A program made the position numbers and the translations under genes. The notes below the pieces were generated by a model. It was not told where the DNA came from. It made no database searches and was given only the letters and a program-made list of their open reading frames with translations. From the NCBI RefSeq assembly GCF_022008395.1, contig NZ_JAIRBB010000002.1:372001-436000 (forward strand): DNA of 64,000 nucleotides. Direction: 5' to 3'. This document shows, piece after piece, positions 1 to 64,000 of this stretch. Each line of letters opens with the position of its first letter. Within the stretch, counting starts at the first letter, position 1. The stretch comes from Aequorivita xiaoshiensis. Lineage in GTDB: Bacteria > Bacteroidota > Bacteroidia > Flavobacteriales > Flavobacteriaceae.

Positions 1-1121
1 GTATTCACTGAAAGGACTTGATAGTCATTATAAGTAATAAGTTGATATAGTGTTTCGCGTTCATTTGGGTCGTCATCCAAGACAGTAGCATCGTTATAAT
101 CTAATGTTAAAACCTCACAATCCACAAAATATGGTGGCTTTTCAAGGCCAACATCTTCGTAGTTAAAATAAATCCTTTTAGATGTCATTGATGAGGCTTC
201 AAAGAAACCTATTACTTTAGTGTTTGGATTATTTTCAGAAGTTATATTACCTGCCACATAACCAGGTTGACTCTGTGAAAGCAAACTCTCAATGCTACCT
301 AGCTCTTTAATTACTTTATAAAACGTAAAAGCATCAACGCTTTGTACGTACTGCTTTACCAAAATACTATACCGAGTTTGCATTTTAGCATCATTTTTAG
401 AAAGGTATTTCACTGGAAATCTATTAACGCTATTATCGTTAAGTTCGGTAGTGGAAGTTTGTATGATTCCTGTTGAATACTCGGTAGTATAACATATTTC
501 TTCAGGTTCTCTAGGCGTAAGGATAACTTCATAAGTACCAAGAGTAAAATCGTAATTCACAATTTCGGCATAATACGGGGATGGATTTGGTGCAACAATT
601 TTATAGGTTTCCTCGTATTCATATCTAAAGTACTTTGCGCTTCCTGTAGGATCTTCTGTGTTCACTAGAACATGAGCTCCATCTTTATGTTCTGCTGTAT
701 TAACTACGCGTTCTGTATACACTTCAGTCATTTCAACTGATGGTGGAAGAACAACTTCAGAAGAAGAATATCGTTTCCCGTCTTGGGTGATTATACTTAA
801 TGTATATGTAACATTAGGTTCCGCTCTAAATGGTATTTCCGAAATATAATGTTTTTTAATATCGTCCCATATAAAATCAAAGGTGCTCCCAGTGCTTGTA
901 TTCACTACAACAGTTGCATTGTTTTCATATAATATTTCAGGATTTTCTAAAGTTGTTGTTTTGCTCAGTTTTACGGTTTGAAGTTTAAATTCATCAGTAA
1001 TTGTACTTTCCACAACTAAAACACTTTCAAAATCTACTGTTTCAATTTCATACGGCTCAGTACAAGCCCATAGACTTAAAAATATGGCGAAAAGAATGGT
1101 ATATAATTGGTACGCTTTCAT
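1..1121 (-). CDS. DUF4249 family outer-membrane lipoprotein (partial, C-terminus outside window)
   Basis: The reading frame opens with ATG at 1121 and stays open to the window edge, giving about 373 residues without a stop. The N-terminus is a lipoprotein signal with a lipobox around residues 17-20 (LWAC), so the mature protein should be lipid-anchored at Cys20. The following sequence has the Ig-like beta pattern of DUF4249 proteins (EPYEIE, VVES.IT, then Y..RV). DUF4249 lipoproteins are normally encoded next to a TonB-dependent receptor, and here the gene starts 5 bases after the stop of one, so the two are probably co-transcribed and act together at the outer membrane. The substrate is unknown. 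The family call is from pattern recognition, not a search. Confidence 0.8.
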   Translation of the reverse strand, partial: MKAYQLYTILFAIFLSLWACTEPYEIETVDFESVLVVESTITDEFKLQTVKLSKTTTLENPEILYENNATVVVNTSTGSTFDFIWDDIKKHYISEIPFRAEPNVTYTLSIITQDGKRYSSSEVVLPPSVEMTEVYTERVVNTAEHKDGAHVLVNTEDPTGSAKYFRYEYEETYKIVAPNPSPYYAEIVNYDFTLGTYEVILTPREPEEICYTTEYSTGIIQTSTTELNDNSVNRFPVKYLSKNDAKMQTRYSILVKQYVQSVDAFTFYKVIKELGSIESLLSQSQPGYVAGNITSENNPNTKVIGFFEASSMTSKRIYFNYEDVGLEKPPYFVDCEVLTLDYNDATVLDDDPNERETLYQLITYNDYQVLSVN

Positions 1122-1126
1122 AATTC

Positions 1127-3889
1127 CTAAAACTTAAAATTATACGTTATTGTAGGAACTGGTATCGAAAAAATAGAAGTTTTATACGCTTTAATTTCTC
1201 CCGCTTCATTTACAAAAAATACTGAATACGGATTATTTCTACCCAATACATTATAAACTGATATATTAATAAAGCTATGTGCTAGTTTATCTAGTTTATG
1301 ATTCCCTTCTATGTTTACTCCTAAATCTAATCTGTAATAATCTGGAATCCGAAATTGATTTCGGTCGCTGTATAAAACTTGTTCTTCTCCTGCAAAAACA
1401 TAACGCCCTATCGGATATGTAATAGGTCGGCCAGTTTGGTATGTAAAGTTTGCAGAAAAACTAAAACGCTTAGTTAGTTTATAATTGGCAACAAGTGAAA
1501 AGTCGTGAGGTTTGTCATAATTAGCTGAAAAAAACTCGCCATTATTTACACGCTCTTGTTCAAGTTGGCTATCTAATTTCACTTTTGAACGAGAGTAACT
1601 ATAACCAACATATCCATTAAACCTTCCACTATTCTTTTTTATTAAAAATTCAATTCCATACGCTTTCCCTTCACCTTGCAGTAACTCGGTTTCCAACTCA
1701 TCATTCATTATTAATTGTGCGCCAATTTTATAATCTAATATATCGTCCATTGTTTTGTAATATCCCTCTAAACTAAACTCAATGTCTTTTTCTGATAGGT
1801 TTTTGAAGAAACCTAAGCTGTATTGATTTGCACGTTGAGGCTCGATATTTAAATCTGAAAGCTTCCAAATATCTGTAGGCGATTGTGTGGTATTAGTAGA
1901 TAGTAAGTGTAGATATTGAATGGTTCTATTAAACCCAGCTTTCACCGAAAAATCGGTTCCTAGTAAATATCTTGCTGAAAATCTATATTCTAAGCCTCCG
2001 TAGGTTTTGATAGATTCATTATTGCCGAATTCTTTAACCTCTTCTATTGAGCTATCACTTTTAGGAACCCCAGAAGTATAAATATTTTGAGTTGCAGGGC
2101 CTAAGGCTGAATAAAATGAATAGCGTAACCCTAAATCTAGAAGAAACTTTTTATTCACTTCAAACAAATCGGCTAGATAAATTGCAGACTCTAACCCTTT
2201 CTCTCTGTCTATACTTTTAGCCAGTACATCGGAGTTTTCACCAATAGGATTAATATTACCAGGATCTATAACATACAATTTACTGCTTAAACCGTAACTC
2301 AATCTATGTTTATTATTAAGCTTATAATTGAAGTTTAATTTCGCTTCATACTCGTTTAACTGATAATCAAATTCAAAATTTTGATTGGCGTCAGCCTCAT
2401 AATTTACTTCGTATTGATACTGACTATTTACTAAAATAAGTTCAGCTTTACTCTTATCACTAATGGCGTGATTGTATTTCAATGAAATCAATCTGTTAGA
2501 ATAATCAAAAATTGAATCGGAAGTTATGCTGAATCGATCTTTACTGAAATAAACTGTCCCTTGAATTGAATTATCATTATCTATATTGTGTTTGTATTTT
2601 ACAATTCCATCGTAAAAAGAAGCTTCGCTATTTTTTAATTTATCTTCATCTAGACTTCGTAAAATCCAATCGGAATACGTAGCCCGAAACCCGGCTATTA
2701 ATGAAGCTTTTTCTTTTACCACAGGTATTTCAAGCGCTAGGTTGGCGGTTATAGGCCCAATAGACCCTTCACCCACAAACTTTTCCATATTACCCGATTT
2801 GGTTTCTATATCAAAAACCGAAGAAAGTCGCCCCCCGTATTCAGCTGGAATACTAGCCTTGTAAATCTCCATGCTTCCCGTTGTAAAAGGGTTTACTGCC
2901 GAAAAGAATCCTAAAAAGTGAGAAGGATTATATAAAACGGCATCATCTAGTAAAATTAGATTTTGATCTGAACGCCCACCACGCACATTAAACCCACTAG
3001 ACCCTTCCCCAGCGGTTTTTATTCCTGGCATGGTGGTAGCAACTTTTAAAACATCACGCTCTCCTAATACCAAGGGAATTGTTTTAATCGACTCAATGTT
3101 TATATTAGTAACTCCTACAACAGCATCGCGAACGTTGGCATCTTTATTAGACTTTACCACCACTTCTTCTAATGATTCAGAGTTTTCGAGCAATTCAATA
3201 TCAAGCGATCCATCTCCATACATAATTACATCTTGACGTATTTTTTCGAACCCTAATAAGTTTGTTTCTAGCTTATTTAAACCATAAGGAAGCCGAATAC
3301 TATATTTTCCTTCAGAATCAGTAATAGCATATTTACTTCTATCTACTGTAGAAATTGAAAGATTTGCAAGAGGTTCCCCTGTATTAAAATTTTTAAATAC
3401 TCCTGTGAGTACATATGTGTTATTAGAAGTATTTGGACGTTGTTTCCCTATAGTTACTATTTTCTTTTTGTAAACCGTATGGCTATTGGTATATTCTTCT
3501 TGAAAAATTGGAGCGTTGCTCTTGCTTTCTATCGAATTTTCTTTCTGTGTCACTTCATTGAAAAAATCCGTAGGCAATTCAGTATAGACATAGGTGTTTT
3601 TAAGAAGAATAACTTTGTTATCCTTAAGTACGTAATTGATGTTTGTGTTACTAAAAAGTCCTTCTAAAACCGCTCTTAAAGGTTCATTTTTAAAAGATGT
3701 TGTGACATAATATCCTTTCAACCAAGTTTCTTCAAAATAGAATTCTTTATTAGAAATTGATTCCACTTTAAGAATGGCTTCTTTTAATGGTGAATTGTTA
3801 AACGCTGCTGTAATATTCTGTTCAGTTTGTCCGAATAAACCTACAGTGGAAAGTAATAGGATAAGAATTGCAAGGAAATTATTTTGCAT
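1127..3889 (-). CDS. TonB-dependent receptor with N-terminal STN domain
   Basis: Outer-membrane receptor that imports a ligand with energy from TonB. Order seen: signal peptide (about 1-22), STN (secretin/TonB short N-terminal) domain (about 25-90), a CarboxypepD-like beta domain (about 160-240, GEPLANLSIST and D.EGKY), a plug (about 255-370, with EEVVV and GFNVRGGRSDQNLILLDD) and a large beta-barrel ending in an aromatic residue (NFKF). The open frame runs back to a TTG at 3904, but the ATG at 3889 gives a better signal peptide and is chosen. It lies between a small secreted protein and a DUF4249 lipoprotein with very short gaps, so it is the central gene of a three-gene operon. STN domains often contact anti-sigma factors, but no FecI/FecR pair is in the window. 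Ligand not predictable. Confidence 0.9.
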   Translation of the reverse strand: MQNNFLAILILLLSTVGLFGQTEQNITAAFNNSPLKEAILKVESISNKEFYFEETWLKGYYVTTSFKNEPLRAVLEGLFSNTNINYVLKDNKVILLKNTYVYTELPTDFFNEVTQKENSIESKSNAPIFQEEYTNSHTVYKKKIVTIGKQRPNTSNNTYVLTGVFKNFNTGEPLANLSISTVDRSKYAITDSEGKYSIRLPYGLNKLETNLLGFEKIRQDVIMYGDGSLDIELLENSESLEEVVVKSNKDANVRDAVVGVTNINIESIKTIPLVLGERDVLKVATTMPGIKTAGEGSSGFNVRGGRSDQNLILLDDAVLYNPSHFLGFFSAVNPFTTGSMEIYKASIPAEYGGRLSSVFDIETKSGNMEKFVGEGSIGPITANLALEIPVVKEKASLIAGFRATYSDWILRSLDEDKLKNSEASFYDGIVKYKHNIDNDNSIQGTVYFSKDRFSITSDSIFDYSNRLISLKYNHAISDKSKAELILVNSQYQYEVNYEADANQNFEFDYQLNEYEAKLNFNYKLNNKHRLSYGLSSKLYVIDPGNINPIGENSDVLAKSIDREKGLESAIYLADLFEVNKKFLLDLGLRYSFYSALGPATQNIYTSGVPKSDSSIEEVKEFGNNESIKTYGGLEYRFSARYLLGTDFSVKAGFNRTIQYLHLLSTNTTQSPTDIWKLSDLNIEPQRANQYSLGFFKNLSEKDIEFSLEGYYKTMDDILDYKIGAQLIMNDELETELLQGEGKAYGIEFLIKKNSGRFNGYVGYSYSRSKVKLDSQLEQERVNNGEFFSANYDKPHDFSLVANYKLTKRFSFSANFTYQTGRPITYPIGRYVFAGEEQVLYSDRNQFRIPDYYRLDLGVNIEGNHKLDKLAHSFINISVYNVLGRNNPYSVFFVNEAGEIKAYKTSIFSIPVPTITYNFKF

Positions 3890-3907
3890 AAAGCGCGGCT
3901 TCAATAT

Positions 3908-4633
3908 TTAAAATTTTGAAGGTTTTGAAAGTCCTTCTAAATGTTTCAAAAGTTTAATCAGAAAATTATCGGGGTCAGACTTATATAATTTTTTATAACT
4001 TTTATAATATTTTCGGATATCATCCTCTCTTTCAGGCAAAGCTCTTCGTAAGTCTTTAATTGAATTTATTACCGCGTAGTGTCCATCTACCTGCAACAAG
4101 TAATAATTGTTTATAGAAAACCGATACTGAACACCACTATTTAATGCCTTATCTTTTTTTCTTTTATTGTGTTTAATGTAAAGCTTGAACTGATTTCCGA
4201 GATATGCCTCTTCAAAAAAACCATTTCCAGGTAAGGGTAAGTTTATATCTACTAATTTCACAAAATCCCGATTGTAAATAGAAAAGGAAGTAACAAAATC
4301 TGGGATAAGTTTTACATTGAAAACACTTAGTTTACCCTCAGAATGAGTAATTAGGTTATCCTCTAACAAATCATATTTCAACAATACATTGCTGTAAAAC
4401 TCGCCATTATAGTATACCGCCCCTCTTACATAATCATAACCTTTAAAATATCTATAAGTTCCATTGGTATTTAAAAAGAGGTCGGTAAATTCTGTCCCGT
4501 TAAATAATCCGGTGTTTTCTACACCAATAATATTATCATAAGTTTCATAAACTTTACTTTCTGCAACCGTTTGAGCAAGTATAAAAGGAGTTGTAAATAA
4601 GAGAATGGAAGTAATTGTAATTGAGATTTTCAA
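3908..4633 (-). CDS. secreted protein of unknown function, first gene of receptor operon
   Basis: A 241-residue protein with a clear signal peptide (about 1-20, ending FILAQT). I do not recognise the family. The mature part is rich in Tyr, Asn and beta-type sequence (YNGEFYSNVLLKYDLLE; YRFSINNYYLLQVDGHYAVI) followed by a Lys/Tyr-rich helical tail (residues about 200-241). It could be a periplasmic or surface accessory of the receptor encoded 18 bases downstream. No in-frame ATG exists near the N-terminus. The only start that keeps the signal peptide is TTG at 4633. Confidence 0.7.
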   Translation of the reverse strand: MKISITITSILLFTTPFILAQTVAESKVYETYDNIIGVENTGLFNGTEFTDLFLNTNGTYRYFKGYDYVRGAVYYNGEFYSNVLLKYDLLEDNLITHSEGKLSVFNVKLIPDFVTSFSIYNRDFVKLVDINLPLPGNGFFEEAYLGNQFKLYIKHNKRKKDKALNSGVQYRFSINNYYLLQVDGHYAVINSIKDLRRALPEREDDIRKYYKSYKKLYKSDPDNFLIKLLKHLEGLSKPSKF

Positions 4634-4874
4634 AATCGGATATATGACTTATAAATTCACTTTAAAATTAACAAAAAAACTATACTCTCGCTCAAATTTT
4701 AAGATAATCGTAAAACCCAATAAAGACTAACGAGAATATCCCTATAAACTCTTGGCCACTAATAAAATATCAGCTACGATAAATATAATTAATCTGGAAT
4801 TATTGTAACCTAAAAGTTTTAATGGCATCAAACTAATACTAACAATTAAAGATTAAACCTAAAAATCATACGTT

Positions 4875-5417
4875 ATGAAAACACCACCGATTATTAAGAC
4901 ACTTGCTATAATCGTATTTACCTTTACTACTTCTATATGCATTTGTGCCCAAGAAACTCCACAATTAAGTGATGCCGAAATTGCAAATGTTGCGGTTGTA
5001 GCTAACCAAATCGACATCGATTATGCAAAACTCGCTATTGCCAAATCTAATGATGCAGCCGTGCGTGAATTTGCAAATACCATGATTAACGACCACCAAG
5101 CAATTATAGATCTTGCTGTAGAACTTGTTACTAAACTTGGCATTAATCCTAAAGACAATCCTGTGAGTAAGTCCCTGTTAAACCAAGCCGATGAGACCAC
5201 TAAAAAATTAAAGTCGATTAATGGAAAAGCTTTTGACCAAGCATACATAAATAATGAAGTTGCATATCACAAAACAGTAATTGATGCTTTAAATACAATA
5301 TTGATTCCTCAATCTCAAAATACAGATCTAGAGGCATTACTTAAAACTGCTGTTCCTATTTTGGAAACACATTATCATCATGCAAAAATGGCCCAAAGTA
5401 AAATTCTTAAAAAATGA
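4875..5417 (+). CDS. DUF4142 domain-containing secreted protein
   Basis: A 180-residue protein with a signal peptide (about 1-25, ending ICAQ) and one DUF4142 helical domain (about 33-178). The family pattern is visible: LSDAEIA..A, IDIDYAKLA, VREFA..MI.DH.AI, and the terminal ETHYHHAKMA. DUF4142 is a ferritin-like four-helix domain of unknown function found in periplasmic proteins, often near oxidative-stress or copper-related genes. Its stop overlaps the start of the cupredoxin gene by 4 bases (ATGA), so the two are translationally coupled. Confidence 0.88.
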   Translation: MKTPPIIKTLAIIVFTFTTSICICAQETPQLSDAEIANVAVVANQIDIDYAKLAIAKSNDAAVREFANTMINDHQAIIDLAVELVTKLGINPKDNPVSKSLLNQADETTKKLKSINGKAFDQAYINNEVAYHKTVIDALNTILIPQSQNTDLEALLKTAVPILETHYHHAKMAQSKILKK

Positions 5418-5773
5418 AAGCTTTTAAAATCTTTTTCATAAGAAAAACTGTATTAGTTATAGGAATAACGATGATTTTTCTGTTGTTTTCTAGCTTAAAT
5501 ACTACTGAATCAATTTTAAACACACCTACGAAGCATGTAGTTAATATTTATCAGATGAAATTTGTCCCGGAAATAATACAAGTTAGAAAAGGTGACATAA
5601 TAGAATGGGTTAACAAAGACATCGTTCCTCACGACGTAACAGAAATCAATAAGAAATGGACTTCTAAAACATTGAATAAAGAAGATTCTTTTTCAAAAAA
5701 GATTACCACAAATTTTGATTATTTCTGCAGTATACATATTGTAATGAAAGGTTCGGTACATATTAAGGAATAG
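5414..5773 (+). CDS. exported cupredoxin (type 1 copper protein)
   Basis: A 119-residue protein with an N-terminal hydrophobic export or anchor segment (about 12-30) and one cupredoxin domain (about 42-119). The type 1 copper ligands are all visible: His in VPHDV, then Cys, His and Met in the C-terminal YFCSIHIVMKG loop, the plastocyanin/amicyanin arrangement. It probably carries electrons or binds copper in the periplasm. It overlaps the DUF4142 gene by 4 bases and is likely co-translated with it. A possible terminator follows at 5794-5842. Confidence 0.87.
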   Translation: MKAFKIFFIRKTVLVIGITMIFLLFSSLNTTESILNTPTKHVVNIYQMKFVPEIIQVRKGDIIEWVNKDIVPHDVTEINKKWTSKTLNKEDSFSKKITTNFDYFCSIHIVMKGSVHIKE

Positions 5774-5793
5774 CACTCCTTAGTCAACAGAAG

Positions 5794-5842
5794 CTCATTG
5801 TTGTAATTGTTTCCTTATTCCGCAATGAGTTTCTTTAATTTT
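5794..5842 (+). terminator. possible intrinsic terminator after the cupredoxin gene
   Basis: CTCATTG at 5794-5800 pairs with CAATGAG at 5823-5829 around a 22-base loop. A T-rich tail (TTTCTTTAATTTT) follows. The long loop makes this only moderately convincing. Confidence 0.4.
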
Positions 5843-5911
5843 AAAAATGGTTGAAATCTAAAGGAGTTTTAATTTCTCCAAATCCGATGTACCTTTACTG
5901 CAAACTTTATT

Positions 5912-6391
5912 ATGAAAGCAGCCAGCCTAAAGGAAATTAAAACTGAACTTAATAATCGTTCTACTCAAGAACTACTAGAACTTTGCCTTAGGCTTTCTAA
6001 GTTTAAAAAAGAAAATAAAGAGCTAATCACCTATTTATTATTTGAATCTGCTAATGAAGAAGCCTTTATAAGAAGTATAAAAACCAAAATAGATGAAGAT
6101 TTTGAAAATATAAATACTAAAACCTACTATTTTATTAAAAAAAGCATTCGGAAAATACTAAGAGAGATTAAAAAGTTTATTCGCTATTCTCAGAACAAAG
6201 AAACTGAGGTTGAATTATTGCTATATTTTTGTCATAAACTAAAAGATTTTAAACCTTCTATTAAACGAAATACAACGCTCACCAATCTTTATAATAGACA
6301 AATTGAATATATACAGAAAAAAGTTTCTACTCTTCACGAAGACTTGCAATATGATTATGAAATGGAAATGGAAGAGCTACTAAACAAATAA
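5912..6391 (+). CDS. hypothetical helical protein
   Basis: A 159-residue, highly charged (Lys/Glu-rich) protein with no signal peptide and no membrane segment. Almost the whole length looks alpha-helical (ELLELCLRLSKFKKENKEL; IRKILREIKKFIRYSQ; a C-terminal EMEMEELL). It is probably cytoplasmic. I do not recognise a characterised family. It stands alone between the cupredoxin and ArsC-like genes, on the same strand. The ATG at 5912 is the first start and the frame is intact, with codon use like its neighbours. Confidence 0.65.
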   Translation: MKAASLKEIKTELNNRSTQELLELCLRLSKFKKENKELITYLLFESANEEAFIRSIKTKIDEDFENINTKTYYFIKKSIRKILREIKKFIRYSQNKETEVELLLYFCHKLKDFKPSIKRNTTLTNLYNRQIEYIQKKVSTLHEDLQYDYEMEMEELLNK

Positions 6392-6462
6392 CTTTAATTC
6401 ACCTTGCGTTTTTATTTCTATTATTTTTACAAAACATTAAAATATTAAATCTAAAAGAAAAA

Positions 6463-6804
6463 ATGACTACTCTATATCACAACCCACGATGCAGTAAATC
6501 GAGACAAGCACTGCAACTTCTTGAAGAAAATGGGGAAACCATTAATGTTGTAAAATATCTTGAAGACATTCCTTCAAAACAGGAGTTAAAACAAATTATA
6601 GAATTGCTGAGTATTAAACCAATTGAACTTGTGCGCACTCAAGAAAAGGAATGGAAAGAAAATTTTAAAGACAAAGACCTTTCAGACGAGCAGATTATTG
6701 ATGCTATGATTAAAAACCCTAAACTAATTGAAAGACCTATAGCTATAAAGGGTACAAAAGCAGTAATCGGCAGACCACCAGAAAATATCCTAGAGTTACT
6801 TTAA
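6463..6804 (+). CDS. arsC: ArsC-family reductase (arsenate reductase, glutaredoxin-dependent type)
   Basis: A 113-residue thioredoxin-fold protein of the ArsC/Spx/YffB superfamily. The N-terminal NPRCSKSRQAL carries the single catalytic Cys of the glutaredoxin-coupled arsenate reductases, and the C-terminal LIERPIAIKGTKAVIGRPPE carries the conserved arginine region. Length fits the family. No arsenite efflux pump or ArsR regulator is next to it, so a role in arsenate resistance is not shown by context; it could be a general thiol reductase (YffB-like). A standalone gene. Confidence 0.85.
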   Translation: MTTLYHNPRCSKSRQALQLLEENGETINVVKYLEDIPSKQELKQIIELLSIKPIELVRTQEKEWKENFKDKDLSDEQIIDAMIKNPKLIERPIAIKGTKAVIGRPPENILELL

Positions 6805-6921
6805 TCTAGGACCTCTATAGTTTAACATTAACGGGCTTTTCAGCGGGTATTATTAACAGAAAATTAGCAGAATTCAATTCTAACAATACTATTTTCGTGA
6901 GTTAATTTTTTAATCCTACTC

Positions 6922-9420
6922 ATGAAATACTTATTGCCTTTTATTCTATTACTTTTCAGCTATAATGTTGTAGCTCAAACCTCTGAAAAAAAACAAGTTA
7001 CAATTAAAGGAACTATTCTTGAAGAAGGTACAAATTACCCACTAGAATATTCTACCGTTTCATTCATAAACAGAGATGGTAAAACCGTTACAGGTGGCAT
7101 AACCGATTTAGATGGAAACTATAAAATTGACGTGCCTGTTGGAGTTTATACAGTGAGGTTTGAATTTATTTCTTATAAAACTAAAGAATTAAAAAATCAA
7201 AATTTTATTAAAAACACTACCCTGCCAACGATTAAACTTGATTTAGACGCGGCAAGTTTAGACGAAGTGGTTGTACGTGCTGAAACTACAGAGGTACAGA
7301 TAAGACTAGACAAAAAAATATACAATATAGGAAAAGACCTTACGGCTGGAGGTGCTTCGGTGAGTGATGCATTAAATAATGTGCCTTCTGTAACAGTAGA
7401 TGTTGATGGGGCAATTGCATTAAGAGGTAACGAAAATGTTCGTATTCTTATTAATGGGAAGCCTTCTGCTATTGCTGGTTTTGGTTCTACTGATGCTTTA
7501 CGCCAACTACCTGCTGAAGCTATTGAAAGAGTTGAAGTTATTACTTCTCCTTCGGCTCGTTATGACGCAGAAGGAACTGCAGGTATTCTAAACATCATTC
7601 TTAAAAAAGAAAAAACCCTTGGTGTAAATGGTTCTATAAGTACAACCATAGGGGTACCTACAAATAGTAATGCCTCTGGAAACATAAATATTAGAACTAA
7701 CAAATTCAATATTTTTAATACTACAGGCGTTTATTACAGAAAAGCTCCAGGAAAAGCACATTTCGATAATAATTATTTTTCACGAAATTTTATAGATAGT
7801 GATGGAAATCCCGTAACTGTTGAGCCAACTTTCGATCAAGTTATTGAACGTAGAGATTACGACAGAATGGGTAAAGGCTTTAACACCAACCTAGGTATAG
7901 AATACTTTATTAACGACAAATCTTCAATCACCGCAAGTGGATTCTACAGAAAGGGAACTGGAGATGATGTTACAACCAACAACACTTTTAACAGAAACAA
8001 TAACGAAACTGAAGAGAGCATAAGAAGAATTGAATACGAAGGAGAAGACGATTCTAACTATCAATTCTCTTTGAATTATGTAAATAACTTTAATGACAAC
8101 GGACATAAACTAACTGCCGATTTTCAGTATGATTACGGAAAGGACGATGAAAATTCATTAATTACCGAAAATCGTTTATTCCCAGAATTCATTACACTTC
8201 CTTCTGAGAATATTCTTCAAAAAAGGACAGATAGAGAATATTTAGCACAAGCTGATTACGTATTACCTATAGGTGAAAATGCACAATTTGAAGCCGGTTA
8301 CCGTGGAAGTTTTGAAGAAACAATCACAGATTACACCTTATTACAAGAAGACGGTATTTCTGGTGTTTATCAAAGGAATGATAGCCTTTCTAATATTTTC
8401 AACTACGAAGAAAATGTACACGCTTTCTACACCCAGTACGGAAATAAGTTTGGTAAGTTCTCTTTCCTATTAGGTTTACGTCTTGAAAACACGCAACTAA
8501 AAGGTAGCGTAGATGCTGAAAATGTTGATACAAACTCACCTATTAACCTAAACTTCGACAAGGACTACACAGGGCTATTCCCTACAGTAAACTTGACTTA
8601 CGAGTTAGGTGACCGCGAAAACATTACACTTGGTTATAACAGACGTATTAACCGCCCAAGACACTGGTTTATCAACCCTTTCCCTTCTCGTTCAAGTGAA
8701 GCAAACGTATTTCAAGGAAATCCTAACCTAGACCCTGCCTACTCTAGTGCATTCGATTTAGGATATTTAAAGAGTTGGAAAAAGCTAACATTATCGAGTT
8801 CTATTTACTACCAACACGAAACAGATTCTTTTGAAAGAGTTCAAGAAGAAACTGGAGAAACTACAAGTAATGGAATTCCAATTATCCGTACCCTTCCTAT
8901 TAACCTTTCTACAAACAAAAGATATGGTTTTGAAGCAGGTTTATTATACAACCCTAATAAGTGGCTAACACTTAACGGAAGTTTTAATTACTTTATGTTT
9001 AAGTCTGAAGGATTTTTCAACGGTGTAGATTACGGAACAGAAGATGTTAGTTACTTTGGAAGATTTAGCAGTAAGGTAAAATTACCTGCAAAAATTGAAT
9101 GGCAAACAAATGCTTTCTACCGTGGTCCTAGAAATAACTCTCAAACAGAGAGCGACGGGATCCTATCTGTAGATATGGCAATTAGCAAAGACATCATAAA
9201 TGACAATGGAACTTTATCTTTAAATGTTAGTGATTTACTTAATACACGTAAAAGAAACAGTTTAACTACTACAAGCTCATTTACTAGTGAAAGTGAATTT
9301 CAGTGGAGAGCTAGACAAGTTAATTTAACCTTCACCTATCGCTTCAACCAGAAGAAACAACGTCAACGTCCTAACGGGGGCAGTGGTGGTGGATATGACG
9401 AAGGTGGGTTTGAAGGATAA
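6922..9420 (+). CDS. outer-membrane TonB-dependent receptor-like beta-barrel protein
   Basis: An 832-residue protein with a signal peptide (about 1-18, ending VVAQ), a CarboxypepD-like beta-sandwich (about 26-112, GTILEEGTNYPLEYSTVSF then GITDLDGNYKID), a plug-like segment (about 115-235, DEVVVRAE, SVSDALNNVPSVTVD, GNENVRILINGKPSAI) and an outer-membrane barrel typical of the family-3 barrels of Bacteroidota. The C-terminus has an unusual Gly-rich tail (GGSGGGYDEGGFEG) instead of ending in an aromatic residue. No SusD or lipoprotein partner is adjacent, so the substrate is unknown. A strong terminator follows. Confidence 0.88.
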   Translation: MKYLLPFILLLFSYNVVAQTSEKKQVTIKGTILEEGTNYPLEYSTVSFINRDGKTVTGGITDLDGNYKIDVPVGVYTVRFEFISYKTKELKNQNFIKNTTLPTIKLDLDAASLDEVVVRAETTEVQIRLDKKIYNIGKDLTAGGASVSDALNNVPSVTVDVDGAIALRGNENVRILINGKPSAIAGFGSTDALRQLPAEAIERVEVITSPSARYDAEGTAGILNIILKKEKTLGVNGSISTTIGVPTNSNASGNINIRTNKFNIFNTTGVYYRKAPGKAHFDNNYFSRNFIDSDGNPVTVEPTFDQVIERRDYDRMGKGFNTNLGIEYFINDKSSITASGFYRKGTGDDVTTNNTFNRNNNETEESIRRIEYEGEDDSNYQFSLNYVNNFNDNGHKLTADFQYDYGKDDENSLITENRLFPEFITLPSENILQKRTDREYLAQADYVLPIGENAQFEAGYRGSFEETITDYTLLQEDGISGVYQRNDSLSNIFNYEENVHAFYTQYGNKFGKFSFLLGLRLENTQLKGSVDAENVDTNSPINLNFDKDYTGLFPTVNLTYELGDRENITLGYNRRINRPRHWFINPFPSRSSEANVFQGNPNLDPAYSSAFDLGYLKSWKKLTLSSSIYYQHETDSFERVQEETGETTSNGIPIIRTLPINLSTNKRYGFEAGLLYNPNKWLTLNGSFNYFMFKSEGFFNGVDYGTEDVSYFGRFSSKVKLPAKIEWQTNAFYRGPRNNSQTESDGILSVDMAISKDIINDNGTLSLNVSDLLNTRKRNSLTTTSSFTSESEFQWRARQVNLTFTYRFNQKKQRQRPNGGSGGGYDEGGFEG

Positions 9421-9447
9421 CATCCTAGGTCGAAGGCTAATACATTT

Positions 9448-9478
9448 AAAAAGGGAACCAAATTGGTTCCCTTTTTAA
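9448..9478 (+). terminator. intrinsic terminator after the barrel gene
   Basis: AAAAAGGGAACCAA pairs with TTGGTTCCCTTTTT, giving a near-perfect stem with a minimal loop followed by T residues. It lies about 30 bases after the stop codon at 9420. Confidence 0.88.
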
Positions 9479-9562
9479 ATGGAGTAAATTCTAATTAGAT
9501 TATAATACATGTATTCTACTATCCAATTAATGCTTATCTAATTCACCCTTAATAGGTGGAAA

Positions 9563-9594
9563 TAAAAAAGGGAGCTTTCTTAAAGCTCCCTTTT
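9563..9594 (-). terminator. intrinsic terminator of the 57-residue membrane protein gene
   Basis: AAAAGGGAGCTTT and AAAGCTCCCTTTT form a 13-bp stem with a 4-base loop. On the minus strand it ends in a T run and lies about 20 bases past the stop at 9615. Because it is symmetrical it could also stop transcription from the left. Confidence 0.8.
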
Positions 9595-9614
9595 AATTAT
9601 ATTCTATAGAAAAA

Positions 9615-9788
9615 CTACTTATTTAATTGTTTGTTTTTCTTTTCTTCACGTTTATTTTTAAAATTCTCTTGAAGTGCACCACCAATCCAGTAAGGGAGTA
9701 TTCCCATCAAAAAAATCATCAACCAAAATCCGATGGTAACTACAGTCATAACAGCGATGAATCCTAAAAATTGCTCAAAAGTAAACAT
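9615..9788 (-). CDS. small single-pass or hairpin membrane protein, 57 residues
   Basis: An intact 57-residue frame from ATG at 9788 to TAG at 9615. It begins MFTFEQFLGF, has a long hydrophobic stretch (about 7-36, IAVMTVVTIGFWLMIFLMGIL) that fits one long or two short membrane helices, then a basic, highly charged tail (KNKREEKKNKQLNK). It has its own predicted promoter (-7 TATCTTTG at 9814-9821 on this strand) and its own terminator, which strongly supports a real gene. No function is recognised. Short membrane proteins of this kind are common and often modulate larger membrane complexes, but nothing here shows a partner. Confidence 0.72.
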   Translation of the reverse strand: MFTFEQFLGFIAVMTVVTIGFWLMIFLMGILPYWIGGALQENFKNKREEKKNKQLNK

Positions 9789-9813
9789 GGTATATTATTT
9801 TTAATTGAAAGTC

Positions 9814-9845
9814 CAAAGATAGTACGTTTTTTTTTAAAACAACAA
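9814..9845 (-). promoter_or_regulatory. promoter of the 57-residue membrane protein gene
   Basis: On the minus strand TATCTTTG (9814-9821) matches the Bacteroidota -7 box TAnnTTTG. A TTG triplet lies 21 bases upstream, which fits the -33 element. The -7 box is about 26 bases before the ATG. Confidence 0.65.
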
Positions 9846-9889
9846 CAAAACTTTTAGTTTTATTCTCAGGAAATAAACAGCTGTGCGGG

Positions 9890-9920
9890 TTGACCAACTT
9901 TTTGCTTTTCGTTATCTTTG
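9890..9920 (+). promoter_or_regulatory. promoter of fumC
   Basis: TTG at 9890-9892, 20 bases, then TATCTTTG at 9913-9920. Both boxes and the spacing match the Bacteroidota consensus (TTTG, 19-21 bases, TAnnTTTG). This predicts a leader of about 110 bases before the fumC ATG, with two small hairpins at 9927-9955 and 9979-9996. Confidence 0.75.
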
Positions 9921-10038
9921 CAGCAGTTTTAATCCCTTATTCATTCGGGTTAAAATAAATTCAAAATCAAGTACTTAAGGAGTTCTTCGTAACTCTGCTA
10001 TTTTAAATAATAATTAATTCATTATAAACATTATTACA

Positions 10039-11424
10039 ATGCAGTATAGAATAGAGAAAGACACCATGGGCGAGGTAAAAGTACCAGCCGATAAACTTTG
10101 GGGCGCACAAACAGAGCGTTCATTCGAAAATTTTAAAATTGGCCCACGTGCTTCAATGCCTCTAGAGATAATCTATGGCTTTGCATATCTTAAAAAGGCA
10201 GCAGCTTACACTAACTGCGAACTTGGAGTTCTTCCTGAAGAAAAAAGAGACCTTATTGCAACAGTTTGTGATGAGATTTTAGCAGGAAAACACGACGATC
10301 AATTTCCTTTAGTAATTTGGCAAACAGGAAGTGGTACGCAAAGCAATATGAACGTAAATGAAGTAATTGCAAACCGTGCACACCAATTAGCTGGAAAAAA
10401 AATTGGAGAAGGTGAAAAAACACTTCAGCCAAATGACGATGTAAACAAATCGCAATCCTCAAACGATACTTTCCCAACGGGAATGCACATTGCAGCTTAT
10501 AAAAAGTTAATCGAAACAACAATTCCAGGTGTTGAGCAACTTCAAAAGACACTTGCCAAAAAAGCAGAAGACTTTAAAGAGGTTGTAAAAATTGGTCGTA
10601 CTCACTTTATGGATGCTACCCCTCTTACGTTGGGACAAGAGTTTGGTGGTTATGCAGCACAATTAGCATACGGAATTAAAGCTTTAAAAAATACGCTTCC
10701 ACATTTAGCTGAACTCGCTTTAGGAGGGACTGCTGTTGGAACTGGATTAAACACACCAAAAGGATACGACGTTAAAGTTGCAAAATATATTGCTGACTTT
10801 ACAGGTTTACCTTTTGTTACTGCTCAAAATAAATTTGAAGCTTTAGCGGCTCACGACGCATTTGTAGAAAGTCACGGTGCATTAAAGCAATTGGCGGTTT
10901 CATTAAACAAAATAGCTAATGACGTTAGAATGCTTGCTAGTGGACCTCGTAGTGGAATTGGAGAAATCAACATTCCTGCAAACGAACCAGGTTCTTCTAT
11001 TATGCCAGGAAAAGTAAACCCTACACAATGTGAAGCTTTAACAATGGTTTGCTCTCAAGTAATAGGTAACGATATGGCAATTGCCGTTGGCGGTATGCAA
11101 GGTCAATTTGAACTTAACGTGTTCAAACCAGTAATGGCTGCAAACTTTTTAGAATCTGCTCAACTTCTTGGAGATGCTTGTGTGTCATTCGATGTAAATT
11201 GTGCACAAGGTATCGAACCTAACCACGAGGTTATTAAAAGGCAATTAAACAACAGTTTAATGCTTGTTACAGCGTTAAACACAAAAATTGGATACTACAA
11301 AGCAGCAGAAATCGCTAATACAGCTCACAAAAACGGAACAACTCTTAAAGAAGAAGCAGTAAACTTAGGTTATACTACTGCTGAAGAGTTCGACCAATGG
11401 GTAAGACCAGAAGATATGGTGTAG
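10039..11424 (+). CDS. fumC: class II fumarate hydratase
   Basis: Catalyses the reversible hydration of fumarate to L-malate in the TCA cycle; a cytoplasmic homotetramer without iron-sulfur cluster. At 461 residues it has the usual class II length. Signature segments of the fumarase/aspartase superfamily are visible: [12 protein letters not shown] near residue 100, SSNDTFPT near 140, [10 protein letters not shown] near 187, and the [11 protein letters not shown] signature loop with its catalytic Ser near 320. It stands alone with its own promoter (9890-9920) and terminator (11459-11486). Confidence 0.96.
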
Positions 11425-11458
11425 TAGTCACTACAAACCCAAAGTTTTAAACAACATA

Positions 11459-11486
11459 CCCCGCATTAATTGCGGGGTTTTTTTTA
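11459..11486 (+). terminator. intrinsic terminator of fumC
   Basis: CCCCGCA and TGCGGGG pair around an AT-rich loop (TTAAT), followed directly by eight T residues. It lies about 35 bases after the fumC stop. Confidence 0.92.
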
Positions 11487-11516
11487 GGCTTCAACCATTT
11501 ATGAAGTAGTATTGTT

Positions 11517-11906
11517 TTATTTAGCTAACCTATCTTTAACAAATTCAATTTGTGTTTTTCCGTGTGGTGTTGGCACCCCGTTTTCGTCTAAACTCACCAT
11601 TATAATTTTTTCAATACTAATAATTACTTCGTGATTCATTTTGTTTCGAACCTCGCAGGCAAGCGTTAATGACGTTCTTCCAAAAGATTTCGGCTCTAGC
11701 CCTATTTCTACGATATCACCTTTTTTAGCAGAACTCACAAAATTTATTTCGCTCATAAACTTCGTTACTGTTCTCGGGTTTTCTAATTGTATAATTGCAT
11801 ATAAAGCCGCTTCTTCATCAATCCATTCTAGTAAACGGCCGCCAAACAAGGTCCCGTTGGGATTTAAATCTTCTGGCTTAATCCATTTTCGTGTGTGAAA
11901 ATTCAT
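11517..11906 (-). CDS. acyl-CoA thioesterase, hotdog fold (YciA/BACH-like)
   Basis: A 129-residue hotdog-fold protein that likely hydrolyses acyl-CoA to free acid and CoA in the cytoplasm. The family segment NPNGTLFGGRLLEWIDEEAAL (residues about 16-36) carries the catalytic Asp after the central helix, and the beta strands VTKFMSEINFVSSAKKGDIVEIG match the YciA type. Length matches single-domain family members. It is encoded just downstream of the aldehyde dehydrogenase on the same strand (about 60 bases gap), so they may share a transcript. Confidence 0.85.
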   Translation of the reverse strand: MNFHTRKWIKPEDLNPNGTLFGGRLLEWIDEEAALYAIIQLENPRTVTKFMSEINFVSSAKKGDIVEIGLEPKSFGRTSLTLACEVRNKMNHEVIISIEKIIMVSLDENGVPTPHGKTQIEFVKDRLAK

Positions 11907-11966
11907 TCTTTAATATAATTTAGGTTGGTTATTTAAATAAACCTACAAATCAAATCCAGTAGGTTC

Positions 11967-13328
11967 TTACTTTTTAATATATACGGTTTTTCTATTTACG
12001 AATTCTTTTATTCCATCGGCACTTAGTTCTCGTCCGTAACCACTTTCTTTAATTCCGCCAAAAGGTAATCGCGGATCACTTTTTACTAATTCATTTATAA
12101 AAACAGCACCTTCATCAAATTTATGGATAATCTTCTCTGCTGCTTCTATATTCTCTGTAAATAGCGAAACTCCTAATCCAAATCGAGAATTATTAGAGAG
12201 ATCAATCGCTTCCTCAATAGTTTTAAATGTAGTAACAGACAAAGCAGGCCCAAATGTTTCTTCCTTAAATACCGCCATATTTTCGGTAACATTTGTCAAA
12301 ACAGTTGGTTCAAAATAAGCTCCGTGTCGCTTACCTCCTACTATAAGCTTTGCTCCTGCCTTAATTGAATCATTGACTTGCTTTTCAATATCTTTCGCCA
12401 AGTCCTCTCTGGCTAAAGTTCCTATATAAGTTTCTTGGTCTAAAGGATCTCCACTTCTTAATTCTCTAACCTTAACAACTAGTTTTTCAACAAATTCTTC
12501 AGCAATAGATTCATCTACAATCAACCTTTTTCCGGCTATACAACTCTGCCCGGTATTTTGAAAACGCGCTTGCACACAAGTTTCCAAAGTCTTTTCAATA
12601 TCACAATCTTTCATTACAACTAATGCGTTACTACCTCCTAATTCTAGTACTGTTTTTTTAATGTTCTTACCTGCTAGGGATGCAACCGAAGACCCAGCTG
12701 GCCCACTTCCAGTAAGGGTAACAGCTTTTACTTTTTTATTTTCAATTATTTCTTCTACGGCATCACTTCCTATTAATAATGTAGTAAAACAGTTGTCTGG
12801 AAAACCAGCTCGTTTAAATATCTTTTCAATATTCAAGGCACTTCCAAATACGTTAGAAGCGTGCTTTAAAACACAAATATTTCCAGCCATAAGAGCAGGA
12901 GCAGCAAATCGGAAAACTTGCCAAAACGGATAATTCCACGGCATTACAGCAAGAATTACTCCTAAGGGTTCATAACTCACATAACTTTTATGGGCATCGG
13001 TTTTAATTACTCTATTTTCAAGTTGATTTTCGGCATGCTCAGCGTAATATTCGCATACCCATGCACATTTTTCAACCTCTGCTATTGCTTGAGAAATAGG
13101 TTTTCCCATTTCTAAAGTCAGCATTTTAGCATATTCGTGTTTATTAGACCTCATTTCTGCAGCCGCTGCAAGCATTAGTTTTTGTCGTTCATTAAATGGA
13201 ACACCTCGCCAGCTATAAAAGCGTTTATCCGCTTTATCTATAATTTCAGAAACTTCTTTTTTGCTGTGATTTTTATAGGAATTTAGTTCATCTCCATTAT
13301 ATGGATTTTTGGAAACAGTAACGGCCAT
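11967..13328 (-). CDS. NAD(P)-dependent aldehyde dehydrogenase, succinate-semialdehyde dehydrogenase type
   Basis: Oxidises an aldehyde, likely succinate semialdehyde, to the acid. Seen: NWPF-type cofactor segment (MPWNYPFWQVFR), ELGGSNALVV with the general-base Glu, NTGQSCIAGKR with the catalytic Cys, and EETFGPALSV. Length (about 453 residues) fits the short SSADH/GabD branch. The frame extends to TTG at 13352, but ATG at 13328 (MAVTVSKNPYNG) begins the conserved part and is chosen. A thioesterase gene follows on the same strand. The exact substrate cannot be read from the sequence. Confidence 0.88.
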   Translation of the reverse strand: MAVTVSKNPYNGDELNSYKNHSKKEVSEIIDKADKRFYSWRGVPFNERQKLMLAAAAEMRSNKHEYAKMLTLEMGKPISQAIAEVEKCAWVCEYYAEHAENQLENRVIKTDAHKSYVSYEPLGVILAVMPWNYPFWQVFRFAAPALMAGNICVLKHASNVFGSALNIEKIFKRAGFPDNCFTTLLIGSDAVEEIIENKKVKAVTLTGSGPAGSSVASLAGKNIKKTVLELGGSNALVVMKDCDIEKTLETCVQARFQNTGQSCIAGKRLIVDESIAEEFVEKLVVKVRELRSGDPLDQETYIGTLAREDLAKDIEKQVNDSIKAGAKLIVGGKRHGAYFEPTVLTNVTENMAVFKEETFGPALSVTTFKTIEEAIDLSNNSRFGLGVSLFTENIEAAEKIIHKFDEGAVFINELVKSDPRLPFGGIKESGYGRELSADGIKEFVNRKTVYIKK

Positions 13329-13427
13329 TGTTTTTATTTTAAAAGTATTCAAAACATAGAGAATGAGTAAGCGATTAAGACTATTTTAACGAGAAAAATA
13401 TTGAAAATAAAGCATTCAAACTTTCAT

Positions 13428-13455
13428 TACCTTTGCGCCTATTATAATACATTTG
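13428..13455 (+). promoter_or_regulatory. candidate promoter boxes for gcvT-glsA
   Basis: Two matches to TAnnTTTG lie about 100-120 bases before the gcvT start: TACCTTTG at 13428-13435 and TACATTTG at 13448-13455. Neither has a well spaced TTTG upstream, so which is used is unclear. Confidence 0.45.
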
Positions 13456-13549
13456 TGAAAAATGAATTATTTAAAATAATATTAAAAAATTTATCACTAT
13501 CTCTATCTCAAGTAATGCCTTAGGATAAAGAAATAAAAACATTTTTAAA

Positions 13550-14632
13550 ATGAAAAACACTGCACTTACACACATACACGAACAACTAGGCGCTAAGATG
13601 GTGCCATTTGCAGGTTATAATATGCCTGTTTCATACGAAGGAGTAAAAGCTGAGCACGAAACTGTGCGAAATGGCGTGGGTGTATTTGATGTTTCGCATA
13701 TGGGCGAATTTTTGATTACAGGTCCAAAAGCTTTGGATTTAATTCAAAAAATAAGCAGTAACGATGCCACCAAACTTAAAGATGGAAAAGCTCAATACTG
13801 CTATTTTCCTAATGAAGAAGGAGGTATAGTTGACGATTTAATTATTTATAAAATTAAAGACGAAGAATATTTACTTGTAGTAAACGCATCTAATATAGAC
13901 AAAGATTGGGCTTGGATAGAAAAACAAAACACTATGGGTGCCGAAATGAGAAATATCTCTGATGAATATTCACTTTTAGCTATTCAAGGACCGAAAGCAA
14001 TTGAAGCCATGCAATCGTTAACTTCAGAAGATTTGAGCGCTATTAAATTTTATAACTTCAAAGTTTCTGATTTTGCTGGAATTGAGCACGTGATTATTAG
14101 TGCTACTGGTTATACTGGAAGTGGTGGATTCGAAATTTACTGTAAAAACAGTGAGGTTGAACAGATTTGGAATAAAGTTTTTGAAGCTGGAAAAGAGTAC
14201 GGTATCAAACCAATTGGTTTAGCTGCTCGTGATACACTTAGATTAGAAATGGGCTTCTGCTTGTACGGAAATGATATAGATGAAACAACTTCTCCATTAG
14301 AAGCTGGATTGGGATGGATTACAAAATTCACCAAAGACTTTATCAATTCTGATAATTTGAAAAAAGAAAAAGAGGAAGGAATAAAAAACAAACTTATTGG
14401 TTTTGAATTAATAGACCGTGGAGTTCCTAGACAAGGGTATGAAATTGCCGATAAGGATGGAAACATCATCGGGAGAGTTACTAGTGGAACCATGGCACCC
14501 TCACTAAATAAATCGATTGGATTGGGATATGTAACTGTAGAAAACAGTGCGCCAGAATCTGAAATATTCATTCAAATAAGAAATAAACCCGTTGCAGCAA
14601 AAGTTGTTAAAACACCGTTTTACAAAGGCTAA
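13550..14632 (+). CDS. gcvT: glycine cleavage system T protein (aminomethyltransferase)
   Basis: Transfers the methylene group of the aminomethyl-lipoyl H protein to tetrahydrofolate and releases ammonia, in glycine breakdown. It is 360 residues, the usual length. The N-terminal GCV_T folate domain is clear ([25 protein letters not shown], then VFDVSHMGE, and [11 protein letters not shown]), with [11 protein letters not shown] and [19 protein letters not shown] in the middle and the barrel-like C-terminal domain ([21 protein letters not shown]). Its stop overlaps the glutaminase start by one base (TAATG), so both are on one message. The other glycine-cleavage subunits are not in the window. 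Confidence 0.96.
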
Positions 14633-15546
14633 TGTTGGACTATCAAGCAATTTTAGAAGAAATATATTCATCACTTAAAAAAACTGAAGATACTGGTGAA
14701 GTAGCTAGCTATATCCCAGAATTGGCTAAGATTCCAAAAGACAAGCTAGGAATTCACCTTCAGTTAATAACGGGTGAAGACTATGCTGTTGGCGATGCTT
14801 TGGAAAAATTTTCAATTCAAAGTATTTCTAAAGTATTCTCTTTATCAAAAGCGTTTCAGCTAGTTGGAAATAAACTTCTTACTCGTGTTGATGTAGAACC
14901 TTCGGGGAATCCATTCAATCATCTTTCTCTTTTGGAACTTGAAAATGGAATTCCTCGAAATCCTTTAATCAATTCGGGGGCGATTGTAGTAGCAGACATT
15001 TTGCTTTCAAATTTAAAAAACCCAAAAGAAGATTTTTTAAACTTTGTACGCGAATTAGCGCACGACGATTCAATTAACTTTAATGTAAAAGTTGCAGAGT
15101 CTGAAAGAGAAACAGGTTTCAATAATTATGCAGCTGCCAATCTTTTAAAGTCCTTTGGAAACCTTCAAAATGATGTTGATGATGTGTTAGACTTCTATTT
15201 TCATCAATGTTCAATAATGATGAATTGCAAACAACTTACAAACGCTTTTTTCGTTTATGCCAATAAAGGTAAGTGTTTAAAAAACGTATTGCACTTAACA
15301 CCAAGTCAGGTAAAACGAATTAATGCAATTATGTTAACCTGCGGTTTTTATGATGAAGCAGGCGAATTTGCGTTTGAAGTTGGATTACCTGGAAAAAGTG
15401 GCGTTGGTGGCGGAATAGTGGCACTTCTACCCCATTGTTTTACAATCGCAACCTGGGCGCCAGCCTTAAACCCACAAGGAAATTCATATTTAGGAATGCA
15501 GGCATTAGAGCAGTTTACCACTAAAACAAAACTATCTATATTTTAA
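14632..15546 (+). CDS. glsA: glutaminase (serine-dependent, GlsA type)
   Basis: Hydrolyses L-glutamine to L-glutamate and ammonia. The 304-residue length and motifs match the beta-lactamase-like glutaminases: FSIQSISKVFSL carries the catalytic Ser-x-x-Lys, with NPLINSGAI, ERETGFNNYAAANLL, and the C-terminal GLPGKSGVGGGI. Cytoplasmic. It overlaps gcvT by one base and is followed after 22 bases by a short-chain reductase-like gene, so the three form an operon. Confidence 0.95.
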   Translation: MLDYQAILEEIYSSLKKTEDTGEVASYIPELAKIPKDKLGIHLQLITGEDYAVGDALEKFSIQSISKVFSLSKAFQLVGNKLLTRVDVEPSGNPFNHLSLLELENGIPRNPLINSGAIVVADILLSNLKNPKEDFLNFVRELAHDDSINFNVKVAESERETGFNNYAAANLLKSFGNLQNDVDDVLDFYFHQCSIMMNCKQLTNAFFVYANKGKCLKNVLHLTPSQVKRINAIMLTCGFYDEAGEFAFEVGLPGKSGVGGGIVALLPHCFTIATWAPALNPQGNSYLGMQALEQFTTKTKLSIF

Positions 15547-15568
15547 AAAGAAGTTGAAGCGGAATTTA

Positions 15569-16426
15569 ATGAGGAAAAAAGAAGGAAAAGAACGTATTTT
15601 AATCCTTGGAGGTAGCGGTTTTATAGGTTATGAAATTTATAAAGAACTTCTATCCTATTACGAAGTGTATTGCACTTACTGTAAGCAAGAGGGCGCTTTT
15701 TCTGAAAATCAAGTGTTCTTTAAATACTGCGTGGAAGAAGACTCCTTGTTTTTATTGCTGAATGAAATAAAGCCTACTGTAATAATTTCGGCAATTTCTG
15801 GAGATTATAAGAGACTGTTTGATGCTTATCAACAAATGGTTAACTACACCTTGCTTCACGAGGATTGTTCAGTTTTATATATTTCTTCAGCAGAAGTTTT
15901 CGATGGAAAATTTACACATCCATCATATGAAAATGATTTGACGCTCTCCGAAACTCCTTCAGGGAAATTCAAAATTGCAATTGAGAAGTTGTTACTAGAA
16001 ACTATTCCGCAGCAAACCGCAATTTTAAGACTGCCAATGGTGTTAGGGGTTAATTCACCGGAAATAGTTCATTTACGGCAATGTATCCGACATAAGGCTA
16101 CGTATGAAGTTTTCCCGAATCTTATAATTACTACAACTACTATAGACAAGATTTGCCAGCAAATTCACTATATCGTTAATCACTCATTGGTTGGAATATT
16201 CCATTTATCGAGTTATGACATGGTACATCACGAAGATCTCATCAGAGAGATAACGTTTAAAATTAGTGATAAAACGCCTATATTTAAAAGTGTATTTAGT
16301 AGTAATGAAGACCGCTATAACGCAATTCTTCCAAAGGTGAATCAATTACCTGAATCCTATCAAATAGCTGTGGCAGAAGTAGTTGAAGAATCTGGTTTAA
16401 ACGAAGAGATTATGTCTATACGGTAA
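15569..16426 (+). CDS. NAD(P)-binding sugar-nucleotide reductase-like protein (RmlD/extended SDR)
   Basis: About 285 residues with an N-terminal Rossmann nucleotide-binding motif (ILILGGSGFIGYEI) and an RmlD-like layout: VIISAISGDYKRL, then YISSAEVFDGK at the position of the catalytic Ser/Thr strand. The classical YxxxK is not obvious (GKFKIAIEKLL occupies that position with Phe instead of Tyr), so catalytic activity is uncertain. It may be a dTDP-4-dehydrorhamnose reductase relative. A TTG at 15554 is in frame, but the ATG at 15569 is preferred. Third gene of the gcvT-glsA operon. Confidence 0.72.
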   Translation: MRKKEGKERILILGGSGFIGYEIYKELLSYYEVYCTYCKQEGAFSENQVFFKYCVEEDSLFLLLNEIKPTVIISAISGDYKRLFDAYQQMVNYTLLHEDCSVLYISSAEVFDGKFTHPSYENDLTLSETPSGKFKIAIEKLLLETIPQQTAILRLPMVLGVNSPEIVHLRQCIRHKATYEVFPNLIITTTTIDKICQQIHYIVNHSLVGIFHLSSYDMVHHEDLIREITFKISDKTPIFKSVFSSNEDRYNAILPKVNQLPESYQIAVAEVVEESGLNEEIMSIR

Positions 16427-16462
16427 AATTTTGTACATTGATTTTAAACTAAAATTACAACT

Positions 16463-16744
16463 ATGAAAGCATTAACTGAAAATGAAATATTAGAAAAGCT
16501 TAAAGATTTTGAAGGCTGGGAATATATTGAAGGAGCCCTTCACGCAATTTTCGAATTTGAAAATTTTAAAGAGGCGTTTACTTCAATGACAAGAATAGCT
16601 TTTGAAGCTGAAAAATTAAATCATCACCCTGAGTGGAGTAATGTTTACAATTCATTAGAAATCTATTTATCTACTCACGATGCAGAGGGTGTAACAGAAA
16701 AAGATTTTGAGCTTGCTCGAATTATTGATGAACTTGTTGGTTAG
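16463..16744 (+). CDS. 4a-hydroxytetrahydrobiopterin dehydratase (pterin carbinolamine dehydratase)
   Basis: A 93-residue protein that dehydrates 4a-hydroxytetrahydropterin to quinonoid dihydropterin, recycling the cofactor of aromatic amino-acid hydroxylases. Length and motifs fit the PCD/DCoH family: the active-site segment KLNHHPEWSNVYN and the STHDAEGVTEKDFELA helix. No hydroxylase gene is in the window. In many bacteria it also supports molybdopterin or folate metabolism, so the pathway here is open. Confidence 0.93.
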   Translation: MKALTENEILEKLKDFEGWEYIEGALHAIFEFENFKEAFTSMTRIAFEAEKLNHHPEWSNVYNSLEIYLSTHDAEGVTEKDFELARIIDELVG

Positions 16745-16884
16745 AAACTTTTAATCTACAGCATCAATTTCCAAATAAAAATTCATTAAATAAATATCAA
16801 AACTCAAAGTCGAGACCTTTTGCTAATTGAATTTTCTAAGTTAGAATTTATTTATTATTTGAGTTTTTGAAATTTGGAATTTTT

Positions 16885-16892
16885 TATATTTG
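16885..16892 (+). promoter_or_regulatory. candidate -7 box for the YebC-family gene
   Basis: TATATTTG matches TAnnTTTG and lies about 70 bases before the ATG at 16961. No well spaced -33 TTTG is present (nearest copies are 15 and 23 bases away). Confidence 0.45.
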
Positions 16893-16960
16893 ATGTACCT
16901 AAACTTTGATTAATTCCTGAAGTGAATTAATTAAATTATAATTTAAAACAATTAACAAAA

Positions 16961-17683
16961 ATGGGAAGAGCTTTCGAATTTAGAAAAGCAAGAAAAATGA
17001 AGCGTTGGTCTGCAATGTCCAAAGCTTTTACGCGTATTGGAAAGGATATTGTAATGGCTGTAAAAGAAGGAGGTCCTGATCCAGATACCAATGCTAGACT
17101 TCGTGCAGTAATACAGAATGCCAAGTCTGTAAATATGCCTAAAGACAATGTAGAGCGCGCTATTAAAAGAGCGAGTGACAAAAGCTTAGGCGATTATAAG
17201 GAAGTTCTTTTTGAAGGCTATGCTCCACACGGAATTGCAATTTTAATTGAAACAGCTACCGATAACAACACTAGAACTGTTGCAAATATTCGCAGTTACT
17301 TTAATAAATGTGACGGTAGTTTAGGAACTTCTGGTTCTGTTTCGTTTATGTTTGATCACACTTGTAACTTCCGTATAAATCCCGAAGGAATGGATATTGA
17401 AGAACTTGAGCTAGAATTAATAGATCACGGCCTTGAAGAAATTTTTGAAGATGAAGATGGTATTTTAATTTACGCGCCTTTCGAAAGTTTCGGTGCAATA
17501 CAATCGTATTTAGAGGATAAAAATATAGAAATTCTTTCTTCTGGGTTTGAACGTATTCCACAAGTAACCAAAAAACTAAATGCCGAAGAAGTAGCCGATG
17601 TAGAAAAACTTCTTGAAAAGATAGAAGAAGATGATGACGTTCAAAATGTTTATCACACCATGGAAGAATCTACAGAAGAATAA
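16961..17683 (+). CDS. YebC/PmpR family protein
   Basis: A 240-residue protein of the YebC (TACO1-like) family, recognisable from the N-terminal MGRAFEFRKARKMKRWSAMSK and the downstream GGPDPDTNARLR, VNMPKDNVERAIKRA and YEGYAP-like (FEGYAPHGIA) motifs. The N-terminus differs from the common AGHSKWANI form, as in the YebC-II branch. The family has been described both as DNA-binding regulators and, more recently, as factors that help ribosomes through difficult sequences; nothing here decides between these. A strong terminator follows. Confidence 0.93.
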   Translation: MGRAFEFRKARKMKRWSAMSKAFTRIGKDIVMAVKEGGPDPDTNARLRAVIQNAKSVNMPKDNVERAIKRASDKSLGDYKEVLFEGYAPHGIAILIETATDNNTRTVANIRSYFNKCDGSLGTSGSVSFMFDHTCNFRINPEGMDIEELELELIDHGLEEIFEDEDGILIYAPFESFGAIQSYLEDKNIEILSSGFERIPQVTKKLNAEEVADVEKLLEKIEEDDDVQNVYHTMEESTEE

Positions 17684-17708
17684 TTTTTTTCTAACGAATA
17701 AAATATTA

Positions 17709-17752
17709 AAAAAGTCGAGAACGCTTTCAACCATAGTGCTCTCGACTTTTTT
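17709..17752 (+). terminator. intrinsic terminator after the YebC-family gene
   Basis: AAAAGTCGAGA (17710-17720) pairs with TCTCGACTTTT (17740-17750) around a 19-base loop, followed by a run of T. It lies about 30 bases after the stop. It also faces the convergent acyltransferase gene. Confidence 0.85.
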
Positions 17753-17796
17753 TTTAACAAATTGATTAAACTAAAATATCAAATGAGATGTTGTAT

Positions 17797-18333
17797 TTAA
17801 GACAACTCAGGCTCCTTCCCTACCACGCCGTCAAAGTATTTTCTAAGTTGAACCATATCTGCATTTAAATCTCCTGTCGGGTAAAAAGGTTCATTAATAG
17901 TTACTATTTTCTTACCCCAATCAAAAGGAACACATATTATAGGTACATTTGCTTTCATAGCGATATAATAAAATCCCGTTTTCCATTCTTCAACTTTTTT
18001 ACGAGTGCCTTCAGGTGCTAACGACAAACGAAATTCATCCTTCTTTTCGAAAATTTCTGCTATCGCTTCAACTTTATTTTGCCCAGGAGTTCGGTCTAAT
18101 GCAGCTCCACCAGTCCATTTAAAATACCAACCAAATGGCCATTTAAATAGCTCTTTCTTGGCTATATAATTAATCTGAACCTTGGTTATTCTTCTTATAA
18201 ATAATCCAATATAGAAATCGTGCCAACTAGTATGTGGTACAACAATAATAACGGCTTTTTTAACTTTTGGGTCAAAGGCACCATCAATCCTCCATCCCAT
18301 TATTTTATAAAAAACAAATTTTGCAATTCCCAT
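17797..18333 (-). CDS. 1-acyl-sn-glycerol-3-phosphate acyltransferase-like protein (PlsC family)
   Basis: A 178-residue short acyltransferase. The catalytic HX4D motif is HTSWHD (in VVPHTSWHDFYIG) and the substrate-binding block is LAPEGTRKKVEEWKTGFYYIA. It has an N-terminal amphipathic or membrane-associated segment and probably works at the inner membrane. It may be a lysophosphatidate acyltransferase or acylate another lipid. It lies about 20 bases downstream of the KdsB-KdnB fusion on the same strand, which hints at envelope lipid work. Confidence 0.83.
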   Translation of the reverse strand: MGIAKFVFYKIMGWRIDGAFDPKVKKAVIIVVPHTSWHDFYIGLFIRRITKVQINYIAKKELFKWPFGWYFKWTGGAALDRTPGQNKVEAIAEIFEKKDEFRLSLAPEGTRKKVEEWKTGFYYIAMKANVPIICVPFDWGKKIVTINEPFYPTGDLNADMVQLRKYFDGVVGKEPELS

Positions 18334-18353
18334 ATACAGGTGCTAAAGTAAGG

Positions 18354-20186
18354 TTACATTTTTAAGTATAATTCTTTCAATTTTTCTGGAGTGACAATAG
18401 ATTGCCATTCTTCGCCAAAAGCATTTTCCCAAAGTGGCACCATGCCCATAGCCACGTTAATCATTATTTCCATTTGTTCATCAGTGAGGTTGGCACATAC
18501 ACCTTGAGGAATTTCTATTCCGTGTTTTTCAACCATTTTCTTGAAAAGAACAACATCTTCACCGTAATATTCTTCCAACTGATTAAATACTATACAATTT
18601 CCGATGCCGTGTTTAGTTCCCAACACATAACCTAGCCCATAACTCATTGCGTGAGCTACACCCACCTGAGAGTAAGCTATACTCATACCACCGTGCCATG
18701 AAGCCATCATAAGCTTAGCACGAGATTCTGCATCAGAAAGCGAATCTTCTTTTAAGAAAATTTCCATACAAAGGTCGTAAGCCTTTTCGCCATAACTCTG
18801 ACTAAACGCATTTAAAAAAGTTCCATTCAATGATTCTACACAGTGTATAAAGCAGTCCATACCTGTATAAAACCACTGATTTTTAGGAACCCCTTGAGTG
18901 AGTTCGGGATCGAGTATTACTTGATCAAAAGGAGTAAAGTCGCTGTTAATTCCGAGTTTACGAACAGGCCCTGTAAGCACTGTTGTACGCGAAACTTCGG
19001 CTCCTGTTCCAGAAATAGTTGGAATTCCTACGTGGTAAACAGCCTTTTTCTTAACCAAATCCCATCCTTGATAATCGGCTGCACTACCTTTATTAGTAAG
19101 CATAATTGAAACAGCTTTCGCTAAATCCAACAAAGTTCCTCCTCCTATTCCGATAATCCCTGAAGGCAAATTGGTAAACTCACTTCTAATGTCTTTCACC
19201 AGTTCATCAACTTGAGAAGTTTTAGGTTCTTCAGCTGCAGAAACGAAAATTAATTTATCATTGAATCGAAGATTAATTTTATCTATAAACTCGGTATTTG
19301 TTTCAAAAACATCATCTATTAAGTATATAAAAGGAGCTTTGTCTTTTTTATGAGAAGAGAGAATAGTAGTTAACTGATCGAAGCATCCTTCTCCAAAAAC
19401 TACTTTCGGCACCATTGGGAAGTTTTTGAACTTATTATTTACGCTAACTTGCTTATTTTCCAGTAACAGTTTATTGGCTCTAGCTAAATCTTCTGGAGTA
19501 TCTATTTCAACTCCTGACGTATTTGAGACAGCCATTTTTATATTTTTCCCATATTCTAAGTATCGGATGCATTCAATTTTTTCTGCGGCTTCCAATGAGC
19601 GCATTGGCAATCGGTAAAAATCGAGTATAGCTTGTTTTCTAAAGGCGTAAATCCCCTTATGTTTATAATATTGTAGGGCTACATTTTTATCTCTAGGATA
19701 TGGAATAGGAGAACGTGAAAAGTAAAGTGCAAAATTGTCTTTATCTACAATAACCTTCACCGTATTAGGATCGTTTATTTCTTTCCAATCGTGAATTTCA
19801 GTCATTATTGAAGCTAAGTCTATCTTCTCGGCATCCGGCCCATCAAAAACGGCTAGAACTTTTTCTAAAACCTCCCTATTTGTAAATGGTTCATCACCTT
19901 GAACATTTACAACAATATCGATATCCATATTTTCTACTGCTTCCGCAATTCTATCACTACCACAGTCGTGTTCTTTAATACTCATTATGGCTTTTCCACC
20001 ATAACTTTCAATTTCCTGAAATATAATATCACTATCGGTTACTACATATACTTCATCGAAAAGGTTTGTAGCCTTTGTCGCCTCATAAGTTCTTACAATT
20101 ACAGGTTTTCCGCCTAAATCTTGCATTAATTTACCAGGAAATCGGGACGCACCATATCGTGCGGGAATCATCGCTATTACTTTCAA
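18354..20186 (-). CDS. kdsB: fusion of CMP-Kdo synthetase (KdsB) and KdnB-like Kdo 8-oxidase
   Basis: A single 610-residue frame with two enzymes. Residues 1-245 are a complete 3-deoxy-manno-octulosonate cytidylyltransferase ([24 protein letters not shown] at about 75-83, NVQGDEP at 94-100), which activates Kdo as CMP-Kdo for lipid A-core assembly. Residues about 255-610 are an iron-type alcohol dehydrogenase: [10 protein letters not shown] at 348-357, SGTGAEVS at 392-399, and metal ligands D444, H448, H512 and H526. This half resembles KdnB, which oxidises the C8 of Kdo on the way to the 8-amino sugar Kdo8N. The usual second His near H512 is Tyr516. The TTG at 20186 is needed to keep [12 protein letters not shown]. 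No KdnA aminotransferase is in the window. Confidence 0.88.
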
Positions 20187-20210
20187 ATTGGAAGTTTTTT
20201 AAAATGAAAT

Positions 20211-20218
20211 CAAAAATA
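20211..20218 (-). promoter_or_regulatory. candidate -7 box for the kdsB-kdnB fusion gene
   Basis: On the minus strand TATTTTTG matches TAnnTTTG. It lies about 25 bases before the TTG at 20186, in the gap behind the DUF4126 gene. The -33 element is not clear. Confidence 0.42.
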
Positions 20219-20224
20219 AGAAGT

Positions 20225-20803
20225 TTATGTTCGTGGCAGATGTTTTTTACGAAGCTTTTTATAAAATCTGAAGATTATAAAAAACAAAAATACCACTAAC
20301 ACAAATGCTAAAATAGGTAAGAATATGGAAACCACCGCCATAACAACAGAAGTTCCTGTTTCCACCGTAGTTAAAACTGGGTTTGCTATTCCGCCTGTTG
20401 TTGTACTTGAAGTGAGCCTTACCGCAGAAGTATTTCCTTTTATGGCAGCTGCAGTTCCTCCCCCTGCAATAATTGCTAAAGCCCAAGTAATAACCGGGCT
20501 CAAATCTGTAACTGTAGCAACCATTACCGCAGTACCAGCTAACGTTGCAAGTGGTAAAGCTATTGTATCTAATAAATTGTCTATCCAAGGAATATAGTAT
20601 CCGAAAATTTCGAATAAGGTGGCAACCCCCATTGTTATAACTGCTGTAAGGCTTCCTGCCCATTCCCAACTCTCATTTAGGGTAATTATGTTAAAGTATC
20701 CGGCTAAACTTAACACTAATAACGGCAAGAAAACCCGAAACCCAACAGCTGCTGCAAGGCCAACTCCTAGAAAAGCACTTAATATAATTTCAAAAGTTTC
20801 CAT
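20225..20803 (-). CDS. DUF4126 family integral membrane protein
   Basis: A 192-residue polytopic membrane protein with about five hydrophobic helices (about 5-35, 50-70, 80-103, 107-125, 150-185). The motifs GVGLAAAVGFRVFLPLLVLSLA and the Gly/Ala-rich AIIAGGGTAAAIKGNTSAVRL fit DUF4126. The function is not known. It ends in a basic tail (RFYKKLRKKHLPRT). It sits 38 bases upstream of the KdsB-KdnB fusion on the same strand; a role in the envelope is possible but only suggested by position. Confidence 0.82.
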   Translation of the reverse strand: METFEIILSAFLGVGLAAAVGFRVFLPLLVLSLAGYFNIITLNESWEWAGSLTAVITMGVATLFEIFGYYIPWIDNLLDTIALPLATLAGTAVMVATVTDLSPVITWALAIIAGGGTAAAIKGNTSAVRLTSSTTTGGIANPVLTTVETGTSVVMAVVSIFLPILAFVLVVFLFFIIFRFYKKLRKKHLPRT

Positions 20804-20893
20804 TTTTAATAATATCTAAAGTTCTTAGCAACAAATCTCGAACACCAAATTACAAACATTAAAAACTTAATTTCTAATTCTTGAATTAATAAT

Positions 20894-22324
20894 TTAAAAC
20901 GTTTCCTCTTCAAAAAACTCATCCTTAAAGCCTATCAAATACAATTTATCCTGAGCTCTTGTAACTGCAGTGTATAGCCATCGCAAATACTCTTTATCAA
21001 CACCATTAGGCAAATATGGCTGTTCTACAAAAACCGTTTTCCACTGTCCCCCTTGCGATTTATGACATGTAATAGCATAACTAAACTTCACTTGTAAGGC
21101 GTTAAAATACTTGTTTTTCTTTACAGCTAAAAATTTCTTGTATTTAGAGCTTTCATTTGCATAATCCTTCATCACTTCCTGATAGAGTTTATTAGACTCA
21201 TCATAGGTCAAGGAAGGAGACTCAGATGTAAGCGTGTCTAACAATAACACTGTTTCAATAGGTTTCATATTTGGATAATCAACCATTCGCACTTTAACTT
21301 CAGCAAAACGGAAACCGTATAATTCTTTAAAAGCGAAAATTTCTAAAACTTCAACAATGTCTCCATTAGCTATAAATCCAGCTTCACTAGTATTATCTAC
21401 CCAAAAATAATTATTCTTCACCACCATTAGGTAGTCTCCTGCTGACAATTCGGAATCTTGAAATAAAATTCGTTCGCGAATACTTTGATTATAAAGATTT
21501 GCACGTTTATTTGAACGTACAATTATTACTGTATCTTCATTTCCTAAGGCTGAATAACTATCATTAATAGCATCCATAATTTCCTGCCCGTCTATTGGTC
21601 GAATTACATCTGGGAAACTCTCACCTGAAAATTTAAATGCTTCGTAAAGTTCATCGTCTAGTCGTTCTCGAATCTTTGTTGCATTTTCTAAAATACCACT
21701 ATCCTTTTGTTGTCTTACAACTTCGTTTAGTTCTATCGAAATTACTTCCCTATCGTATTGCATCTCTAACACACGTGCATCCAAAGCTGGGCTTATAGAG
21801 AGATGTACGGGAGGCAATTGTGCCGAATCACCAATTAACAATAGTTTACAGTTAGCTCCACTATAAACGTATTGCATTAAATCGTCTAGAAGAGAACCGT
21901 TTTCAAAGAGTTTAGAATCCTGATTAATATCGGGAATCATGGAGGCTTCATCTACTATAAATATCGTATCGCGATGCTTGTTGGGTTGTAATGTAAAAGA
22001 AACAGAGCCTTTATTACTTTTAGGGAAGTATATTTTTTTATGGATTGTAAATGCTTGTTTCTTGGAGTAATTACTTATAACCTTAGCTGCTCTTCCCGTT
22101 GGTGCTAGAAGTACAGCTCGCTTTTTAACTTTTGAAAGATTTTTTACTAACGCTCCTACTATGGTAGTTTTCCCTGTTCCTGCATATCCTTTAAGTAAAA
22201 ATGTTTCATTTTTATTCGTACTTAGCACGAATTTTGCCAACAATTGCAGCGCAATATCTTGTTTTGGAGTTGTATTGTGTGGAAAATCGTTCTTTAAAAA
22301 ATTGTAATATTCTGATACATTCAT
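20894..22324 (-). CDS. RecD-like superfamily 1 DNA helicase
   Basis: A 476-residue ATP-dependent helicase. Seen in order: Walker A GYAGTGKTT (about 44-52), motif Ia (LLAPTGRAAKVI), Walker B IFIVDEASMI (about 120-130), motif III (LLLIGDSAQLPP), and a C-terminal UvrD_C_2-type block with YAITCHKSQGGQW (motif V) and YTAVTRAQDKLYLIG (motif VI). Length fits the short RecD2-like/ExoV alpha-like helicases that act without RecBC. Likely role: 5'-3' DNA unwinding in repair. Monocistronic and divergent from the gene at 22452. Confidence 0.9.
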   Translation of the reverse strand: MNVSEYYNFLKNDFPHNTTPKQDIALQLLAKFVLSTNKNETFLLKGYAGTGKTTIVGALVKNLSKVKKRAVLLAPTGRAAKVISNYSKKQAFTIHKKIYFPKSNKGSVSFTLQPNKHRDTIFIVDEASMIPDINQDSKLFENGSLLDDLMQYVYSGANCKLLLIGDSAQLPPVHLSISPALDARVLEMQYDREVISIELNEVVRQQKDSGILENATKIRERLDDELYEAFKFSGESFPDVIRPIDGQEIMDAINDSYSALGNEDTVIIVRSNKRANLYNQSIRERILFQDSELSAGDYLMVVKNNYFWVDNTSEAGFIANGDIVEVLEIFAFKELYGFRFAEVKVRMVDYPNMKPIETVLLLDTLTSESPSLTYDESNKLYQEVMKDYANESSKYKKFLAVKKNKYFNALQVKFSYAITCHKSQGGQWKTVFVEQPYLPNGVDKEYLRWLYTAVTRAQDKLYLIGFKDEFFEEETF

Positions 22325-22402
22325 TGTTCACTACTATCATTGAGAGTTTCAAAGATAGGTATGATTTTTTGGCAATATACTTTTACGAACAAAAAAAAAT
22401 TG

Positions 22403-22410
22403 TAGATTTG
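22403..22410 (+). promoter_or_regulatory. candidate -7 box for the 22452-24446 operon
   Basis: TAGATTTG matches TAnnTTTG, about 42 bases before the ATG at 22452. A -33 element at the right distance is not visible. Confidence 0.45.
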
Positions 22411-22451
22411 CGATAGACCTTTAAATAAATCAACATTTAATATTATCAATA

Positions 22452-23114
22452 ATGAAATCAGTAATTCAGATTGTTCTTTGGATTGTAATCGTGTTCCTTG
22501 GTTGGAAATTATGGAGCTCTATTATGGGGCCTGTAGAATTTAATAAAATTAAACAAGAGCGTTATGCCAAAGTAATTAAAAACTTGAAAGATATTCAGGC
22601 TGCCGAGCTTGCACACAAAGAAATTACTGGGAAATTTACAGGAGATTGGGACAGTTTGGTTAGTTTTATTGATACTGCAAAATTTGCAATTACTCAACGT
22701 CGTGACACCAGTTATGCCGATGTTGCTAAAAACAAAGCTTTTGGTATTGAGTCAGGTTATTTCATCGAGAAATCATTGATTGACACTTTAGGATTTAAAC
22801 CTGTTAAAGATTCACTTTTTAAAAACTCTGATAGATACAAAACTATGATGAACGTGCCTGTAGAAGGTGTAAACGCAAAATTTGATCTTAAATCTGGAAC
22901 TATCGAAAAAAATGACGCATCTTACTCTGTGTTTGAAGCCAAAGTTTCTAAAGATGTGATTTTAGGCGACTTAGATAAAGATCTTTTAATTCAGGAAAAA
23001 CAAACACAATCTGTAGATGGTGTAAATGGTCCTGATATTAAAGTAGGATCATTAGAAGATGTTAATACTTCTGGAAACTGGCCGAAAATTTACGATGCTG
23101 GAACAAACAGATAA
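22452..23114 (+). CDS. conserved membrane-anchored protein of unknown function
   Basis: A 220-residue protein with one N-terminal membrane helix (about 5-25, IQIVLWIVIVFLGWKLWSSI), then a soluble, probably periplasmic part. The segment after the anchor (QERYAKVIKNLKDIQAAELAHKEITGKFTGDWDSLVSFI) resembles the start of pseudopilin-like proteins (a helix followed by a tracking of small strands), but no prepilin peptidase site is seen. I do not recognise a named family. It starts an operon with DUF3822 and rsmD genes. Confidence 0.72.
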   Translation: MKSVIQIVLWIVIVFLGWKLWSSIMGPVEFNKIKQERYAKVIKNLKDIQAAELAHKEITGKFTGDWDSLVSFIDTAKFAITQRRDTSYADVAKNKAFGIESGYFIEKSLIDTLGFKPVKDSLFKNSDRYKTMMNVPVEGVNAKFDLKSGTIEKNDASYSVFEAKVSKDVILGDLDKDLLIQEKQTQSVDGVNGPDIKVGSLEDVNTSGNWPKIYDAGTNR

Positions 23115-23913
23115 CATACAAGACAATTTACAATATAGACTGTCCGTTCAAGTTTCTTTGAACGGGCTTTCTTTTTTGGTTACAAATCCCAATAGTGAGG
23201 AAACTGTTTTCTTTATCGAAAAAACGTTAGACTACAGTACAACTCCAGAAGAATTGTTAATGGATATTGAATTGATTATATCACAACATAACATTTTAAA
23301 TTCTTCATTTTCAGAAGTTACAGTGGTTTACTCCACGCCTATATACAGTCTAGTTCCTGCGCCAATTTTTGATGAAACAAAAGCTAGTGAATACCTGAAA
23401 TTTAATTCAAAGATTCTAGCGAACGATTATATGGCTCACGATGTAATTGAAAAATATGACATTGTGGTGGTGTATGTTCCGTTTATGAACATCAACAATT
23501 ATTTTTTTGAAAAGTACGGGAGCTTCAATTACTACCACGCTACTTCAATTATGTTAAAGGCAATTTTAGAAAAGGAAAAGTATTCCCTTCCAAAAATGTT
23601 TCTACATTTTCAAAAAAACAATTTCGACTGTATTGTTTTAAAAGATGGTCAGCTTCAACTTTGCAACAGTTATAATTATAGAACTCCAGAAGACTTTATT
23701 TACTACACGCTTTTCTGTATGGAGCAATTAAAGCTAAATCCTGATACCATACCAGTAACCCTTTTAGGTGAAATTGATGAAGAGGATGACAATTATAAAA
23801 TTGCTTATACCTACATTCGACACATCGAGTTTGCCAAACCGGAAGTTTCAAAAATTAAATTAGATTCAGAGATAAATACACACCGTCATTTTATCTTACA
23901 AAACACCTTATAA
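23095..23913 (+). CDS. DUF3822 family protein
   Basis: About 272 residues from the ATG at 23095 (MLEQTDNIQDNLQYRLSVQ). A more upstream ATG at 23059 is possible but would overlap the preceding gene by 56 bases. The sequence matches DUF3822, found beside rsmD in Bacteroidota: YRLSVQVSLNGLSFLV, YSTPIYSLVPAPIFDE, YDIVVVYVPFMNINNYFFEKYGSF and a C-terminal IRHIEF. It has an ASKHA (actin/hexokinase-like) flavour but the function is unknown. Its stop overlaps the rsmD start by one base. Confidence 0.85.
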   Translation: MLEQTDNIQDNLQYRLSVQVSLNGLSFLVTNPNSEETVFFIEKTLDYSTTPEELLMDIELIISQHNILNSSFSEVTVVYSTPIYSLVPAPIFDETKASEYLKFNSKILANDYMAHDVIEKYDIVVVYVPFMNINNYFFEKYGSFNYYHATSIMLKAILEKEKYSLPKMFLHFQKNNFDCIVLKDGQLQLCNSYNYRTPEDFIYYTLFCMEQLKLNPDTIPVTLLGEIDEEDDNYKIAYTYIRHIEFAKPEVSKIKLDSEINTHRHFILQNTL

Positions 23914-24446
23914 TGCGCATAATTTCAGGTACTCATAAAGGAAGAAGATTAACCGCTCCCAAGAACCTTCCCGTTCGTCCTACAACGGATTTTGCTAAAG
24001 AAGCACTTTTTAATATTCTTAGAGTTCGTTATTATTTTGATGAACTAACCGTGCTAGATTTATTTGCAGGAACTGGTAATATTAGTTTTGAGTTTGCATC
24101 ACGCGCTGTGCCTAATATTACCTCTGTAGATTCACATCAAGGTTGTATTCAATATATAGATAAAGTATCTGAAGAATTCGAGTTTCCCATAAATACTATT
24201 AAATCTGATGTTTCTAAATATTTAGAATCGGCATCAGGAAAGTTCGATGTGATTTTTGCAGACCCACCTTACGACTTTGAGGTTTCAGATTTAGAAAATA
24301 TAGTGAAAGCTGTTTTCGAAAAGAATCTTTTAACTGACGAAGGGATTTTAATTATTGAACATTCAAAAATGAATGATCTTTCAAAAGAAAATAACTTTAC
24401 TGAAGCTAGAAAATACGGTGGAAATGTGTTTAGCTTTTTCAGCTAA
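23913..24446 (+). CDS. rsmD: 16S rRNA (guanine(966)-N(2))-methyltransferase
   Basis: A 177-residue SAM-dependent methyltransferase that modifies G966 of 16S rRNA. The family start MRIISGTHKGRRLTAP, the KEALFNIL helix, the SAM-binding VLDLFAGTGNISFEFASRA and the catalytic FADPPYDF are all present. It overlaps DUF3822 by one base (TAATG). The next gene is convergent and only 31 bases away, with no obvious terminator. Confidence 0.95.
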   Translation: MRIISGTHKGRRLTAPKNLPVRPTTDFAKEALFNILRVRYYFDELTVLDLFAGTGNISFEFASRAVPNITSVDSHQGCIQYIDKVSEEFEFPINTIKSDVSKYLESASGKFDVIFADPPYDFEVSDLENIVKAVFEKNLLTDEGILIIEHSKMNDLSKENNFTEARKYGGNVFSFFS

Positions 24447-24477
24447 TAGATTTCAAAGTTTTTCGATAATCAATCGG

Positions 24478-25869
24478 CTACTGACCTCTAAAGAAAATCA
24501 CAGTACTCAAAGTTTTTACAAGTGTTGCGATATCTAGAAACAAGCCTTTGTGTTTAATATAATAAAGGTCGTATTGAAGTTTTTCTAATGCATCTTTATC
24601 AGAAGAACCATACCTTGCATTAACTTGTGCCCATCCAGTAATTCCCGGTTTTACAACGTGTCTAACTTCATAAAAAGGAATACACTCTTGAAGTTTTTCT
24701 ACAAAAAAAGGACGTTCCGGTCGGGGACCTATAATTGCCATGTCGCCTTTAATTACATTTATAAACTGTGGAATTTCATCTAAACGCGTACGGCGTAAAA
24801 ATCTTCCAAATTGAGTAACACGACTATCTTTAGTTTTTGCAAACTGCGCCCCCTCACTTTCGGCATTAATCACCATACTTCTAAATTTATAAATCTTGAA
24901 GTATTCCCCATTCTTACCTACTCTAGTTTGAGTGTAGAATAACGGTCCTCGATTAGCTAGAAGATTTCCTATTAATATAAAAGGCAATATTACAAGAGAG
25001 CAAAGCAATCCTAAAACTGAAAACAGCAATTCTAAAATCCTACTGAAAAAGAGATACAATTTATTTTGACTACTTCGACTAAATGGAAAATATCTGTAAA
25101 AATCCCTATCTACATATTGTACTGGAATTCTTTTAGTAAGCTCTTCGTAAACCTGATTATAATCTCTAATCGGTACATTATTTTTTAATAAAGAAATAAG
25201 TTGATTGTTTAGTGCAACTGAAATTCCATAAGACAACGGAGTAGCTACAACTATTTCTGAATAATTCTTGTTTAGTTCTGAAGGTTTTAAATCTTCGAGT
25301 TTATAGGCATCAATCTGCAAGTGATCTAAATTAATTTTATTCGATTCGCCTGAGTCGTAATATCCTATTACTCTATAATTTGGATCAGATTTGTGAAGCG
25401 ATTGAACAATCGCATCAACATCCTTGGCATGTGCAATTAGGATTACATTTTTATTAAATCTAGGAGAGGTTATTAGTGCTATATACGCATATCTCCAAAG
25501 AAGTAATGCTATATTAATCGCCAAAAAGAAGTACACTATTTGCAAGCGATTATTTGGAAGCATTGGAGTGTAAAAAGGCGTAAGCAAATAAAACAATACG
25601 GTAACCGAAGTTGTCAATAAAACATTTTTAACAACAACATCTAATTTACTTGCCTTTTGTAAATTATAGAGTTCGAAAATGGTTGCAAAGACTGTTAAAT
25701 AAACAGCTAATACCATCGACCAAATATAATTGTCACTTGAAACTTTAAAGTAATCGAATTCAAAAATAAAACCTACTAAATACAATCCAGATATTACAAA
25801 TACTATATCAAGGATGCGCAGTAGTATTTTTCTTTCAGATATTACAAAATGAATATTATTCTTAGACAT
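24478..25869 (-). CDS. polyprenyl-phosphate glycosyl-1-phosphate transferase (WcaJ/WbaP-like)
   Basis: A 463-residue initiating enzyme of surface polysaccharide synthesis. It transfers a sugar-1-phosphate from a nucleotide sugar to undecaprenyl phosphate at the inner membrane. Seen: four or five N-terminal membrane helices (up to about residue 125), a CoA-binding-like Rossmann region (about 135-230), one more helix (about 280-305), and the catalytic Bac_transf domain (about 275-463) with YKFRSM, RRTRLDEIPQF, GPRPERP and KPGITGWAQVNARYG. It is the last gene in the direction of transcription of the polysaccharide locus. An inverted repeat lies upstream at 25954-25997. Confidence 0.93.
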   Translation of the reverse strand: MSKNNIHFVISERKILLRILDIVFVISGLYLVGFIFEFDYFKVSSDNYIWSMVLAVYLTVFATIFELYNLQKASKLDVVVKNVLLTTSVTVLFYLLTPFYTPMLPNNRLQIVYFFLAINIALLLWRYAYIALITSPRFNKNVILIAHAKDVDAIVQSLHKSDPNYRVIGYYDSGESNKINLDHLQIDAYKLEDLKPSELNKNYSEIVVATPLSYGISVALNNQLISLLKNNVPIRDYNQVYEELTKRIPVQYVDRDFYRYFPFSRSSQNKLYLFFSRILELLFSVLGLLCSLVILPFILIGNLLANRGPLFYTQTRVGKNGEYFKIYKFRSMVINAESEGAQFAKTKDSRVTQFGRFLRRTRLDEIPQFINVIKGDMAIIGPRPERPFFVEKLQECIPFYEVRHVVKPGITGWAQVNARYGSSDKDALEKLQYDLYYIKHKGLFLDIATLVKTLSTVIFFRGQ

Positions 25870-25953
25870 TAATGATTGGTATTGTAGGTAAAGTGAATCC
25901 TTTTAAGAACTTCCAAACAGAGTGCAAACATGTCATTTTACGCATTCCATCAT

Positions 25954-25997
25954 TTTTGACAATTATAGGGAATAAAATTTAATTATAACTGTCAAAA
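25954..25997. repeat. 14-bp inverted repeat upstream of the initiating sugar transferase gene
   Basis: TTTTGACAATTATA (25954-25967) and TATAACTGTCAAAA (25984-25997) are inverted copies with one mismatch, separated by 16 bases. Read on the minus strand the region offers a TTTG and a TATAATTG box, so it could be an operator over an internal promoter, or an RNA hairpin in the polysaccharide transcript. Confidence 0.6.
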
Positions 25998-26048
25998 CTA
26001 TAGCATTTCGTACTTATTTTAAGTGTTTTTAATAAAAAACATTGGAAC

Positions 26049-27071
26049 TCATTGTCTTAAAATATCATCCCATTTATGTTTAATAACCTGCCAATCAAGC
26101 GCTTCAACCTTTGTGCGAGCATTGTTGGTTAAAGTATTTACTAAGGATGAATTATCTATTAGTTTATTTATAGCATTTACAAAAGCAGCTGGGTTGTTGG
26201 GGGGAACTAAAATACCGTCATTTTCGTGATCAATTAAAAAAGGTAGCCCACCAACATTGGTAGCAATAACCGGTAGCCCTAGAGCCATAGCTTCCATTAC
26301 GCTAACTGGCATATTATCAAAATTGGTTGTATTGATAAAAATGTTGTACGCTTTGGAAAGTGCCATCCACTCCTTCTTTGTTAGCATTCCTGTAAACGTT
26401 ATTGGCAAGTTTAGCTCTGCCGCTACTTTTTTACAACGTGCCAAAGAACCGTCTTTATCAGGGCCCACCATACACAGTGATACTTCTACACCTTGTTTAA
26501 GCAATAATTCTACAACCTCCAATGCCAGTAAAGGATTATATATCTCAGAAAACGAACGTACCCAAAGAAGTTTTGCCGTTACATTATTTCGCTGTAGAAA
26601 TTGATAGTTTTCAATTTCAAGAGTATTTGGAATGTGGGTAAGGTTATGGATTCCATAAGTTTTAAATTGCTGGGCTAAATACTGCGATGGTACTACATTG
26701 GTAAGTGCGTTATTAAAAAGCTGTTTACTTAATCTTTTACTGATTTGTAGTCTATTTGGTAAATTTCCTCCGTGTAAAATCGGGATATACGGAATTTTAA
26801 AAAACCTACATAAGGCTCCAATAATTACAGCATAATAAAAGTTTTGAGTGCTATAGGTGTCGATTAATGCTAAATCTATAGTTTTTCGATGGCGAATAGT
26901 GTTAGAAATCATATCCAACAATCTCGAAACCTTATTTAGTTTTGAAGAAGATGCGTAAACCTCATAACCTTCCTCTTGAAATTTTACAGCCAATAGATCA
27001 ATCGCAGTTGGGGGCTTACCATGAACTGCTAATTTATTTCCTATGTAGAGCAGGTTTCTTTTTGGAATCAT
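26049..27071 (-). CDS. family 4 glycosyltransferase
   Basis: A GT-B fold retaining glycosyltransferase of 340 residues (GT4). The C-terminal donor site is visible: LLWVRSFSEIYNPLLALEVV, then FTGMLTKKEW, and the EX7E-type motif, here with Asp for the first Glu (NFDNMPVSVMEAMALGLPVIA). It adds a sugar to the growing polysaccharide at the inner membrane; sugar and acceptor are not readable. ATG at 27071 is chosen over TTG at 27077. The gene overlaps the end of the O-antigen ligase gene by 38 bases. Confidence 0.9.
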   Translation of the reverse strand: MIPKRNLLYIGNKLAVHGKPPTAIDLLAVKFQEEGYEVYASSSKLNKVSRLLDMISNTIRHRKTIDLALIDTYSTQNFYYAVIIGALCRFFKIPYIPILHGGNLPNRLQISKRLSKQLFNNALTNVVPSQYLAQQFKTYGIHNLTHIPNTLEIENYQFLQRNNVTAKLLWVRSFSEIYNPLLALEVVELLLKQGVEVSLCMVGPDKDGSLARCKKVAAELNLPITFTGMLTKKEWMALSKAYNIFINTTNFDNMPVSVMEAMALGLPVIATNVGGLPFLIDHENDGILVPPNNPAAFVNAINKLIDNSSLVNTLTNNARTKVEALDWQVIKHKWDDILRQ

Positions 27072-28299
27072 AATCAATATTCAATAAAGATAAAGCGTAA
27101 ATAAATGCTGGTGCAGCAATGCGCATGGAGGAGTGAGCTATTGTAAGCCCCCAAAAAATAAGAAAAGGATAAAAGTAAATGTTCTTCCTACCATTTAATT
27201 TTGTGACTAAGGGTGCAAATATCAATACTAATAATGCAAAGATCCCTAAAACACCATGTTCTGATAGCATCCGAGAAATTTCATTATGTGTAGGCAATGA
27301 AACACCTAATTCTTCTTTAAAATGAGTTTTCACTCTACCTACCCCCACTCCTAAGAAAGGATTATCTTTAAAAGCTTCAATTTCGGTAACTAATAAATCA
27401 GCTCTTCCTGTAGTTATATCCGATTTCTCCCGTCCTAAGGCATCTTCATTCGCATATCGGTTTTCAATTAGTCCGCCGGTTTGAAAAATAGCAAAAGCCC
27501 ATACCGTTAGGGCAGCGGCTATTAAAAACAACATTTTTAAACTTATTTTTGCCTTATATTTTAAGTTTGTAGAAAAATATAAAATTGCAACAAAAGCGAT
27601 AGACATAACTACAGCTACTACAACCCCACCTCTGGAAAAAGTTAATAAGGCTCTATACCCCATCAAAACCAAAAATAACATCATAAAGCCTTGTACTAAT
27701 GTGTTTTTATAAGGGATTAAAAGTCGAGTAAGTAAAATAAATACTCCTAAACCTAAAATAGTTGCAACTTGATTAGGTCCATAACCACCAGATACAGCAG
27801 AATTTGAAGCAGTATTAGTTATAACTTCTCGTATATCAGGGGAATATAGAATGATATAAGTAGTCATACTAATTATCGGATATATCATATAGTCTAACAC
27901 TTTCAACAACTGAATAAATTTTATAGTTCTTCCAAAAATGAAAACGGAAGCGATAGCTAAACAAATTGGTCCGCTAAGATTAAATAAAACTGATTTTCTG
28001 AAGTCCATATCATATGATATAATATCATATGAAACTAGAACACCAGGTATTAAAAGTAGAAGATAGATAAGGTAAGGGTAAGAATTTCTTTTAAAGCCTA
28101 ATAAAAACATTCCTAAAAGAGAAAACCATATTACAGAATATTTCCCTATTTCATAGAAAACATATGACTTTGTCATTCTTAAATAAACCTCAGCACCTGT
28201 AAAATAAGCACATGCTAATAACACATTAAACGCTTTATCTTTTTTCTGAATAATTTGGTAAGTAAAATACCCAAAAATTAAAACCAAATATATAAGCAT
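27034..28299 (-). CDS. O-antigen ligase/polymerase family membrane protein (WaaL/Wzy_C)
   Basis: A 421-residue polytopic membrane protein with roughly 10-12 hydrophobic helices. The Wzy_C/WaaL domain includes RALLTFSRGGVVVAVVM (about 215-232) and the large periplasmic loop with FKDNPFLGVGVGRVKT and LPTHNEISRMLSEHGVLG, whose His is typical of the ligase family. It either polymerises repeat units or ligates the glycan to lipid A-core; sequence cannot separate these. Its 3' end overlaps the next GT4 gene. Confidence 0.87.
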   Translation of the reverse strand: MLIYLVLIFGYFTYQIIQKKDKAFNVLLACAYFTGAEVYLRMTKSYVFYEIGKYSVIWFSLLGMFLLGFKRNSYPYLIYLLLLIPGVLVSYDIISYDMDFRKSVLFNLSGPICLAIASVFIFGRTIKFIQLLKVLDYMIYPIISMTTYIILYSPDIREVITNTASNSAVSGGYGPNQVATILGLGVFILLTRLLIPYKNTLVQGFMMLFLVLMGYRALLTFSRGGVVVAVVMSIAFVAILYFSTNLKYKAKISLKMLFLIAAALTVWAFAIFQTGGLIENRYANEDALGREKSDITTGRADLLVTEIEAFKDNPFLGVGVGRVKTHFKEELGVSLPTHNEISRMLSEHGVLGIFALLVLIFAPLVTKLNGRKNIYFYPFLIFWGLTIAHSSMRIAAPAFIYALSLLNIDYDSKKKPALHRK

Positions 28300-28404
28300 A
28301 GCATTTCGATTAATCGATGCAATAACTCCTATACCTACATGAAGGAGTATAGCGCTTAAAGGTTTAATATTTTCAAATAGTCTAATCTTGATGATAAAAG
28401 TATT

Positions 28405-29535
28405 TTAGGGGGCTGACTGTTTTAAAATTTCTGTTTTAATTCTATGGCGATAGTTCTCAAAGGTAAAATCTTTAGCAACTTTATAAGCTTTTGAAGCTTT
28501 TACTTTCAATACATTTTCTTCTATTTTTAAAATATCCAAGACTAATTCTCTTAATGCTTCAGCTGAACAAGGATTAACTACAAATCCGTTTGATGAACTA
28601 ACATATTGCGTAATACTTGATACCGAAGATACAATTGGCAAACATCCAAAATTCATTGCTTCTGCTATAACCTTAGGGAAACCTTCTGAAGCAGTACTTG
28701 GAAGCATTAAAAAGTGAGCTTTCTTATAAATTTCAAAAACTTGAGCCCGGTCTAAAAATCCGTGAAACACAGCAGGAAGTTGTCGCTGTTCGCATTGCTT
28801 TCTATACACATTCAATTTTTCACCATTTCCAATAAAATGAATCGTGTTTACATTCTCTTTATTTTCCAAACTACTAAATGCATCAATAATACGTTGCACC
28901 CCCTTTGCATCTTCCAATCTGCCTACAAAACAAAATGTGAACGGAGGTTTAAACTCTTTTGCATTGGTAATTTGCAATCCAATCACGCGTTCTTTTTCTG
29001 TCAGACAAGGGTTCTCAAAAGTTATACAGTGGCTTTCTTGCTGGGGCCATCTTCCGTTGATAGTAACTTTTCTATGTTGTTTTTTCAACATCCACCGTTG
29101 TAATGCATAACCAATGGGTGGATTTTCCTGATTCCAGTTTCCAGCATATTTATACCAACCCTTTTTATTACTAAAAAGTGATAAATACGGTATCAAAAAC
29201 ACACCTATTCCTGTAGGAGTACGTAACTGAAATACATCAACTAGTTGTAACACCTTATTTACAGAATTTATTACTGATGGAACATTAGCAATAATTTTAA
29301 GCTTCTCTCCTATTCCTTTTCCACCAACAGGCTTCATGGGGATAAATTTAATTTTAGGAGAAGTATAAGGCAAAGAACTTGGAGGTGGCATTTCGGGATG
29401 CAAAAAAGCTAAATGATAAATTTCATCAAAATCCTGAGCTAAATGATTAATTTCACTAATCGTTGGCCCCCATCCCACAATAGTTCCATCTGGATGTTTA
29501 TAATGTTCAGTATGCGAGATTATAGCGAGTTTCAA
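28405..29535 (-). CDS. family 4 glycosyltransferase
   Basis: A 376-residue GT4 enzyme. N-terminal acceptor half with WGPTISEINHLAQDFDE, C-terminal donor half with FTFCFVGRLEDAKGVQRIIDAF, FHGFLDRAQVFEIYKKAHFLMLPS and the full EX7E motif (SEGFPKVIAEAMNFGCLPIVSS). The first codon of MKLAIISHTEHY is TTG at 29535 and no usable ATG exists upstream. The spacer in front of it (29537-29620) is made of 7-bp repeats. Confidence 0.9.
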   Translation of the reverse strand: MKLAIISHTEHYKHPDGTIVGWGPTISEINHLAQDFDEIYHLAFLHPEMPPPSSLPYTSPKIKFIPMKPVGGKGIGEKLKIIANVPSVINSVNKVLQLVDVFQLRTPTGIGVFLIPYLSLFSNKKGWYKYAGNWNQENPPIGYALQRWMLKKQHRKVTINGRWPQQESHCITFENPCLTEKERVIGLQITNAKEFKPPFTFCFVGRLEDAKGVQRIIDAFSSLENKENVNTIHFIGNGEKLNVYRKQCEQRQLPAVFHGFLDRAQVFEIYKKAHFLMLPSTASEGFPKVIAEAMNFGCLPIVSSVSSITQYVSSSNGFVVNPCSAEALRELVLDILKIEENVLKVKASKAYKVAKDFTFENYRHRIKTEILKQSAP

Positions 29536-29536
29536 T

Positions 29537-29620
29537 AGTTCTTCTTCTTAGCTCTTAGTTTTTGTTTCTTCTTTCTTGTATCTTATTTCTTGCTTCTAGT
29601 CTCTAGTCTCTAGTTTCTAA
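29537..29620. repeat. heptameric repeat array A, between two GT4 genes
   Basis: Twelve consecutive 7-mers of the pattern nnTCTnn or nnTCTTn without a phase break: CTTCTTA, GCTCTTA, TTTCTTC, TTTCTTG, TATCTTA, TTTCTTG, CTTCTAG, TCTCTAG, TCTCTAG and others. The array fills nearly the whole gap between the gene ending at 29635 and the gene starting at 29535. Confidence 0.75.
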
Positions 29621-29634
29621 AATGGTCCTAAACC

Positions 29635-30726
29635 TTATAATTCTTTCAAAATTTTAAGATATTGTTTAATTACTTTATCCCATGTATAGTTTTGAGACCA
29701 ACTTTTCGCGCCTTTTGAATATAAGTCATAGTTATTTAAAATTTCTTCTAGAGCATCAGCTAGCTGATTTATATTCTTATTATTAATTAGTTTCCCTGAA
29801 ATTTCATTATTTATAGCGTCTTCTATACCACAACCTAAGGAACCAATGGCTGGAACTCCAAGGGCGTTAGCCTCAAGGATTGCTATACCAAAGCCTTCAG
29901 CATCGCCTGTTTTGGTGGTTTCGCTTAACATTAAAAAGACATCTGCCTCTTGCAATAATTCAATTTTTTCCATCTCAGTAACTTTTCCAAAGAAAACCAC
30001 TGAATCTTCAACTTTTAAGTTCAGCGCTAGTTTTTCTAGTTTTCGCTTTTCTGTCGGAATCCCAACAATATGGTATTTTAAATCGGGGTATTTTTTTAAA
30101 AGTAGAGGCATTGCATTAATAACATTGTGCTGCCCTTTCCGTTTGGTAACATTACCTACTGTAATTAACACAGGTACGGGTTTGGTATTGGAGTGTAGGA
30201 TTGTAGGTAATTTTAGTTCAAATCCGTTAGGGATAACCACAATATTGTCTAGTTTGAGGTGGGCAATTAAGGACTTTGTATAATTACTTACTGCTACTAT
30301 TTTTTCAAATCTTTTTAAAGATAGTTCTGTAAGTTTTCGTAGAAAAATATTAGGAAGTTTAAGTTCACTTCCGTGAATAACCGCTACAAATTTTCTATTA
30401 AAAAATAAAGAAAGGAAGGCTCCTAACCATAGAGAAAACTTACCTGAACATATAATCAATTCACTATTTTTAGCTAGTGTAACTGCTGCTTTCACACGAG
30501 CTATATAACTAAGGAAAGCTAAGTCTTTTCTTGGAATACGAGTAACTTTAAAAGGAAGGTTTTTATCGTATTCATTTTCATATATTGTGTTTTTAGAGCG
30601 ATAATCACAGAGCAAGTTTACCTCATAGCCATTTCCTTGTAATCCCTTAGCTAAATTTAAAGCGTGATTACCAATCCCCCCAGGTTGAGGCGGAAATTCG
30701 GAAGTTAATATGAGGGTTTTTGTCAT
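29635..30726 (-). CDS. family 4 glycosyltransferase
   Basis: A 363-residue GT4 enzyme, clearly full length: the N-terminal glycine loop PPQPGGIGNHALNLAKGL, the linker IVAVSNYTKSLI, the donor half with LITVGNVTKRKGQHNVINAMP and VFFGKVTEMEKIELLQEADVF, and the EX7E motif AEGFGIAILEANALGVPAIGS. Part of the polysaccharide locus. A spacer with heptamer array B separates it from the preceding GT2 gene. Confidence 0.91.
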   Translation of the reverse strand: MTKTLILTSEFPPQPGGIGNHALNLAKGLQGNGYEVNLLCDYRSKNTIYENEYDKNLPFKVTRIPRKDLAFLSYIARVKAAVTLAKNSELIICSGKFSLWLGAFLSLFFNRKFVAVIHGSELKLPNIFLRKLTELSLKRFEKIVAVSNYTKSLIAHLKLDNIVVIPNGFELKLPTILHSNTKPVPVLITVGNVTKRKGQHNVINAMPLLLKKYPDLKYHIVGIPTEKRKLEKLALNLKVEDSVVFFGKVTEMEKIELLQEADVFLMLSETTKTGDAEGFGIAILEANALGVPAIGSLGCGIEDAINNEISGKLINNKNINQLADALEEILNNYDLYSKGAKSWSQNYTWDKVIKQYLKILKEL

Positions 30727-30840
30727 TAATTTTAAAAATAGTTTTTCTTAATCAAATTTCAAGCACAAAACTATAAAAGTAGCATTGTCAAATACATTTG
30801 CAATATTCAAATTCTATATTAAGGACTTAAGACCATACTA

Positions 30841-30896
30841 CATCTAGAGTCTAGATTCTCAAGCCTCAAGTCTAACATCTCAACTCTAAAACTTCA
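30841..30896. repeat. heptameric repeat array B, running into the 3' end of a GT2 gene
   Basis: Eight 7-mers in phase: CATCTAG, AGTCTAG, ATTCTCA, AGCCTCA, AGTCTAA, CATCTCA, ACTCTAA, AACTTCA. The array extends past the stop at 30872 and encodes the last seven or eight codons and the stop of the minus-strand GT2 gene (VLELRC). Confidence 0.7.
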
Positions 30897-32212
30897 ATCA
30901 TCTCCCCCTGTTTAAGTTTCTTCGCTGCCAATCGCCATGATATCGTTACTTGAATTACTATAAATGGCAATAGGATTACAGAAATTAAGGCACCTAAAAT
31001 GAGCATCTTTTTGTTTTTCTTAAATCGGTATGGAATAATTGATAGCGGTACACTTTTAAAAAGTGCCAACACAGCACGTTTGCGACCAAAGTATTTTCTG
31101 AAAAAATATAATACACTGGGGATAGGACGTGGAGCAAATATTTTTTTAGGTCGAAAAGCATCCCAACTACCCATTTGTCTTAATCCTCCAGTAGCAGCTT
31201 TTACATCAACACAAGAAGCATATGGATTAGAAATACTTTTAAAGCCGTTTAGATAAGCTCTTAATCCAAATTCACCATCGCCCATACGTTGCTTTTCGAA
31301 TTGCCGATCAAACAATCCAATTTTTTTAAAAACAGATTTATATAGTACTGCATTCCCCGTAGCAAATTGTGAGGCTACAGAAAAAAATGAACGTTCTTTG
31401 GGAACAGAACTTCCTTCTGGGTAAAAAACTCCCGCAGATATATCAGCTTTAAAGAAATCCAAACATCGCAAGTGATTTTCAAGCCAATCAGGCTCTATCC
31501 TAACATCATCTTCTGAAAGGGCGATAATTGTCCCATTGCTTTTCTTAATTGCTGAATTTCTAGCCAACCATAGGGCGGGTTCAGATTGTTGTATATGACG
31601 TATTTTTAAGTTAAAGTCTTTGCAAAAATCCTTTTGAAACGGTATTGACTGATCTATAATTAATATTTCAAAATGCTTATAAGTCTGTTGTTCAAAGCCC
31701 TTAAGAACGTCCTTTAAAAATTCATAGCGGTTTAAAGTGGGAATTACCACACTCACTAAAGGTTTTTTAGATACTAATTCAGAATCAAAGGAAATCCAAT
31801 CATTATAAACTATAGGTTGCTTTAAATAATTACTTCTTACTGTATTATTAGACTTTTTAAAAGCTGAAATTTCATTTATCGGATTATTTAAAGAAAACAA
31901 CCGCATCAGCAGCACATAAAAAGCCCAAGCGGGATGAAAATATTTGCGAATAAATCGGTATTCATCTTCTAAAGGCAACTTTTTAAACGACGTGTAAGTT
32001 TCGGTATCTCCAATATATCCTTTATTTATGGCTTGCCAACTAAGATCGTAAGCTCTGGCTTGCTCACTCTTATAGCCAGAATCAGGGGCTAACGTTTTGA
32101 GAACTTCATTAGGCAGTTTATCGGGAATAGGGAAAACAGAGCTACCATCCTTTTTACAAAGTTGAAAATAATGCGTTGGATGCAGGTATTTTAAATTATA
32201 GAATACAGACAT
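30872..32212 (-). CDS. family 2 glycosyltransferase with extra N- and C-terminal regions
   Basis: A 446-residue GT2 enzyme. The GT-A core starts near residue 150 (PLVSVVIPTLNRYEFLKDVLKGFEQQTYKHFEILIID) and continues with LARNSAIKKSNGTIIALSEDDVRIEPDWLE, where the metal-binding acidic motif reads EDDVR, and FDRQFEKQRMGDGEFGLRAYLNG near residue 310. The first 145 residues are an unassigned extension. A C-terminal membrane helix (about 405-425) anchors it. The last residues come from the heptamer array at 30841-30896, so the C-terminus may not be original. Its start overlaps the sulfotransferase stop by one base. Confidence 0.86.
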   Translation of the reverse strand: MSVFYNLKYLHPTHYFQLCKKDGSSVFPIPDKLPNEVLKTLAPDSGYKSEQARAYDLSWQAINKGYIGDTETYTSFKKLPLEDEYRFIRKYFHPAWAFYVLLMRLFSLNNPINEISAFKKSNNTVRSNYLKQPIVYNDWISFDSELVSKKPLVSVVIPTLNRYEFLKDVLKGFEQQTYKHFEILIIDQSIPFQKDFCKDFNLKIRHIQQSEPALWLARNSAIKKSNGTIIALSEDDVRIEPDWLENHLRCLDFFKADISAGVFYPEGSSVPKERSFFSVASQFATGNAVLYKSVFKKIGLFDRQFEKQRMGDGEFGLRAYLNGFKSISNPYASCVDVKAATGGLRQMGSWDAFRPKKIFAPRPIPSVLYFFRKYFGRKRAVLALFKSVPLSIIPYRFKKNKKMLILGALISVILLPFIVIQVTISWRLAAKKLKQGEMIEVLELRC

Positions 32213-33069
32213 TACCAGTTATTATCCTTTGAATAATTCAATTGCATCAACTCTTTACTCGCTATTTTTTTAAACAATGCTTTCTGAAATATGTTCCATT
32301 TATACCATTTACCAGTAAATTTGAAATTTTTTTTATTTTCTATAGGTTCCCAATTCGGTTTTACCATTCCTTTATCACTAATCCCAAAAGAACTACCCAC
32401 TACAGGCGCACTTACACATTTCTTTACAATTTCAGGGTCTGTTCTTAACTTATAGAAATTGAGCAATTCTTCAATTCCTTTTGTTGAATTATTTAGATCC
32501 TCATACCTAATTTTTTTCAATTTAGAAGTTTCAGAAATCTTGTGGTATATATTGGCAGTTTTTTTCCAATCTACAGAATGAGCGTAAAAAGATCTACCAG
32601 AATAATAGTTGAAAATCTTTTTAAACCTAATGAAATTTGTGTGCCATGTACGCCTATCATTTGAAGCTTTAATTGATGAAATAACATTATCACGACCATC
32701 TCTACTCAGAATAGCAATTTGACTATTCGGAAAAGCTAATTTCCACAATTCAACATTCTCTATATAAGGAGATTTTATAAATACAACCTTATCACGAGGT
32801 AAGTTATATTTTTTGACTAAAAAACTTATCCATAACTCACCATAATATTGCATAAAATCTGGAAAATCCTCATCCGCCAGACATACTCCAAAACTCTTAG
32901 ATACCTTATCAAAAATTTGTGTTTTTATTGAGGAGTCTTTGAATAAATTCATCTCGCCTAAAGAAGTATTTAGTGGCACACAAACTACATCTGGATGCTG
33001 TTTAAGGGTTGTACCAATAAAATTTGTACCACTTCTAACACGTTGCCCTAAGAGTATTATCAATTCCAT
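32212..33069 (-). CDS. sulfotransferase family protein
   Basis: About 285 residues. The PAPS-binding 5'-phosphosulfate loop is at the very N-terminus (MELIILLGQRVRSGTNFIGTTL) and the 3'-phosphate site is SRDGRDNVISSIKA (about 125-140). The rest (KIRYEDLNNSTKGIEELLNFYKL) follows the P-loop sulfotransferase pattern. It probably transfers sulfate from PAPS to a sugar of the polysaccharide in the cytoplasm. An ATG at 33087 is also in frame but would overlap the next gene; ATG at 33069 is chosen. One of two sulfotransferases in the locus. Confidence 0.85.
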   Translation of the reverse strand: MELIILLGQRVRSGTNFIGTTLKQHPDVVCVPLNTSLGEMNLFKDSSIKTQIFDKVSKSFGVCLADEDFPDFMQYYGELWISFLVKKYNLPRDKVVFIKSPYIENVELWKLAFPNSQIAILSRDGRDNVISSIKASNDRRTWHTNFIRFKKIFNYYSGRSFYAHSVDWKKTANIYHKISETSKLKKIRYEDLNNSTKGIEELLNFYKLRTDPEIVKKCVSAPVVGSSFGISDKGMVKPNWEPIENKKNFKFTGKWYKWNIFQKALFKKIASKELMQLNYSKDNNW

Positions 33070-33076
33070 TATAAGA

Positions 33077-34141
33077 TTATTGTGCATTTAAAAAATTTAG
33101 AAACTCTCTAAAAAAACCTCCTAAGGTCAGCTTCTCTTCCCAAAGTTTCCTATTTGAATATTGTAAATTTACGAAGTCCAATGCAGATAGATTATTATGA
33201 AAATCCAATACTTTTTGCACTACCAAGTGACGATCTTTATACTCTACCCATACTAGATGCTTCTTCCAATCTATACTATCATTAAAAGGAAGAGAACAGT
33301 CAGTATTTATAAATACAGGTATTCGCCCCATGGCTAAAGCTTCATAAAATCGCACGGAAAAATTACCAGCTCCTCTTACGCAAACTATATAATCGGAGTT
33401 TTTTAAATTATTGTAAAATTCTATCGTAGTTAAATGAGTGTCTTTATTTTTTGTTACGCCTGCTCGGTATTTTTCTCTAAAAATAAAATTTGAAACAATA
33501 TTATTAGATTCTTGAAAAGTGTTTAAAACCGACGCTCTTAAAAATGAGGTGGAAAGAATTTGTTGAGGCTCAAAAAGCGTCAATCCCGTGTAGAATTTTA
33601 AGTTCCGCAAAACTGTATTAAATATCTCCTTTTTAGCGTTCACAAGTGAGTGATTTGCCTGACCACAAAAACCTATAATAGGTATTGGGTTATAAGAATT
33701 AAGAGGTACTTTTGAAGTATTGAAGTACTTTTGTAGAGGGTCATCAATAAAACTTGAAAGTGAATATTCATTATTCTTAAACTTTGATTTATATCCACTC
33801 CTACGCAGTATAATTGAATTTTTATAATAGGGTATTCTTATGCCAAAATCTGACAGATTCCAGATTATAATTTTTTTTCCAAAGCTTTCAGCTTTTTTCA
33901 CCTGTGAGACTGCAAGATTAGTATTGTTCGTGTTTACATAATAATTCCACGCCATAGTCAGAATAACCAAATCCGCCTCTTCCATTTTATCAGTGAACTC
34001 AAAATCTTTTTCTGAAACCCCATAGACTTGTATTCGCTGTGCATCGGTAAAATCATCTCCTTTAATAAATGGTTTTAATAAGGGGAATAACTGTCCTCTT
34101 GAAGATTTATCATAATGAGCTTTTGGGTAATATAATTTCAT
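33077..34141 (-). CDS. exostosin-like glycosyltransferase
   Basis: About 354 residues resembling the exostosin (GT47) domain: an N-terminal half with DLVILTMAWNYYV and FGKKIIIWNLSD, then FCGQANHSLVN, FIFREKYRAGV and the diagnostic C-terminal block YIVCVRGAGNFSVRFYEALAMGRIPVFI. The frame extends to GTG at 34183, but the ATG at 34141 (MKLYYPKAHYDK) avoids the repeat-like spacer and is chosen. It lies between a sulfotransferase and a GT4 gene. Donor sugar unknown; GT47 enzymes use several. Confidence 0.84.
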   Translation of the reverse strand: MKLYYPKAHYDKSSRGQLFPLLKPFIKGDDFTDAQRIQVYGVSEKDFEFTDKMEEADLVILTMAWNYYVNTNNTNLAVSQVKKAESFGKKIIIWNLSDFGIRIPYYKNSIILRRSGYKSKFKNNEYSLSSFIDDPLQKYFNTSKVPLNSYNPIPIIGFCGQANHSLVNAKKEIFNTVLRNLKFYTGLTLFEPQQILSTSFLRASVLNTFQESNNIVSNFIFREKYRAGVTKNKDTHLTTIEFYNNLKNSDYIVCVRGAGNFSVRFYEALAMGRIPVFINTDCSLPFNDSIDWKKHLVWVEYKDRHLVVQKVLDFHNNLSALDFVNLQYSNRKLWEEKLTLGGFFREFLNFLNAQ

Positions 34142-34255
34142 TTTTCGATTCTCTATTAGGATTGTCGGCTTATTGTTTCTCACAGAGGCCGCTTAGTTTT
34201 ACGCAGAAATCGCGGTATTATTCACAAAAATTTAATTATTCTTAACGGACTACGT

Positions 34256-35431
34256 TTAAATCTTTCTACGATAAAACTCCAAAAACTCCCTTTTTTGTTT
34301 CTGCACATTAAACTCTTCTCTCACTCGCTTCACAGCATTTTGAGTTATTTTTGATTTTTCATGATCTGCCATTAAAAGTACTTTCTTAATTCGTTCTGCC
34401 AAAAGATATGGCGAATATTTAGGTACTACCCACCCCGTTTGCCCATGCATAATATTTTCCGTCAACCCCTCTGCATTACTAACAATACAAAGCTTCCCCA
34501 TGGCCTGGGCTTCTAATACAGCATTGCAAAACCCTTCTTGAATACTGTATTGAAGATAAATATTAGCCTTCTCCAATTCTGTCTTCACTTCAGCATGTGG
34601 CAATTTCCCTAAAAACTGAACGCAATCTTTAAGCCCAAGTTGATAGGCTGCAAAAGCTATACGTTCATATTCTTTTCCTTCGCCTATTATCTTGTAAGTA
34701 AAATCTGTTCCTTCATTTTTTAGGATGGCTAAAGCTTCTAGAGTTGATTGATATCCCTTAATCCAATGCAGGCGCCCTGTGGTCACTAGAACAGGCTTCT
34801 CTAATGATGAATAATTTGATGAATTAGATTGAAACAAGTCGATATCAATCGCCGGAGTTATTTTTTCAAAGGGAGTGTTTTTTGGCATTCCATGTTTTAT
34901 GGCGAGATTTAGTAGATAATTAGAAATGGTATGTACTTTATCTATGTGCTTCCACAGCACATTATAACAGCCAGGATTTTTAACTGGGTAAACAACCATA
35001 TCAAACCCGCGAAAACTAACTGCCATTTTAGCGCCTATCGCCTTAGCTACAGTTTCGCTCCCAAGCGCCATAGTTGTAAAGCCAAAGTGCAACCAATCTA
35101 ATTTTGATTTAAGTAAGTGAGCGTTGAGATAAATCTTTTTGAAAACTTGCATCCATCCCGTTCTTTCAGCCCGTTCCAGGTTCACATAACGTAGTAACGT
35201 TGATAAATAGGGCAACAGCAGCACAAATTCTTTTATAAAAAACCACAATTGCAGGAATGGGTTTTTACTCACCCTCGGACTAATAACAACTGGACAAAGT
35301 TTAAATTCATTGTTATTATTCTGACAAAACAAATGAACTTCTACCCCATTCTCCTGAAGCCCTCGAATTTTTGATCGAAAGAAAGTTTCGGAATAAGCAG
35401 GAGGTTGGGAAAGTACAATTCCAATTCGCAT
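34256..35431 (-). CDS. family 4 glycosyltransferase
   Basis: A 391-residue GT4 enzyme with start MRIGIVLSQPPAYSETFFRSKIRGL, the linker VHTISNYLLNLAIKHG, the donor half LVTTGRLHWIKGYQSTLEAL, FLGKLPHAEVKTELEKANIYLQ and the EX7E motif QEGFCNAVLEAQAMGKLCIVSN. The segment GRLHWIKGY recurs in the GT4 at 39508-40689 (GRPHWIKGY), so these two may share an origin. Part of the polysaccharide locus, 2 bases downstream of a sulfotransferase gene. Confidence 0.91.
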   Translation of the reverse strand: MRIGIVLSQPPAYSETFFRSKIRGLQENGVEVHLFCQNNNNEFKLCPVVISPRVSKNPFLQLWFFIKEFVLLLPYLSTLLRYVNLERAERTGWMQVFKKIYLNAHLLKSKLDWLHFGFTTMALGSETVAKAIGAKMAVSFRGFDMVVYPVKNPGCYNVLWKHIDKVHTISNYLLNLAIKHGMPKNTPFEKITPAIDIDLFQSNSSNYSSLEKPVLVTTGRLHWIKGYQSTLEALAILKNEGTDFTYKIIGEGKEYERIAFAAYQLGLKDCVQFLGKLPHAEVKTELEKANIYLQYSIQEGFCNAVLEAQAMGKLCIVSNAEGLTENIMHGQTGWVVPKYSPYLLAERIKKVLLMADHEKSKITQNAVKRVREEFNVQKQKREFLEFYRRKI

Positions 35432-35433
35432 AA

Positions 35434-36291
35434 CTAAGCTCGAATTCGTGGGTATAAATTACAGTTAAAAATATCTAGCAAAGTATTTATTTCATTCAAT
35501 TCTTCTACTGTAAACTTTAAATTATTTTTTTCCTTACTTATAACTGCGCTTTCTGGGTGTGTTTTTGACGAAGGACGCTGGTACTCTTTCTCTATGTTAG
35601 GTAAAGGTTCTATATTAAATTCATTACATAACTCAAGAAACAGATTTAAATCATTCCGTAAATCTTCGTGTTTTACTATCCGATGTTTATATTGATAAGG
35701 CTCCAATATTTGTAAGGGCAATACATTCTCAAGACACCATCGCACCGTAAGTATTTCTAAAGGCGTAAAAGATTTAGCATCTTCAATAAGGTCGAATTTA
35801 AAATTATTTTTTACCAATTCCACTAAATCTGATTGTTGCTTAAAGTGCTCTAAATTATATAACCATGGAAAATTAACCCGTTGTTGCGAAGCAAGAACAT
35901 CGTAAGGATTCCTAATGATATGTATAAGGGGCACCTTAAAGTTTTCATTTAAGTATTTAGCCGAAAGATTAGCTCGTACAAATTTGATAATGTATTTTTT
36001 AGGAAGAAACGGCCACAAATGCATTTTGTATTTCCTATTACTTATCTGCCCTATCCAATCACTATCTACTTGGTTCTTTAATACTTTTTTTAAATAACGA
36101 TTCGCTTCAGCAGAATTTGCTTCAGTCCGAAGCCATTTATCGCAAATTAACTTTCCTTTCTTAGTATTAAATTCATGCTCTGGTTCAAAAAGTATTCTAT
36201 AACGAAACTGCCGAGCGATTACTTCACTCAACCAACTAGTGCCACTTCTAGCGGAACCAACTATAATAATATGTTTGTTGAACCTACTCAC
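35434..36291 (-). CDS. sulfotransferase family protein
   Basis: A 285-residue P-loop sulfotransferase. The 5'-phosphosulfate loop is IIIVGSARSGTSWLSEVIA (about 8-26) and the 3'-phosphate site IIRNPYDVLASQQR (about 124-137), with the downstream RIVKHEDLRNDLNLFLELCNEF. It likely sulfates the glycan using PAPS. The start is GTG at 36291. It is 2 bases from both neighbours, so it is firmly embedded in the operon. It is not closely similar to the other sulfotransferase at 32212-33069, which suggests two different acceptor positions. Confidence 0.86.
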   Translation of the reverse strand: MSRFNKHIIIVGSARSGTSWLSEVIARQFRYRILFEPEHEFNTKKGKLICDKWLRTEANSAEANRYLKKVLKNQVDSDWIGQISNRKYKMHLWPFLPKKYIIKFVRANLSAKYLNENFKVPLIHIIRNPYDVLASQQRVNFPWLYNLEHFKQQSDLVELVKNNFKFDLIEDAKSFTPLEILTVRWCLENVLPLQILEPYQYKHRIVKHEDLRNDLNLFLELCNEFNIEPLPNIEKEYQRPSSKTHPESAVISKEKNNLKFTVEELNEINTLLDIFNCNLYPRIRA

Positions 36292-36293
36292 TA

Positions 36294-37346
36294 TTACTTT
36301 GTATTTTTTAAATATACTTTTTCATAAGACGATATTTCATTCTGTACTGAAAAATTTGCATTTATATTTTTGATTCCTTCTATAGAAAGTCTTTTGATTT
36401 CTTCTTTATTGGTAGCTATCCTCCTAAGTTTATCCGCCAAGCTATTAGGATTATCTAAATTAAATATATACCCACCACCTTTTGATAGAATATATCTTGC
36501 CCCACCTCCAGAGTCTGAGGATAGCACTGGCAAGCCACATGCTAATGCTTCTAGAATAGACACAGGTAACCCTTCTTGATATGACGCCAATACAAACAAA
36601 TCCATCGCTCTATAAACTTCAGGTATTGTCATATTTTCTATAAATCCATGAAAATGAACCCGCTTTTTTATATTGTTCAACGCTATAAAATCATTCAGTT
36701 TTTTTCTATATTCTTTATCTTCCTTACCATATAAATGCAATACTATATTATGAGGTAAATTTTTTAGTGCTTTTATTATAAATAGCTGATTCTTATTATC
36801 TCCAATATTTCCAACACACACAACATTAAAGGTAGTATGATCAATTGGTTTAAATGGTTTAAATACATTTGTATCAACCCCATGTGGAATGAAAGAAATT
36901 TTATGTCTTAAAAGGAATGAGTTAAAAAATCGAGCTTTCATTTCTGGGTTATCATAAGCAATATGGCTAGACAACCAACTTTTTAACAACCAACGCTTTG
37001 ACCAAGCATTATTCTTTTTGGTATATAGATATTTAACTCCGGCTAACCTACATGCAAGCGCTTCCGTATAATTAGATTTATAGTCCCATGAATGTAAAAT
37101 ATCAATATTGTGTTTCTTTAAAACAGCTCTAAAATTAAGCACATCATGCCGCTTCTTACCTGACCAATTAAAAAGAATAACTTCATTTTCAAAAATATCT
37201 TCTGGAACTGACTCTGGAAATTTTTCTATACAGATGAAAGGCTCAAAAATATCTCTATCGATATTCCTAAACAAAGACAACAAGACATACTGACTTCCAG
37301 CCGTCTTAAAGTTCGGAATAGTATATAGAATCTTGGTTTTCGACAT
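36294..37346 (-). CDS. family 4 glycosyltransferase
   Basis: A 350-residue GT4 enzyme. N-terminal KTAGSQYVLLSLFRNID, then FIPHGVDTNVFKPF, FNVVCVGNIGDNKNQLFIIKAL, VHFHGFIENMTIPEVYRAMDLFVLAS and the EX7E motif QEGLPVSILEALACGLPVLSSD. Typical length. Part of the polysaccharide locus. The spacer upstream of it (37347-37506) contains CGCAGAG-like sequence and heptamer array C. Confidence 0.91.
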   Translation of the reverse strand: MSKTKILYTIPNFKTAGSQYVLLSLFRNIDRDIFEPFICIEKFPESVPEDIFENEVILFNWSGKKRHDVLNFRAVLKKHNIDILHSWDYKSNYTEALACRLAGVKYLYTKKNNAWSKRWLLKSWLSSHIAYDNPEMKARFFNSFLLRHKISFIPHGVDTNVFKPFKPIDHTTFNVVCVGNIGDNKNQLFIIKALKNLPHNIVLHLYGKEDKEYRKKLNDFIALNNIKKRVHFHGFIENMTIPEVYRAMDLFVLASYQEGLPVSILEALACGLPVLSSDSGGGARYILSKGGGYIFNLDNPNSLADKLRRIATNKEEIKRLSIEGIKNINANFSVQNEISSYEKVYLKNTK

Positions 37347-37458
37347 TTTGTTTATTAGCTATCTGTAATTTTCTATTGTGTATGTATGTTTCTCGCAGTA
37401 ACCGCAGAGAACAACGAAGAGTTTTAAAATACTCAGCGTACTCCATGCGTTTCACCCC

Positions 37459-37521
37459 CCACTTCGTACTTCCAACTTCCAACTTCGTACTTCCAACTTC
37501 GCACTTCTAACCTCGCACTTC
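37459..37521. repeat. heptameric repeat array C, running into the 3' end of the asparagine-synthase-like gene
   Basis: Nine 7-mers in phase of the type nnACTTC: CCACTTC, GTACTTC, CAACTTC, CAACTTC, GTACTTC, CAACTTC, GCACTTC, TAACCTC, GCACTTC. The last two cover the stop at 37507 and the final codons (EVRG) of the minus-strand gene. Confidence 0.85.
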
Positions 37522-38895
37522 ATTATCATACCAAACCGCCAATGTAAGCAACATACTCAGTGGATGCGAATATTTCACCATATCATCAGTTTTAAACTTA
37601 TTATAAAATCGCGTTATCAATTCTTTTGGTAGGAAAGGATGCAGGTTTTCACCAAAGATACGTTCCTGTAGCTTTTCATCATTTTCCATTCCCAAAAATT
37701 GTAGCTCCCAATTACGTTGAATATACGGTTTTCCCAACTTGGCATTAATTACTCGTTTGGCTTTATCCATTATGCGATAAGGTAAATTATGAGGAGATTC
37801 ATTTTTATGATAATCGTAGAGGTTATAGGGTCTTTGAGCTTGCCACGTAATCTTCGCCACATCAGGGCTTTGGTTCTTTAAATAGGCGATTTGTATTTTC
37901 CTATCAGCCAAGTACTCTTCTGGCACCCCACAGATAAATTCCGCCATCCTATCGTCATAATAAGGTGCTTCTATAGGATTCGTGGCTTTAAATATAGCAA
38001 AGCCTAAATTAGTCCATCGCACGGCGCGGGTACTGCTATAATAGGCTCGAGCTTTGGCGCCTACATCATCTATTTTAAGTCCGCTCCATATCTCCTTGGT
38101 GCGTTGCCTAAGATATTCCATAAACTCTCCTTCCAATTCCCATTCTTTCCATAGAGCCTCTGCCAACTCTTGCCCACCCTTTACTATAATCTTTTTTAAT
38201 ATCCATTCCTCTGCATCTTCCTCGGCTAGATCATTAGGTGCTACGGAATTAAATAGAACATCACCCCAATGTCCTAAAGTAAAAACACCTTCCATTTTTC
38301 TAAACTCATCTATAACCGCCATTTGTCGTGGATGGGTGAATTCGGTGCCGTAATTTAATAGTTTAGCCAATTCATCGACCTTGTTCCATAAATAACCTGG
38401 TTTGATGGTCATATCTCTATATTCATAACCGAGTTCATTTGCAATTTGTCTAGCAATTGCTCCCTCTTTATAACCGTTGTGAAACGAATAGCTATAGGAA
38501 GTCACGGGATTGTTTAGCTTGGAGTAAGCAACTGCCTGCGTCCTGCTATCCAAACCTCCTGAAAGAGGAAGTAATACATTTCTATTCCCTGCTTGTTCTT
38601 TGCATATGGCGTGAAATAGTTCTGTGAATTCTGAAACTGCTTGGTCAAACGATATGTCTCTAGGTTTGTAATACCATTCAAACCAAGGCTTGCTATCAAC
38701 CCAGTATCCTTCATGGTCAATGGTGTTGATTGTTCCCGAAGGGAGTACTTTTTCATCTTTCCAATAGGTGTCTGTGCCGAGGAAATAACTGGTGGCTGCA
38801 AAAATGCAAATAGCCTTTTTATCTAATTCGTGTGGCGCACGGACTTTTACGTGTTGAGGATGAGTGGGAAGAATGGGGGTTTTTATAGTCGGCAA
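37507..38895 (-). CDS. asparagine-synthase-like amidotransferase without a glutaminase domain
   Basis: A 462-residue protein with the ATP-pyrophosphatase (asparagine synthase C-terminal) domain; the PP-loop SGGLDS is at 112-117. Only a remnant of the N-terminal glutaminase domain is left (residues about 27-60, FLGTDTYWKDEKVLPSGTI), and there is no Cys2, so it cannot take ammonia from glutamine by itself. In polysaccharide loci such proteins are thought to amidate uronic acids. It starts with TTG at 38895, at the very edge of heptamer array D, and ends inside array C. Either the N-terminus was lost or this is a naturally short form. Confidence 0.8.
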   Translation of the reverse strand: MPTIKTPILPTHPQHVKVRAPHELDKKAICIFAATSYFLGTDTYWKDEKVLPSGTINTIDHEGYWVDSKPWFEWYYKPRDISFDQAVSEFTELFHAICKEQAGNRNVLLPLSGGLDSRTQAVAYSKLNNPVTSYSYSFHNGYKEGAIARQIANELGYEYRDMTIKPGYLWNKVDELAKLLNYGTEFTHPRQMAVIDEFRKMEGVFTLGHWGDVLFNSVAPNDLAEEDAEEWILKKIIVKGGQELAEALWKEWELEGEFMEYLRQRTKEIWSGLKIDDVGAKARAYYSSTRAVRWTNLGFAIFKATNPIEAPYYDDRMAEFICGVPEEYLADRKIQIAYLKNQSPDVAKITWQAQRPYNLYDYHKNESPHNLPYRIMDKAKRVINAKLGKPYIQRNWELQFLGMENDEKLQERIFGENLHPFLPKELITRFYNKFKTDDMVKYSHPLSMLLTLAVWYDNEVRG

Positions 38896-38903
38896 AATTA
38901 TTC

Positions 38904-39029
38904 GAGATTAGAGGTGTGAGGTTAGAAATACGAGGTTAGAAATACGAGGTTAGAAGTACGAAGTTAGATGTACGAAGTTAGATGTACGAAGTTAGATATA
39001 CGAAGTTAGAGTTACGAGGTTTGAGGTTT
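38904..39029. repeat. heptameric repeat array D
   Basis: Eighteen 7-mers in phase, here in the opposite orientation (GAnnTnn on the plus strand): GAGGTTA, GAAATAC, GAGGTTA, GAAATAC, GAAGTTA, GATGTAC, GAAGTTA, GATGTAC and so on. Alternation of two 7-mers gives a 14-bp higher-order repeat. The array fills the gap between the gene starting at 38895 and the gene ending at 39038. Confidence 0.92.
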
Positions 39030-39037
39030 GATTTGAC

Positions 39038-39397
39038 TTATTTGGTTTTTTGGTTTCTACGAGCGGTTTTAATAGAGGCGACAACAATTGATAAAATTTC
39101 ATTCCCTTCTTTATGCAATATCTGAATTTCATTGGTAAGTGCTGGGTTAATTTCGGATAATAATTCTAAAAAGTACAACGTCTCATCCGCTTCTTCTTCC
39201 ACAATCTTAAGCTTATTAATAAAATCTGCAGTAGATTTTGCTCGTTGCGACGCACGATAGTTTGCTCCCACAGAACTTGAACATCTAATTAGCTGGTTAA
39301 CGTATGCATTATATTCTCTAGTCTTAGGCATTTTAGCGCAAAACCTCCAAACATTAACTGCATATCTCTGAGTCCGCTTTATAATCGTATTCTCCAT
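39038..39397 (-). CDS. four-helix-bundle protein (S23/IVP-like family)
   Basis: About 119 residues from ATG at 39397 (MENTIIKRTQRYAVNVWRF); a TTG at 39421 is in frame but less likely. The family pattern is clear: NQLIRCSSSVGANYRASQRAKSTADFINKLKIVEEEADETLYFLELL. Related proteins are encoded in intervening sequences of 23S rRNA in some bacteria and also occur as free genes in Bacteroidota, often near polysaccharide genes; the function is unknown. Here it is bracketed by heptamer arrays D and E. Confidence 0.88.
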   Translation of the reverse strand: MENTIIKRTQRYAVNVWRFCAKMPKTREYNAYVNQLIRCSSSVGANYRASQRAKSTADFINKLKIVEEEADETLYFLELLSEINPALTNEIQILHKEGNEILSIVVASIKTARRNQKTK

Positions 39398-39443
39398 TAT
39401 AAGCTCATTTATTCTAAACAATCAAATTTAATGTTTAAAGCTC

Positions 39444-39527
39444 AAAACTTCAAACTTCCCACTTCAAACTTCGTACTTCACACTTCGTACTTCCTAATTC
39501 GTACTTCCTAATTCGTACTTCGAACTT
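39444..39527. repeat. heptameric repeat array E, running into the 3' end of a GT4 gene
   Basis: Twelve 7-mers in phase: AAAACTT, CAAACTT, CCCACTT, CAAACTT, CGTACTT, CACACTT, CGTACTT, CCTAATT, CGTACTT, CCTAATT, CGTACTT, CGAACTT. The right end covers the stop at 39508 and the last codons of the minus-strand GT4 gene (VRSTN). Confidence 0.9.
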
Positions 39528-40689
39528 GAAAATACAACTCCTCCATTCCCTCAACCATCCTCTCCTCATTATGTTGCCGCTCCACCTTTTCACGAGCTGC
39601 TACTCTCACCGCCCCAATTTTCTTTAAAGATAACGCTCTGAAATTCATTACCGCTACCGCCATAGCTTCAGGATTACGAGTTGGAACTACCCATCCATTT
39701 ACTCCATTCGTTATCAACTCAGAAATACCACCGCAATCGGTGCTAATTACAGGCAAACCAATTGCCATAGCTTCTACCACTACATTTGGAATACCTTCTT
39801 CTAAGCTAGGCATTAGCAATAAAGAGGATGAGCGCATTACATCGAAGACTTCACTTTGAGAAGCAGACGCTGCTAAGCTTACATAACCTTTCAAACCTAA
39901 ATCGGCAATTAAAAATTGTAATTCCTCATTTCCCGCACCTCCGATTATAGTATAATGAAATGAAATATTTTGATCTTTTAATCGCTTACAAGTCTGTAGC
40001 GCATAATCATAACCTTTTATCCAATGAGGCCTCCCCACGGATAGCAATTGTAACGAATTTAAAATGTAATATTTTTCAAGAAAAGGGGTGATTTCTAGCG
40101 GTAACCCTGTATACACTACTTTATCAATCTTATAAGTGTCATTCCAAATCTTATCTCCATTACGTGAAATAGCCTTTGAAACTGAATGAAAACCTGCCAT
40201 TTTAGAATACCAACGTTGTAAATAGCTAAAATTTTTATCGTTAACAAAAGGACGAACATTAACATGGAAACCCAATTGACTTAATACAACTGGGGTAGTT
40301 TGAGAAGAAAGCACTTCTTCAAACCAAGGTATTACCGAAAGCCACTGCAAATGAATTACATCGGGCCCTATTTTTTGTAGAACAAATTTTAGATTCTGTT
40401 TGTGAAGTTCCTTACGACGTCCTAAAGCTATTTTTTTTAAAGTATTATAAACAAGCTTTATAGAGCCCGCTTGTAAAGCATATTGTAGTGTTGTTTTTAC
40501 AAATCGAATTTTGCTTTGATTACTTCCAAGGGGTATATAATTTACTTTTTCTAACCTATTGGGAAGGGTTTCATTAAAACCTAAAATATAAACTTGATGT
40601 CTCTCCGTTAATCCTTGCGCTAAACGATTGATAAACGACCTTGTTTTAAAACTGCCATCGAAAATAATTATTTTTAAAGGTTTTATCAA
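39508..40689 (-). CDS. family 4 glycosyltransferase
   Basis: A 393-residue GT4 enzyme: LKIIIFDGSFKTRSFINRLAQGL at the start, then VIHLQWLSVIPWFEEVL, LLSVGRPHWIKGYDYALQTCKRL, VSLAASASQSEVFDVMRSSSLLLMPS and the EX7E motif EEGIPNVVVEAMAIGLPVISTD. Start is TTG at 40689 with no ATG alternative. The final residues are encoded by heptamer array E, so the natural C-terminus may have been replaced. Confidence 0.9.
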   Translation of the reverse strand: MIKPLKIIIFDGSFKTRSFINRLAQGLTERHQVYILGFNETLPNRLEKVNYIPLGSNQSKIRFVKTTLQYALQAGSIKLVYNTLKKIALGRRKELHKQNLKFVLQKIGPDVIHLQWLSVIPWFEEVLSSQTTPVVLSQLGFHVNVRPFVNDKNFSYLQRWYSKMAGFHSVSKAISRNGDKIWNDTYKIDKVVYTGLPLEITPFLEKYYILNSLQLLSVGRPHWIKGYDYALQTCKRLKDQNISFHYTIIGGAGNEELQFLIADLGLKGYVSLAASASQSEVFDVMRSSSLLLMPSLEEGIPNVVVEAMAIGLPVISTDCGGISELITNGVNGWVVPTRNPEAMAVAVMNFRALSLKKIGAVRVAAREKVERQHNEERMVEGMEELYFQVRSTN

Positions 40690-40699
40690 TTCGTTCTAT

Positions 40700-41680
40700 T
40701 TAATGGTGTATTTGTTTAAACGTAGATTTGACGGATTCTACTAACTTTATAGGCTTTGGAGTTAATTTTATAAAAAAATATTTTCTCCCCTTTTTAAATT
40801 TCTTCACCTGCTTTTCGGTAAACATTAAATTCTCCTTAAAATAATTTTCTAGTTCCTGTCGGTTCATTCCGGAATTGTTTACAACATCTCGCAGTAATAA
40901 TTTTAAATCTTCAACTTTATTGCCTGATAAAAACACATCAGGACGATCGCTGAAGTTGGTAAATTTTTTTATAAAATCCTCCGCGTCATAGGCATGATAA
41001 TGTAAGACATTGCCTTTAACAACTCGTTTTGCAGAGGTGCCATCAATATGTCTATATCGATGTACATTATGAGGAATTAGATTGGCAGCTACACGTATAG
41101 CCGATTTTCCCATGGTATGTCCGTACCACCATGGAAATTTCTGTTTTGATTTCGAAAAGGGATTTTTTATTGGCAAGTAAAATACTTGTTTATTTACTTT
41201 AAAATTAGATTCCTCCGCAAAAACATTAGTATAATTCTCCTTTTGCTGAAGAACTTCTAAAGTTGTAAAATCAACTAATTCGGTATCCTTAGGAATAGTA
41301 TTAAAAAACGATTTTAAATCTGATTGCTTTTTAAAATCTGTACAAATCAACTCATCGGCATCAATAGAAATAAGCCAGTCGATCCCTTCTTCTTTACATT
41401 TTTGCTGGGCATCATAAGTGTTTAAGCATTGTCGTGCCGTATGATGTTCTGCCGCCTGCGAGGTGAATTTTTTTAAGTAAGGTAAAGATACATAGGTATC
41501 TGAAGAAACAGAGTTTGAAACATTTACAAAGTCTAAATCGGCAATACTTTCTCTTCCATTATCAGTAGTGTTGTCAAAATATACGAAAACTTTATCTACC
41601 CCGATTACCTTATGATAAAGCAGATTGTTTCGCAATAAACGAACTTCATTTTTAACGGTAATGACCAAAGCTATTTTCAC
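40700..41680 (-). CDS. glycosyltransferase family 2/92-like protein
   Basis: A 326-residue enzyme of the Glyco_tranf_2_4 (GT2/GT92-like) type. Seen: IALVITVKNEVRLLRNNLLYHKVIGVDKVFVYFDNTTDN at the N-terminus, then DWLISIDADELI with the metal-binding DxD near residue 110, and a His-rich block (IPHNVHRYRHIDG) typical of this group. The last 25 residues are basic. GTG at 41680 is the start. Ten bases upstream of the GT4 gene at 39508-40689 in the operon. Confidence 0.85.
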   Translation of the reverse strand: MKIALVITVKNEVRLLRNNLLYHKVIGVDKVFVYFDNTTDNGRESIADLDFVNVSNSVSSDTYVSLPYLKKFTSQAAEHHTARQCLNTYDAQQKCKEEGIDWLISIDADELICTDFKKQSDLKSFFNTIPKDTELVDFTTLEVLQQKENYTNVFAEESNFKVNKQVFYLPIKNPFSKSKQKFPWWYGHTMGKSAIRVAANLIPHNVHRYRHIDGTSAKRVVKGNVLHYHAYDAEDFIKKFTNFSDRPDVFLSGNKVEDLKLLLRDVVNNSGMNRQELENYFKENLMFTEKQVKKFKKGRKYFFIKLTPKPIKLVESVKSTFKQIHH

Positions 41681-41720
41681 CAGAGTTATAGTTTTTTTAT
41701 TTGGCTAGTAAATATATAAG

Positions 41721-42674
41721 TTATAAAATACTATTAAAATTAACTTGCAAAAAATTATAGCCCGTTCCCGTAACCCTATACACGATGCCAAACAGCAGTA
41801 ACCTTAATATCATAATTTTATAATTCTTAAATGCTTTTAAAAACAAAAATTTAAAACTATAGCTTAATCCATTCTTTATATCCTTATTCTTAAACGAATT
41901 ACTTAATTGTCTCAATCCCATCTTAACCAATCGATCATTAGATATTCTATTCAGTTTTAAAGATTTATCTGTTAACAGACTATACGCAATTTTTAATTTA
42001 TAACGCGACTTGTTTTTTAATTCATTTAGTCTATTATTGTGAATTTTTAATTGCACTAAAATATCCTTATTCACATAAGGAATCATACCTTTATTTAAAG
42101 CTTTAATATGAAAAATATAATCATCTCCGGTTATTAATTTTTCATCGAAATGCAGGTTGTGTTCAATTAAACATTCTTTTTTCCAAAGAGGTGAATTAAC
42201 GCCCCACCCAATTTTTTTTATAATAAAATCATTAATTGGATCATCACTCCATAATTCGTTATTCCAGAACTTTTTAGTTGGGCTCCCTCCTTCTTTAAAA
42301 AATTGCGATTGTGAAATAGTAAAGTCATAACTACCAGACTGAATATTTATTAAATCAACTTCTAATTTTTGAGGATGCATTAAATCATCACTATCAAAAA
42401 AATTGATGTATTCACCCTTGCTTCGTTCAACACCGTAATTTCTAGCTGCCGAAGGCCCTTTAAGCAAATGAGAAGGCTTTTTAAAGTATTGGATGCGGTT
42501 ATCAGCTTTACAAAATTCATTTATAACTTCTTCTGTATTATCTGTACTCCTATCATCCACGACAATACACTCCCAGTTTTGATAGGTTTGATTTTGAATA
42601 GACATAAGAGTTTCACCGATAAGGTTGGCTCGATTATAGGTTGGGATAATAATACTGATTAATGGATTATTCAT
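41721..42674 (-). CDS. family 2 glycosyltransferase
   Basis: A 317-residue GT2 enzyme with GT-A fold. Core motifs: PLISIIIPTYNRANLIGETL, WECIVVDDRSTDNTEEVI, GPSAARNYGVERSKGEYINFFDSDDLMHPQKLE (DxD-type DSDD near 95) and the ITGDDYIF acceptor-base region. The C-terminal 80 residues are very Lys/Asn-rich with one hydrophobic stretch. The N-terminal 120 residues are strikingly like the neighbouring GT2 at 42719-43660, so the two are probably tandem duplicates that diverged in the acceptor half. Confidence 0.92.
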   Translation of the reverse strand: MNNPLISIIIPTYNRANLIGETLMSIQNQTYQNWECIVVDDRSTDNTEEVINEFCKADNRIQYFKKPSHLLKGPSAARNYGVERSKGEYINFFDSDDLMHPQKLEVDLINIQSGSYDFTISQSQFFKEGGSPTKKFWNNELWSDDPINDFIIKKIGWGVNSPLWKKECLIEHNLHFDEKLITGDDYIFHIKALNKGMIPYVNKDILVQLKIHNNRLNELKNKSRYKLKIAYSLLTDKSLKLNRISNDRLVKMGLRQLSNSFKNKDIKNGLSYSFKFLFLKAFKNYKIMILRLLLFGIVYRVTGTGYNFLQVNFNSIL

Positions 42675-42718
42675 TAAATTTTTAAGTTAATATCATTCAA
42701 ACTTTATTGAATCCCGAG

Positions 42719-43660
42719 CTATATAATGACCTTAAATACATTATTTTGATTTTTTAAAAATCTATACGTTGCATCTTTTAAAAAGGAATAATTTATAATC
42801 TTAATTCTTAATTTAACAAGTCTTGAGGTCTCTGAGTAGAGTTTATGTTTTAGACATCGTTTTATATACAATTTTATATAATTGAATAAATATTTTCTAA
42901 CTTCAAAATCCTTAGAAGTATCATTAATTGGTTTTTCACTATATAAATCAACAATTTTGGAAATTGCAATTGCTTTATTTACAAGTTTAAACTTTGTTGT
43001 TTTACTTCTCTTACCGTCGGCTTCATTTCTGTACAGGTAGAGTACTATATTAATTATACCTACCTTTGGACTCGAAATTAACAGACGAGAAAAAAATTCC
43101 CATTCTTGACTAATCCTTAATTCTTCGTCAAATAAGGCCGTTTTAATTAAATATTGTTTATTGAATAAAGGTCCATTAGTTCCATAAACTAAATTTCCTT
43201 TTATATGTTCCAAAAGTGCACTATCAGTTTCAAATAGTTTCCATTTTTTCACATATGACAGGTTTTTCTTATCCGTAATTTCAGCACCTTCACATACAAC
43301 AAAATCTACTTTTTTATCAAGAAGCCAATTAATTTTTAATTCAATTTTCTCCGGCATCATCAAATCATCACTATCAAACCATTGTATATACTCCCCTTTA
43401 CTCATTTCAAACCCATAATTCCGTGCTGCATTGCCACCGGGCAATCGATCTTTAGGCCTATGGTGGTATTGAAAACGAGCATCCTTAGCCATATAATCAG
43501 CCATTAGCTCATCTGTACCATCCGTACTCCCATCATCCACCACAATACACTCCCAATTTTGGTAGGTTTGAGCCAATACCGAGTCTAGCGTTTCACCAAT
43601 AAGATGCGCGCGGTTGTAGGTTGGAATAATAACAGAAACTAAAGGACTGGAACTTGACAA
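42719..43660 (-). CDS. family 2 glycosyltransferase, first gene of the polysaccharide locus
   Basis: A 313-residue GT2 enzyme: PLVSVIIPTYNRAHLIGETLDSVLAQTYQNWECIVVDDGSTD, NAARNYGFEMSKGEYIQWFDSDDLMMPEKIE, and RISQEWEFFSRLL as the acceptor-base region. The start is TTG at 43660; an in-frame stop lies just upstream, so no ATG is available. Paralogue of the gene at 41721-42674. It is the most upstream gene of the 17-gene minus-strand run, but no convincing promoter was found in the 60 bases before it. Confidence 0.91.
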   Translation of the reverse strand: MSSSSPLVSVIIPTYNRAHLIGETLDSVLAQTYQNWECIVVDDGSTDGTDELMADYMAKDARFQYHHRPKDRLPGGNAARNYGFEMSKGEYIQWFDSDDLMMPEKIELKINWLLDKKVDFVVCEGAEITDKKNLSYVKKWKLFETDSALLEHIKGNLVYGTNGPLFNKQYLIKTALFDEELRISQEWEFFSRLLISSPKVGIINIVLYLYRNEADGKRSKTTKFKLVNKAIAISKIVDLYSEKPINDTSKDFEVRKYLFNYIKLYIKRCLKHKLYSETSRLVKLRIKIINYSFLKDATYRFLKNQNNVFKVII

Positions 43661-43718
43661 TGTTTAAAACTGTTTATTATCAAAAATAAGAAAAAGGTTA
43701 AGCTAAGCAACAAAATAA

Positions 43719-43760
43719 AAGCCTCAAATACTAAAACATTTGTTTTATAACTTGAGGCTT
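43719..43760 (-). terminator. terminator of tpiA
   Basis: AAGCCTCAA (43719-43727) and TTGAGGCTT (43752-43760) form a 9-bp stem with a 24-base AT-rich loop. On the minus strand it is followed by TTTATTTTG. It lies about 27 bases past the tpiA stop and isolates tpiA from the polysaccharide locus. Confidence 0.72.
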
Positions 43761-43786
43761 AAATTTTATTCTAAATTTGAAGGTGG

Positions 43787-44542
43787 TTATCCCTCAAATG
43801 CATTAACTATATCCATAAAGCTATCTACTTTTAAGGCTGCACCTCCAATTAGTCCGCCATCAACATCAGTTTGAGAGAAAATTTCAACAGCATTGTTAGG
43901 TTTTACACTACCTCCATATAAAATTGAAACTTTATCGGCGATAGCTTTTGAGTACTTTTCTTCTATCGTTTTTCGAATAAACAAATGCATTTCTTGTGCC
44001 TGCTCGGGACTAGCAGTTTCTCCAGTACCAATAGCCCAAACTGGTTCATAAGCTATAATAATATGCTCCCAAGCTTCACTAGAAACATGGAAGAGACCTT
44101 CCGTAAGTTGGGTTTTTATTAAGTTAAAATGATTTTCGCTTTTTCTATCTTCAAGCTCCTCCCCAATACAGAAAATTATAGTCAATTCATTTTTTAAAGC
44201 TGTATTTACTTTTTCTGCTAGCAACTGGCTATCTTCATTAAAATAAGCACGACGTTCACTATGACCTAATATAACAGTATTTACTCCAACGCTTTTAAGC
44301 ATTTTTGCCGACACCTCCCCTGTAAAAGCACCTTCATCATTCTGATGCATATTTTGAGCAGCAATCGATACAGGATGTTCGCGCATAGAAGTAAATGCGT
44401 GACTTAAATTGGTAAAAGGAGGGGCTATCATTACCACTACATCTTCTGGAAAAACTTGTTTTTTAAAATCTACTAAAAATGTTTCAGTCTGTGCTAAGTC
44501 ATTATTCATTTTCCAATTCCCAGCTACTATTTTCTTTCTCAT
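43787..44542 (-). CDS. tpiA: triose-phosphate isomerase
   Basis: Interconverts dihydroxyacetone phosphate and glyceraldehyde 3-phosphate in glycolysis. A 251-residue TIM barrel, the usual length, with GNWKMN (Lys11 region), ILGHSERR with the electrophilic His near 95, AYEPVWAIGTG with the catalytic Glu near 165, and the phosphate loop ILYGGSVKPNN and GGLIGGAAL. Downstream of an ABC permease gene in the same direction, separated by heptamer array F. Confidence 0.98.
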   Translation of the reverse strand: MRKKIVAGNWKMNNDLAQTETFLVDFKKQVFPEDVVVMIAPPFTNLSHAFTSMREHPVSIAAQNMHQNDEGAFTGEVSAKMLKSVGVNTVILGHSERRAYFNEDSQLLAEKVNTALKNELTIIFCIGEELEDRKSENHFNLIKTQLTEGLFHVSSEAWEHIIIAYEPVWAIGTGETASPEQAQEMHLFIRKTIEEKYSKAIADKVSILYGGSVKPNNAVEIFSQTDVDGGLIGGAALKVDSFMDIVNAFEG

Positions 44543-44600
44543 AATCGTATATGTTTGGTGTTTCGTGTTTTCTTATGGTAAAACTATTTTTAAAGTTTAA

Positions 44601-44656
44601 TTCAAATTCCTAAATTCATCATTCTGCATTCATAATTCATAATTCATAATTAACTA
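44601..44656. repeat. heptameric repeat array F between the ABC permease and tpiA genes
   Basis: About eight 7-mers in phase: TTCAAAT, TCCTAAA, TTCATCA, TTCTGCA, TTCATAA, TTCATAA, TTCATAA, TTAACTA. The last 7-mer holds the stop (44654-44656) of the minus-strand permease gene. Confidence 0.78.
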
Positions 44657-45730
44657 CTGTCTACTAATCTTTGGGTCTAGCCAACCGTAAATTATATCTA
44701 CAAAAATATTGATTAATATAAACAATGTTGCAATTACTAATACTGCGCCCATTATTACAGGTAAATCTAAAGTATTTAAAGCGTTTACAATTTCTTTTCC
44801 TAACCCGTTCCAACCAAAGATGTATTCTACAAAAACAGCTCCTGCAAGCATAGAAGCAAACCAACCAGAAATAGCCGTAACTACCGGGTTTAGCGAATTT
44901 TTTAAAGCGTGGCGTTTAATGATTTGATAAAACGAAAGTCCTTTGGCTTTTGCAGTACGTATGTAATCTTGATTTAAAACTTCCAACAAGGAGTTTCGCA
45001 TTAACTGACTAACAACTGCAAGTGGGCGAATACCTAAAACTACGGCAGGTAAAATCAAATTTTTCCACTGAATGTATTTACCATTCCCAAAATCATCAAC
45101 TTCATATAGGCTTCCTGTCATATTTAAGTTTGTGTATTTGTGTAGTACAAATCCGAAAACCCAAGCGAATATAATCGCACTAAAAAACGAAGGAACACTC
45201 ATTCCTAAGGTGCTTACCAATTGAATCATCTTATCGACAAATCCATCTTTGAACAACACTGAAATGATGCCCAAAAGCACTCCGATAAAAATTGCAATTA
45301 CAATGGCTGAAACTGCAAGAATAAAGGTATTTGGTAAGGTTTCGGCTATTACCTGACTCACTTCTTTTCCGTTTTTTTGAAATGATTCGCGCAAATAAGG
45401 CGTTTTAATTACAACATTTGTATTTCCTAGATTGAACAAATGAGTAGCATTGTACTTTCCTTCTTTTAAATAAGTATAATCTTCAGGATTATTACTGTGA
45501 AAGGAAATGGGTGATAAATCGTTTAAATACCGTACATATTGAACAGAAACAGGTTGATCGTAACCGTATTTCTTTTTAACGATTGCAACTTGTTCGGCGG
45601 TTTCATTTTGACCCAACATCATTCTTGCTGGATCTCCAGGAAGTATTGTAAAAAGGAGGAATATAACAGTAACAACCCCAAATAGTGTCAATACAGCGTA
45701 ACCCAATTTTTGAAGAATATACTTTACCAC
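44654..45730 (-). CDS. ABC transporter permease (DppB/OppB-like)
   Basis: A 358-residue inner-membrane permease of the peptide/nickel ABC importer type. N-terminal first helix and ILPGDPARMMLGQNETAEQ are characteristic of DppB; the BPD_transp_1 domain (about 130-355) contains six helices and the EAA-like loop LRRN-type segment VVSQLMRNSLLEVLNQDYIRTAKAKGLS that contacts the ATPase. No DppC, ATPase or solute-binding protein is adjacent. The start is GTG, overlapping the stop of the DoxX-family fusion gene by one base, so both are co-translated. Confidence 0.9.
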   Translation of the reverse strand: MVKYILQKLGYAVLTLFGVVTVIFLLFTILPGDPARMMLGQNETAEQVAIVKKKYGYDQPVSVQYVRYLNDLSPISFHSNNPEDYTYLKEGKYNATHLFNLGNTNVVIKTPYLRESFQKNGKEVSQVIAETLPNTFILAVSAIVIAIFIGVLLGIISVLFKDGFVDKMIQLVSTLGMSVPSFFSAIIFAWVFGFVLHKYTNLNMTGSLYEVDDFGNGKYIQWKNLILPAVVLGIRPLAVVSQLMRNSLLEVLNQDYIRTAKAKGLSFYQIIKRHALKNSLNPVVTAISGWFASMLAGAVFVEYIFGWNGLGKEIVNALNTLDLPVIMGAVLVIATLFILINIFVDIIYGWLDPKISRQ

Positions 45731-47445
45731 TAACCTTGATTTATTTGGTCCATCGTTTTAACCTCATAGATAAAGTCGTCTCCAAAAAGAATTTTTGCAT
45801 ACTCTTTTATCGTTTCGGTAAAACCAGCTTCTTTTCTTCGTTTATTAACAGTTTCAGGCTTATCGATAGGCCAAATAAAAGAACCTCTTGCATCGTCATA
45901 GCTCATTCCCTGCGTACCGTAAACTTGTGGTTTTCCTTCAAGCATTAAATACCTGTCTTCCATCATAGCCGCGGCGGTCTTTGGAATTTCACCTGCATCG
46001 GCTGCTTTTTTTACAAGCGGTAAATAATTTGGGATTTTATCAGGATTATGCTGAAGTACATTCCAAGCAACTAAACTTGACTCCTCTCCCACTACTGATT
46101 TACCTGGATAGCCATTTTCAATAAAGTATTTCTCTACAAAAATCATATTAATACTATCCAAAACCTTTTGCATTTCTGAAAGATCGCCGCTGTATTCGGC
46201 TTCACTCAATCCCATACTTTCACCAAGTTGCTTTCTTTCTTCAAAGGATCTAGTTTGCATTAGGCGTCTGTATTTTTGATCTAAGTTTCCTATGCTATCA
46301 AGACGTTGTTTTAGTGATAAATCCAATTTAGGTTTTGAAGTTTCTACTTCAGGTAACGCTAGCTTATGAGCATCATTCCAATGAAGTTTTTGCTTTATCG
46401 TTCCCTTATCCAACTCCAAGATTCCCGGATTACTTCTTACAATAGTCTTTAAAGTAGTTTCATCACAGAAGTAAAACTTAAAGTTAAGTTTATAGGTTTC
46501 CGTTAAGCTTTCAGTCATTTCTTGTGAAGAAGCAGATAGTCCAATTACATTATAACCGTTTTTAATAGCTCTATTTGTAATTTCTTTTACAGATATATAA
46601 CCGTCCTTTTCAGTGTTGGTCAAGCTATAAGCTACAATCACAATAAGATTTTCTTCATTTAAAAACTGATCAGTATAGTCTTCGCCATTTCTTTCCATGG
46701 TAAAATCGTGAATTGGCGGTACATAACCTTCTTGAATCATTTTAGTTTCGGTATTCACTAATTCTCCATCAACCTGTGGATATTCTCCATTTGTTACGAT
46801 AGTTTTTTCTTCACCATTAATATTAAATGTCCATTTGTATTCGTAAATCGGACCTGGAGCACCTTCAGGAACAGTCATACCATCCTTAATATTTGCACCA
46901 ATTTTATAAGGTCTAAAGTCTATTATGGGAAGGTGTTGTAATACGTGATACGTAATGGCCATACACCCTACAAATGTTGCGAAAATGATAATGCTACGGG
47001 TGCCTTCTGCAAAAAATGGTTTGATGTATTTACGCCCTATAAAAAGAATTATAATTAGGACTAAAAGAATAATGTCTTTGTAAAACGATTCCCAAGGAGT
47101 TAAAGGAATTGCATCTCCAAAACATCCACAATCTGTCACTTTATTGAAATAAGCCGAATAAAAGGTAAGAAAAGTGAAAAACACTATCATTAGCATTAAT
47201 GACCAGAGCGTAAACTTTTTTAAATACCCTAAGAGAAGTGCAACACCTACTAGCACCTCAAAAATTACAACGAAAATTGCAATAAGTAATGAATAAGGCA
47301 CCAAAAACCCAAGGTCTAAAACGTCTGGGGCAAAGTAATCTTGTAGTTTAAAAGCAAACCCTATAGGGTCGTTGAGTTTCACCAAGCCGCTTATAATAAA
47401 CAAGGCCCCAACCAATATTCTAGATATTCCAACTAATATTTTCAT
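45730..47445 (-). CDS. DoxX/MauE-like membrane protein fused to thioredoxin-like and DUF6624 domains
   Basis: A 571-residue protein. The first part (about 1-175) has four or five membrane helices and is the DoxX/BT_3928 type (RILVGALFIISGLVKLNDPIGFAFKL; FNKVTDCGCFGDAIPLTPWE with the conserved CGCFG). A middle extracytoplasmic part (about 185-370) looks thioredoxin-like but lacks a CxxC (FYFCDETTLKTIVRSNPGILEL). The C-terminal 195 residues match DUF6624 (DQKYRRLMQ; LVAWNVLQHNPDKIPNYLPL; MMEDRYLMLEGKPQVYGTQ). The first two parts are a common Bacteroidota protein; the DUF6624 extension is not usual as far as I know. Co-translated with the ABC permease. Confidence 0.83.
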   Translation of the reverse strand: MKILVGISRILVGALFIISGLVKLNDPIGFAFKLQDYFAPDVLDLGFLVPYSLLIAIFVVIFEVLVGVALLLGYLKKFTLWSLMLMIVFFTFLTFYSAYFNKVTDCGCFGDAIPLTPWESFYKDIILLVLIIILFIGRKYIKPFFAEGTRSIIIFATFVGCMAITYHVLQHLPIIDFRPYKIGANIKDGMTVPEGAPGPIYEYKWTFNINGEEKTIVTNGEYPQVDGELVNTETKMIQEGYVPPIHDFTMERNGEDYTDQFLNEENLIVIVAYSLTNTEKDGYISVKEITNRAIKNGYNVIGLSASSQEMTESLTETYKLNFKFYFCDETTLKTIVRSNPGILELDKGTIKQKLHWNDAHKLALPEVETSKPKLDLSLKQRLDSIGNLDQKYRRLMQTRSFEERKQLGESMGLSEAEYSGDLSEMQKVLDSINMIFVEKYFIENGYPGKSVVGEESSLVAWNVLQHNPDKIPNYLPLVKKAADAGEIPKTAAAMMEDRYLMLEGKPQVYGTQGMSYDDARGSFIWPIDKPETVNKRRKEAGFTETIKEYAKILFGDDFIYEVKTMDQINQG

Positions 47446-47599
47446 TTACTTTATTTTACTTAAATTAACTTTAGATATATATAAATTTTACTTTCTTAAT
47501 TACTGGTATTATATCTTAAACCACAAAAATTTAAAATTTCAAGCACCAAATTCCAAAACTAAATTATATTAAAATTTTTGCTTAAGATTAAATTTATCT

Positions 47600-47938
47600 C
47601 TACTCAAACTTTTTAATTATTCTAGATAATATTTTTGTTATTTCTTCAGATTCATTAATTAACTATTTAATTTCCATAATACCTGAATTCGCTTCCTTTA
47701 ATAATAATAATAATAACCAATATCTAGATTCTTTAGTTTCCTTTATAGCTATCTTTAATCTAAATACAAAATCTCTATCACCTAGTTTTTCATTTGCTTC
47801 AATATAATTAGCTCCAACAGAACCCGACGATTTAATCAATTGTTTACCATCTTCAACATTTGCGGTTGTATACTTTATAGATTGAACGAGTATACGACAT
47901 TCATTTGCAAATTGAAAAGCTCTTTCTTCTAAATCATA
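47600..47938 (-). pseudogene. broken four-helix-bundle (S23/IVP-like) gene
   Basis: On the minus strand one frame reads YDLEERAFQFANECR, then VEDGKQLIKSSGSVGANYIEANEKLGDRDFVFRLKIA and KETKESRYWLLLLLLKEANSG, which is the S23-type four-helix bundle. A TAG interrupts it after MEIK, after which the frame resumes (LINESEEITKILSRIIKKFE). A TAA directly precedes the first recognisable residue and no start codon remains. The run of six Leu comes from repeated TTATTA-type codons. This is a decayed second copy of the family present intact at 39038-39397. Together with AT-rich flanks it fills the 556-base gap between 47446 and 48001. Confidence 0.8.
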
Positions 47939-47950
47939 TTATGCACTCAC

Positions 47951-47990
47951 TTTTTGGAATTTAAATTTTTAGTTTTTGGAATTTAAATTA
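47951..47990. repeat. 22-bp spaced direct repeat beside the S23 pseudogene
   Basis: TTTTTGGAATTTAAATT occurs at 47951 and again at 47973. It lies between the decayed S23 gene and the DUF1599 gene. The spacing of 22 is three heptamers plus one base, so it may be a decayed relative of the 7-bp arrays. Confidence 0.45.
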
Positions 47991-48001
47991 TGTAATTTTT
48001 G

Positions 48002-48541
48002 CTAATTTTCATTTAAATGAATAAGCGCAAAAATTGCATAATTTATCATATCCTGATAATTGGCGTCAATCCCTTCAGACACCAATGTTTTCCCGCTATT
48101 ATTTTCAATTTGTTTTACGCGAAGTAGTTTTTGAAGAATCAAATCTGTTAACGAACTCACCCTCATATCCCGCCAAGCTTCTCCGTAATCGTGATTTTTA
48201 TCCATCATGAGTTGTTTGGTTTGGGCTATGTGTTTGTCGTATAATTCTACCGCCTCATCAACCAAAAGATCGGGCTGCTCCACAACACCTTTTTCCAATT
48301 GAATAAGCGCCATAATTGAGTAATTTACAATTCCGATAAACTCACTCGTTTGACCTTCGGCAATTTTTTGTTCTTTATTTTCTTGTAATCCGCGAATACG
48401 TTGTGCTTTAATAAAAATTTGATCGGTTAGTGAAGGAAGTCGAAGAATTCGCCACGCACTTCCGTAGTCGTGCATTTTATTGATAAACAGCTCCCTACAT
48501 TTTTCTACTTGTTCGCTGTATTGTTTTGATGTCTTTGCCAT
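48002..48541 (-). CDS. DUF1599 family protein with two repeats of the domain
   Basis: About 179 residues from the ATG at 48541 (MAKTSKQYSEQVEKC); a longer form from 48586 is in frame but would leave almost no room for the divergent folP promoter. Two similar copies of the domain are visible: KMHDYGSAWRILRLPSLTDQIFIKAQRIRGLQE (first half) and KNHDYGEAWRDMRVSSLTDLILQKLLRVKQIEN (second half). The function is unknown; the fold is likely helical with conserved acidic residues reminiscent of MazG-like nucleotide pyrophosphatases. It diverges from folP, as is common in Bacteroidota. Confidence 0.87.
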   Translation of the reverse strand: MAKTSKQYSEQVEKCRELFINKMHDYGSAWRILRLPSLTDQIFIKAQRIRGLQENKEQKIAEGQTSEFIGIVNYSIMALIQLEKGVVEQPDLLVDEAVELYDKHIAQTKQLMMDKNHDYGEAWRDMRVSSLTDLILQKLLRVKQIENNSGKTLVSEGIDANYQDMINYAIFALIHLNEN

Positions 48542-48595
48542 TCGTAAATTGTAAGATTTTGCGTAAATTTCGGGTAAATAAATCAATTTAGAAAA

Positions 48596-49435
48596 TTGCA
48601 GACCCTTAATTGCCGCGGCAAGCTCATAGACCTTAGCATCCCAAAAGTAATGGGAATTATAAACGTTACTACCGATTCGTTTTATGACGGTGGAAAAACG
48701 ACTACTAAAAACAATATCTTAAGTCAGGCCGAAAATATGCTTTTGGATGGCGCAACATTTTTAGACATAGGTGGTTACAGCACCCGACCTGGTGCAAATG
48801 AAGTTTCAGAAACAGAAGAAGTTAAAAGAGTTACCGAAGCAATAGCCCTTATTCTTAAGAAGTTTCCTGAAGCAATAATTTCAGTGGATACTTTCCGAAG
48901 TGCAGTAGCAAAAAAAGCCGTTGAAGCAGGAGCCGCAATAGTAAACGACGTTTCTGGTGGAACTTTAGATTCAGAAATGTACACTACTGTAGGAAAATTA
49001 AAAGTGCCTTATATTTTAATGCATATGCGGGGTACTCCTGAAACAATGAGTACACTTACCGATTATGAAAATGTAACTATTGAAGTTATAAAAGACCTTG
49101 CGTCAAAAATTGCCTTAGCCCGTGCAGAAGGTATAAACGATGTAATTTCCGACCCTGGATTTGGTTTTGCAAAAACACGAGAGCAGAATTTTGAAGTCTT
49201 AAACAACCTTGAGCTATTTCAAAACCTCGAGATTCCACTATTATCTGGAGTTTCTAGAAAATCCTTCATTTACAAAACGCTAGACACCACTCCAGAACAT
49301 GCTTTAAACGGGACTACTTTTGTAAATACCGTTTCACTTATGAAAGGAGCATCTATTTTACGAGTTCACGATGTAAATGAAGCTGTAGAATGCGTAAAGC
49401 TTTGGAGTGCAGTTAATGGAGTTAAACATTACTGA
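48596..49435 (+). CDS. folP: dihydropteroate synthase
   Basis: Joins 7,8-dihydropterin pyrophosphate and p-aminobenzoate to dihydropteroate in folate synthesis. A 279-residue TIM barrel with MGIINVTTDSFYDGG, GGYSTRPGA, SVDTFRS, IVNDVSGG, ILMHMRGTPETM, DPGFGFAKT and SGVSRKSFI, all in the expected order. The start must be TTG at 48596: the first ATG is inside the first conserved strand. It is the target family of sulfonamides. It precedes cdaA by 124 bases on the same strand. Confidence 0.96.
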   Translation: MQTLNCRGKLIDLSIPKVMGIINVTTDSFYDGGKTTTKNNILSQAENMLLDGATFLDIGGYSTRPGANEVSETEEVKRVTEAIALILKKFPEAIISVDTFRSAVAKKAVEAGAAIVNDVSGGTLDSEMYTTVGKLKVPYILMHMRGTPETMSTLTDYENVTIEVIKDLASKIALARAEGINDVISDPGFGFAKTREQNFEVLNNLELFQNLEIPLLSGVSRKSFIYKTLDTTPEHALNGTTFVNTVSLMKGASILRVHDVNEAVECVKLWSAVNGVKHY

Positions 49436-49559
49436 TAATTAGACAAAATTATCTAGATTTTCTGTAACGAAGTATTATAAATTTTCTAACTTTCAAAATG
49501 TACTTAAGACTGAAACATAAAATCAATTTTTAAAGTACTTTTACAAAAAATACAGCCCT

Positions 49560-50333
49560 TTGGATTTTCTGGATATTCGAATTTTAGACATCGTAGATAT
49601 AGTACTAGTTGCAGTGCTATTATACTATATCTATAACCTAGTAAAAGGTACTGTTGCCATCAATATCTTGGTGGGTATAATTATAATTTATACCATTTAT
49701 GTTGTAACTCAACTTTTAGAAATGGAGTTACTCAGCCAAATATTAGGAGGATTCTTAGGTGTTGGGATGTTCGCCTTGGTAGTTGTTTTCCAACCTGAAA
49801 TTAGGAAGTTTCTTTTAATGCTTGGCTCTACAAATTTTAAAGCCCGTCGGAAGTTCTTCCAACGTTTTAATTTTTCTTCTGCCGATTCTGGCCCCTTTAT
49901 AGATATCGATGCTATTGTAAATGCTTGTAAAAAAATGGCAACCACCAATACGGGAGCTTTAATTGTAATACAGCGTAACAACAGTTTAGATTTTGTAAAA
50001 GACACAGGAGATAAAATGAATGTAGAGGTGAATCAACCCATTATAGAAAGCATCTTCTACAAGAACAGCCCTTTACACGATGGTGCCATGATAATAGAAG
50101 AGAATAGAATTACGGCAACCCGAATAATTTTACCTGTTTCCAACGATAGAAGTATTCCTCTACGATTTGGTTTGCGGCATCGTGCAGCGGTTGGCATTAC
50201 CGAAAAAACGGATGCTGTTTGTTTGGTTGTTTCGGAGGAAAACGGAAAAATTTCTTATCTAAAAGACGGTGACTTCGTACTTTACGAAAACACCGATGAA
50301 TTGAAAAAACTGTTGAAAAAAGATTTAAGCTAA
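49560..50333 (+). CDS. cdaA: diadenylate cyclase (c-di-AMP synthase), CdaA type
   Basis: Makes cyclic di-AMP from two ATP. A 257-residue protein with three N-terminal membrane helices (about 10-30, 36-55, 60-80), a short coiled or charged linker and the DAC domain (about 100-240). Catalytic motifs DGA (SPLHDGAMII) and RHR (FGLRHRAAVGITE) are intact. The start is TTG at 49560 (MDFLDIRILDIVDI); no earlier ATG gives this conserved N-terminus. The link with folP upstream is a common gene order in Bacteroidota. Confidence 0.94.
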   Translation: MDFLDIRILDIVDIVLVAVLLYYIYNLVKGTVAINILVGIIIIYTIYVVTQLLEMELLSQILGGFLGVGMFALVVVFQPEIRKFLLMLGSTNFKARRKFFQRFNFSSADSGPFIDIDAIVNACKKMATTNTGALIVIQRNNSLDFVKDTGDKMNVEVNQPIIESIFYKNSPLHDGAMIIEENRITATRIILPVSNDRSIPLRFGLRHRAAVGITEKTDAVCLVVSEENGKISYLKDGDFVLYENTDELKKLLKKDLS

Positions 50334-50359
50334 AAACCTAAATCTAAGTATAAATAAAA

Positions 50360-50703
50360 AAGCAGGCCTATAAGCCGGGTTCTGTTACTACTTCAATTTC
50401 ATCAAAATAGCACCTTATCATTTATCTAGACGTGTCGTTACCGAGACGCTCAATCTGTCTACCCTCCTGCATCGGGCGGGTACCCTTATCCGAAAACGGA
50501 ACGCAAGTTTACGTGACATTTCACCGCATAGAGTTTACCTGGTTTCACTACAGCATTACCTGTACATACTTTCTGTTGCACTTGTCCTAAAATTCTTACC
50601 TACGCAAGAATAGTGACGGCTGTTAGCCGCTATGCTTCCCTGTGGTGTCCGGACTTTCCTCCCTCCCAATTAAAATCGGGACGACGATAAGGCGGCCTGC
50701 TGT
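50360..50703 (-). ncRNA. rnpB: RNase P RNA (bacterial class A)
   Basis: On the minus strand the RNA begins AGCAGGCCGCC and ends GGCCTGCT, forming the P1 helix. The conserved core GAGGAAAGTCCGGAC lies near the 5' end (about 50645-50670) and ACAGAACCCGGCTTATAGG near the 3' end. Other elements (GGTAAACTC, GAGGGTAGACAGA near 50455) match RNase P RNA. It processes the 5' ends of tRNA precursors with RnpA. A promoter (-7 TACTTTTG) is at 50705-50712. The P1 helix followed by a T run (50351-50359) ends the transcript. Confidence 0.97.
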
Positions 50704-50704
50704 G

Positions 50705-50712
50705 CAAAAGTA
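50705..50712 (-). promoter_or_regulatory. rnpB: -7 box of the rnpB promoter
   Basis: On the minus strand TACTTTTG matches TAnnTTTG and lies directly before the RNA 5' end, as expected. A TTTTC block 21 bases upstream is a weak -33. Confidence 0.65.
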
Positions 50713-50776
50713 CTCCAATGTTAATAAATATGAGAAAATACGAGCATCTATTTTTTTAAAACCCGATACACATCTT

Positions 50777-50784
50777 TATATTTG
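50777..50784 (+). promoter_or_regulatory. dnaX: -7 box candidate for dnaX
   Basis: TATATTTG matches TAnnTTTG and is 65 bases before the dnaX ATG. No clear -33 TTTG is seen, only T-rich sequence. Confidence 0.5.
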
Positions 50785-50848
50785 CTACCAAGTCATAATT
50801 TATAGTTCAGAAATGTAATACTGAATTTTAAAAACGACTATTTTAACT

Positions 50849-52669
50849 ATGGAACACTTCATTGTATCAGCCCGAAAATACCGCCCTGCCACTTTTAAAG
50901 ATGTAGTTGGGCAACAGGCCATTACCAATACTTTGGATAACGCCATAGAAAACAACCACCTAGCGCAAGCATTACTTTTTACGGGACCAAGAGGTGTTGG
51001 AAAAACTACTTGTGCTCGTATCCTTGCCAAGAAGATTAACCAAGACGGCACTGAAAAGGAAGATGAAGATTTCGCTTTCAATATTTTTGAATTGGATGCG
51101 GCATCAAATAACTCGGTTGATGATATTCGTAATCTTATAGACCAGGTTCGAATTCCACCTCAAGTTGGAAAATACAAGGTTTATATTATAGATGAGGTTC
51201 ATATGCTGTCTTCAGCAGCATTCAACGCGTTCCTAAAAACCCTTGAAGAACCGCCAAAACACGCTATATTTATACTTGCTACTACCGAAAAACACAAGAT
51301 AATTCCTACCATTCTCTCTCGTTGTCAGATTTTCGATTTCAGAAGAATTGGCGTTAACGATATTAAAGGTCACTTAGCCGATGTAGCCAAGGCAGAAGGA
51401 ATAGACGCAGAAGATGATGCGCTTCACATTATTGCGCAAAAAGCAGATGGCGCATTACGTGACGCACTGTCAATTTTTGATAGGGTGGTGAGTTTTGCAG
51501 GAAAAAAATTAACGCGTGAAGCTGTTACCGAAAACTTAAATGTTCTTGATTATACGTGGTATTTTCAAATCACCGATTTGTTACTGCAAAACAATATACC
51601 GCAAGTTTTAGTTACTTATAACGATATTCTCGCAAAAGGATTTGACGGTCACCATTTTGTAATGGGGCTTGCATCTCACTTTAGAGACTTGATGGTTTGT
51701 AAAAACCAAGAAACAATACAACTCCTTGAAGTTGGAGAGCAAGTAAAGAAAATGTATCTAGAGCAGTCTATAAAAACAAGCGCTCAATTTTTAATGGATG
51801 CTATAGAAATCGCTAACACCTGCGATTTAAAGTATAAAAACAGCCAGAATCAGCGACTCCTTGTTGAACTCTGCCTAATGCAACTTGCTTCCTTGACTTT
51901 TCAGGGTGAAAAAAAAAACTCTAGTAACGGGCAACGCTTCGTAATAGCTCCCTCCTATTTTAAATCGGACGAATTTACTTCAAAGAGAATAACTTCTGCT
52001 GGAAGTATTACCCCTAAGCCATTTAAGAAAATTGATGCGGACAATACAAATCAGCAGGAAGTTGCACCTTCTCGAACTGAAGAAAACCAACCTAAAGTTC
52101 AAGAGCCTACTACAAACATTACTTCTGTAAAGGCTGAAACTTCAACTAAAAAAGAGGCTGCCACTATTCAAGAAGTAGCACAGCCCGATATAGCAACTAA
52201 ACGAAATGCAAGAAAAGTTTCTGCATTATCGTTAAAAAGCATTCAGAAAAAACAAGAGTTAAAACAAGAATTAGAAGCTAATCAACCTAAAGAGGAAGAT
52301 CTTCCGGTGAATAATTTTACCGAAGAAGAGATGCTTACGTATTGGGATAAATATACCAAAAAGGTGGAAAAAGACGGGAAATTTAACCTGCTTTCTCACT
52401 TAACAATGGGTACCCCAAGATTGGAGGGAGCGATAATTCATCTTGAATTTCCAAATCATACCATAAAAACTGAAGTTGAACGCGCCAAATACGATTTACT
52501 TGGGTATCTGCGTGAAAAACTTCAAAATTACGAGATTGATTTAGATATCACAGTAAACGAAACCACTGAAAAGCGTTATGTTTACTCAACGCGAGAGAAA
52601 TTCGAGAAAATGAAGGAAATAAATCCTGCTTTAGAACGACTTAGACAGGAATTTGATTTAGATATATAA
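50849..52669 (+). CDS. dnaX: DNA polymerase III subunit gamma/tau
   Basis: The clamp-loader ATPase of the replicative polymerase. A 606-residue protein: AAA+ module with Walker A GPRGVGKTT (about 46-54), Walker B and DExx-type VYIIDEVHMLS, sensor 1 ILATTEKHKI, SRC arginine finger motif TILSRCQIFDF, then lid and collar domains (to about 360), a Lys/Glu/Gln-rich linker (about 380-480) and a C-terminal domain (about 490-606). The zinc-binding loop with four Cys that normally follows Walker A is missing: residues 63-76 read INQDGTEKEDEDFA. No frameshift slip site for a short gamma form was noticed. Confidence 0.96.
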   Translation: MEHFIVSARKYRPATFKDVVGQQAITNTLDNAIENNHLAQALLFTGPRGVGKTTCARILAKKINQDGTEKEDEDFAFNIFELDAASNNSVDDIRNLIDQVRIPPQVGKYKVYIIDEVHMLSSAAFNAFLKTLEEPPKHAIFILATTEKHKIIPTILSRCQIFDFRRIGVNDIKGHLADVAKAEGIDAEDDALHIIAQKADGALRDALSIFDRVVSFAGKKLTREAVTENLNVLDYTWYFQITDLLLQNNIPQVLVTYNDILAKGFDGHHFVMGLASHFRDLMVCKNQETIQLLEVGEQVKKMYLEQSIKTSAQFLMDAIEIANTCDLKYKNSQNQRLLVELCLMQLASLTFQGEKKNSSNGQRFVIAPSYFKSDEFTSKRITSAGSITPKPFKKIDADNTNQQEVAPSRTEENQPKVQEPTTNITSVKAETSTKKEAATIQEVAQPDIATKRNARKVSALSLKSIQKKQELKQELEANQPKEEDLPVNNFTEEEMLTYWDKYTKKVEKDGKFNLLSHLTMGTPRLEGAIIHLEFPNHTIKTEVERAKYDLLGYLREKLQNYEIDLDITVNETTEKRYVYSTREKFEKMKEINPALERLRQEFDLDI

Positions 52670-52796
52670 CTAGAGTAAATTCGAACAACAATTTGGTAGC
52701 TATAAAGTACAATAGTGATAGATTTTAAATGACACCACTCTTTAAGCGTGGACAAATAAAATTTTAATACCGTAAAATTATAACGATTAAAAAAAT

Positions 52797-53378
52797 ATGT
52801 TAGGCTTAAAACTTCCCACAGACCCTCGTTGGGTAAATATTGTTGAAAAGAACATAGAAGATATTCTTTCAGATCACGCTTGGTGCGAACAAAAGGCGGC
52901 ATCTACGGCTGTTTCTTTAATAGTGAGTTTCCCTGAATACACCGAACTTACACAAGAGATGATTGCTTTGGTAAAGGAAGAAATCAGCCATTTTAAAATG
53001 GTTCACGATAAAATTTTGGAAAGAGGTTGGGTATTAGGTCGCGATAGAAAAGATGACTATGTTGTTCAGATATTAAAGTTTTTTCCAAAAGGAGGGAGCC
53101 GCACCACACAACTTGTTCATAGGCTACTTTATGCTGCACTTATTGAAGCTAGAAGCTGCGAACGCTTTAGATTATTAAGTGAAGAACTTGAAGACAAAGA
53201 ACTAGCCGAATTTTATAGAAAATTAATGGTTAGTGAAGCAAATCACTATACAATGTTCCTTGGTTTCGCACGTCAATACGGTAACAGAAAAGAGGTTGAT
53301 CAAAAATGGAATGATCTTTTAAGCTATGAAGCTGAAGTAATGAAAAACTTGGGAAAGCATCAATCCATTCACGGATAA
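52797..53378 (+). CDS. miaE: tRNA-(ms2io6A)-hydroxylase
   Basis: A 193-residue non-haem di-iron enzyme that hydroxylates the isopentenyl side chain of 2-methylthio-N6-isopentenyladenosine at tRNA position 37. The carboxylate-His ligand pattern of a ferritin-like four-helix bundle is visible: an ExxxH-type KEEISHFKMVH (about 60-70), EARSCERFRLLSEEL (about 117-131) and SEANHYTMFLGFAR (about 145-158). Cytoplasmic. Between dnaX and a CLC channel gene on the same strand. Confidence 0.92.
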   Translation: MLGLKLPTDPRWVNIVEKNIEDILSDHAWCEQKAASTAVSLIVSFPEYTELTQEMIALVKEEISHFKMVHDKILERGWVLGRDRKDDYVVQILKFFPKGGSRTTQLVHRLLYAALIEARSCERFRLLSEELEDKELAEFYRKLMVSEANHYTMFLGFARQYGNRKEVDQKWNDLLSYEAEVMKNLGKHQSIHG

Positions 53379-53399
53379 ATAATTTAGCCCCCCTTCCAA

Positions 53400-54716
53400 A
53401 TGAAAATTGAAAGAAGAAGGAAATTAATTAAATACAGCGATGTTTTAGACCAACCTATTCGATTTAATCCCTTTGTATTTAGCAGAATGTTTATTCTTTG
53501 GGCTTTGTTAGGGCTTATTGGAGGCGTTATTTCTGGAGTGTATTGGGTGGTTTTAATGTATCTAACCGATTTTTTAGCAGTATACCAAGGATGGTTAGTA
53601 ATTCCTGTTATGGCTATTTGCGGGCTTCTTGCAGGGTTAATTATCTACTTTATTGGCGACCCTGGTGAAATGGAACTTATGGTTAATAACATTCGTTTTA
53701 AAAAAGGAAAGTTAGACCCTAAGAACAATCCTTCAATGATACTATCTTCTTTGTTGTGTGTAGCCTCAGGAGGTAGTTTAGGTCCAGAAGCACCATTAGT
53801 GCAAGTAACCGGCTCCACAGGATCCTGGATGGGAAAGATTTTTAGATTAAAAGGTGAAGAGCTGCGCTCTTTAAGCATTGCGGGAATGGCTTCTGGCTTT
53901 ACCGCATTATTTGGCGCTCCGCTTGGCGGTAGTCTCTTTTCCTTAGAAATACTACACCACAAACACGCCGTAGAATATTACCAAGCAATTATACCTGCCC
54001 TTGTTGCCAGTGGTTTTAGTTATATCGTTTTTGCTATTATCGTTCAGTTAGGTTGGGGACCAATGTGGAACCTCCCTGCTTATGAAATGGAAACATTCTT
54101 CGATTTTGGCTGGGCTGTTCTTTTTGCAATTATGGCAACTGTAGTGGGCTGGTTGTTTATTTTTTGTACTAAGTTTTTTAAAACTCTTTTCAAAAAATTA
54201 AAAACGCCTATTTATGTTAAAACCTTAATCGGCGGTATTCTTTTAGGAGTAATTGCATATTATATTCCGCTCACTAGATATTTTAGTCATTTTGAAATTA
54301 ATGAGTTACTTGAAGAAAATGGCACGTTACAATTTCTTGGAGCAGTTCTAATTTTTAAAATTATAGCTATCTCCATTACGGTAACTTCAGGTTGGCGTGG
54401 AGGTTTTATTATTCCGCTGTTTTTCTGTGGCACAGCCCTAGGATTGTTACTTCACAATATTTTCCCATCAATAAGTCTATCGTTAACCATTGTAAGTTGT
54501 ATGGCAGCTATTAACGCTTGTGTAACACGCACCCCAATGAGTACAACTATTTTACTAGCCACCTTAACAGGATTCACATATTTTATTCCAATATTGTTTG
54601 CGAGTTTAACTGGTTATTTTCTAGCGCCTCGTATTCCTTTTATCGGAGCTCAAATGGAGGAAAACGAAAAAAGAGCAATTAAGACAAAAAAATATAACAC
54701 TAAAAAAAATGAATAA
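53400..54716 (+). CDS. CLC-family chloride channel or transporter
   Basis: A 438-residue polytopic membrane protein, likely a dimeric chloride/proton antiporter or channel. About ten to twelve helices. The motif ASGGSLGPEAPLVQ (about 122-135) corresponds to the GREGP segment, with the gating Glu kept but Pro and Ala replacing Arg and Gly around it. GDPGEMELM takes the place of the first selectivity segment. The segment GWRGGFIIPLFFCGTALG near residue 335 also fits. It lacks the regulatory CBS domains. The stop overlaps the start of the methyltransferase gene by 8 bases. Confidence 0.88.
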   Translation: MKIERRRKLIKYSDVLDQPIRFNPFVFSRMFILWALLGLIGGVISGVYWVVLMYLTDFLAVYQGWLVIPVMAICGLLAGLIIYFIGDPGEMELMVNNIRFKKGKLDPKNNPSMILSSLLCVASGGSLGPEAPLVQVTGSTGSWMGKIFRLKGEELRSLSIAGMASGFTALFGAPLGGSLFSLEILHHKHAVEYYQAIIPALVASGFSYIVFAIIVQLGWGPMWNLPAYEMETFFDFGWAVLFAIMATVVGWLFIFCTKFFKTLFKKLKTPIYVKTLIGGILLGVIAYYIPLTRYFSHFEINELLEENGTLQFLGAVLIFKIIAISITVTSGWRGGFIIPLFFCGTALGLLLHNIFPSISLSLTIVSCMAAINACVTRTPMSTTILLATLTGFTYFIPILFASLTGYFLAPRIPFIGAQMEENEKRAIKTKKYNTKKNE

Positions 54717-55314
54717 AAAAAATCATTGGGAAACAGTTTACGAAACTAAAACCCCAGAGCAAGTAAGTTGGACACAAGAGGTTCCTAAAACCTCATTAGA
54801 TTTTATTAAATCGGTTGATTTAAAGAAAACCGCAAAAATTATAGACGTTGGTGGCGGTGATAGCAACCTTGTAGATCACCTACTTAATGTTGGTTTTGAG
54901 AATATTACCGTTTTAGACATTTCAGAAAAAGCACTCAACAAAGCGAAAAAAAGACTTGGTGATAAGGCAGAGAAAGTAACTTGGATTGTAAATGATATAA
55001 CAGAGTTTGAACCGGAAACTACGTATGACCTTTGGCACGACAGAGCAGCTTTTCACTTTTTAACCAATGCTGAACATATTGAAAAGTATAAACAAACAAT
55101 TAAAAACTCGGTAAATGGCTATTTAATTATTGCAACTTTTTCAGAAAATGGACCTTTAAAATGTAGCGGACTTGAGATTACTCAATACAGTGAGGAGAAA
55201 TTAAGTATGGAATTTGCTGAAAATTTTGAAAAAATTAGATGTTTAAACGAAGACCATAAAACTCCCTTCGACACATTTCAGAACTTTACATTTTGTAGTT
55301 TTAAAAAACGATAA
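54709..55314 (+). CDS. class I SAM-dependent methyltransferase
   Basis: A 201-residue methyltransferase with SAM motif I IIDVGGGDSNLVDHLL (about 46-61), post-I VLDISEKALNKAKKRL, motif II YDLWHDRAAFHFLT and a downstream VNGYLIIATFSENGPLKCSGL. The W..VY....PEQVSWTQ start resembles the thiopurine/tellurite methyltransferase-like group often annotated simply as methyltransferase. Substrate unknown. It overlaps the CLC gene by 8 bases, so the two are translationally coupled. Confidence 0.88.
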   Translation: MNKKNHWETVYETKTPEQVSWTQEVPKTSLDFIKSVDLKKTAKIIDVGGGDSNLVDHLLNVGFENITVLDISEKALNKAKKRLGDKAEKVTWIVNDITEFEPETTYDLWHDRAAFHFLTNAEHIEKYKQTIKNSVNGYLIIATFSENGPLKCSGLEITQYSEEKLSMEFAENFEKIRCLNEDHKTPFDTFQNFTFCSFKKR

Positions 55315-55344
55315 CCTAAGCCAATAGTCATTTATAGATACGAG

Positions 55345-56601
55345 ATGAAAAAAGTCCTTCTATTTACAGCTTTTGTTTTTGCAACTATGGCCGTGAGTAG
55401 TCAGAGCACCAAGAAAGTACTATTTATTGGGAATAGCTACACAGCCGCTAATAATCTGCCGCTTATGGTAAGCGAAATGGCCAATAGCACTGGGGATATT
55501 CTAATTTACGACTCCTATACTCCAGGTGGATTTCGTTTTATGGATCACGCGACTAATAGTACCACTCTTTCCAAAATAAGCTCAGATAACTGGGATTACG
55601 TTACCCTTCAAGGACAAAGTCAAGAAACTTCTTTAAGTCAGTCGCAAATGGAAATTGAAGTTTTTCCTTATGTAGAAGCATTAAGCAATGCCATAAGAAC
55701 AAACAACGAGTGTTCTCAGCCGCTGTTTTATATGACCTGGGGGCGTAAAGACGGAGATGCTCAAAATTGCGCTATAAGACCTTGGGTTTGTACTTATGAA
55801 GAGATGGACGACGTAATTAAGGCTACCTATTCATACTTAGCTGAAACCAACCAATCTGAGTTAGCTCCTGCAGGCGCTGTATGGCGATATATTAGAGAAA
55901 ACCACCCCAATTTTCCACTGTACTCCAGTGATGGCTCACATCCGTCCTTAGCAGGCTCGTATGCTGTTGCGTGTGCTTTTTATGCGATGATTTATAAAAA
56001 AGACCCAACTTTTATTTCTTGGAATTCTAGTTTAGATGAAAACCAAGCGAATATCATTAAAGCGGCAGCTAAGACAATTGTTTATGATGAAATCGCTAAT
56101 TGGGATTTTACAGAAAAGCCCGTAGCAGATTTTACGGAAGAAATAATCGGAAGTGAAGTATCATTTTCTAATACTAGCAGTAATTTCCATTCAATCTATT
56201 GGGATTTTGGCGATGGATACAATTCCACAGAAACTAATCCGGTTCACACATACAATGAAGGTGGAGTTTACAATATTTCACAAACCATTGCTTATTGTGG
56301 TAAATCGGCTACGAAAACAAAAACCATAGAGGTTCCATTATTAAACATCGATAAGTTTCAAAAGGAACAAATATCGATTTATCCGAATCCAGCCACCGAT
56401 AAACTATTTGTAAACCTCGATAATAACTATCAGAACATCGAAGTTTCAATTTTTGATATTTATGGAAAAAAATTACTCAACTTAAAACTAGAGAATAAAA
56501 ATAGTTTTAAGCTAAACCTTAGCAACTTAGATAGTTCTATTTACACCTTTACTTTAAGAACTGAAAACGCTAAATTTATTAGGAAAATAATAATAAAATA
56601 G
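55345..56601 (+). CDS. T9SS-secreted SGNH-like hydrolase with PKD domain
   Basis: A 418-residue exported protein: signal peptide (about 1-20), an SGNH/GDSL-like (DUF4886-type) domain (about 22-250) with VLFIGNSYTAANNLP (catalytic Ser in GNSY), TLQGQSQ, and SSDGSHPSLAGSY carrying the Asp-x-x-His type pair, then a PKD domain (about 262-328, FGDGYNSTETNPVHTY) and a C-terminal type IX sorting signal (about 345-418, SIYPNPATDKLFV and a final IRKIIIK). Secreted by T9SS and attached or released at the cell surface. It may be an esterase acting on polysaccharide. Convergent with ppx. Confidence 0.88.
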   Translation: MKKVLLFTAFVFATMAVSSQSTKKVLFIGNSYTAANNLPLMVSEMANSTGDILIYDSYTPGGFRFMDHATNSTTLSKISSDNWDYVTLQGQSQETSLSQSQMEIEVFPYVEALSNAIRTNNECSQPLFYMTWGRKDGDAQNCAIRPWVCTYEEMDDVIKATYSYLAETNQSELAPAGAVWRYIRENHPNFPLYSSDGSHPSLAGSYAVACAFYAMIYKKDPTFISWNSSLDENQANIIKAAAKTIVYDEIANWDFTEKPVADFTEEIIGSEVSFSNTSSNFHSIYWDFGDGYNSTETNPVHTYNEGGVYNISQTIAYCGKSATKTKTIEVPLLNIDKFQKEQISIYPNPATDKLFVNLDNNYQNIEVSIFDIYGKKLLNLKLENKNSFKLNLSNLDSSIYTFTLRTENAKFIRKIIIK

Positions 56602-56650
56602 CGTAACTATTGTTTCCACCGTAAAGGTTTCTTAACGAGATTTATATTGT

Positions 56651-57556
56651 TTATTTGTTTTCTGCAGCAATTTTTTCGTTGTAAAGACTTTTCACAATAC
56701 CGTCACTAAGTCCAATTTTAGGTACATACATACTCTTAGCTTTACTCCATTTCATGGCAGATAAATAGATTTTTGTAGCAGGAATTACTACGTCTGCACG
56801 ATCTGGGTTCATATCTAATTCTGTTATACGCTCCTCGTAGGTAAGTGATTTTAATGTTTTATAATATGAAGATAGGTAATTATAACTTAGTGGCTTTCCA
56901 AGTTTTTTGCCACTCTTTTTAAAGATAGTATTTATGTTTCCACCACTACCAATCATTAAAATCTTCTTATAATATTTGGTTTCACGTTTAATCCAAGCCT
57001 CCATTTGTTTCCAAACATCCTGAACTACCAGGTTTTTTAACAAACGAACTGTTCCAATTTTAAAACTTTGCGAAGTAACTGTTTTTCCATTGGCAAAAAT
57101 AGTTAACTCTGTACTCCCTCCTCCAACATCTACGTAAAGGAAAACTTTATCGTCTTCAATTAGTGTTTTTAAATCGGTAGATGCGATAATTGCAGCCTCA
57201 TCATTACCATCAATAATGTCGATTACAATTCCGCTCTTCTCTTTAATCGTTTCAACTATTGCTGGGCCGTTTGATGCTTCACGCATCGCTGAAGTAGCAC
57301 AAGCTCTATAACGTTTTATTCCGTGCGTTTTCATCAACAAACTAAATGCCTTCATGGCATCTAGCATTCTTTCTGCCTTCTTATCAGAAATTTTTCCATT
57401 TACAAAAACTTCCGCACCTAAACGGATAGGAACGCGAACTAAAGATGTTTTTTTAAATATAGTATCTTTTCCTTGCTGCTCGATTACAGTAACTACCAGC
57501 AAACGTATAGCATTACTACCAATATCTACTGCTCCGTATTTTTCTATGTTTAACAA
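56651..57556 (-). CDS. ppx: Ppx/GppA family exopolyphosphatase
   Basis: A 301-residue ASKHA-fold phosphatase that removes terminal phosphate from polyphosphate or pppGpp. Seen: GAVDIGSNAIRLLVV (phosphate 1), the Arg-rich RACATSAMREASNGP, DVGGGSTELTIF (phosphate 2) and IGSGGNINTIF. The short form lacks the C-terminal HD domain of long GppA. It starts at TTG 57556, one base after the ppk stop, so it is translationally linked to ppk. Confidence 0.93.
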   Translation of the reverse strand: MLNIEKYGAVDIGSNAIRLLVVTVIEQQGKDTIFKKTSLVRVPIRLGAEVFVNGKISDKKAERMLDAMKAFSLLMKTHGIKRYRACATSAMREASNGPAIVETIKEKSGIVIDIIDGNDEAAIIASTDLKTLIEDDKVFLYVDVGGGSTELTIFANGKTVTSQSFKIGTVRLLKNLVVQDVWKQMEAWIKRETKYYKKILMIGSGGNINTIFKKSGKKLGKPLSYNYLSSYYKTLKSLTYEERITELDMNPDRADVVIPATKIYLSAMKWSKAKSMYVPKIGLSDGIVKSLYNEKIAAENK

Positions 57557-57557
57557 A

Positions 57558-59654
57558 TTAATTTACTTCAAGTTTGTTTAAATAATAATTGTACATTTTG
57601 AACTGAGAACGAATTGGAGGATTGTCGTTTCTTCTATAAGCATTGTCATTTTTAACGCTAAACACTCTGGCTTTAACATTATCACTCCACCCAATTTCAA
57701 AATTTTCTAAAATTTCGTTTTTAATATCAGGGTCATATATCGGACAACTCACTTCTACCCTGTTATCTAAGTTTCTTCCCATTAAATCAGCAGAAGAAAT
57801 ATACACCTTAGTATCTCCGGCATTTTCAAAAATAAACAATCGCGGGTGTTCTAAATATTTACCAACAATACTTATTGCTTCAATATTTTCACTCATTCCT
57901 TTCACACCTGGAATTAAGCAGCAGATACCACGAACAATCATTTTAATTTTCACTCCTGCTCTACTCGCCTCGTAAAGCTTGTCTATCATGGCATAGTCTG
58001 ACAAGCTGTTGAGCTTCAATTTAATTCCGCTAGGTAAGCCTGCTTTTTTGTTTTTAATTTCAGTGTCGATTAAATTATATAAAGCCTTTCGAGTGTAATG
58101 CGGCGACACGATAAGATGTCTATATTTTTTTACCTGATAATTGACTTCAAAAAAGTCGAAAACCTTATTTATCTCTTTGCATATCTTTTGATTTGCAGTA
58201 AACAAAGTATAATCGGTATAAAGTTTTGCGGTAGATTCATTGAAGTTTCCAGTGCTCAAGATACCATAACGAACTGTTTTGTTGTTTTCTAGTCTTTCAA
58301 CCAAACAAGTTTTGCAATGCACCTTTAGACCTTTTACCCCAAAAATCAACTTTATGTCTTCACTTTGAAGTAATTCGGCATATTTAATATTTGCCTCTTC
58401 ATCAAATCTCGCTTGCAGCTCAATTTGTACAGTTACGTCTTTCCCATTTTTCTTAGCATTTATAAGCGAACTAGCAATATGCGAAACTTCTGCTAAGCGG
58501 TAAATTGTGATTTTAATAGATTTCACTTTTGGATCCAACGCAGCTTCACGTAAAAACTTAATTACATACATAAATGTTTGATACGGTGCGTGAAGCAAAT
58601 AATCTTTTTCTGCAATTTTATCGAACAAACTACCTTGTAAGCTCAGTCCTGGAATAGGAAGTGGTTCTGTTTTCTCGTATTGTAGATCAGGCCTGCCCAA
58701 TCTAGGGAAATTCATATAGTCCCGTCTGTTGTGATAACGCCCTCCAGGAATAATACTGTCGGTTTTATCAATTCCCATCTTATCTAGTAGAAACTGTAAG
58801 GACTTTTTATCAATACTTTTATCGTACACAAAGCGAACTGGATCTCCAGCACTTCTATTTTTTACACTTTTTGAAATTTTTTCAATAAAACTGCGACTTA
58901 AATCGCTATCTATATCCAACTCAGCATCACGAGTAATTTTAATCATATGAGCCGAAATTGTCTCATATTTAAAAATATTGAATATGTTGTTTAAACAATG
59001 ACGAATTAAATCGTCTAGAATAATAACATATTGATTATCACCTTCCTTTGGAAGCTCAACAAAACGATTAATTGTTCTCGGAATTTCAATTAAAGCATAG
59101 TTGTGTTTAGCCTCAAAAGTATCATCTTCCTTGCTCATCACCATTGTTACAGCTAAGTATGCAGCATCATCACGAAGATTGGGGAATTCATCAACTTCAC
59201 CAATCATAATAGTCATCATTGCCGGGCTCACGTATCTCACAAAGTATTCTGATATAAACTTACTTTGCGAAGGTGATATTTCGGTCTCGTTAATAATAAA
59301 TATATTCTCTTTTCTAAGTTTCGTTTGAATTTTACTGAGAATCTCGAGACTTTGAGCCTGCTGATCGATTACCGTTTGAGTAATTACCTCCAAAAGCTCC
59401 TTGGCTGAATACCCTCCAAGAAAGCTCTTCCCTGTCTTACCAGCTTCTACAATACGTTTTATAGTTGCATACCGAACTTTAAAGAACTCATCTAAATTAT
59501 TTGAAAATATACCTAAAAACCGAAGTCTTTCAATTAATGGTAACTTTTCATCATTTGCCTCTTGCAACACACGAGCGTTAAACTGAAGCCAGCTTAACTC
59601 CCTATTGTAATATCGATTACGATTATTTTTATTAGTATCTGTTTTTCCTGTCAT
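57558..59654 (-). CDS. ppk1: polyphosphate kinase 1
   Basis: Makes inorganic polyphosphate from ATP. A 698-residue protein of usual length: N domain with YYNRELSWLQFNARVLQEA, head domain, and two phospholipase D-like catalytic domains. The catalytic His region reads GLKVHCKTCLVERLE, with IYRLAEVSHIASSLINAKKNGKDV and ARFDEEANI around the ATP-binding Arg residues, and ILSTGNFNESTAKLYTDYTLFT. Located between sixA (one-base overlap) and ppx (1-base gap), forming a compact polyphosphate operon. Confidence 0.97.
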   Translation of the reverse strand: MTGKTDTNKNNRNRYYNRELSWLQFNARVLQEANDEKLPLIERLRFLGIFSNNLDEFFKVRYATIKRIVEAGKTGKSFLGGYSAKELLEVITQTVIDQQAQSLEILSKIQTKLRKENIFIINETEISPSQSKFISEYFVRYVSPAMMTIMIGEVDEFPNLRDDAAYLAVTMVMSKEDDTFEAKHNYALIEIPRTINRFVELPKEGDNQYVIILDDLIRHCLNNIFNIFKYETISAHMIKITRDAELDIDSDLSRSFIEKISKSVKNRSAGDPVRFVYDKSIDKKSLQFLLDKMGIDKTDSIIPGGRYHNRRDYMNFPRLGRPDLQYEKTEPLPIPGLSLQGSLFDKIAEKDYLLHAPYQTFMYVIKFLREAALDPKVKSIKITIYRLAEVSHIASSLINAKKNGKDVTVQIELQARFDEEANIKYAELLQSEDIKLIFGVKGLKVHCKTCLVERLENNKTVRYGILSTGNFNESTAKLYTDYTLFTANQKICKEINKVFDFFEVNYQVKKYRHLIVSPHYTRKALYNLIDTEIKNKKAGLPSGIKLKLNSLSDYAMIDKLYEASRAGVKIKMIVRGICCLIPGVKGMSENIEAISIVGKYLEHPRLFIFENAGDTKVYISSADLMGRNLDNRVEVSCPIYDPDIKNEILENFEIGWSDNVKARVFSVKNDNAYRRNDNPPIRSQFKMYNYYLNKLEVN

Positions 59655-60139
59655 TACTTAAGATCTCGTGGAAATATCGTTTTAATTGTTTTACCCCTGG
59701 CAATGTCTCTCCATTTTTCTTCATCAAACTGCAACATTACAAAACCACAAGTTGGAACATTTTCTATAAATTTATCACCTAACATATTTACTATAGATGT
59801 TAAGGCGTGATTATGCCCCACTAACATCATTGTGTCTAAATTATCATCAAACGACTTAATAATTCGCATTACACTCTGTCCGCTAAAATCGTAAAGACTA
59901 TGATTGGTCTCAAAATTTGCATCATCAATATTGAAAGCGTTTTTAAAAAATTGAGCCGTTGAGAGCGTACGAGTAGCATCACTGCTAACAATTTTTTGAG
60001 GTGGCTTGACTTCTTTGGCAACTTTTTCTGAAACTAATATTCCATCGCGTTTACCACGCCCTTTTAAAGGACGCTTATGGTCATGTACATCGTGTTTCCA
60101 AGATGATTTTGCGTGTCTTACTATGTAAAGTGTTTTCAT
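59654..60139 (-). CDS. sixA: SixA-type histidine phosphatase
   Basis: A 161-residue phosphoglycerate-mutase-like phosphatase. RHG motif LYIVRHAKSSW at the N-terminus, SSDATRTLSTAQFF, and VGHNHALTSIVNML with the second His. SixA enzymes remove phosphate from phosphohistidine in phosphorelay or PTS proteins. Its stop overlaps the ppk start by one base, so it is probably the first gene of a sixA-ppk-ppx operon, which suggests a link with phosphate storage. Confidence 0.9.
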   Translation of the reverse strand: MKTLYIVRHAKSSWKHDVHDHKRPLKGRGKRDGILVSEKVAKEVKPPQKIVSSDATRTLSTAQFFKNAFNIDDANFETNHSLYDFSGQSVMRIIKSFDDNLDTMMLVGHNHALTSIVNMLGDKFIENVPTCGFVMLQFDEEKWRDIARGKTIKTIFPRDLK

Positions 60140-60210
60140 TGTGTTTTATTAATTCCAAATTTAGATGGCAATCAGAATATCACTGCGCCACCTTAATCCA
60201 ATTCCCTCAT

Positions 60211-60855
60211 TTATGGAGCTAACCTCTCAATCACCCAATCGTTACCCTCTAACCTATATCGAATTCTGTCGTGCAGCCTATTTGGTCTACCTTGCCAGAA
60301 TTCTATAGAGATTGGCTTTACTAATATTCCTCCCCAATCATCTGGCTTTGGAACTTCTTCCTTTTGGTATTTCTCTTCGAGTTCTGCCAAATTCTTCTCT
60401 AGAAATTCTCGGGATTCTACTACTTCACTTTGATGTGAAACAAGTGCTCCTAGCTGACTTCCCTTTGGTCTAGAATGAAAATAATTTGTTGAATCTGCTT
60501 TTGAAGTTTTCTCAGCAGTACCTTTAATTATAATTTGACGTTCCATGTTTGGCCAAAAGAAAGACAAAGACACCTTGTTGTTATTTGCAATAGCCTTACC
60601 TTTTTCACTTTCGTAATTAGTGTAAAAATAAAAGCCGTATTCGTCGTATTTCTTTAGTAAAACTACTCTACCTTTTGGGAAACCATCGGTCCCAATAGTA
60701 TTTACCGTCATTGCATTAACTTCATCTACACTACCACTGTCCTGCACCTCATAAAACCATTTACGGAATTGTTGCATCGGGTTTTCAGCTACCGAATTTC
60801 TGGATAGCTCTCCTTTTTCATAAGATTTTCGGTAGTCGTGAAGCTTTTCGGCCAT
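60211..60855 (-). CDS. pdxH: pyridoxamine 5'-phosphate oxidase
   Basis: FMN-dependent enzyme that makes pyridoxal 5'-phosphate from pyridoxine or pyridoxamine phosphate. A 214-residue protein with GFPKGRVVLLKKYDEYGFYFYTNYESEKGKAI (FMN site), WPNMERQIIIKGTAE, FHSRPKGSQLGALVS and the C-terminal signature FWQGRPNRLHDRIRY. Full length. Same strand as rnz upstream, with a 144-base spacer. Confidence 0.97.
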   Translation of the reverse strand: MAEKLHDYRKSYEKGELSRNSVAENPMQQFRKWFYEVQDSGSVDEVNAMTVNTIGTDGFPKGRVVLLKKYDEYGFYFYTNYESEKGKAIANNNKVSLSFFWPNMERQIIIKGTAEKTSKADSTNYFHSRPKGSQLGALVSHQSEVVESREFLEKNLAELEEKYQKEEVPKPDDWGGILVKPISIEFWQGRPNRLHDRIRYRLEGNDWVIERLAP

Positions 60856-60999
60856 TTCTCAAGTTTTAACGCAAGTTAAGAGTTTTAAATATTCTTTGAA
60901 ATAGCAGATTATTAAATATGTATTAAATATTTTCCTTTAGATAAGATTCAATGATGAATTTAAACGAAATGATAAAGCCGAACTAGTATGAAAAGTAAA

Positions 61000-61905
61000 T
61001 TAAAACTGAAAGGATTTTCCGTCCTCAGCTAATTCTACATTATCAAATATTTCTAGGGCCTCCTTGCGGAAAAGTTCAAGTTTTCCGTAGCGGCCAGAAT
61101 AATGACCGAGAATTAATGTTCCAACTTCTCCTTTGCGCGCAATTACAGCAGCCTCCTTAGCGGTGCTGTGTTTGGTTTTTTCAGCCAGATGATAGTGTTC
61201 GTCCAGAAAGGTTGATTCGTGATATAGAACAGTTGCTCCTTCAATTTGAGGAACCATCTCTGGATTATATTCGGTATCACTACAAAAGGCATACGATTTT
61301 GGTGCCGGTGGATCGAAGGTAATGTCTTTGTTCGAAATCAACTTACCATCTTTATTCTTCACGTCAAAACCTTGTTTTATTTTGTTGTAATAACTTAAAT
61401 CGATATTCAGGTTTCGAGCGGCATTCACATCTAACTTTCGGTCTTCAAGTTTTTCTTTAAAAAGGAATCCATTTGTATATACTCTATGTTTTAAAGGAAT
61501 TGTTTCCACCGTCACCTTATCATCTTCATAAATTACTTGAGGCGTATTCTCTTCTAGTTCGTGAAAATACAAAGGGTAATTTGTATAGGCTTTCCCCAAC
61601 TTAAGAAGCAATAATATAGCCTGTTTTATGCCTTTGGGGCCGTAGATATGCAATTCCGCTTCTCTTCCTAATAATAAAAACGTTGAAATTAAACCTGGTA
61701 AGCCAAAGAAGTGATCGCCGTGTAGATGTGAAATAAATATGTGACGAATACGCGAAAAATTAACCCTATATTTTCTTAATTGCATCTGGGTTCCCTCCCC
61801 ACAGTCAATTAAAAACAAATGCCCCTTAATCTCCAAAATCTGCGCTGTTGGGTGCGTAGAAGCAGTTGGAGTTGCTGAATGGCATCCTAGGATAGTTAAT
61901 TTCAA
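61000..61905 (-). CDS. rnz: ribonuclease Z
   Basis: Endonuclease that trims the 3' ends of tRNA precursors. A 301-residue metallo-beta-lactamase: KLTILGCHSATPTA at the N-terminus, the zinc motif SHLHGDHFFGLPGL (about 62-75), CSDTEYNPEM with the bridging Asp, YHESTFLDEHYHLAEKTKHSTAKEAA and LGHYSGRYG. Start is TTG at 61905, because no ATG precedes the conserved MKLTILG. Encoded downstream of the small STAS-like protein. Confidence 0.95.
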   Translation of the reverse strand: MKLTILGCHSATPTASTHPTAQILEIKGHLFLIDCGEGTQMQLRKYRVNFSRIRHIFISHLHGDHFFGLPGLISTFLLLGREAELHIYGPKGIKQAILLLLKLGKAYTNYPLYFHELEENTPQVIYEDDKVTVETIPLKHRVYTNGFLFKEKLEDRKLDVNAARNLNIDLSYYNKIKQGFDVKNKDGKLISNKDITFDPPAPKSYAFCSDTEYNPEMVPQIEGATVLYHESTFLDEHYHLAEKTKHSTAKEAAVIARKGEVGTLILGHYSGRYGKLELFRKEALEIFDNVELAEDGKSFQF

Positions 61906-61972
61906 AATCTAATTTTTAAAAAATTATTGATTCTCGTATCAGAAGCTTTACGAGTATACTGCTCTGTTTAGA

Positions 61973-62308
61973 CTAAAAACCGAGATCGCGCTCAATTTCT
62001 TCCATTTCAACAATATCTTCAGCTTCCTGAAGTGTTGGCACAACAACTAATTCGTAAGGGACTTCATCTATATCAATGGCAGCGTTTACAATAACAAAGG
62101 AATAGTTTGTTTTGCGATGAAGGTTCGACGTTTTTAAGAATTGTAATAATTCTGGCAAGGATAAAGAGTTATACTTCAATAAGTTCAAAACCACATTCTG
62201 ACCCTGATACTTTGCAGGAACTTGACTCTCAATAAATGAGGCAAAATCTATTATATCATCCTTTTCATCTTCAAGGACAACAAAATTTGAATGATTCTCA
62301 ATCTTCAT
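61973..62308 (-). CDS. small STAS-like protein
   Basis: A 111-residue protein without signal or membrane segment. The pattern of alternating strands and helices (NFVVLEDEKDDIIDFASFIES; QNVVLNLLKYNSLSLPELLQFLKTS; NYSFVIVNA; VVVPTLQEAEDIVEMEEIERDLGF) looks like a STAS/anti-anti-sigma fold, but the typical phosphorylatable Ser motif is not evident (NSLSL is a weak candidate). It overlaps pyrB by 11 bases. Homologues next to rnz are sometimes misnamed ribonuclease Z because of position. Function unknown. Confidence 0.75.
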   Translation of the reverse strand: MKIENHSNFVVLEDEKDDIIDFASFIESQVPAKYQGQNVVLNLLKYNSLSLPELLQFLKTSNLHRKTNYSFVIVNAAIDIDEVPYELVVVPTLQEAEDIVEMEEIERDLGF

Positions 62309-63233
62309 TATGTTTAATTTTTGAGGCTAATAAATAAATTACTGCCATACGGATGGCTACTCCATTTTCTACTTGACCTAATATAATAGATTGTTTGCTA
62401 TCTGCAACATCACTTGTGATTTCCACACCGCGATTAATTGGCCCTGGGTGCATTACTACAATTTCCTTATTTAAAGAATCAAGCATCGCTTTATTAAGTC
62501 CGAATTGTTGTGAATATTCTCGAGTTGTTGGGAAATAACTAATATCCATACGCTCGTTTTGAACGCGAAGCATATTTGCTACATCGCACCACTCCAACGC
62601 TTTACGTAAATTAGTTTCCACCCCTACATTTAATTTTTCTATATATTTAGGAATAAGTGTTTTAGGGCCACACACCTTAACCTTTGCTCCAAGCTTTTGA
62701 AGTGTAAAAATATTCGACAATGCAACTCTAGAGTGAAGAATATCACCAACAATAACCACATTTTTTCCTGCAACATCACCTAACTTTTCACGAATAGAAT
62801 AGCTATCTAATAAGGCTTGGGTAGGATGTTCATGCGCTCCATCTCCTGCATTAATAATACTAGCATTGACGTGTTTCGATAAGAAAATTCCTGCTCCTGG
62901 ATTTGGATGACGCATTACCACCATATCAACTTTCATAGAAAGAATATTGTTTACAGTATCGATAAGCGTTTCTCCTTTGGCAACAGAAGAGCTCGAAGAT
63001 GCAAAATTTATAACATCTGCAGAAAGCCGTTTTTCAGCAAGCTCAAACGAAAGTTTCGTTCGCGTACTATTTTCGAAAAAGAGATTGGCAATGGTAATAT
63101 CTCGAAGCGATGGCACTTTTTTAATAGGTCGGTTAATAACCTCTTTAAAATGATCGGCCGTCTCGAAGATGAGTTGAATATCAGCTTCGGTTATGTATTT
63201 TATTCCCAGTAAGTGATTTACACTTAGTTCCAT
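62298..63233 (-). CDS. pyrB: aspartate carbamoyltransferase, catalytic subunit
   Basis: Joins carbamoyl phosphate and aspartate in the second step of pyrimidine synthesis. A 311-residue protein with the carbamoyl-phosphate site FFENSTRTKLSFELAEKRL (about 52-70), DMVVMRHPNPGA, AGDGAHEHPTQALLDSY, VGDILHSRVALSN and MHPGPINRGVEI. No PyrI regulatory subunit gene is adjacent, so it likely works as a free catalytic trimer. It follows pyrR on the same strand; heptamer array G fills the gap. Confidence 0.97.
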   Translation of the reverse strand: MELSVNHLLGIKYITEADIQLIFETADHFKEVINRPIKKVPSLRDITIANLFFENSTRTKLSFELAEKRLSADVINFASSSSSVAKGETLIDTVNNILSMKVDMVVMRHPNPGAGIFLSKHVNASIINAGDGAHEHPTQALLDSYSIREKLGDVAGKNVVIVGDILHSRVALSNIFTLQKLGAKVKVCGPKTLIPKYIEKLNVGVETNLRKALEWCDVANMLRVQNERMDISYFPTTREYSQQFGLNKAMLDSLNKEIVVMHPGPINRGVEITSDVADSKQSIILGQVENGVAIRMAVIYLLASKIKHNED

Positions 63234-63240
63234 TGTTTGG

Positions 63241-63345
63241 TTTTCGGTTATCTGTTATCAATTATCTATTGACAGTTGTCTTTTCTACACTAGTCACGTT
63301 CAACTCCCTACTCGCTTCCCCCTACTCTCTCTCTTAACTCTTAAC
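63241..63345. repeat. heptameric repeat array G, between pyrR and pyrB
   Basis: About fifteen 7-mers in phase, most clearly TTATCTG, TTATCAA, TTATCTA, TTGACAG, TTGTCTT at the left and CTCCCTA, CTCGCTT, CCCCCTA, CTCTCTC, TCTTAAC, TCTTAAC at the right; the middle is degenerate. The right end includes the stop (63334-63336) and last two codons of pyrR. Confidence 0.7.
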
Positions 63346-63873
63346 TAGATATACAGCATCTTCGCCTTCATTTTCTTTCCAGCACACTTTTACTTTTTCT
63401 CCATTAATCGCATCTACTTGTCTTCCCCTATAATCGGGTTGAATTGGTAAATGGCGGCTAAAACGGCGATCTATTAGTGTTAGTAATTCTATTTCTAATG
63501 GCCTTCCAAAAGATTGCACTGCAGTTAATGCAGAACGAATACTTCTTCCAGTAAAAAGCACATCGTCTATAAATACAACGTTTTTATCTTCAACTATAAA
63601 ATTAATTTTGGTTTTATTCGCTTCTAACGGTTTACCACTTCTTCGGAAATCATCTCTAAAGAAGGTGATGTCTAGATAACCAAGTTGAATATTTTTTATT
63701 TTGTATTCAGTTTCCAACAAGGTTTTAAGTCTTTCAGCTAAAAAAATTCCTCGTGGCTGTATTCCGATAAGTACTGTTTTGGAAAAATCGTCGTGCTTTT
63801 CAATCAATTGGCAAGCCAAACGGTTAAGCGCAATATTAATCTCGGTTGCGTTTAGTAACACTTTTTGGCTCAT
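63334..63873 (-). CDS. pyrR: bifunctional pyr operon regulator / uracil phosphoribosyltransferase
   Basis: A 179-residue PyrR with ATG at 63873 (MSQKVLLNATEIN). The PRPP-binding motif VVFIDDVLFTGRSIRSAL and ILGIQPRG-type VLIGIQPRGIFLAERL are present, and RRFSRHLPIQPDYRGRQVD is diagnostic. A longer form from 63903 is in frame, but the predicted -7 box at 63901-63908 places the transcript start inside it. In Gram-positive bacteria PyrR binds pyr mRNA; whether this one regulates or only makes UMP is unknown. It precedes pyrB, and its last codons lie in heptamer array G. Confidence 0.94.
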   Translation of the reverse strand: MSQKVLLNATEINIALNRLACQLIEKHDDFSKTVLIGIQPRGIFLAERLKTLLETEYKIKNIQLGYLDITFFRDDFRRSGKPLEANKTKINFIVEDKNVVFIDDVLFTGRSIRSALTAVQSFGRPLEIELLTLIDRRFSRHLPIQPDYRGRQVDAINGEKVKVCWKENEGEDAVYLVKS

Positions 63874-63900
63874 AGGAAAGTCTGAATTAGATTCAGCAAA

Positions 63901-63908
63901 CAAAAATA
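63901..63908 (-). promoter_or_regulatory. pyrR: -7 box of the pyrR promoter
   Basis: On the minus strand TATTTTTG matches TAnnTTTG. TTTAG lies 19 bases upstream and may serve as the -33 element. It is about 28 bases before the ATG at 63873. Confidence 0.6.
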
Positions 63909-64000
63909 CAGAATTATTTATTTAAAACTAAAGAATTTATTTTCGTTTAAAACCAATAAATCGTAAACTTTTGAAACTATTCAATTTACTGCATAAAAAA

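Follow-up and report, generated by a model that had tools for sequence, protein, structure and literature searches.

Heptad repeat arrays in Aequorivita xiaoshiensis are probably arms of an intervening-sequence-like element built around an S23-family four-helix-bundle gene

The window analyzed here, a 64-kb stretch of the Aequorivita xiaoshiensis genome, contains seven arrays of degenerate 7-bp units, A to G, and two genes of the S23/IVP four-helix-bundle (4HB) family. Arrays called single below lie without a partner array.

29546–29619, − strand: array A, single; G-rich on the coding strand (15 G, 8 C); 16 bp past the stop of the glycosyltransferase gene 29635–30726
30843–30890, − strand: array B; G-rich on the coding strand (13 G, 5 C); includes the stop codon of gene 30872–32212
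37458–37521, − strand: array C, single; GAAGTNN family; G-rich on the coding strand; includes the stop codon of the asparagine-synthase-like gene 37507–38895
38904–39029, − strand: array D, downstream (right) arm, reverse complement of E (aligned arm 38949–39029); C-rich on the coding strand (7 G, 39 C in 38904–39025); 14-bp dimer GAAGTTA GATGTAC on the + strand
39038–39421, − strand: 4HB gene at the center of the element, open, 127 aa; TIGR02436/PF05635 "23S rRNA-intervening sequence protein", S23 family
39427–39527, − strand: array E, upstream (left) arm of GAAGTNN units (aligned arm 39445–39525); G-rich on the coding strand (28 G, 7 C); includes the stop codon of the upstream gene
44599–44665, − strand: array F, GAATTAT units; junction of the DppB-like permease gene (44654–45730) and the triosephosphate isomerase gene (43787–44542)
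47548–47576, − strand: downstream arm of a second element; pairs with 47958–47984 in the inverted alignment
47606–47929, − strand: second 4HB gene, broken, with one TAG within the domain; missing from the earlier list
47958–47984, − strand: upstream arm of the second element, AAATTCC-type; inverted alignment score 30
63236–63346, − strand: array G, between pyrR (63334–63903) and pyrB (62298–63233; named from translation); GAGTTAA-like motif beside the stop, GATAACN beside the start

The degenerate 7-bp periodicity reported at all seven sites in an earlier note on this DNA was confirmed by dinucleotide shuffles and by a lag scan of the whole window. The scan, which used +1/−1.2 maximal-segment scoring over the 64 kb at lags 2–30, returned 5, 5, 4, and 4 segments with a score of at least 14 at lags 7, 14, 21, and 28, respectively, one segment each at lags 3, 22, and 30, and none at all remaining lags; one of the four lag-21 segments, at 24981, lies outside the array sites. 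Each spacer was scored at whichever of lags 7 and 14 gave the higher value and compared with 1000 dinucleotide shuffles of itself; the real scores of arrays A to G were reached by 0, 1, 0, 0, 0, 0, and 0 shuffles, so shuffled spacers almost never equal the signal of the real arrays. Array B is the weakest of the seven (lag-7 score 12.4), and the signal of array D is carried at lag 14 by its GAAGTTA/GATGTAC dimer, lag 7 alone being matched by 11 of 1000 shuffles. Scores of at least 9 occur in 7 of the 40 spacers of the window, which are exactly the array sites, and the other 33 fall below this threshold. Chance in AT-rich spacers is ruled out by the shuffles together with the lag scan, and coding periodicity predicts lags 6, 9, and 12, not 7. 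Nor are the arrays confined to the window, as a 400-kb sample of the same genome yields 8 non-coding lag-7 segments compared with 0–2 at the other lags tested.

Some features of the original description required revision. The heptamer does vary across sites, but arrays C, D, and E belong to one family, GAAGTNN, found on the + strand in D and on the − strand in C and E, and array G is composed of two motifs in succession, GAGTTAA-like and then GATAACN, rather than of one heptamer. The arrays had been described as spacers; B, C, E, F, and G extend into the 3′ ends of flanking genes and cover their stop codons. The 7-bp period is constant at the seven window sites but is not absolute, because arms of period 8 and 6 also occur in the wider class described below. 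The proposal that the period, not the sequence, is shared holds over loci, genomes, and phyla.

Arrays D and E form inverted arms enclosing the 4HB gene 39038–39421 (E aligned with the reverse complement of D, score 68). The gene product matches TIGR02436 with 77.9 bits (cut-off 24) and PF05635 with 57.8 bits (cut-off 33.8), and a profile built from 20 relatives matches the structures 2gsc and 2rld. The units are degenerate and have an inverted partner around the 4HB gene, in contrast to an ordinary microsatellite, with its one constant unit and no partner array. A second element in the window consists of the broken 4HB gene 47606–47929 with short inverted arms. At gathering scores, Rfam matched only RNase P in the window and nothing in four 4HB loci; a promoter and terminator scan of 37300–40800 gave signal no higher than in shuffles, and a phage search with one 4HB query gave no match. 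The earlier suggestion of a copying process or of selection on spacing pointed in a useful direction, but it missed the inverted arms around the S23/IVP gene, the matching of arms within an element, and the fact that sampled genomes without this gene family have almost no arrays.

The association of arrays with 4HB genes extends through the genus. Matched inverted arms (alignment score of at least 28) flank the gene at 78 of 101 distinct 4HB loci, compared with 3.9% for swapped partners, 1 of 101 far flanks, and 1 of 120 ordinary small genes. Inverted arms score below 28 at the other 23 loci, direct similarity of at least 28 is likewise found at 23 of the 101, and at one locus (L090) the arms were judged by eye to be direct. 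The best period is 7 in 75 and 8 in 14 of the 101 loci (11 and 5 of 100 far flanks, respectively). In 499 kb around 4HB genes we counted 88 period-7/14 arrays, 37 of which lie within 300 bp of a 4HB gene, a zone that makes up 5.8% of the sequence; at a threshold of 13, neither flank carries a period-7 or period-8 array at 17 of 50 4HB loci. Co-occurrence far above chance, with arrays lacking a 4HB gene also common, is what would be expected if 4HB genes inserted preferentially into pre-existing heptad arrays. Insertion into an array leaves direct halves, however, whereas 78 of 101 loci are inverted; a minority such as L090 could have arisen in this way, or the target may be the loop of a ready-made hairpin, but as a general account we regard this as highly improbable.

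The arms are also polarized and appear to coevolve. On the strand pointing inward, G exceeds C in 69 elements and C exceeds G in 8, and in 9 hairpins we found 16 cells with double changes, a number reached in 0 of 500 shuffles. Hairpin-templated mutation (quasi-palindrome correction) could keep arms matched, leaving the hairpins as devices of mRNA stability or translation coupling only; it would likewise yield compensatory changes and hairpins without an ORF, and a stability or coupling role has been published for cyanobacterial STRRs (in the part of PMC2670836 consulted). This account leaves unexplained why there is a period, why the 4HB protein has a low dN/dS (see below), and why it co-occurs with the arrays, and we consider it very unlikely to suffice. 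The templating process itself is compatible with the explanation that we prefer.

The elements occupy a defined position between genes. The 4HB gene has the orientation of its upstream neighbor in 49 of 49 cases and of both neighbors in 47 of 49; in cyanobacterial loci it is antisense to both neighbors in 3 of 16. Operon sites include atpA|atpG, ffh|folD, and adk|obg (genes named from translations), and cyanobacterial 4HB sites include cas operons. Single arrays at most 25 bp from a stop and at least 40 bp from a start carry the G strand in 13 of 15 cases, and those near starts, with the converse distances, carry the C strand in 8 of 8. The arrays could be read as binding sites of a host translational regulator near starts and stops, as proposed for the TAACTGA repeats of Beggiatoaceae (in the part of PMC4679880 consulted), yet the unit sequence varies by site and genome and the arms flank an ORF, which makes this the least probable of the alternatives considered.

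The occupants of a single conserved junction turn over. Inserts at atpA|atpG fall by eye into four kinds, whose distribution requires 10–11 changes on trees of 27 genomes. The kinds are somewhat clustered on the trees (values as low in 5 of 200 and 0 of 200 shuffles). Part of the turnover may reflect exchange between species; exchange of the whole atp segment as sole cause is rejected, as 10 changes are still required on the tree of adjacent atpA and atpG DNA. Near-identical 4HB copies at different sites were not found: among 165 pairs, the 30 with unshared outer flanks never exceed 79.5% identity, and recent transposition is rejected on this ground. No target-site duplication was seen by eye at the compared junctions, few of which include true empty sites. 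Mobility is therefore inferred from turnover only. The 4HB protein has a median dN/dS of 0.07 over 46 pairs, a rough value because dS is high (median 1.2). Array F is one unit longer in the window genome (G000) than in a near relative (G023). A search of whole loci found a 4HB gene at the F junction in 0 of 28 genomes and at the G junction in 0 of 26, so the F and G arrays cannot be called relics, and the idea that all orphan arrays are relics of a 4HB gene at the same site is not supported there.

Beyond the genus, inverted arms are present at 22 of 42 loci from a phylum sample and named genomes (swapped partners 2.6%), with 15 of 30 phylum loci and 5 of 12 named loci missing the arm threshold. 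Plasmid loci show them in 16 of 18 cases (swapped 10.8%), including 14 of 16 cyanobacterial plasmid loci, and G exceeds C inward in all 16 plasmid loci with arms. The architecture of period-7 or period-8 inverted arms was found in Bacteroidota, Cyanobacteria, a Verrucomicrobium, Alphaproteobacteria, a Gemmatimonad, and a Levybacterium. Non-coding lag-7 segments with a score of at least 11 number 1 in 81 kb from six genomes without 4HB genes, which were hand-picked and differ in GC, and 54 in 238 kb from eleven genomes with them. Exceptions run both ways: one genome with 13 4HB copies (G144) has no lag-7 segment in 16.9 kb, two others (G070 and G159) have 1 and 0, and a genome without 4HB has one lag-14 segment. 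The 8-bp arm pattern is present in 30 of 114 genomes with 4HB and in 0 of 34 without.

These observations bear on the simplest alternative, that the arrays are ordinary heptanucleotide satellites produced by polymerase slippage, with 7 bp favored by the polymerase footprint and the tie to 4HB coincidental. PMC4679880 and PMC4692102, in the parts consulted, both cite a role of the polymerase; slippage very likely alters unit numbers, array F differs by one unit between G000 and G023, and the arrays at F and G stand without any 4HB gene in the 28 and 26 genomes. It does not predict matched inverted arms around 4HB genes (against 1 of 120 small genes), the inward G polarity, the stop/start rule, or the finding that the sampled 4HB-less genomes have almost no arrays. 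Slippage as the whole story is thus already disfavored, and we consider it unlikely.

We instead favor, at a probability of roughly three in four, the reading that the window arrays are arms of an intervening sequence (IVS)-like element built around the S23/IVP 4HB protein. In a complete unit, the left arm consists of degenerate repeats of 7 bp (or 8 bp) whose inward-pointing strand is G-rich; the 4HB ORF follows, and then a right arm with the reverse-complement sequence of the left one. The unit lies after the stop codon of one gene and ahead of the start codon of the following gene, in most cases within an operon and in the sense direction. By analogy with 23S rRNA IVSs, the arms would base-pair in the transcript, forming a long stem whose loop contains the ORF, and RNase III would cut the stem and so render the insert harmless. 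A putative 4HB pentamer may bind the repeated arms, perhaps with one subunit per unit, and such binding could explain why spacing is kept while sequence drifts. Arrays would lengthen and shorten by whole units, and hairpins without an ORF and single arrays would be derivatives or non-autonomous copies, as proposed for arrays A, B, C, F, and G, which are read here as single arms or derivatives.

Several known systems resemble this design. REP/RAYT systems comprise a small gene between inverted repeats and dispersed solitary hairpins, with a near-constant REP sequence and a Y1 transposase; the gene between inverted repeats and the scattered solitary hairpins are shared with the elements here, and the variable sequence of the latter sets them apart. 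Avd of diversity-generating retroelements is also similar, in that a four-helix-bundle homology of Avd (4DWL) with 2GSC is described in the part of PMC10053308 consulted; RVT_1 matches occur in only 9 of 28 genus genomes and are absent from the window genome, and an RT-driven retro-element is not supported, though one may have acted in past events. The TAACTGA repeats of Beggiatoaceae, cyanobacteria, and some Bacteroidetes are likewise heptamer arrays between genes, and a Verrucomicrobia 4HB locus (L186) has three consecutive AACTGAT units in its left arm. They differ in that PMC4679880 treats them as a single invariant sequence that may serve a regulator; the terms "23S rRNA" and "four helix" are absent from that paper.

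Cyanobacterial STRRs, which the earlier note had correctly named as relatives, share tandem degenerate 7-bp units between genes and a capacity to form hairpins (PMC2670836, in the part consulted), and the cyanobacterial plasmid 4HB genes carry heptad arms like them; the STRR literature, in the portions consulted, draws no tie to an S23 gene. The closest counterpart is the 23S rRNA IVS of Coxiella and Leptospira (PMC4990558), with its S23/IVP-family ORF in sense to the host transcript and its inverted complementary ends. In Coxiella, heptameric repeats of variable number lie beside the S23 ORF, and an RNase III site is placed at the first repeat (PMC4990558). In contrast, the D/E element and the other loci lie between protein genes and not at helix 9, 25, or 45 of 23S rRNA, and for this reason we do not file the element as a 23S IVS. 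Its arms are repeat arrays, copies are many per genome, hairpins and single arms occur without an ORF, and dN/dS is low, whereas the Coxiella ORF has been called expendable (PMC4990558).

In the portions of the literature consulted, the over-representation of 7-bp units and the STRRs have no agreed origin, with polymerase footprints, G-quadruplexes, transcript stability or translation coupling, and regulator sites having been offered; within titles and abstract openings, most subscription papers being outside that scope, S23/IVP genes are tied to period-7 arrays in the Coxiella IVS paper only. Tying the arrays to one protein family makes the origin of 7-bp repeats directly testable, and the heptad-armed S23 design may account for other unexplained 7-letter repeats. 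The S23/IVP family, known mainly from 23S rRNA, thereby gains a wider genomic home that includes operons. We tentatively extend the proposal, as a combined conjecture somewhat short of an even chance, to a cross-phylum class of elements with period-7/8 inverted arms of which S23/IVP 4HB genes would be the protein part. A putative ring-shaped S23 pentamer would read arm RNA or DNA at a pitch of 7 nt per subunit, and the pentamer or a copying partner would make the arrays, including, in trans, those at sites that lack the gene. The 23S rRNA IVSs would then be a special case, and cyanobacterial STRRs, TAACTGA repeats, and the GGGAATC/GGGGATT heptamers of Xanthomonas and Nostoc would be arms or derivatives of such elements.

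The 7-bp periodicity that the earlier note had claimed at seven spacers of the window (arrays A to G) is real. When the better of the lag-7 and lag-14 scores of each spacer was compared with 1000 dinucleotide-preserving shuffles, the observed value was reached by 0, 1, 0, 0, 0, 0, and 0 shuffles for A to G, respectively, with B the weakest array of the seven; the remaining 33 of 40 window spacers scored below 9. A scan of the whole window for maximal self-match segments at lags 2 to 30 (score of 14 or more) returned 5, 5, 4, and 4 segments at lags 7, 14, 21, and 28 and one segment each at lags 3, 22, and 30; one lag-21 segment, at 24981, lies away from the array sites. The accompanying claim of a different heptamer at each site stands only in part, as C, D, and E all belong to a GAAGTNN family. 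Array D appears as a dimer of 14 bp. Arrays B, C, E, F, and G each include the stop codon of the preceding gene.

Two genes of the four-helix-bundle S23/IVP family (4HB) lie in the window.

Four-helix-bundle genes of the window
39038-39421: 4HB gene between D and E, matching TIGR02436 and Pfam PF05635 ('23S rRNA-intervening sequence protein')
47606-47929: second 4HB gene, broken, with short inverted AAATTCC arms (score 30)

Array D aligns with the reverse complement of E with a score of 68. The Aequorivita xiaoshiensis genome (3.06 Mb, 83 contigs) contains eight matches to the 4HB family, five with internal stops, among them the window copy at 47606-47929; each of the 23 same-genus relatives found first carries 5 to 21 copies. 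The minus strand of the window also encodes RNase P RNA (RF00010) at 50355-50703.

The genus pool comprised 115 4HB places, 106 of them distinct, of which 101 had 120 bp or more on each side and were analyzed (5 dropped). When the 200 bp upstream was aligned to the reverse-complemented 200 bp downstream, inverted arms appeared in 78 of the 101 loci at a score of 28 or more and in 89 at 24 or more, compared with 3.9% when partners were swapped among loci, 1/101 for flanks 450-650 bp away, and 1/120 for ordinary genes of similar size from A. xiaoshiensis and four relatives. Direct-orientation similarity at 28 was also present in 23 of the 101 loci; the inverted score was the higher in 78, the lower in 21, and tied in 2. 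With the two flanks taken together, the best period was 7 in 75 loci, 8 in 14, 6 in 8, 9 in 2, and 13 in 2, and arms scored independently gave 7 and 7 in 61 loci and 8 and 8 in 13; period 7 was chosen by 11/100 far flanks and 21/120 small control genes. Under a strict array threshold, a period-7 or -8 array was found on at least one side of 33 of 50 4HB loci and on both sides of 16. The zone within 300 bp of a 4HB gene (29 kb of 499 kb) holds 37 of the 88 arrays of period 7/14, 14 of the 21 of period 8/16, and 0-2 for each of six other period pairs. At one locus (L090, around 6001-6324), the arrays on either side of the 4HB gene have direct, not inverted, orientation.

The 4HB strand matches that of the upstream neighbor in 49/49 places and of both neighbors in 47/49 (49 of 50 places compared, one having no usable neighbor pair). 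On the strand that runs inward to the ORF, G outnumbers C in the arms of 69 elements and C outnumbers G in those of 8. Single arrays far from a 4HB gene follow the same polarity rule. The comparison covered arrays lying over 1 kb from any detected 4HB gene and between co-directional genes (n = 58 without duplicates and ties; a further 18 lie between genes of opposite direction). In its clear cases, the coding strand is G-rich for 13 of 15 arrays beside a stop and C-rich for all 8 beside a start (Fisher 9e-5); across all 58, G-rich and C-rich coding strands split 18:15 for arrays closer to the stop and 5:20 for those closer to the start (p 0.014). In the window, A to F obey the rule, and G has two motifs, a G-rich one beside the stop and GATAACN beside the start, the latter with C only just in excess (4 G, 5 C).

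The best-supported picture of the 4HB elements, to which we assign a probability of roughly three in four, is that they resemble the intervening sequences (IVSs) of 23S rRNA. The arms would form a stem with the 4HB ORF in its loop, in sense orientation and tolerated between genes; the arms would pair, and RNase III may cut the elements. Persistence of the period despite sequence change would be accounted for by a ring protein that recognizes the repeated units. The median dN/dS of 0.07 for 46 pairs of intact 4HB domains, a rough value given a median dS of 1.2, argues that the protein has some function, although 21 of 106 distinct domains are broken by a stop. The solved relatives 2gsc (XCC0516) and 2rld have five chains each.

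Different elements can occupy one junction. At atpA|atpG and ffh|folD, where gene names were assigned by reading translations, the inserts vary among genomes; those at atpA|atpG were sorted by eye into four kinds.

Inserts at atpA|atpG in 27 genomes
Kind 1: hairpin of 7-bp units, 70-86 bp, 10 genomes
Kind 2: hairpin of 8-bp units, 77-83 bp, 9 genomes
Kind 3: 4HB element with GAGTTAT arms, 5 genomes
Kind 4: 4HB element with GAATTAT arms, 3 genomes

None of the 27 genomes has an empty atpA|atpG junction, and A. xiaoshiensis differs in kind from its close relative G023. To account for the four kinds, a three-protein tree requires at least 11 changes and a tree of the adjacent atpA and atpG DNA requires 10; since these are fewer than with shuffled labels (means 13.9 and 14.2), the kinds are partly clustered. 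Four of the loci (L150, L151, L153, and L154) are composite, with a small hairpin upstream of the 4HB gene and an extra C-type arm downstream. Of the cells in the nine 8-bp hairpins, 91% are paired. Six pairs show double changes, amounting to 16 cells (a cell count that 0/500 shuffles reach; 1-5 double-change cells in slid controls), the count of double-change pairs alone being not unusual (145/500). At ffh|folD, 14 of 28 genomes carry a 4HB element with CAGTGTT, CAGTCT, or other arms, and the other 14 carry short hairpins, single arrays, a REP-like hairpin, or none of these. The REP-like TCGAGCGCAGTCGAG hairpin replaces the heptad element in five loci (L158, L161, L164, L171, and L179). The arm unit CAGTCT of L167 and L178 is 6 bp long, and the element period is therefore not only 7 or 8.

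Arrays F (between a DppB-like permease gene and tpiA) and G (between pyrR and a putative pyrB) were compared in 28 genomes (permease gene in all) and 26 genomes (pyrR in 25), respectively. Their unit and length vary, they are absent from some genomes, and gene order around tpiA partly differs. No 4HB gene was found in either locus in any of these genomes, which leaves a relic origin of such orphan arrays unproven; their link to the 4HB family comes from genome-level array counts. Non-coding DNA was scanned for lag-7 and lag-14 segments (score of 11 or more) in six genomes without 4HB, which we picked from single-contig genomes, and eleven with it. The six yielded 1 lag-7 and 1 lag-14 segment in 81 kb (three with non-coding GC of 0.30-0.41 gave 0 lag-7 segments in 59 kb), and the eleven yielded 54 lag-7 segments in 238 kb, although three of them (G144, G070, and G159) had only 0 or 1, G144 despite 13 4HB copies. 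At a score of 13, lag-7 segments numbered 0 without 4HB, 13 in rich other genera, 17 in the genus, and 8 in the A. xiaoshiensis genome itself.

Of 148 Bacteroidota genomes, 114 contain TIGR02436, compared with none of the 14 controls, and the arm pattern CTYTGYGNCTYTGYGG occurs in 30/114 phylum genomes with 4HB versus 0/34 without (Fisher 1.8e-4). Inverted arms (28 or more) flank 15 of the 30 best-scoring phylum loci. In named genomes, they flank 7 of the 12 loci among the matches listed, those of a Verrucomicrobium, an Alphaproteobacterium, and a Levybacterium included. With partners swapped, the rate falls to 2.6%. Of 18 plasmid loci, 16 have inverted arms (14/16 cyanobacterial, and both Gemmatirosa and Azospirillum); here the swapped-partner rate is higher, at 10.8%, because cyanobacterial arms resemble one another. 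Among 16 annotated plasmid loci, the 4HB orientation is that of both neighbors in 11, opposite to both in 3, and mixed in 2. Three cyanobacterial 4HB genes (L356, L360, and L368), flanked by heptad or octad arms, lie within cas operons (cas6|cas4, cas10|cmr3).

No paper joining S23 IVSs, the cyanobacterial heptanucleotide repeats (STRRs), and heptamer repeats was found in the literature searched; each is already known. The title of a work cited in PMC10053308 refers to the Xanthomonas campestris protein XCC0516 as five four-helix bundles; the same paper states the homology of Avd, a DGR protein, with XCC0516. PMC4692102 counts an X. campestris strain among the genomes with numerous GGGAATC heptamers; XCC0516 and these heptamers may belong together. 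A passage of PMC4679880 reports long heptamer arrays in spacers of Gramella and Aequorivita, with the spacers of relatives shorter and array-free, and the AACTGAT units of the Verrucomicrobium 4HB arm (L186) match the heptamer given there.
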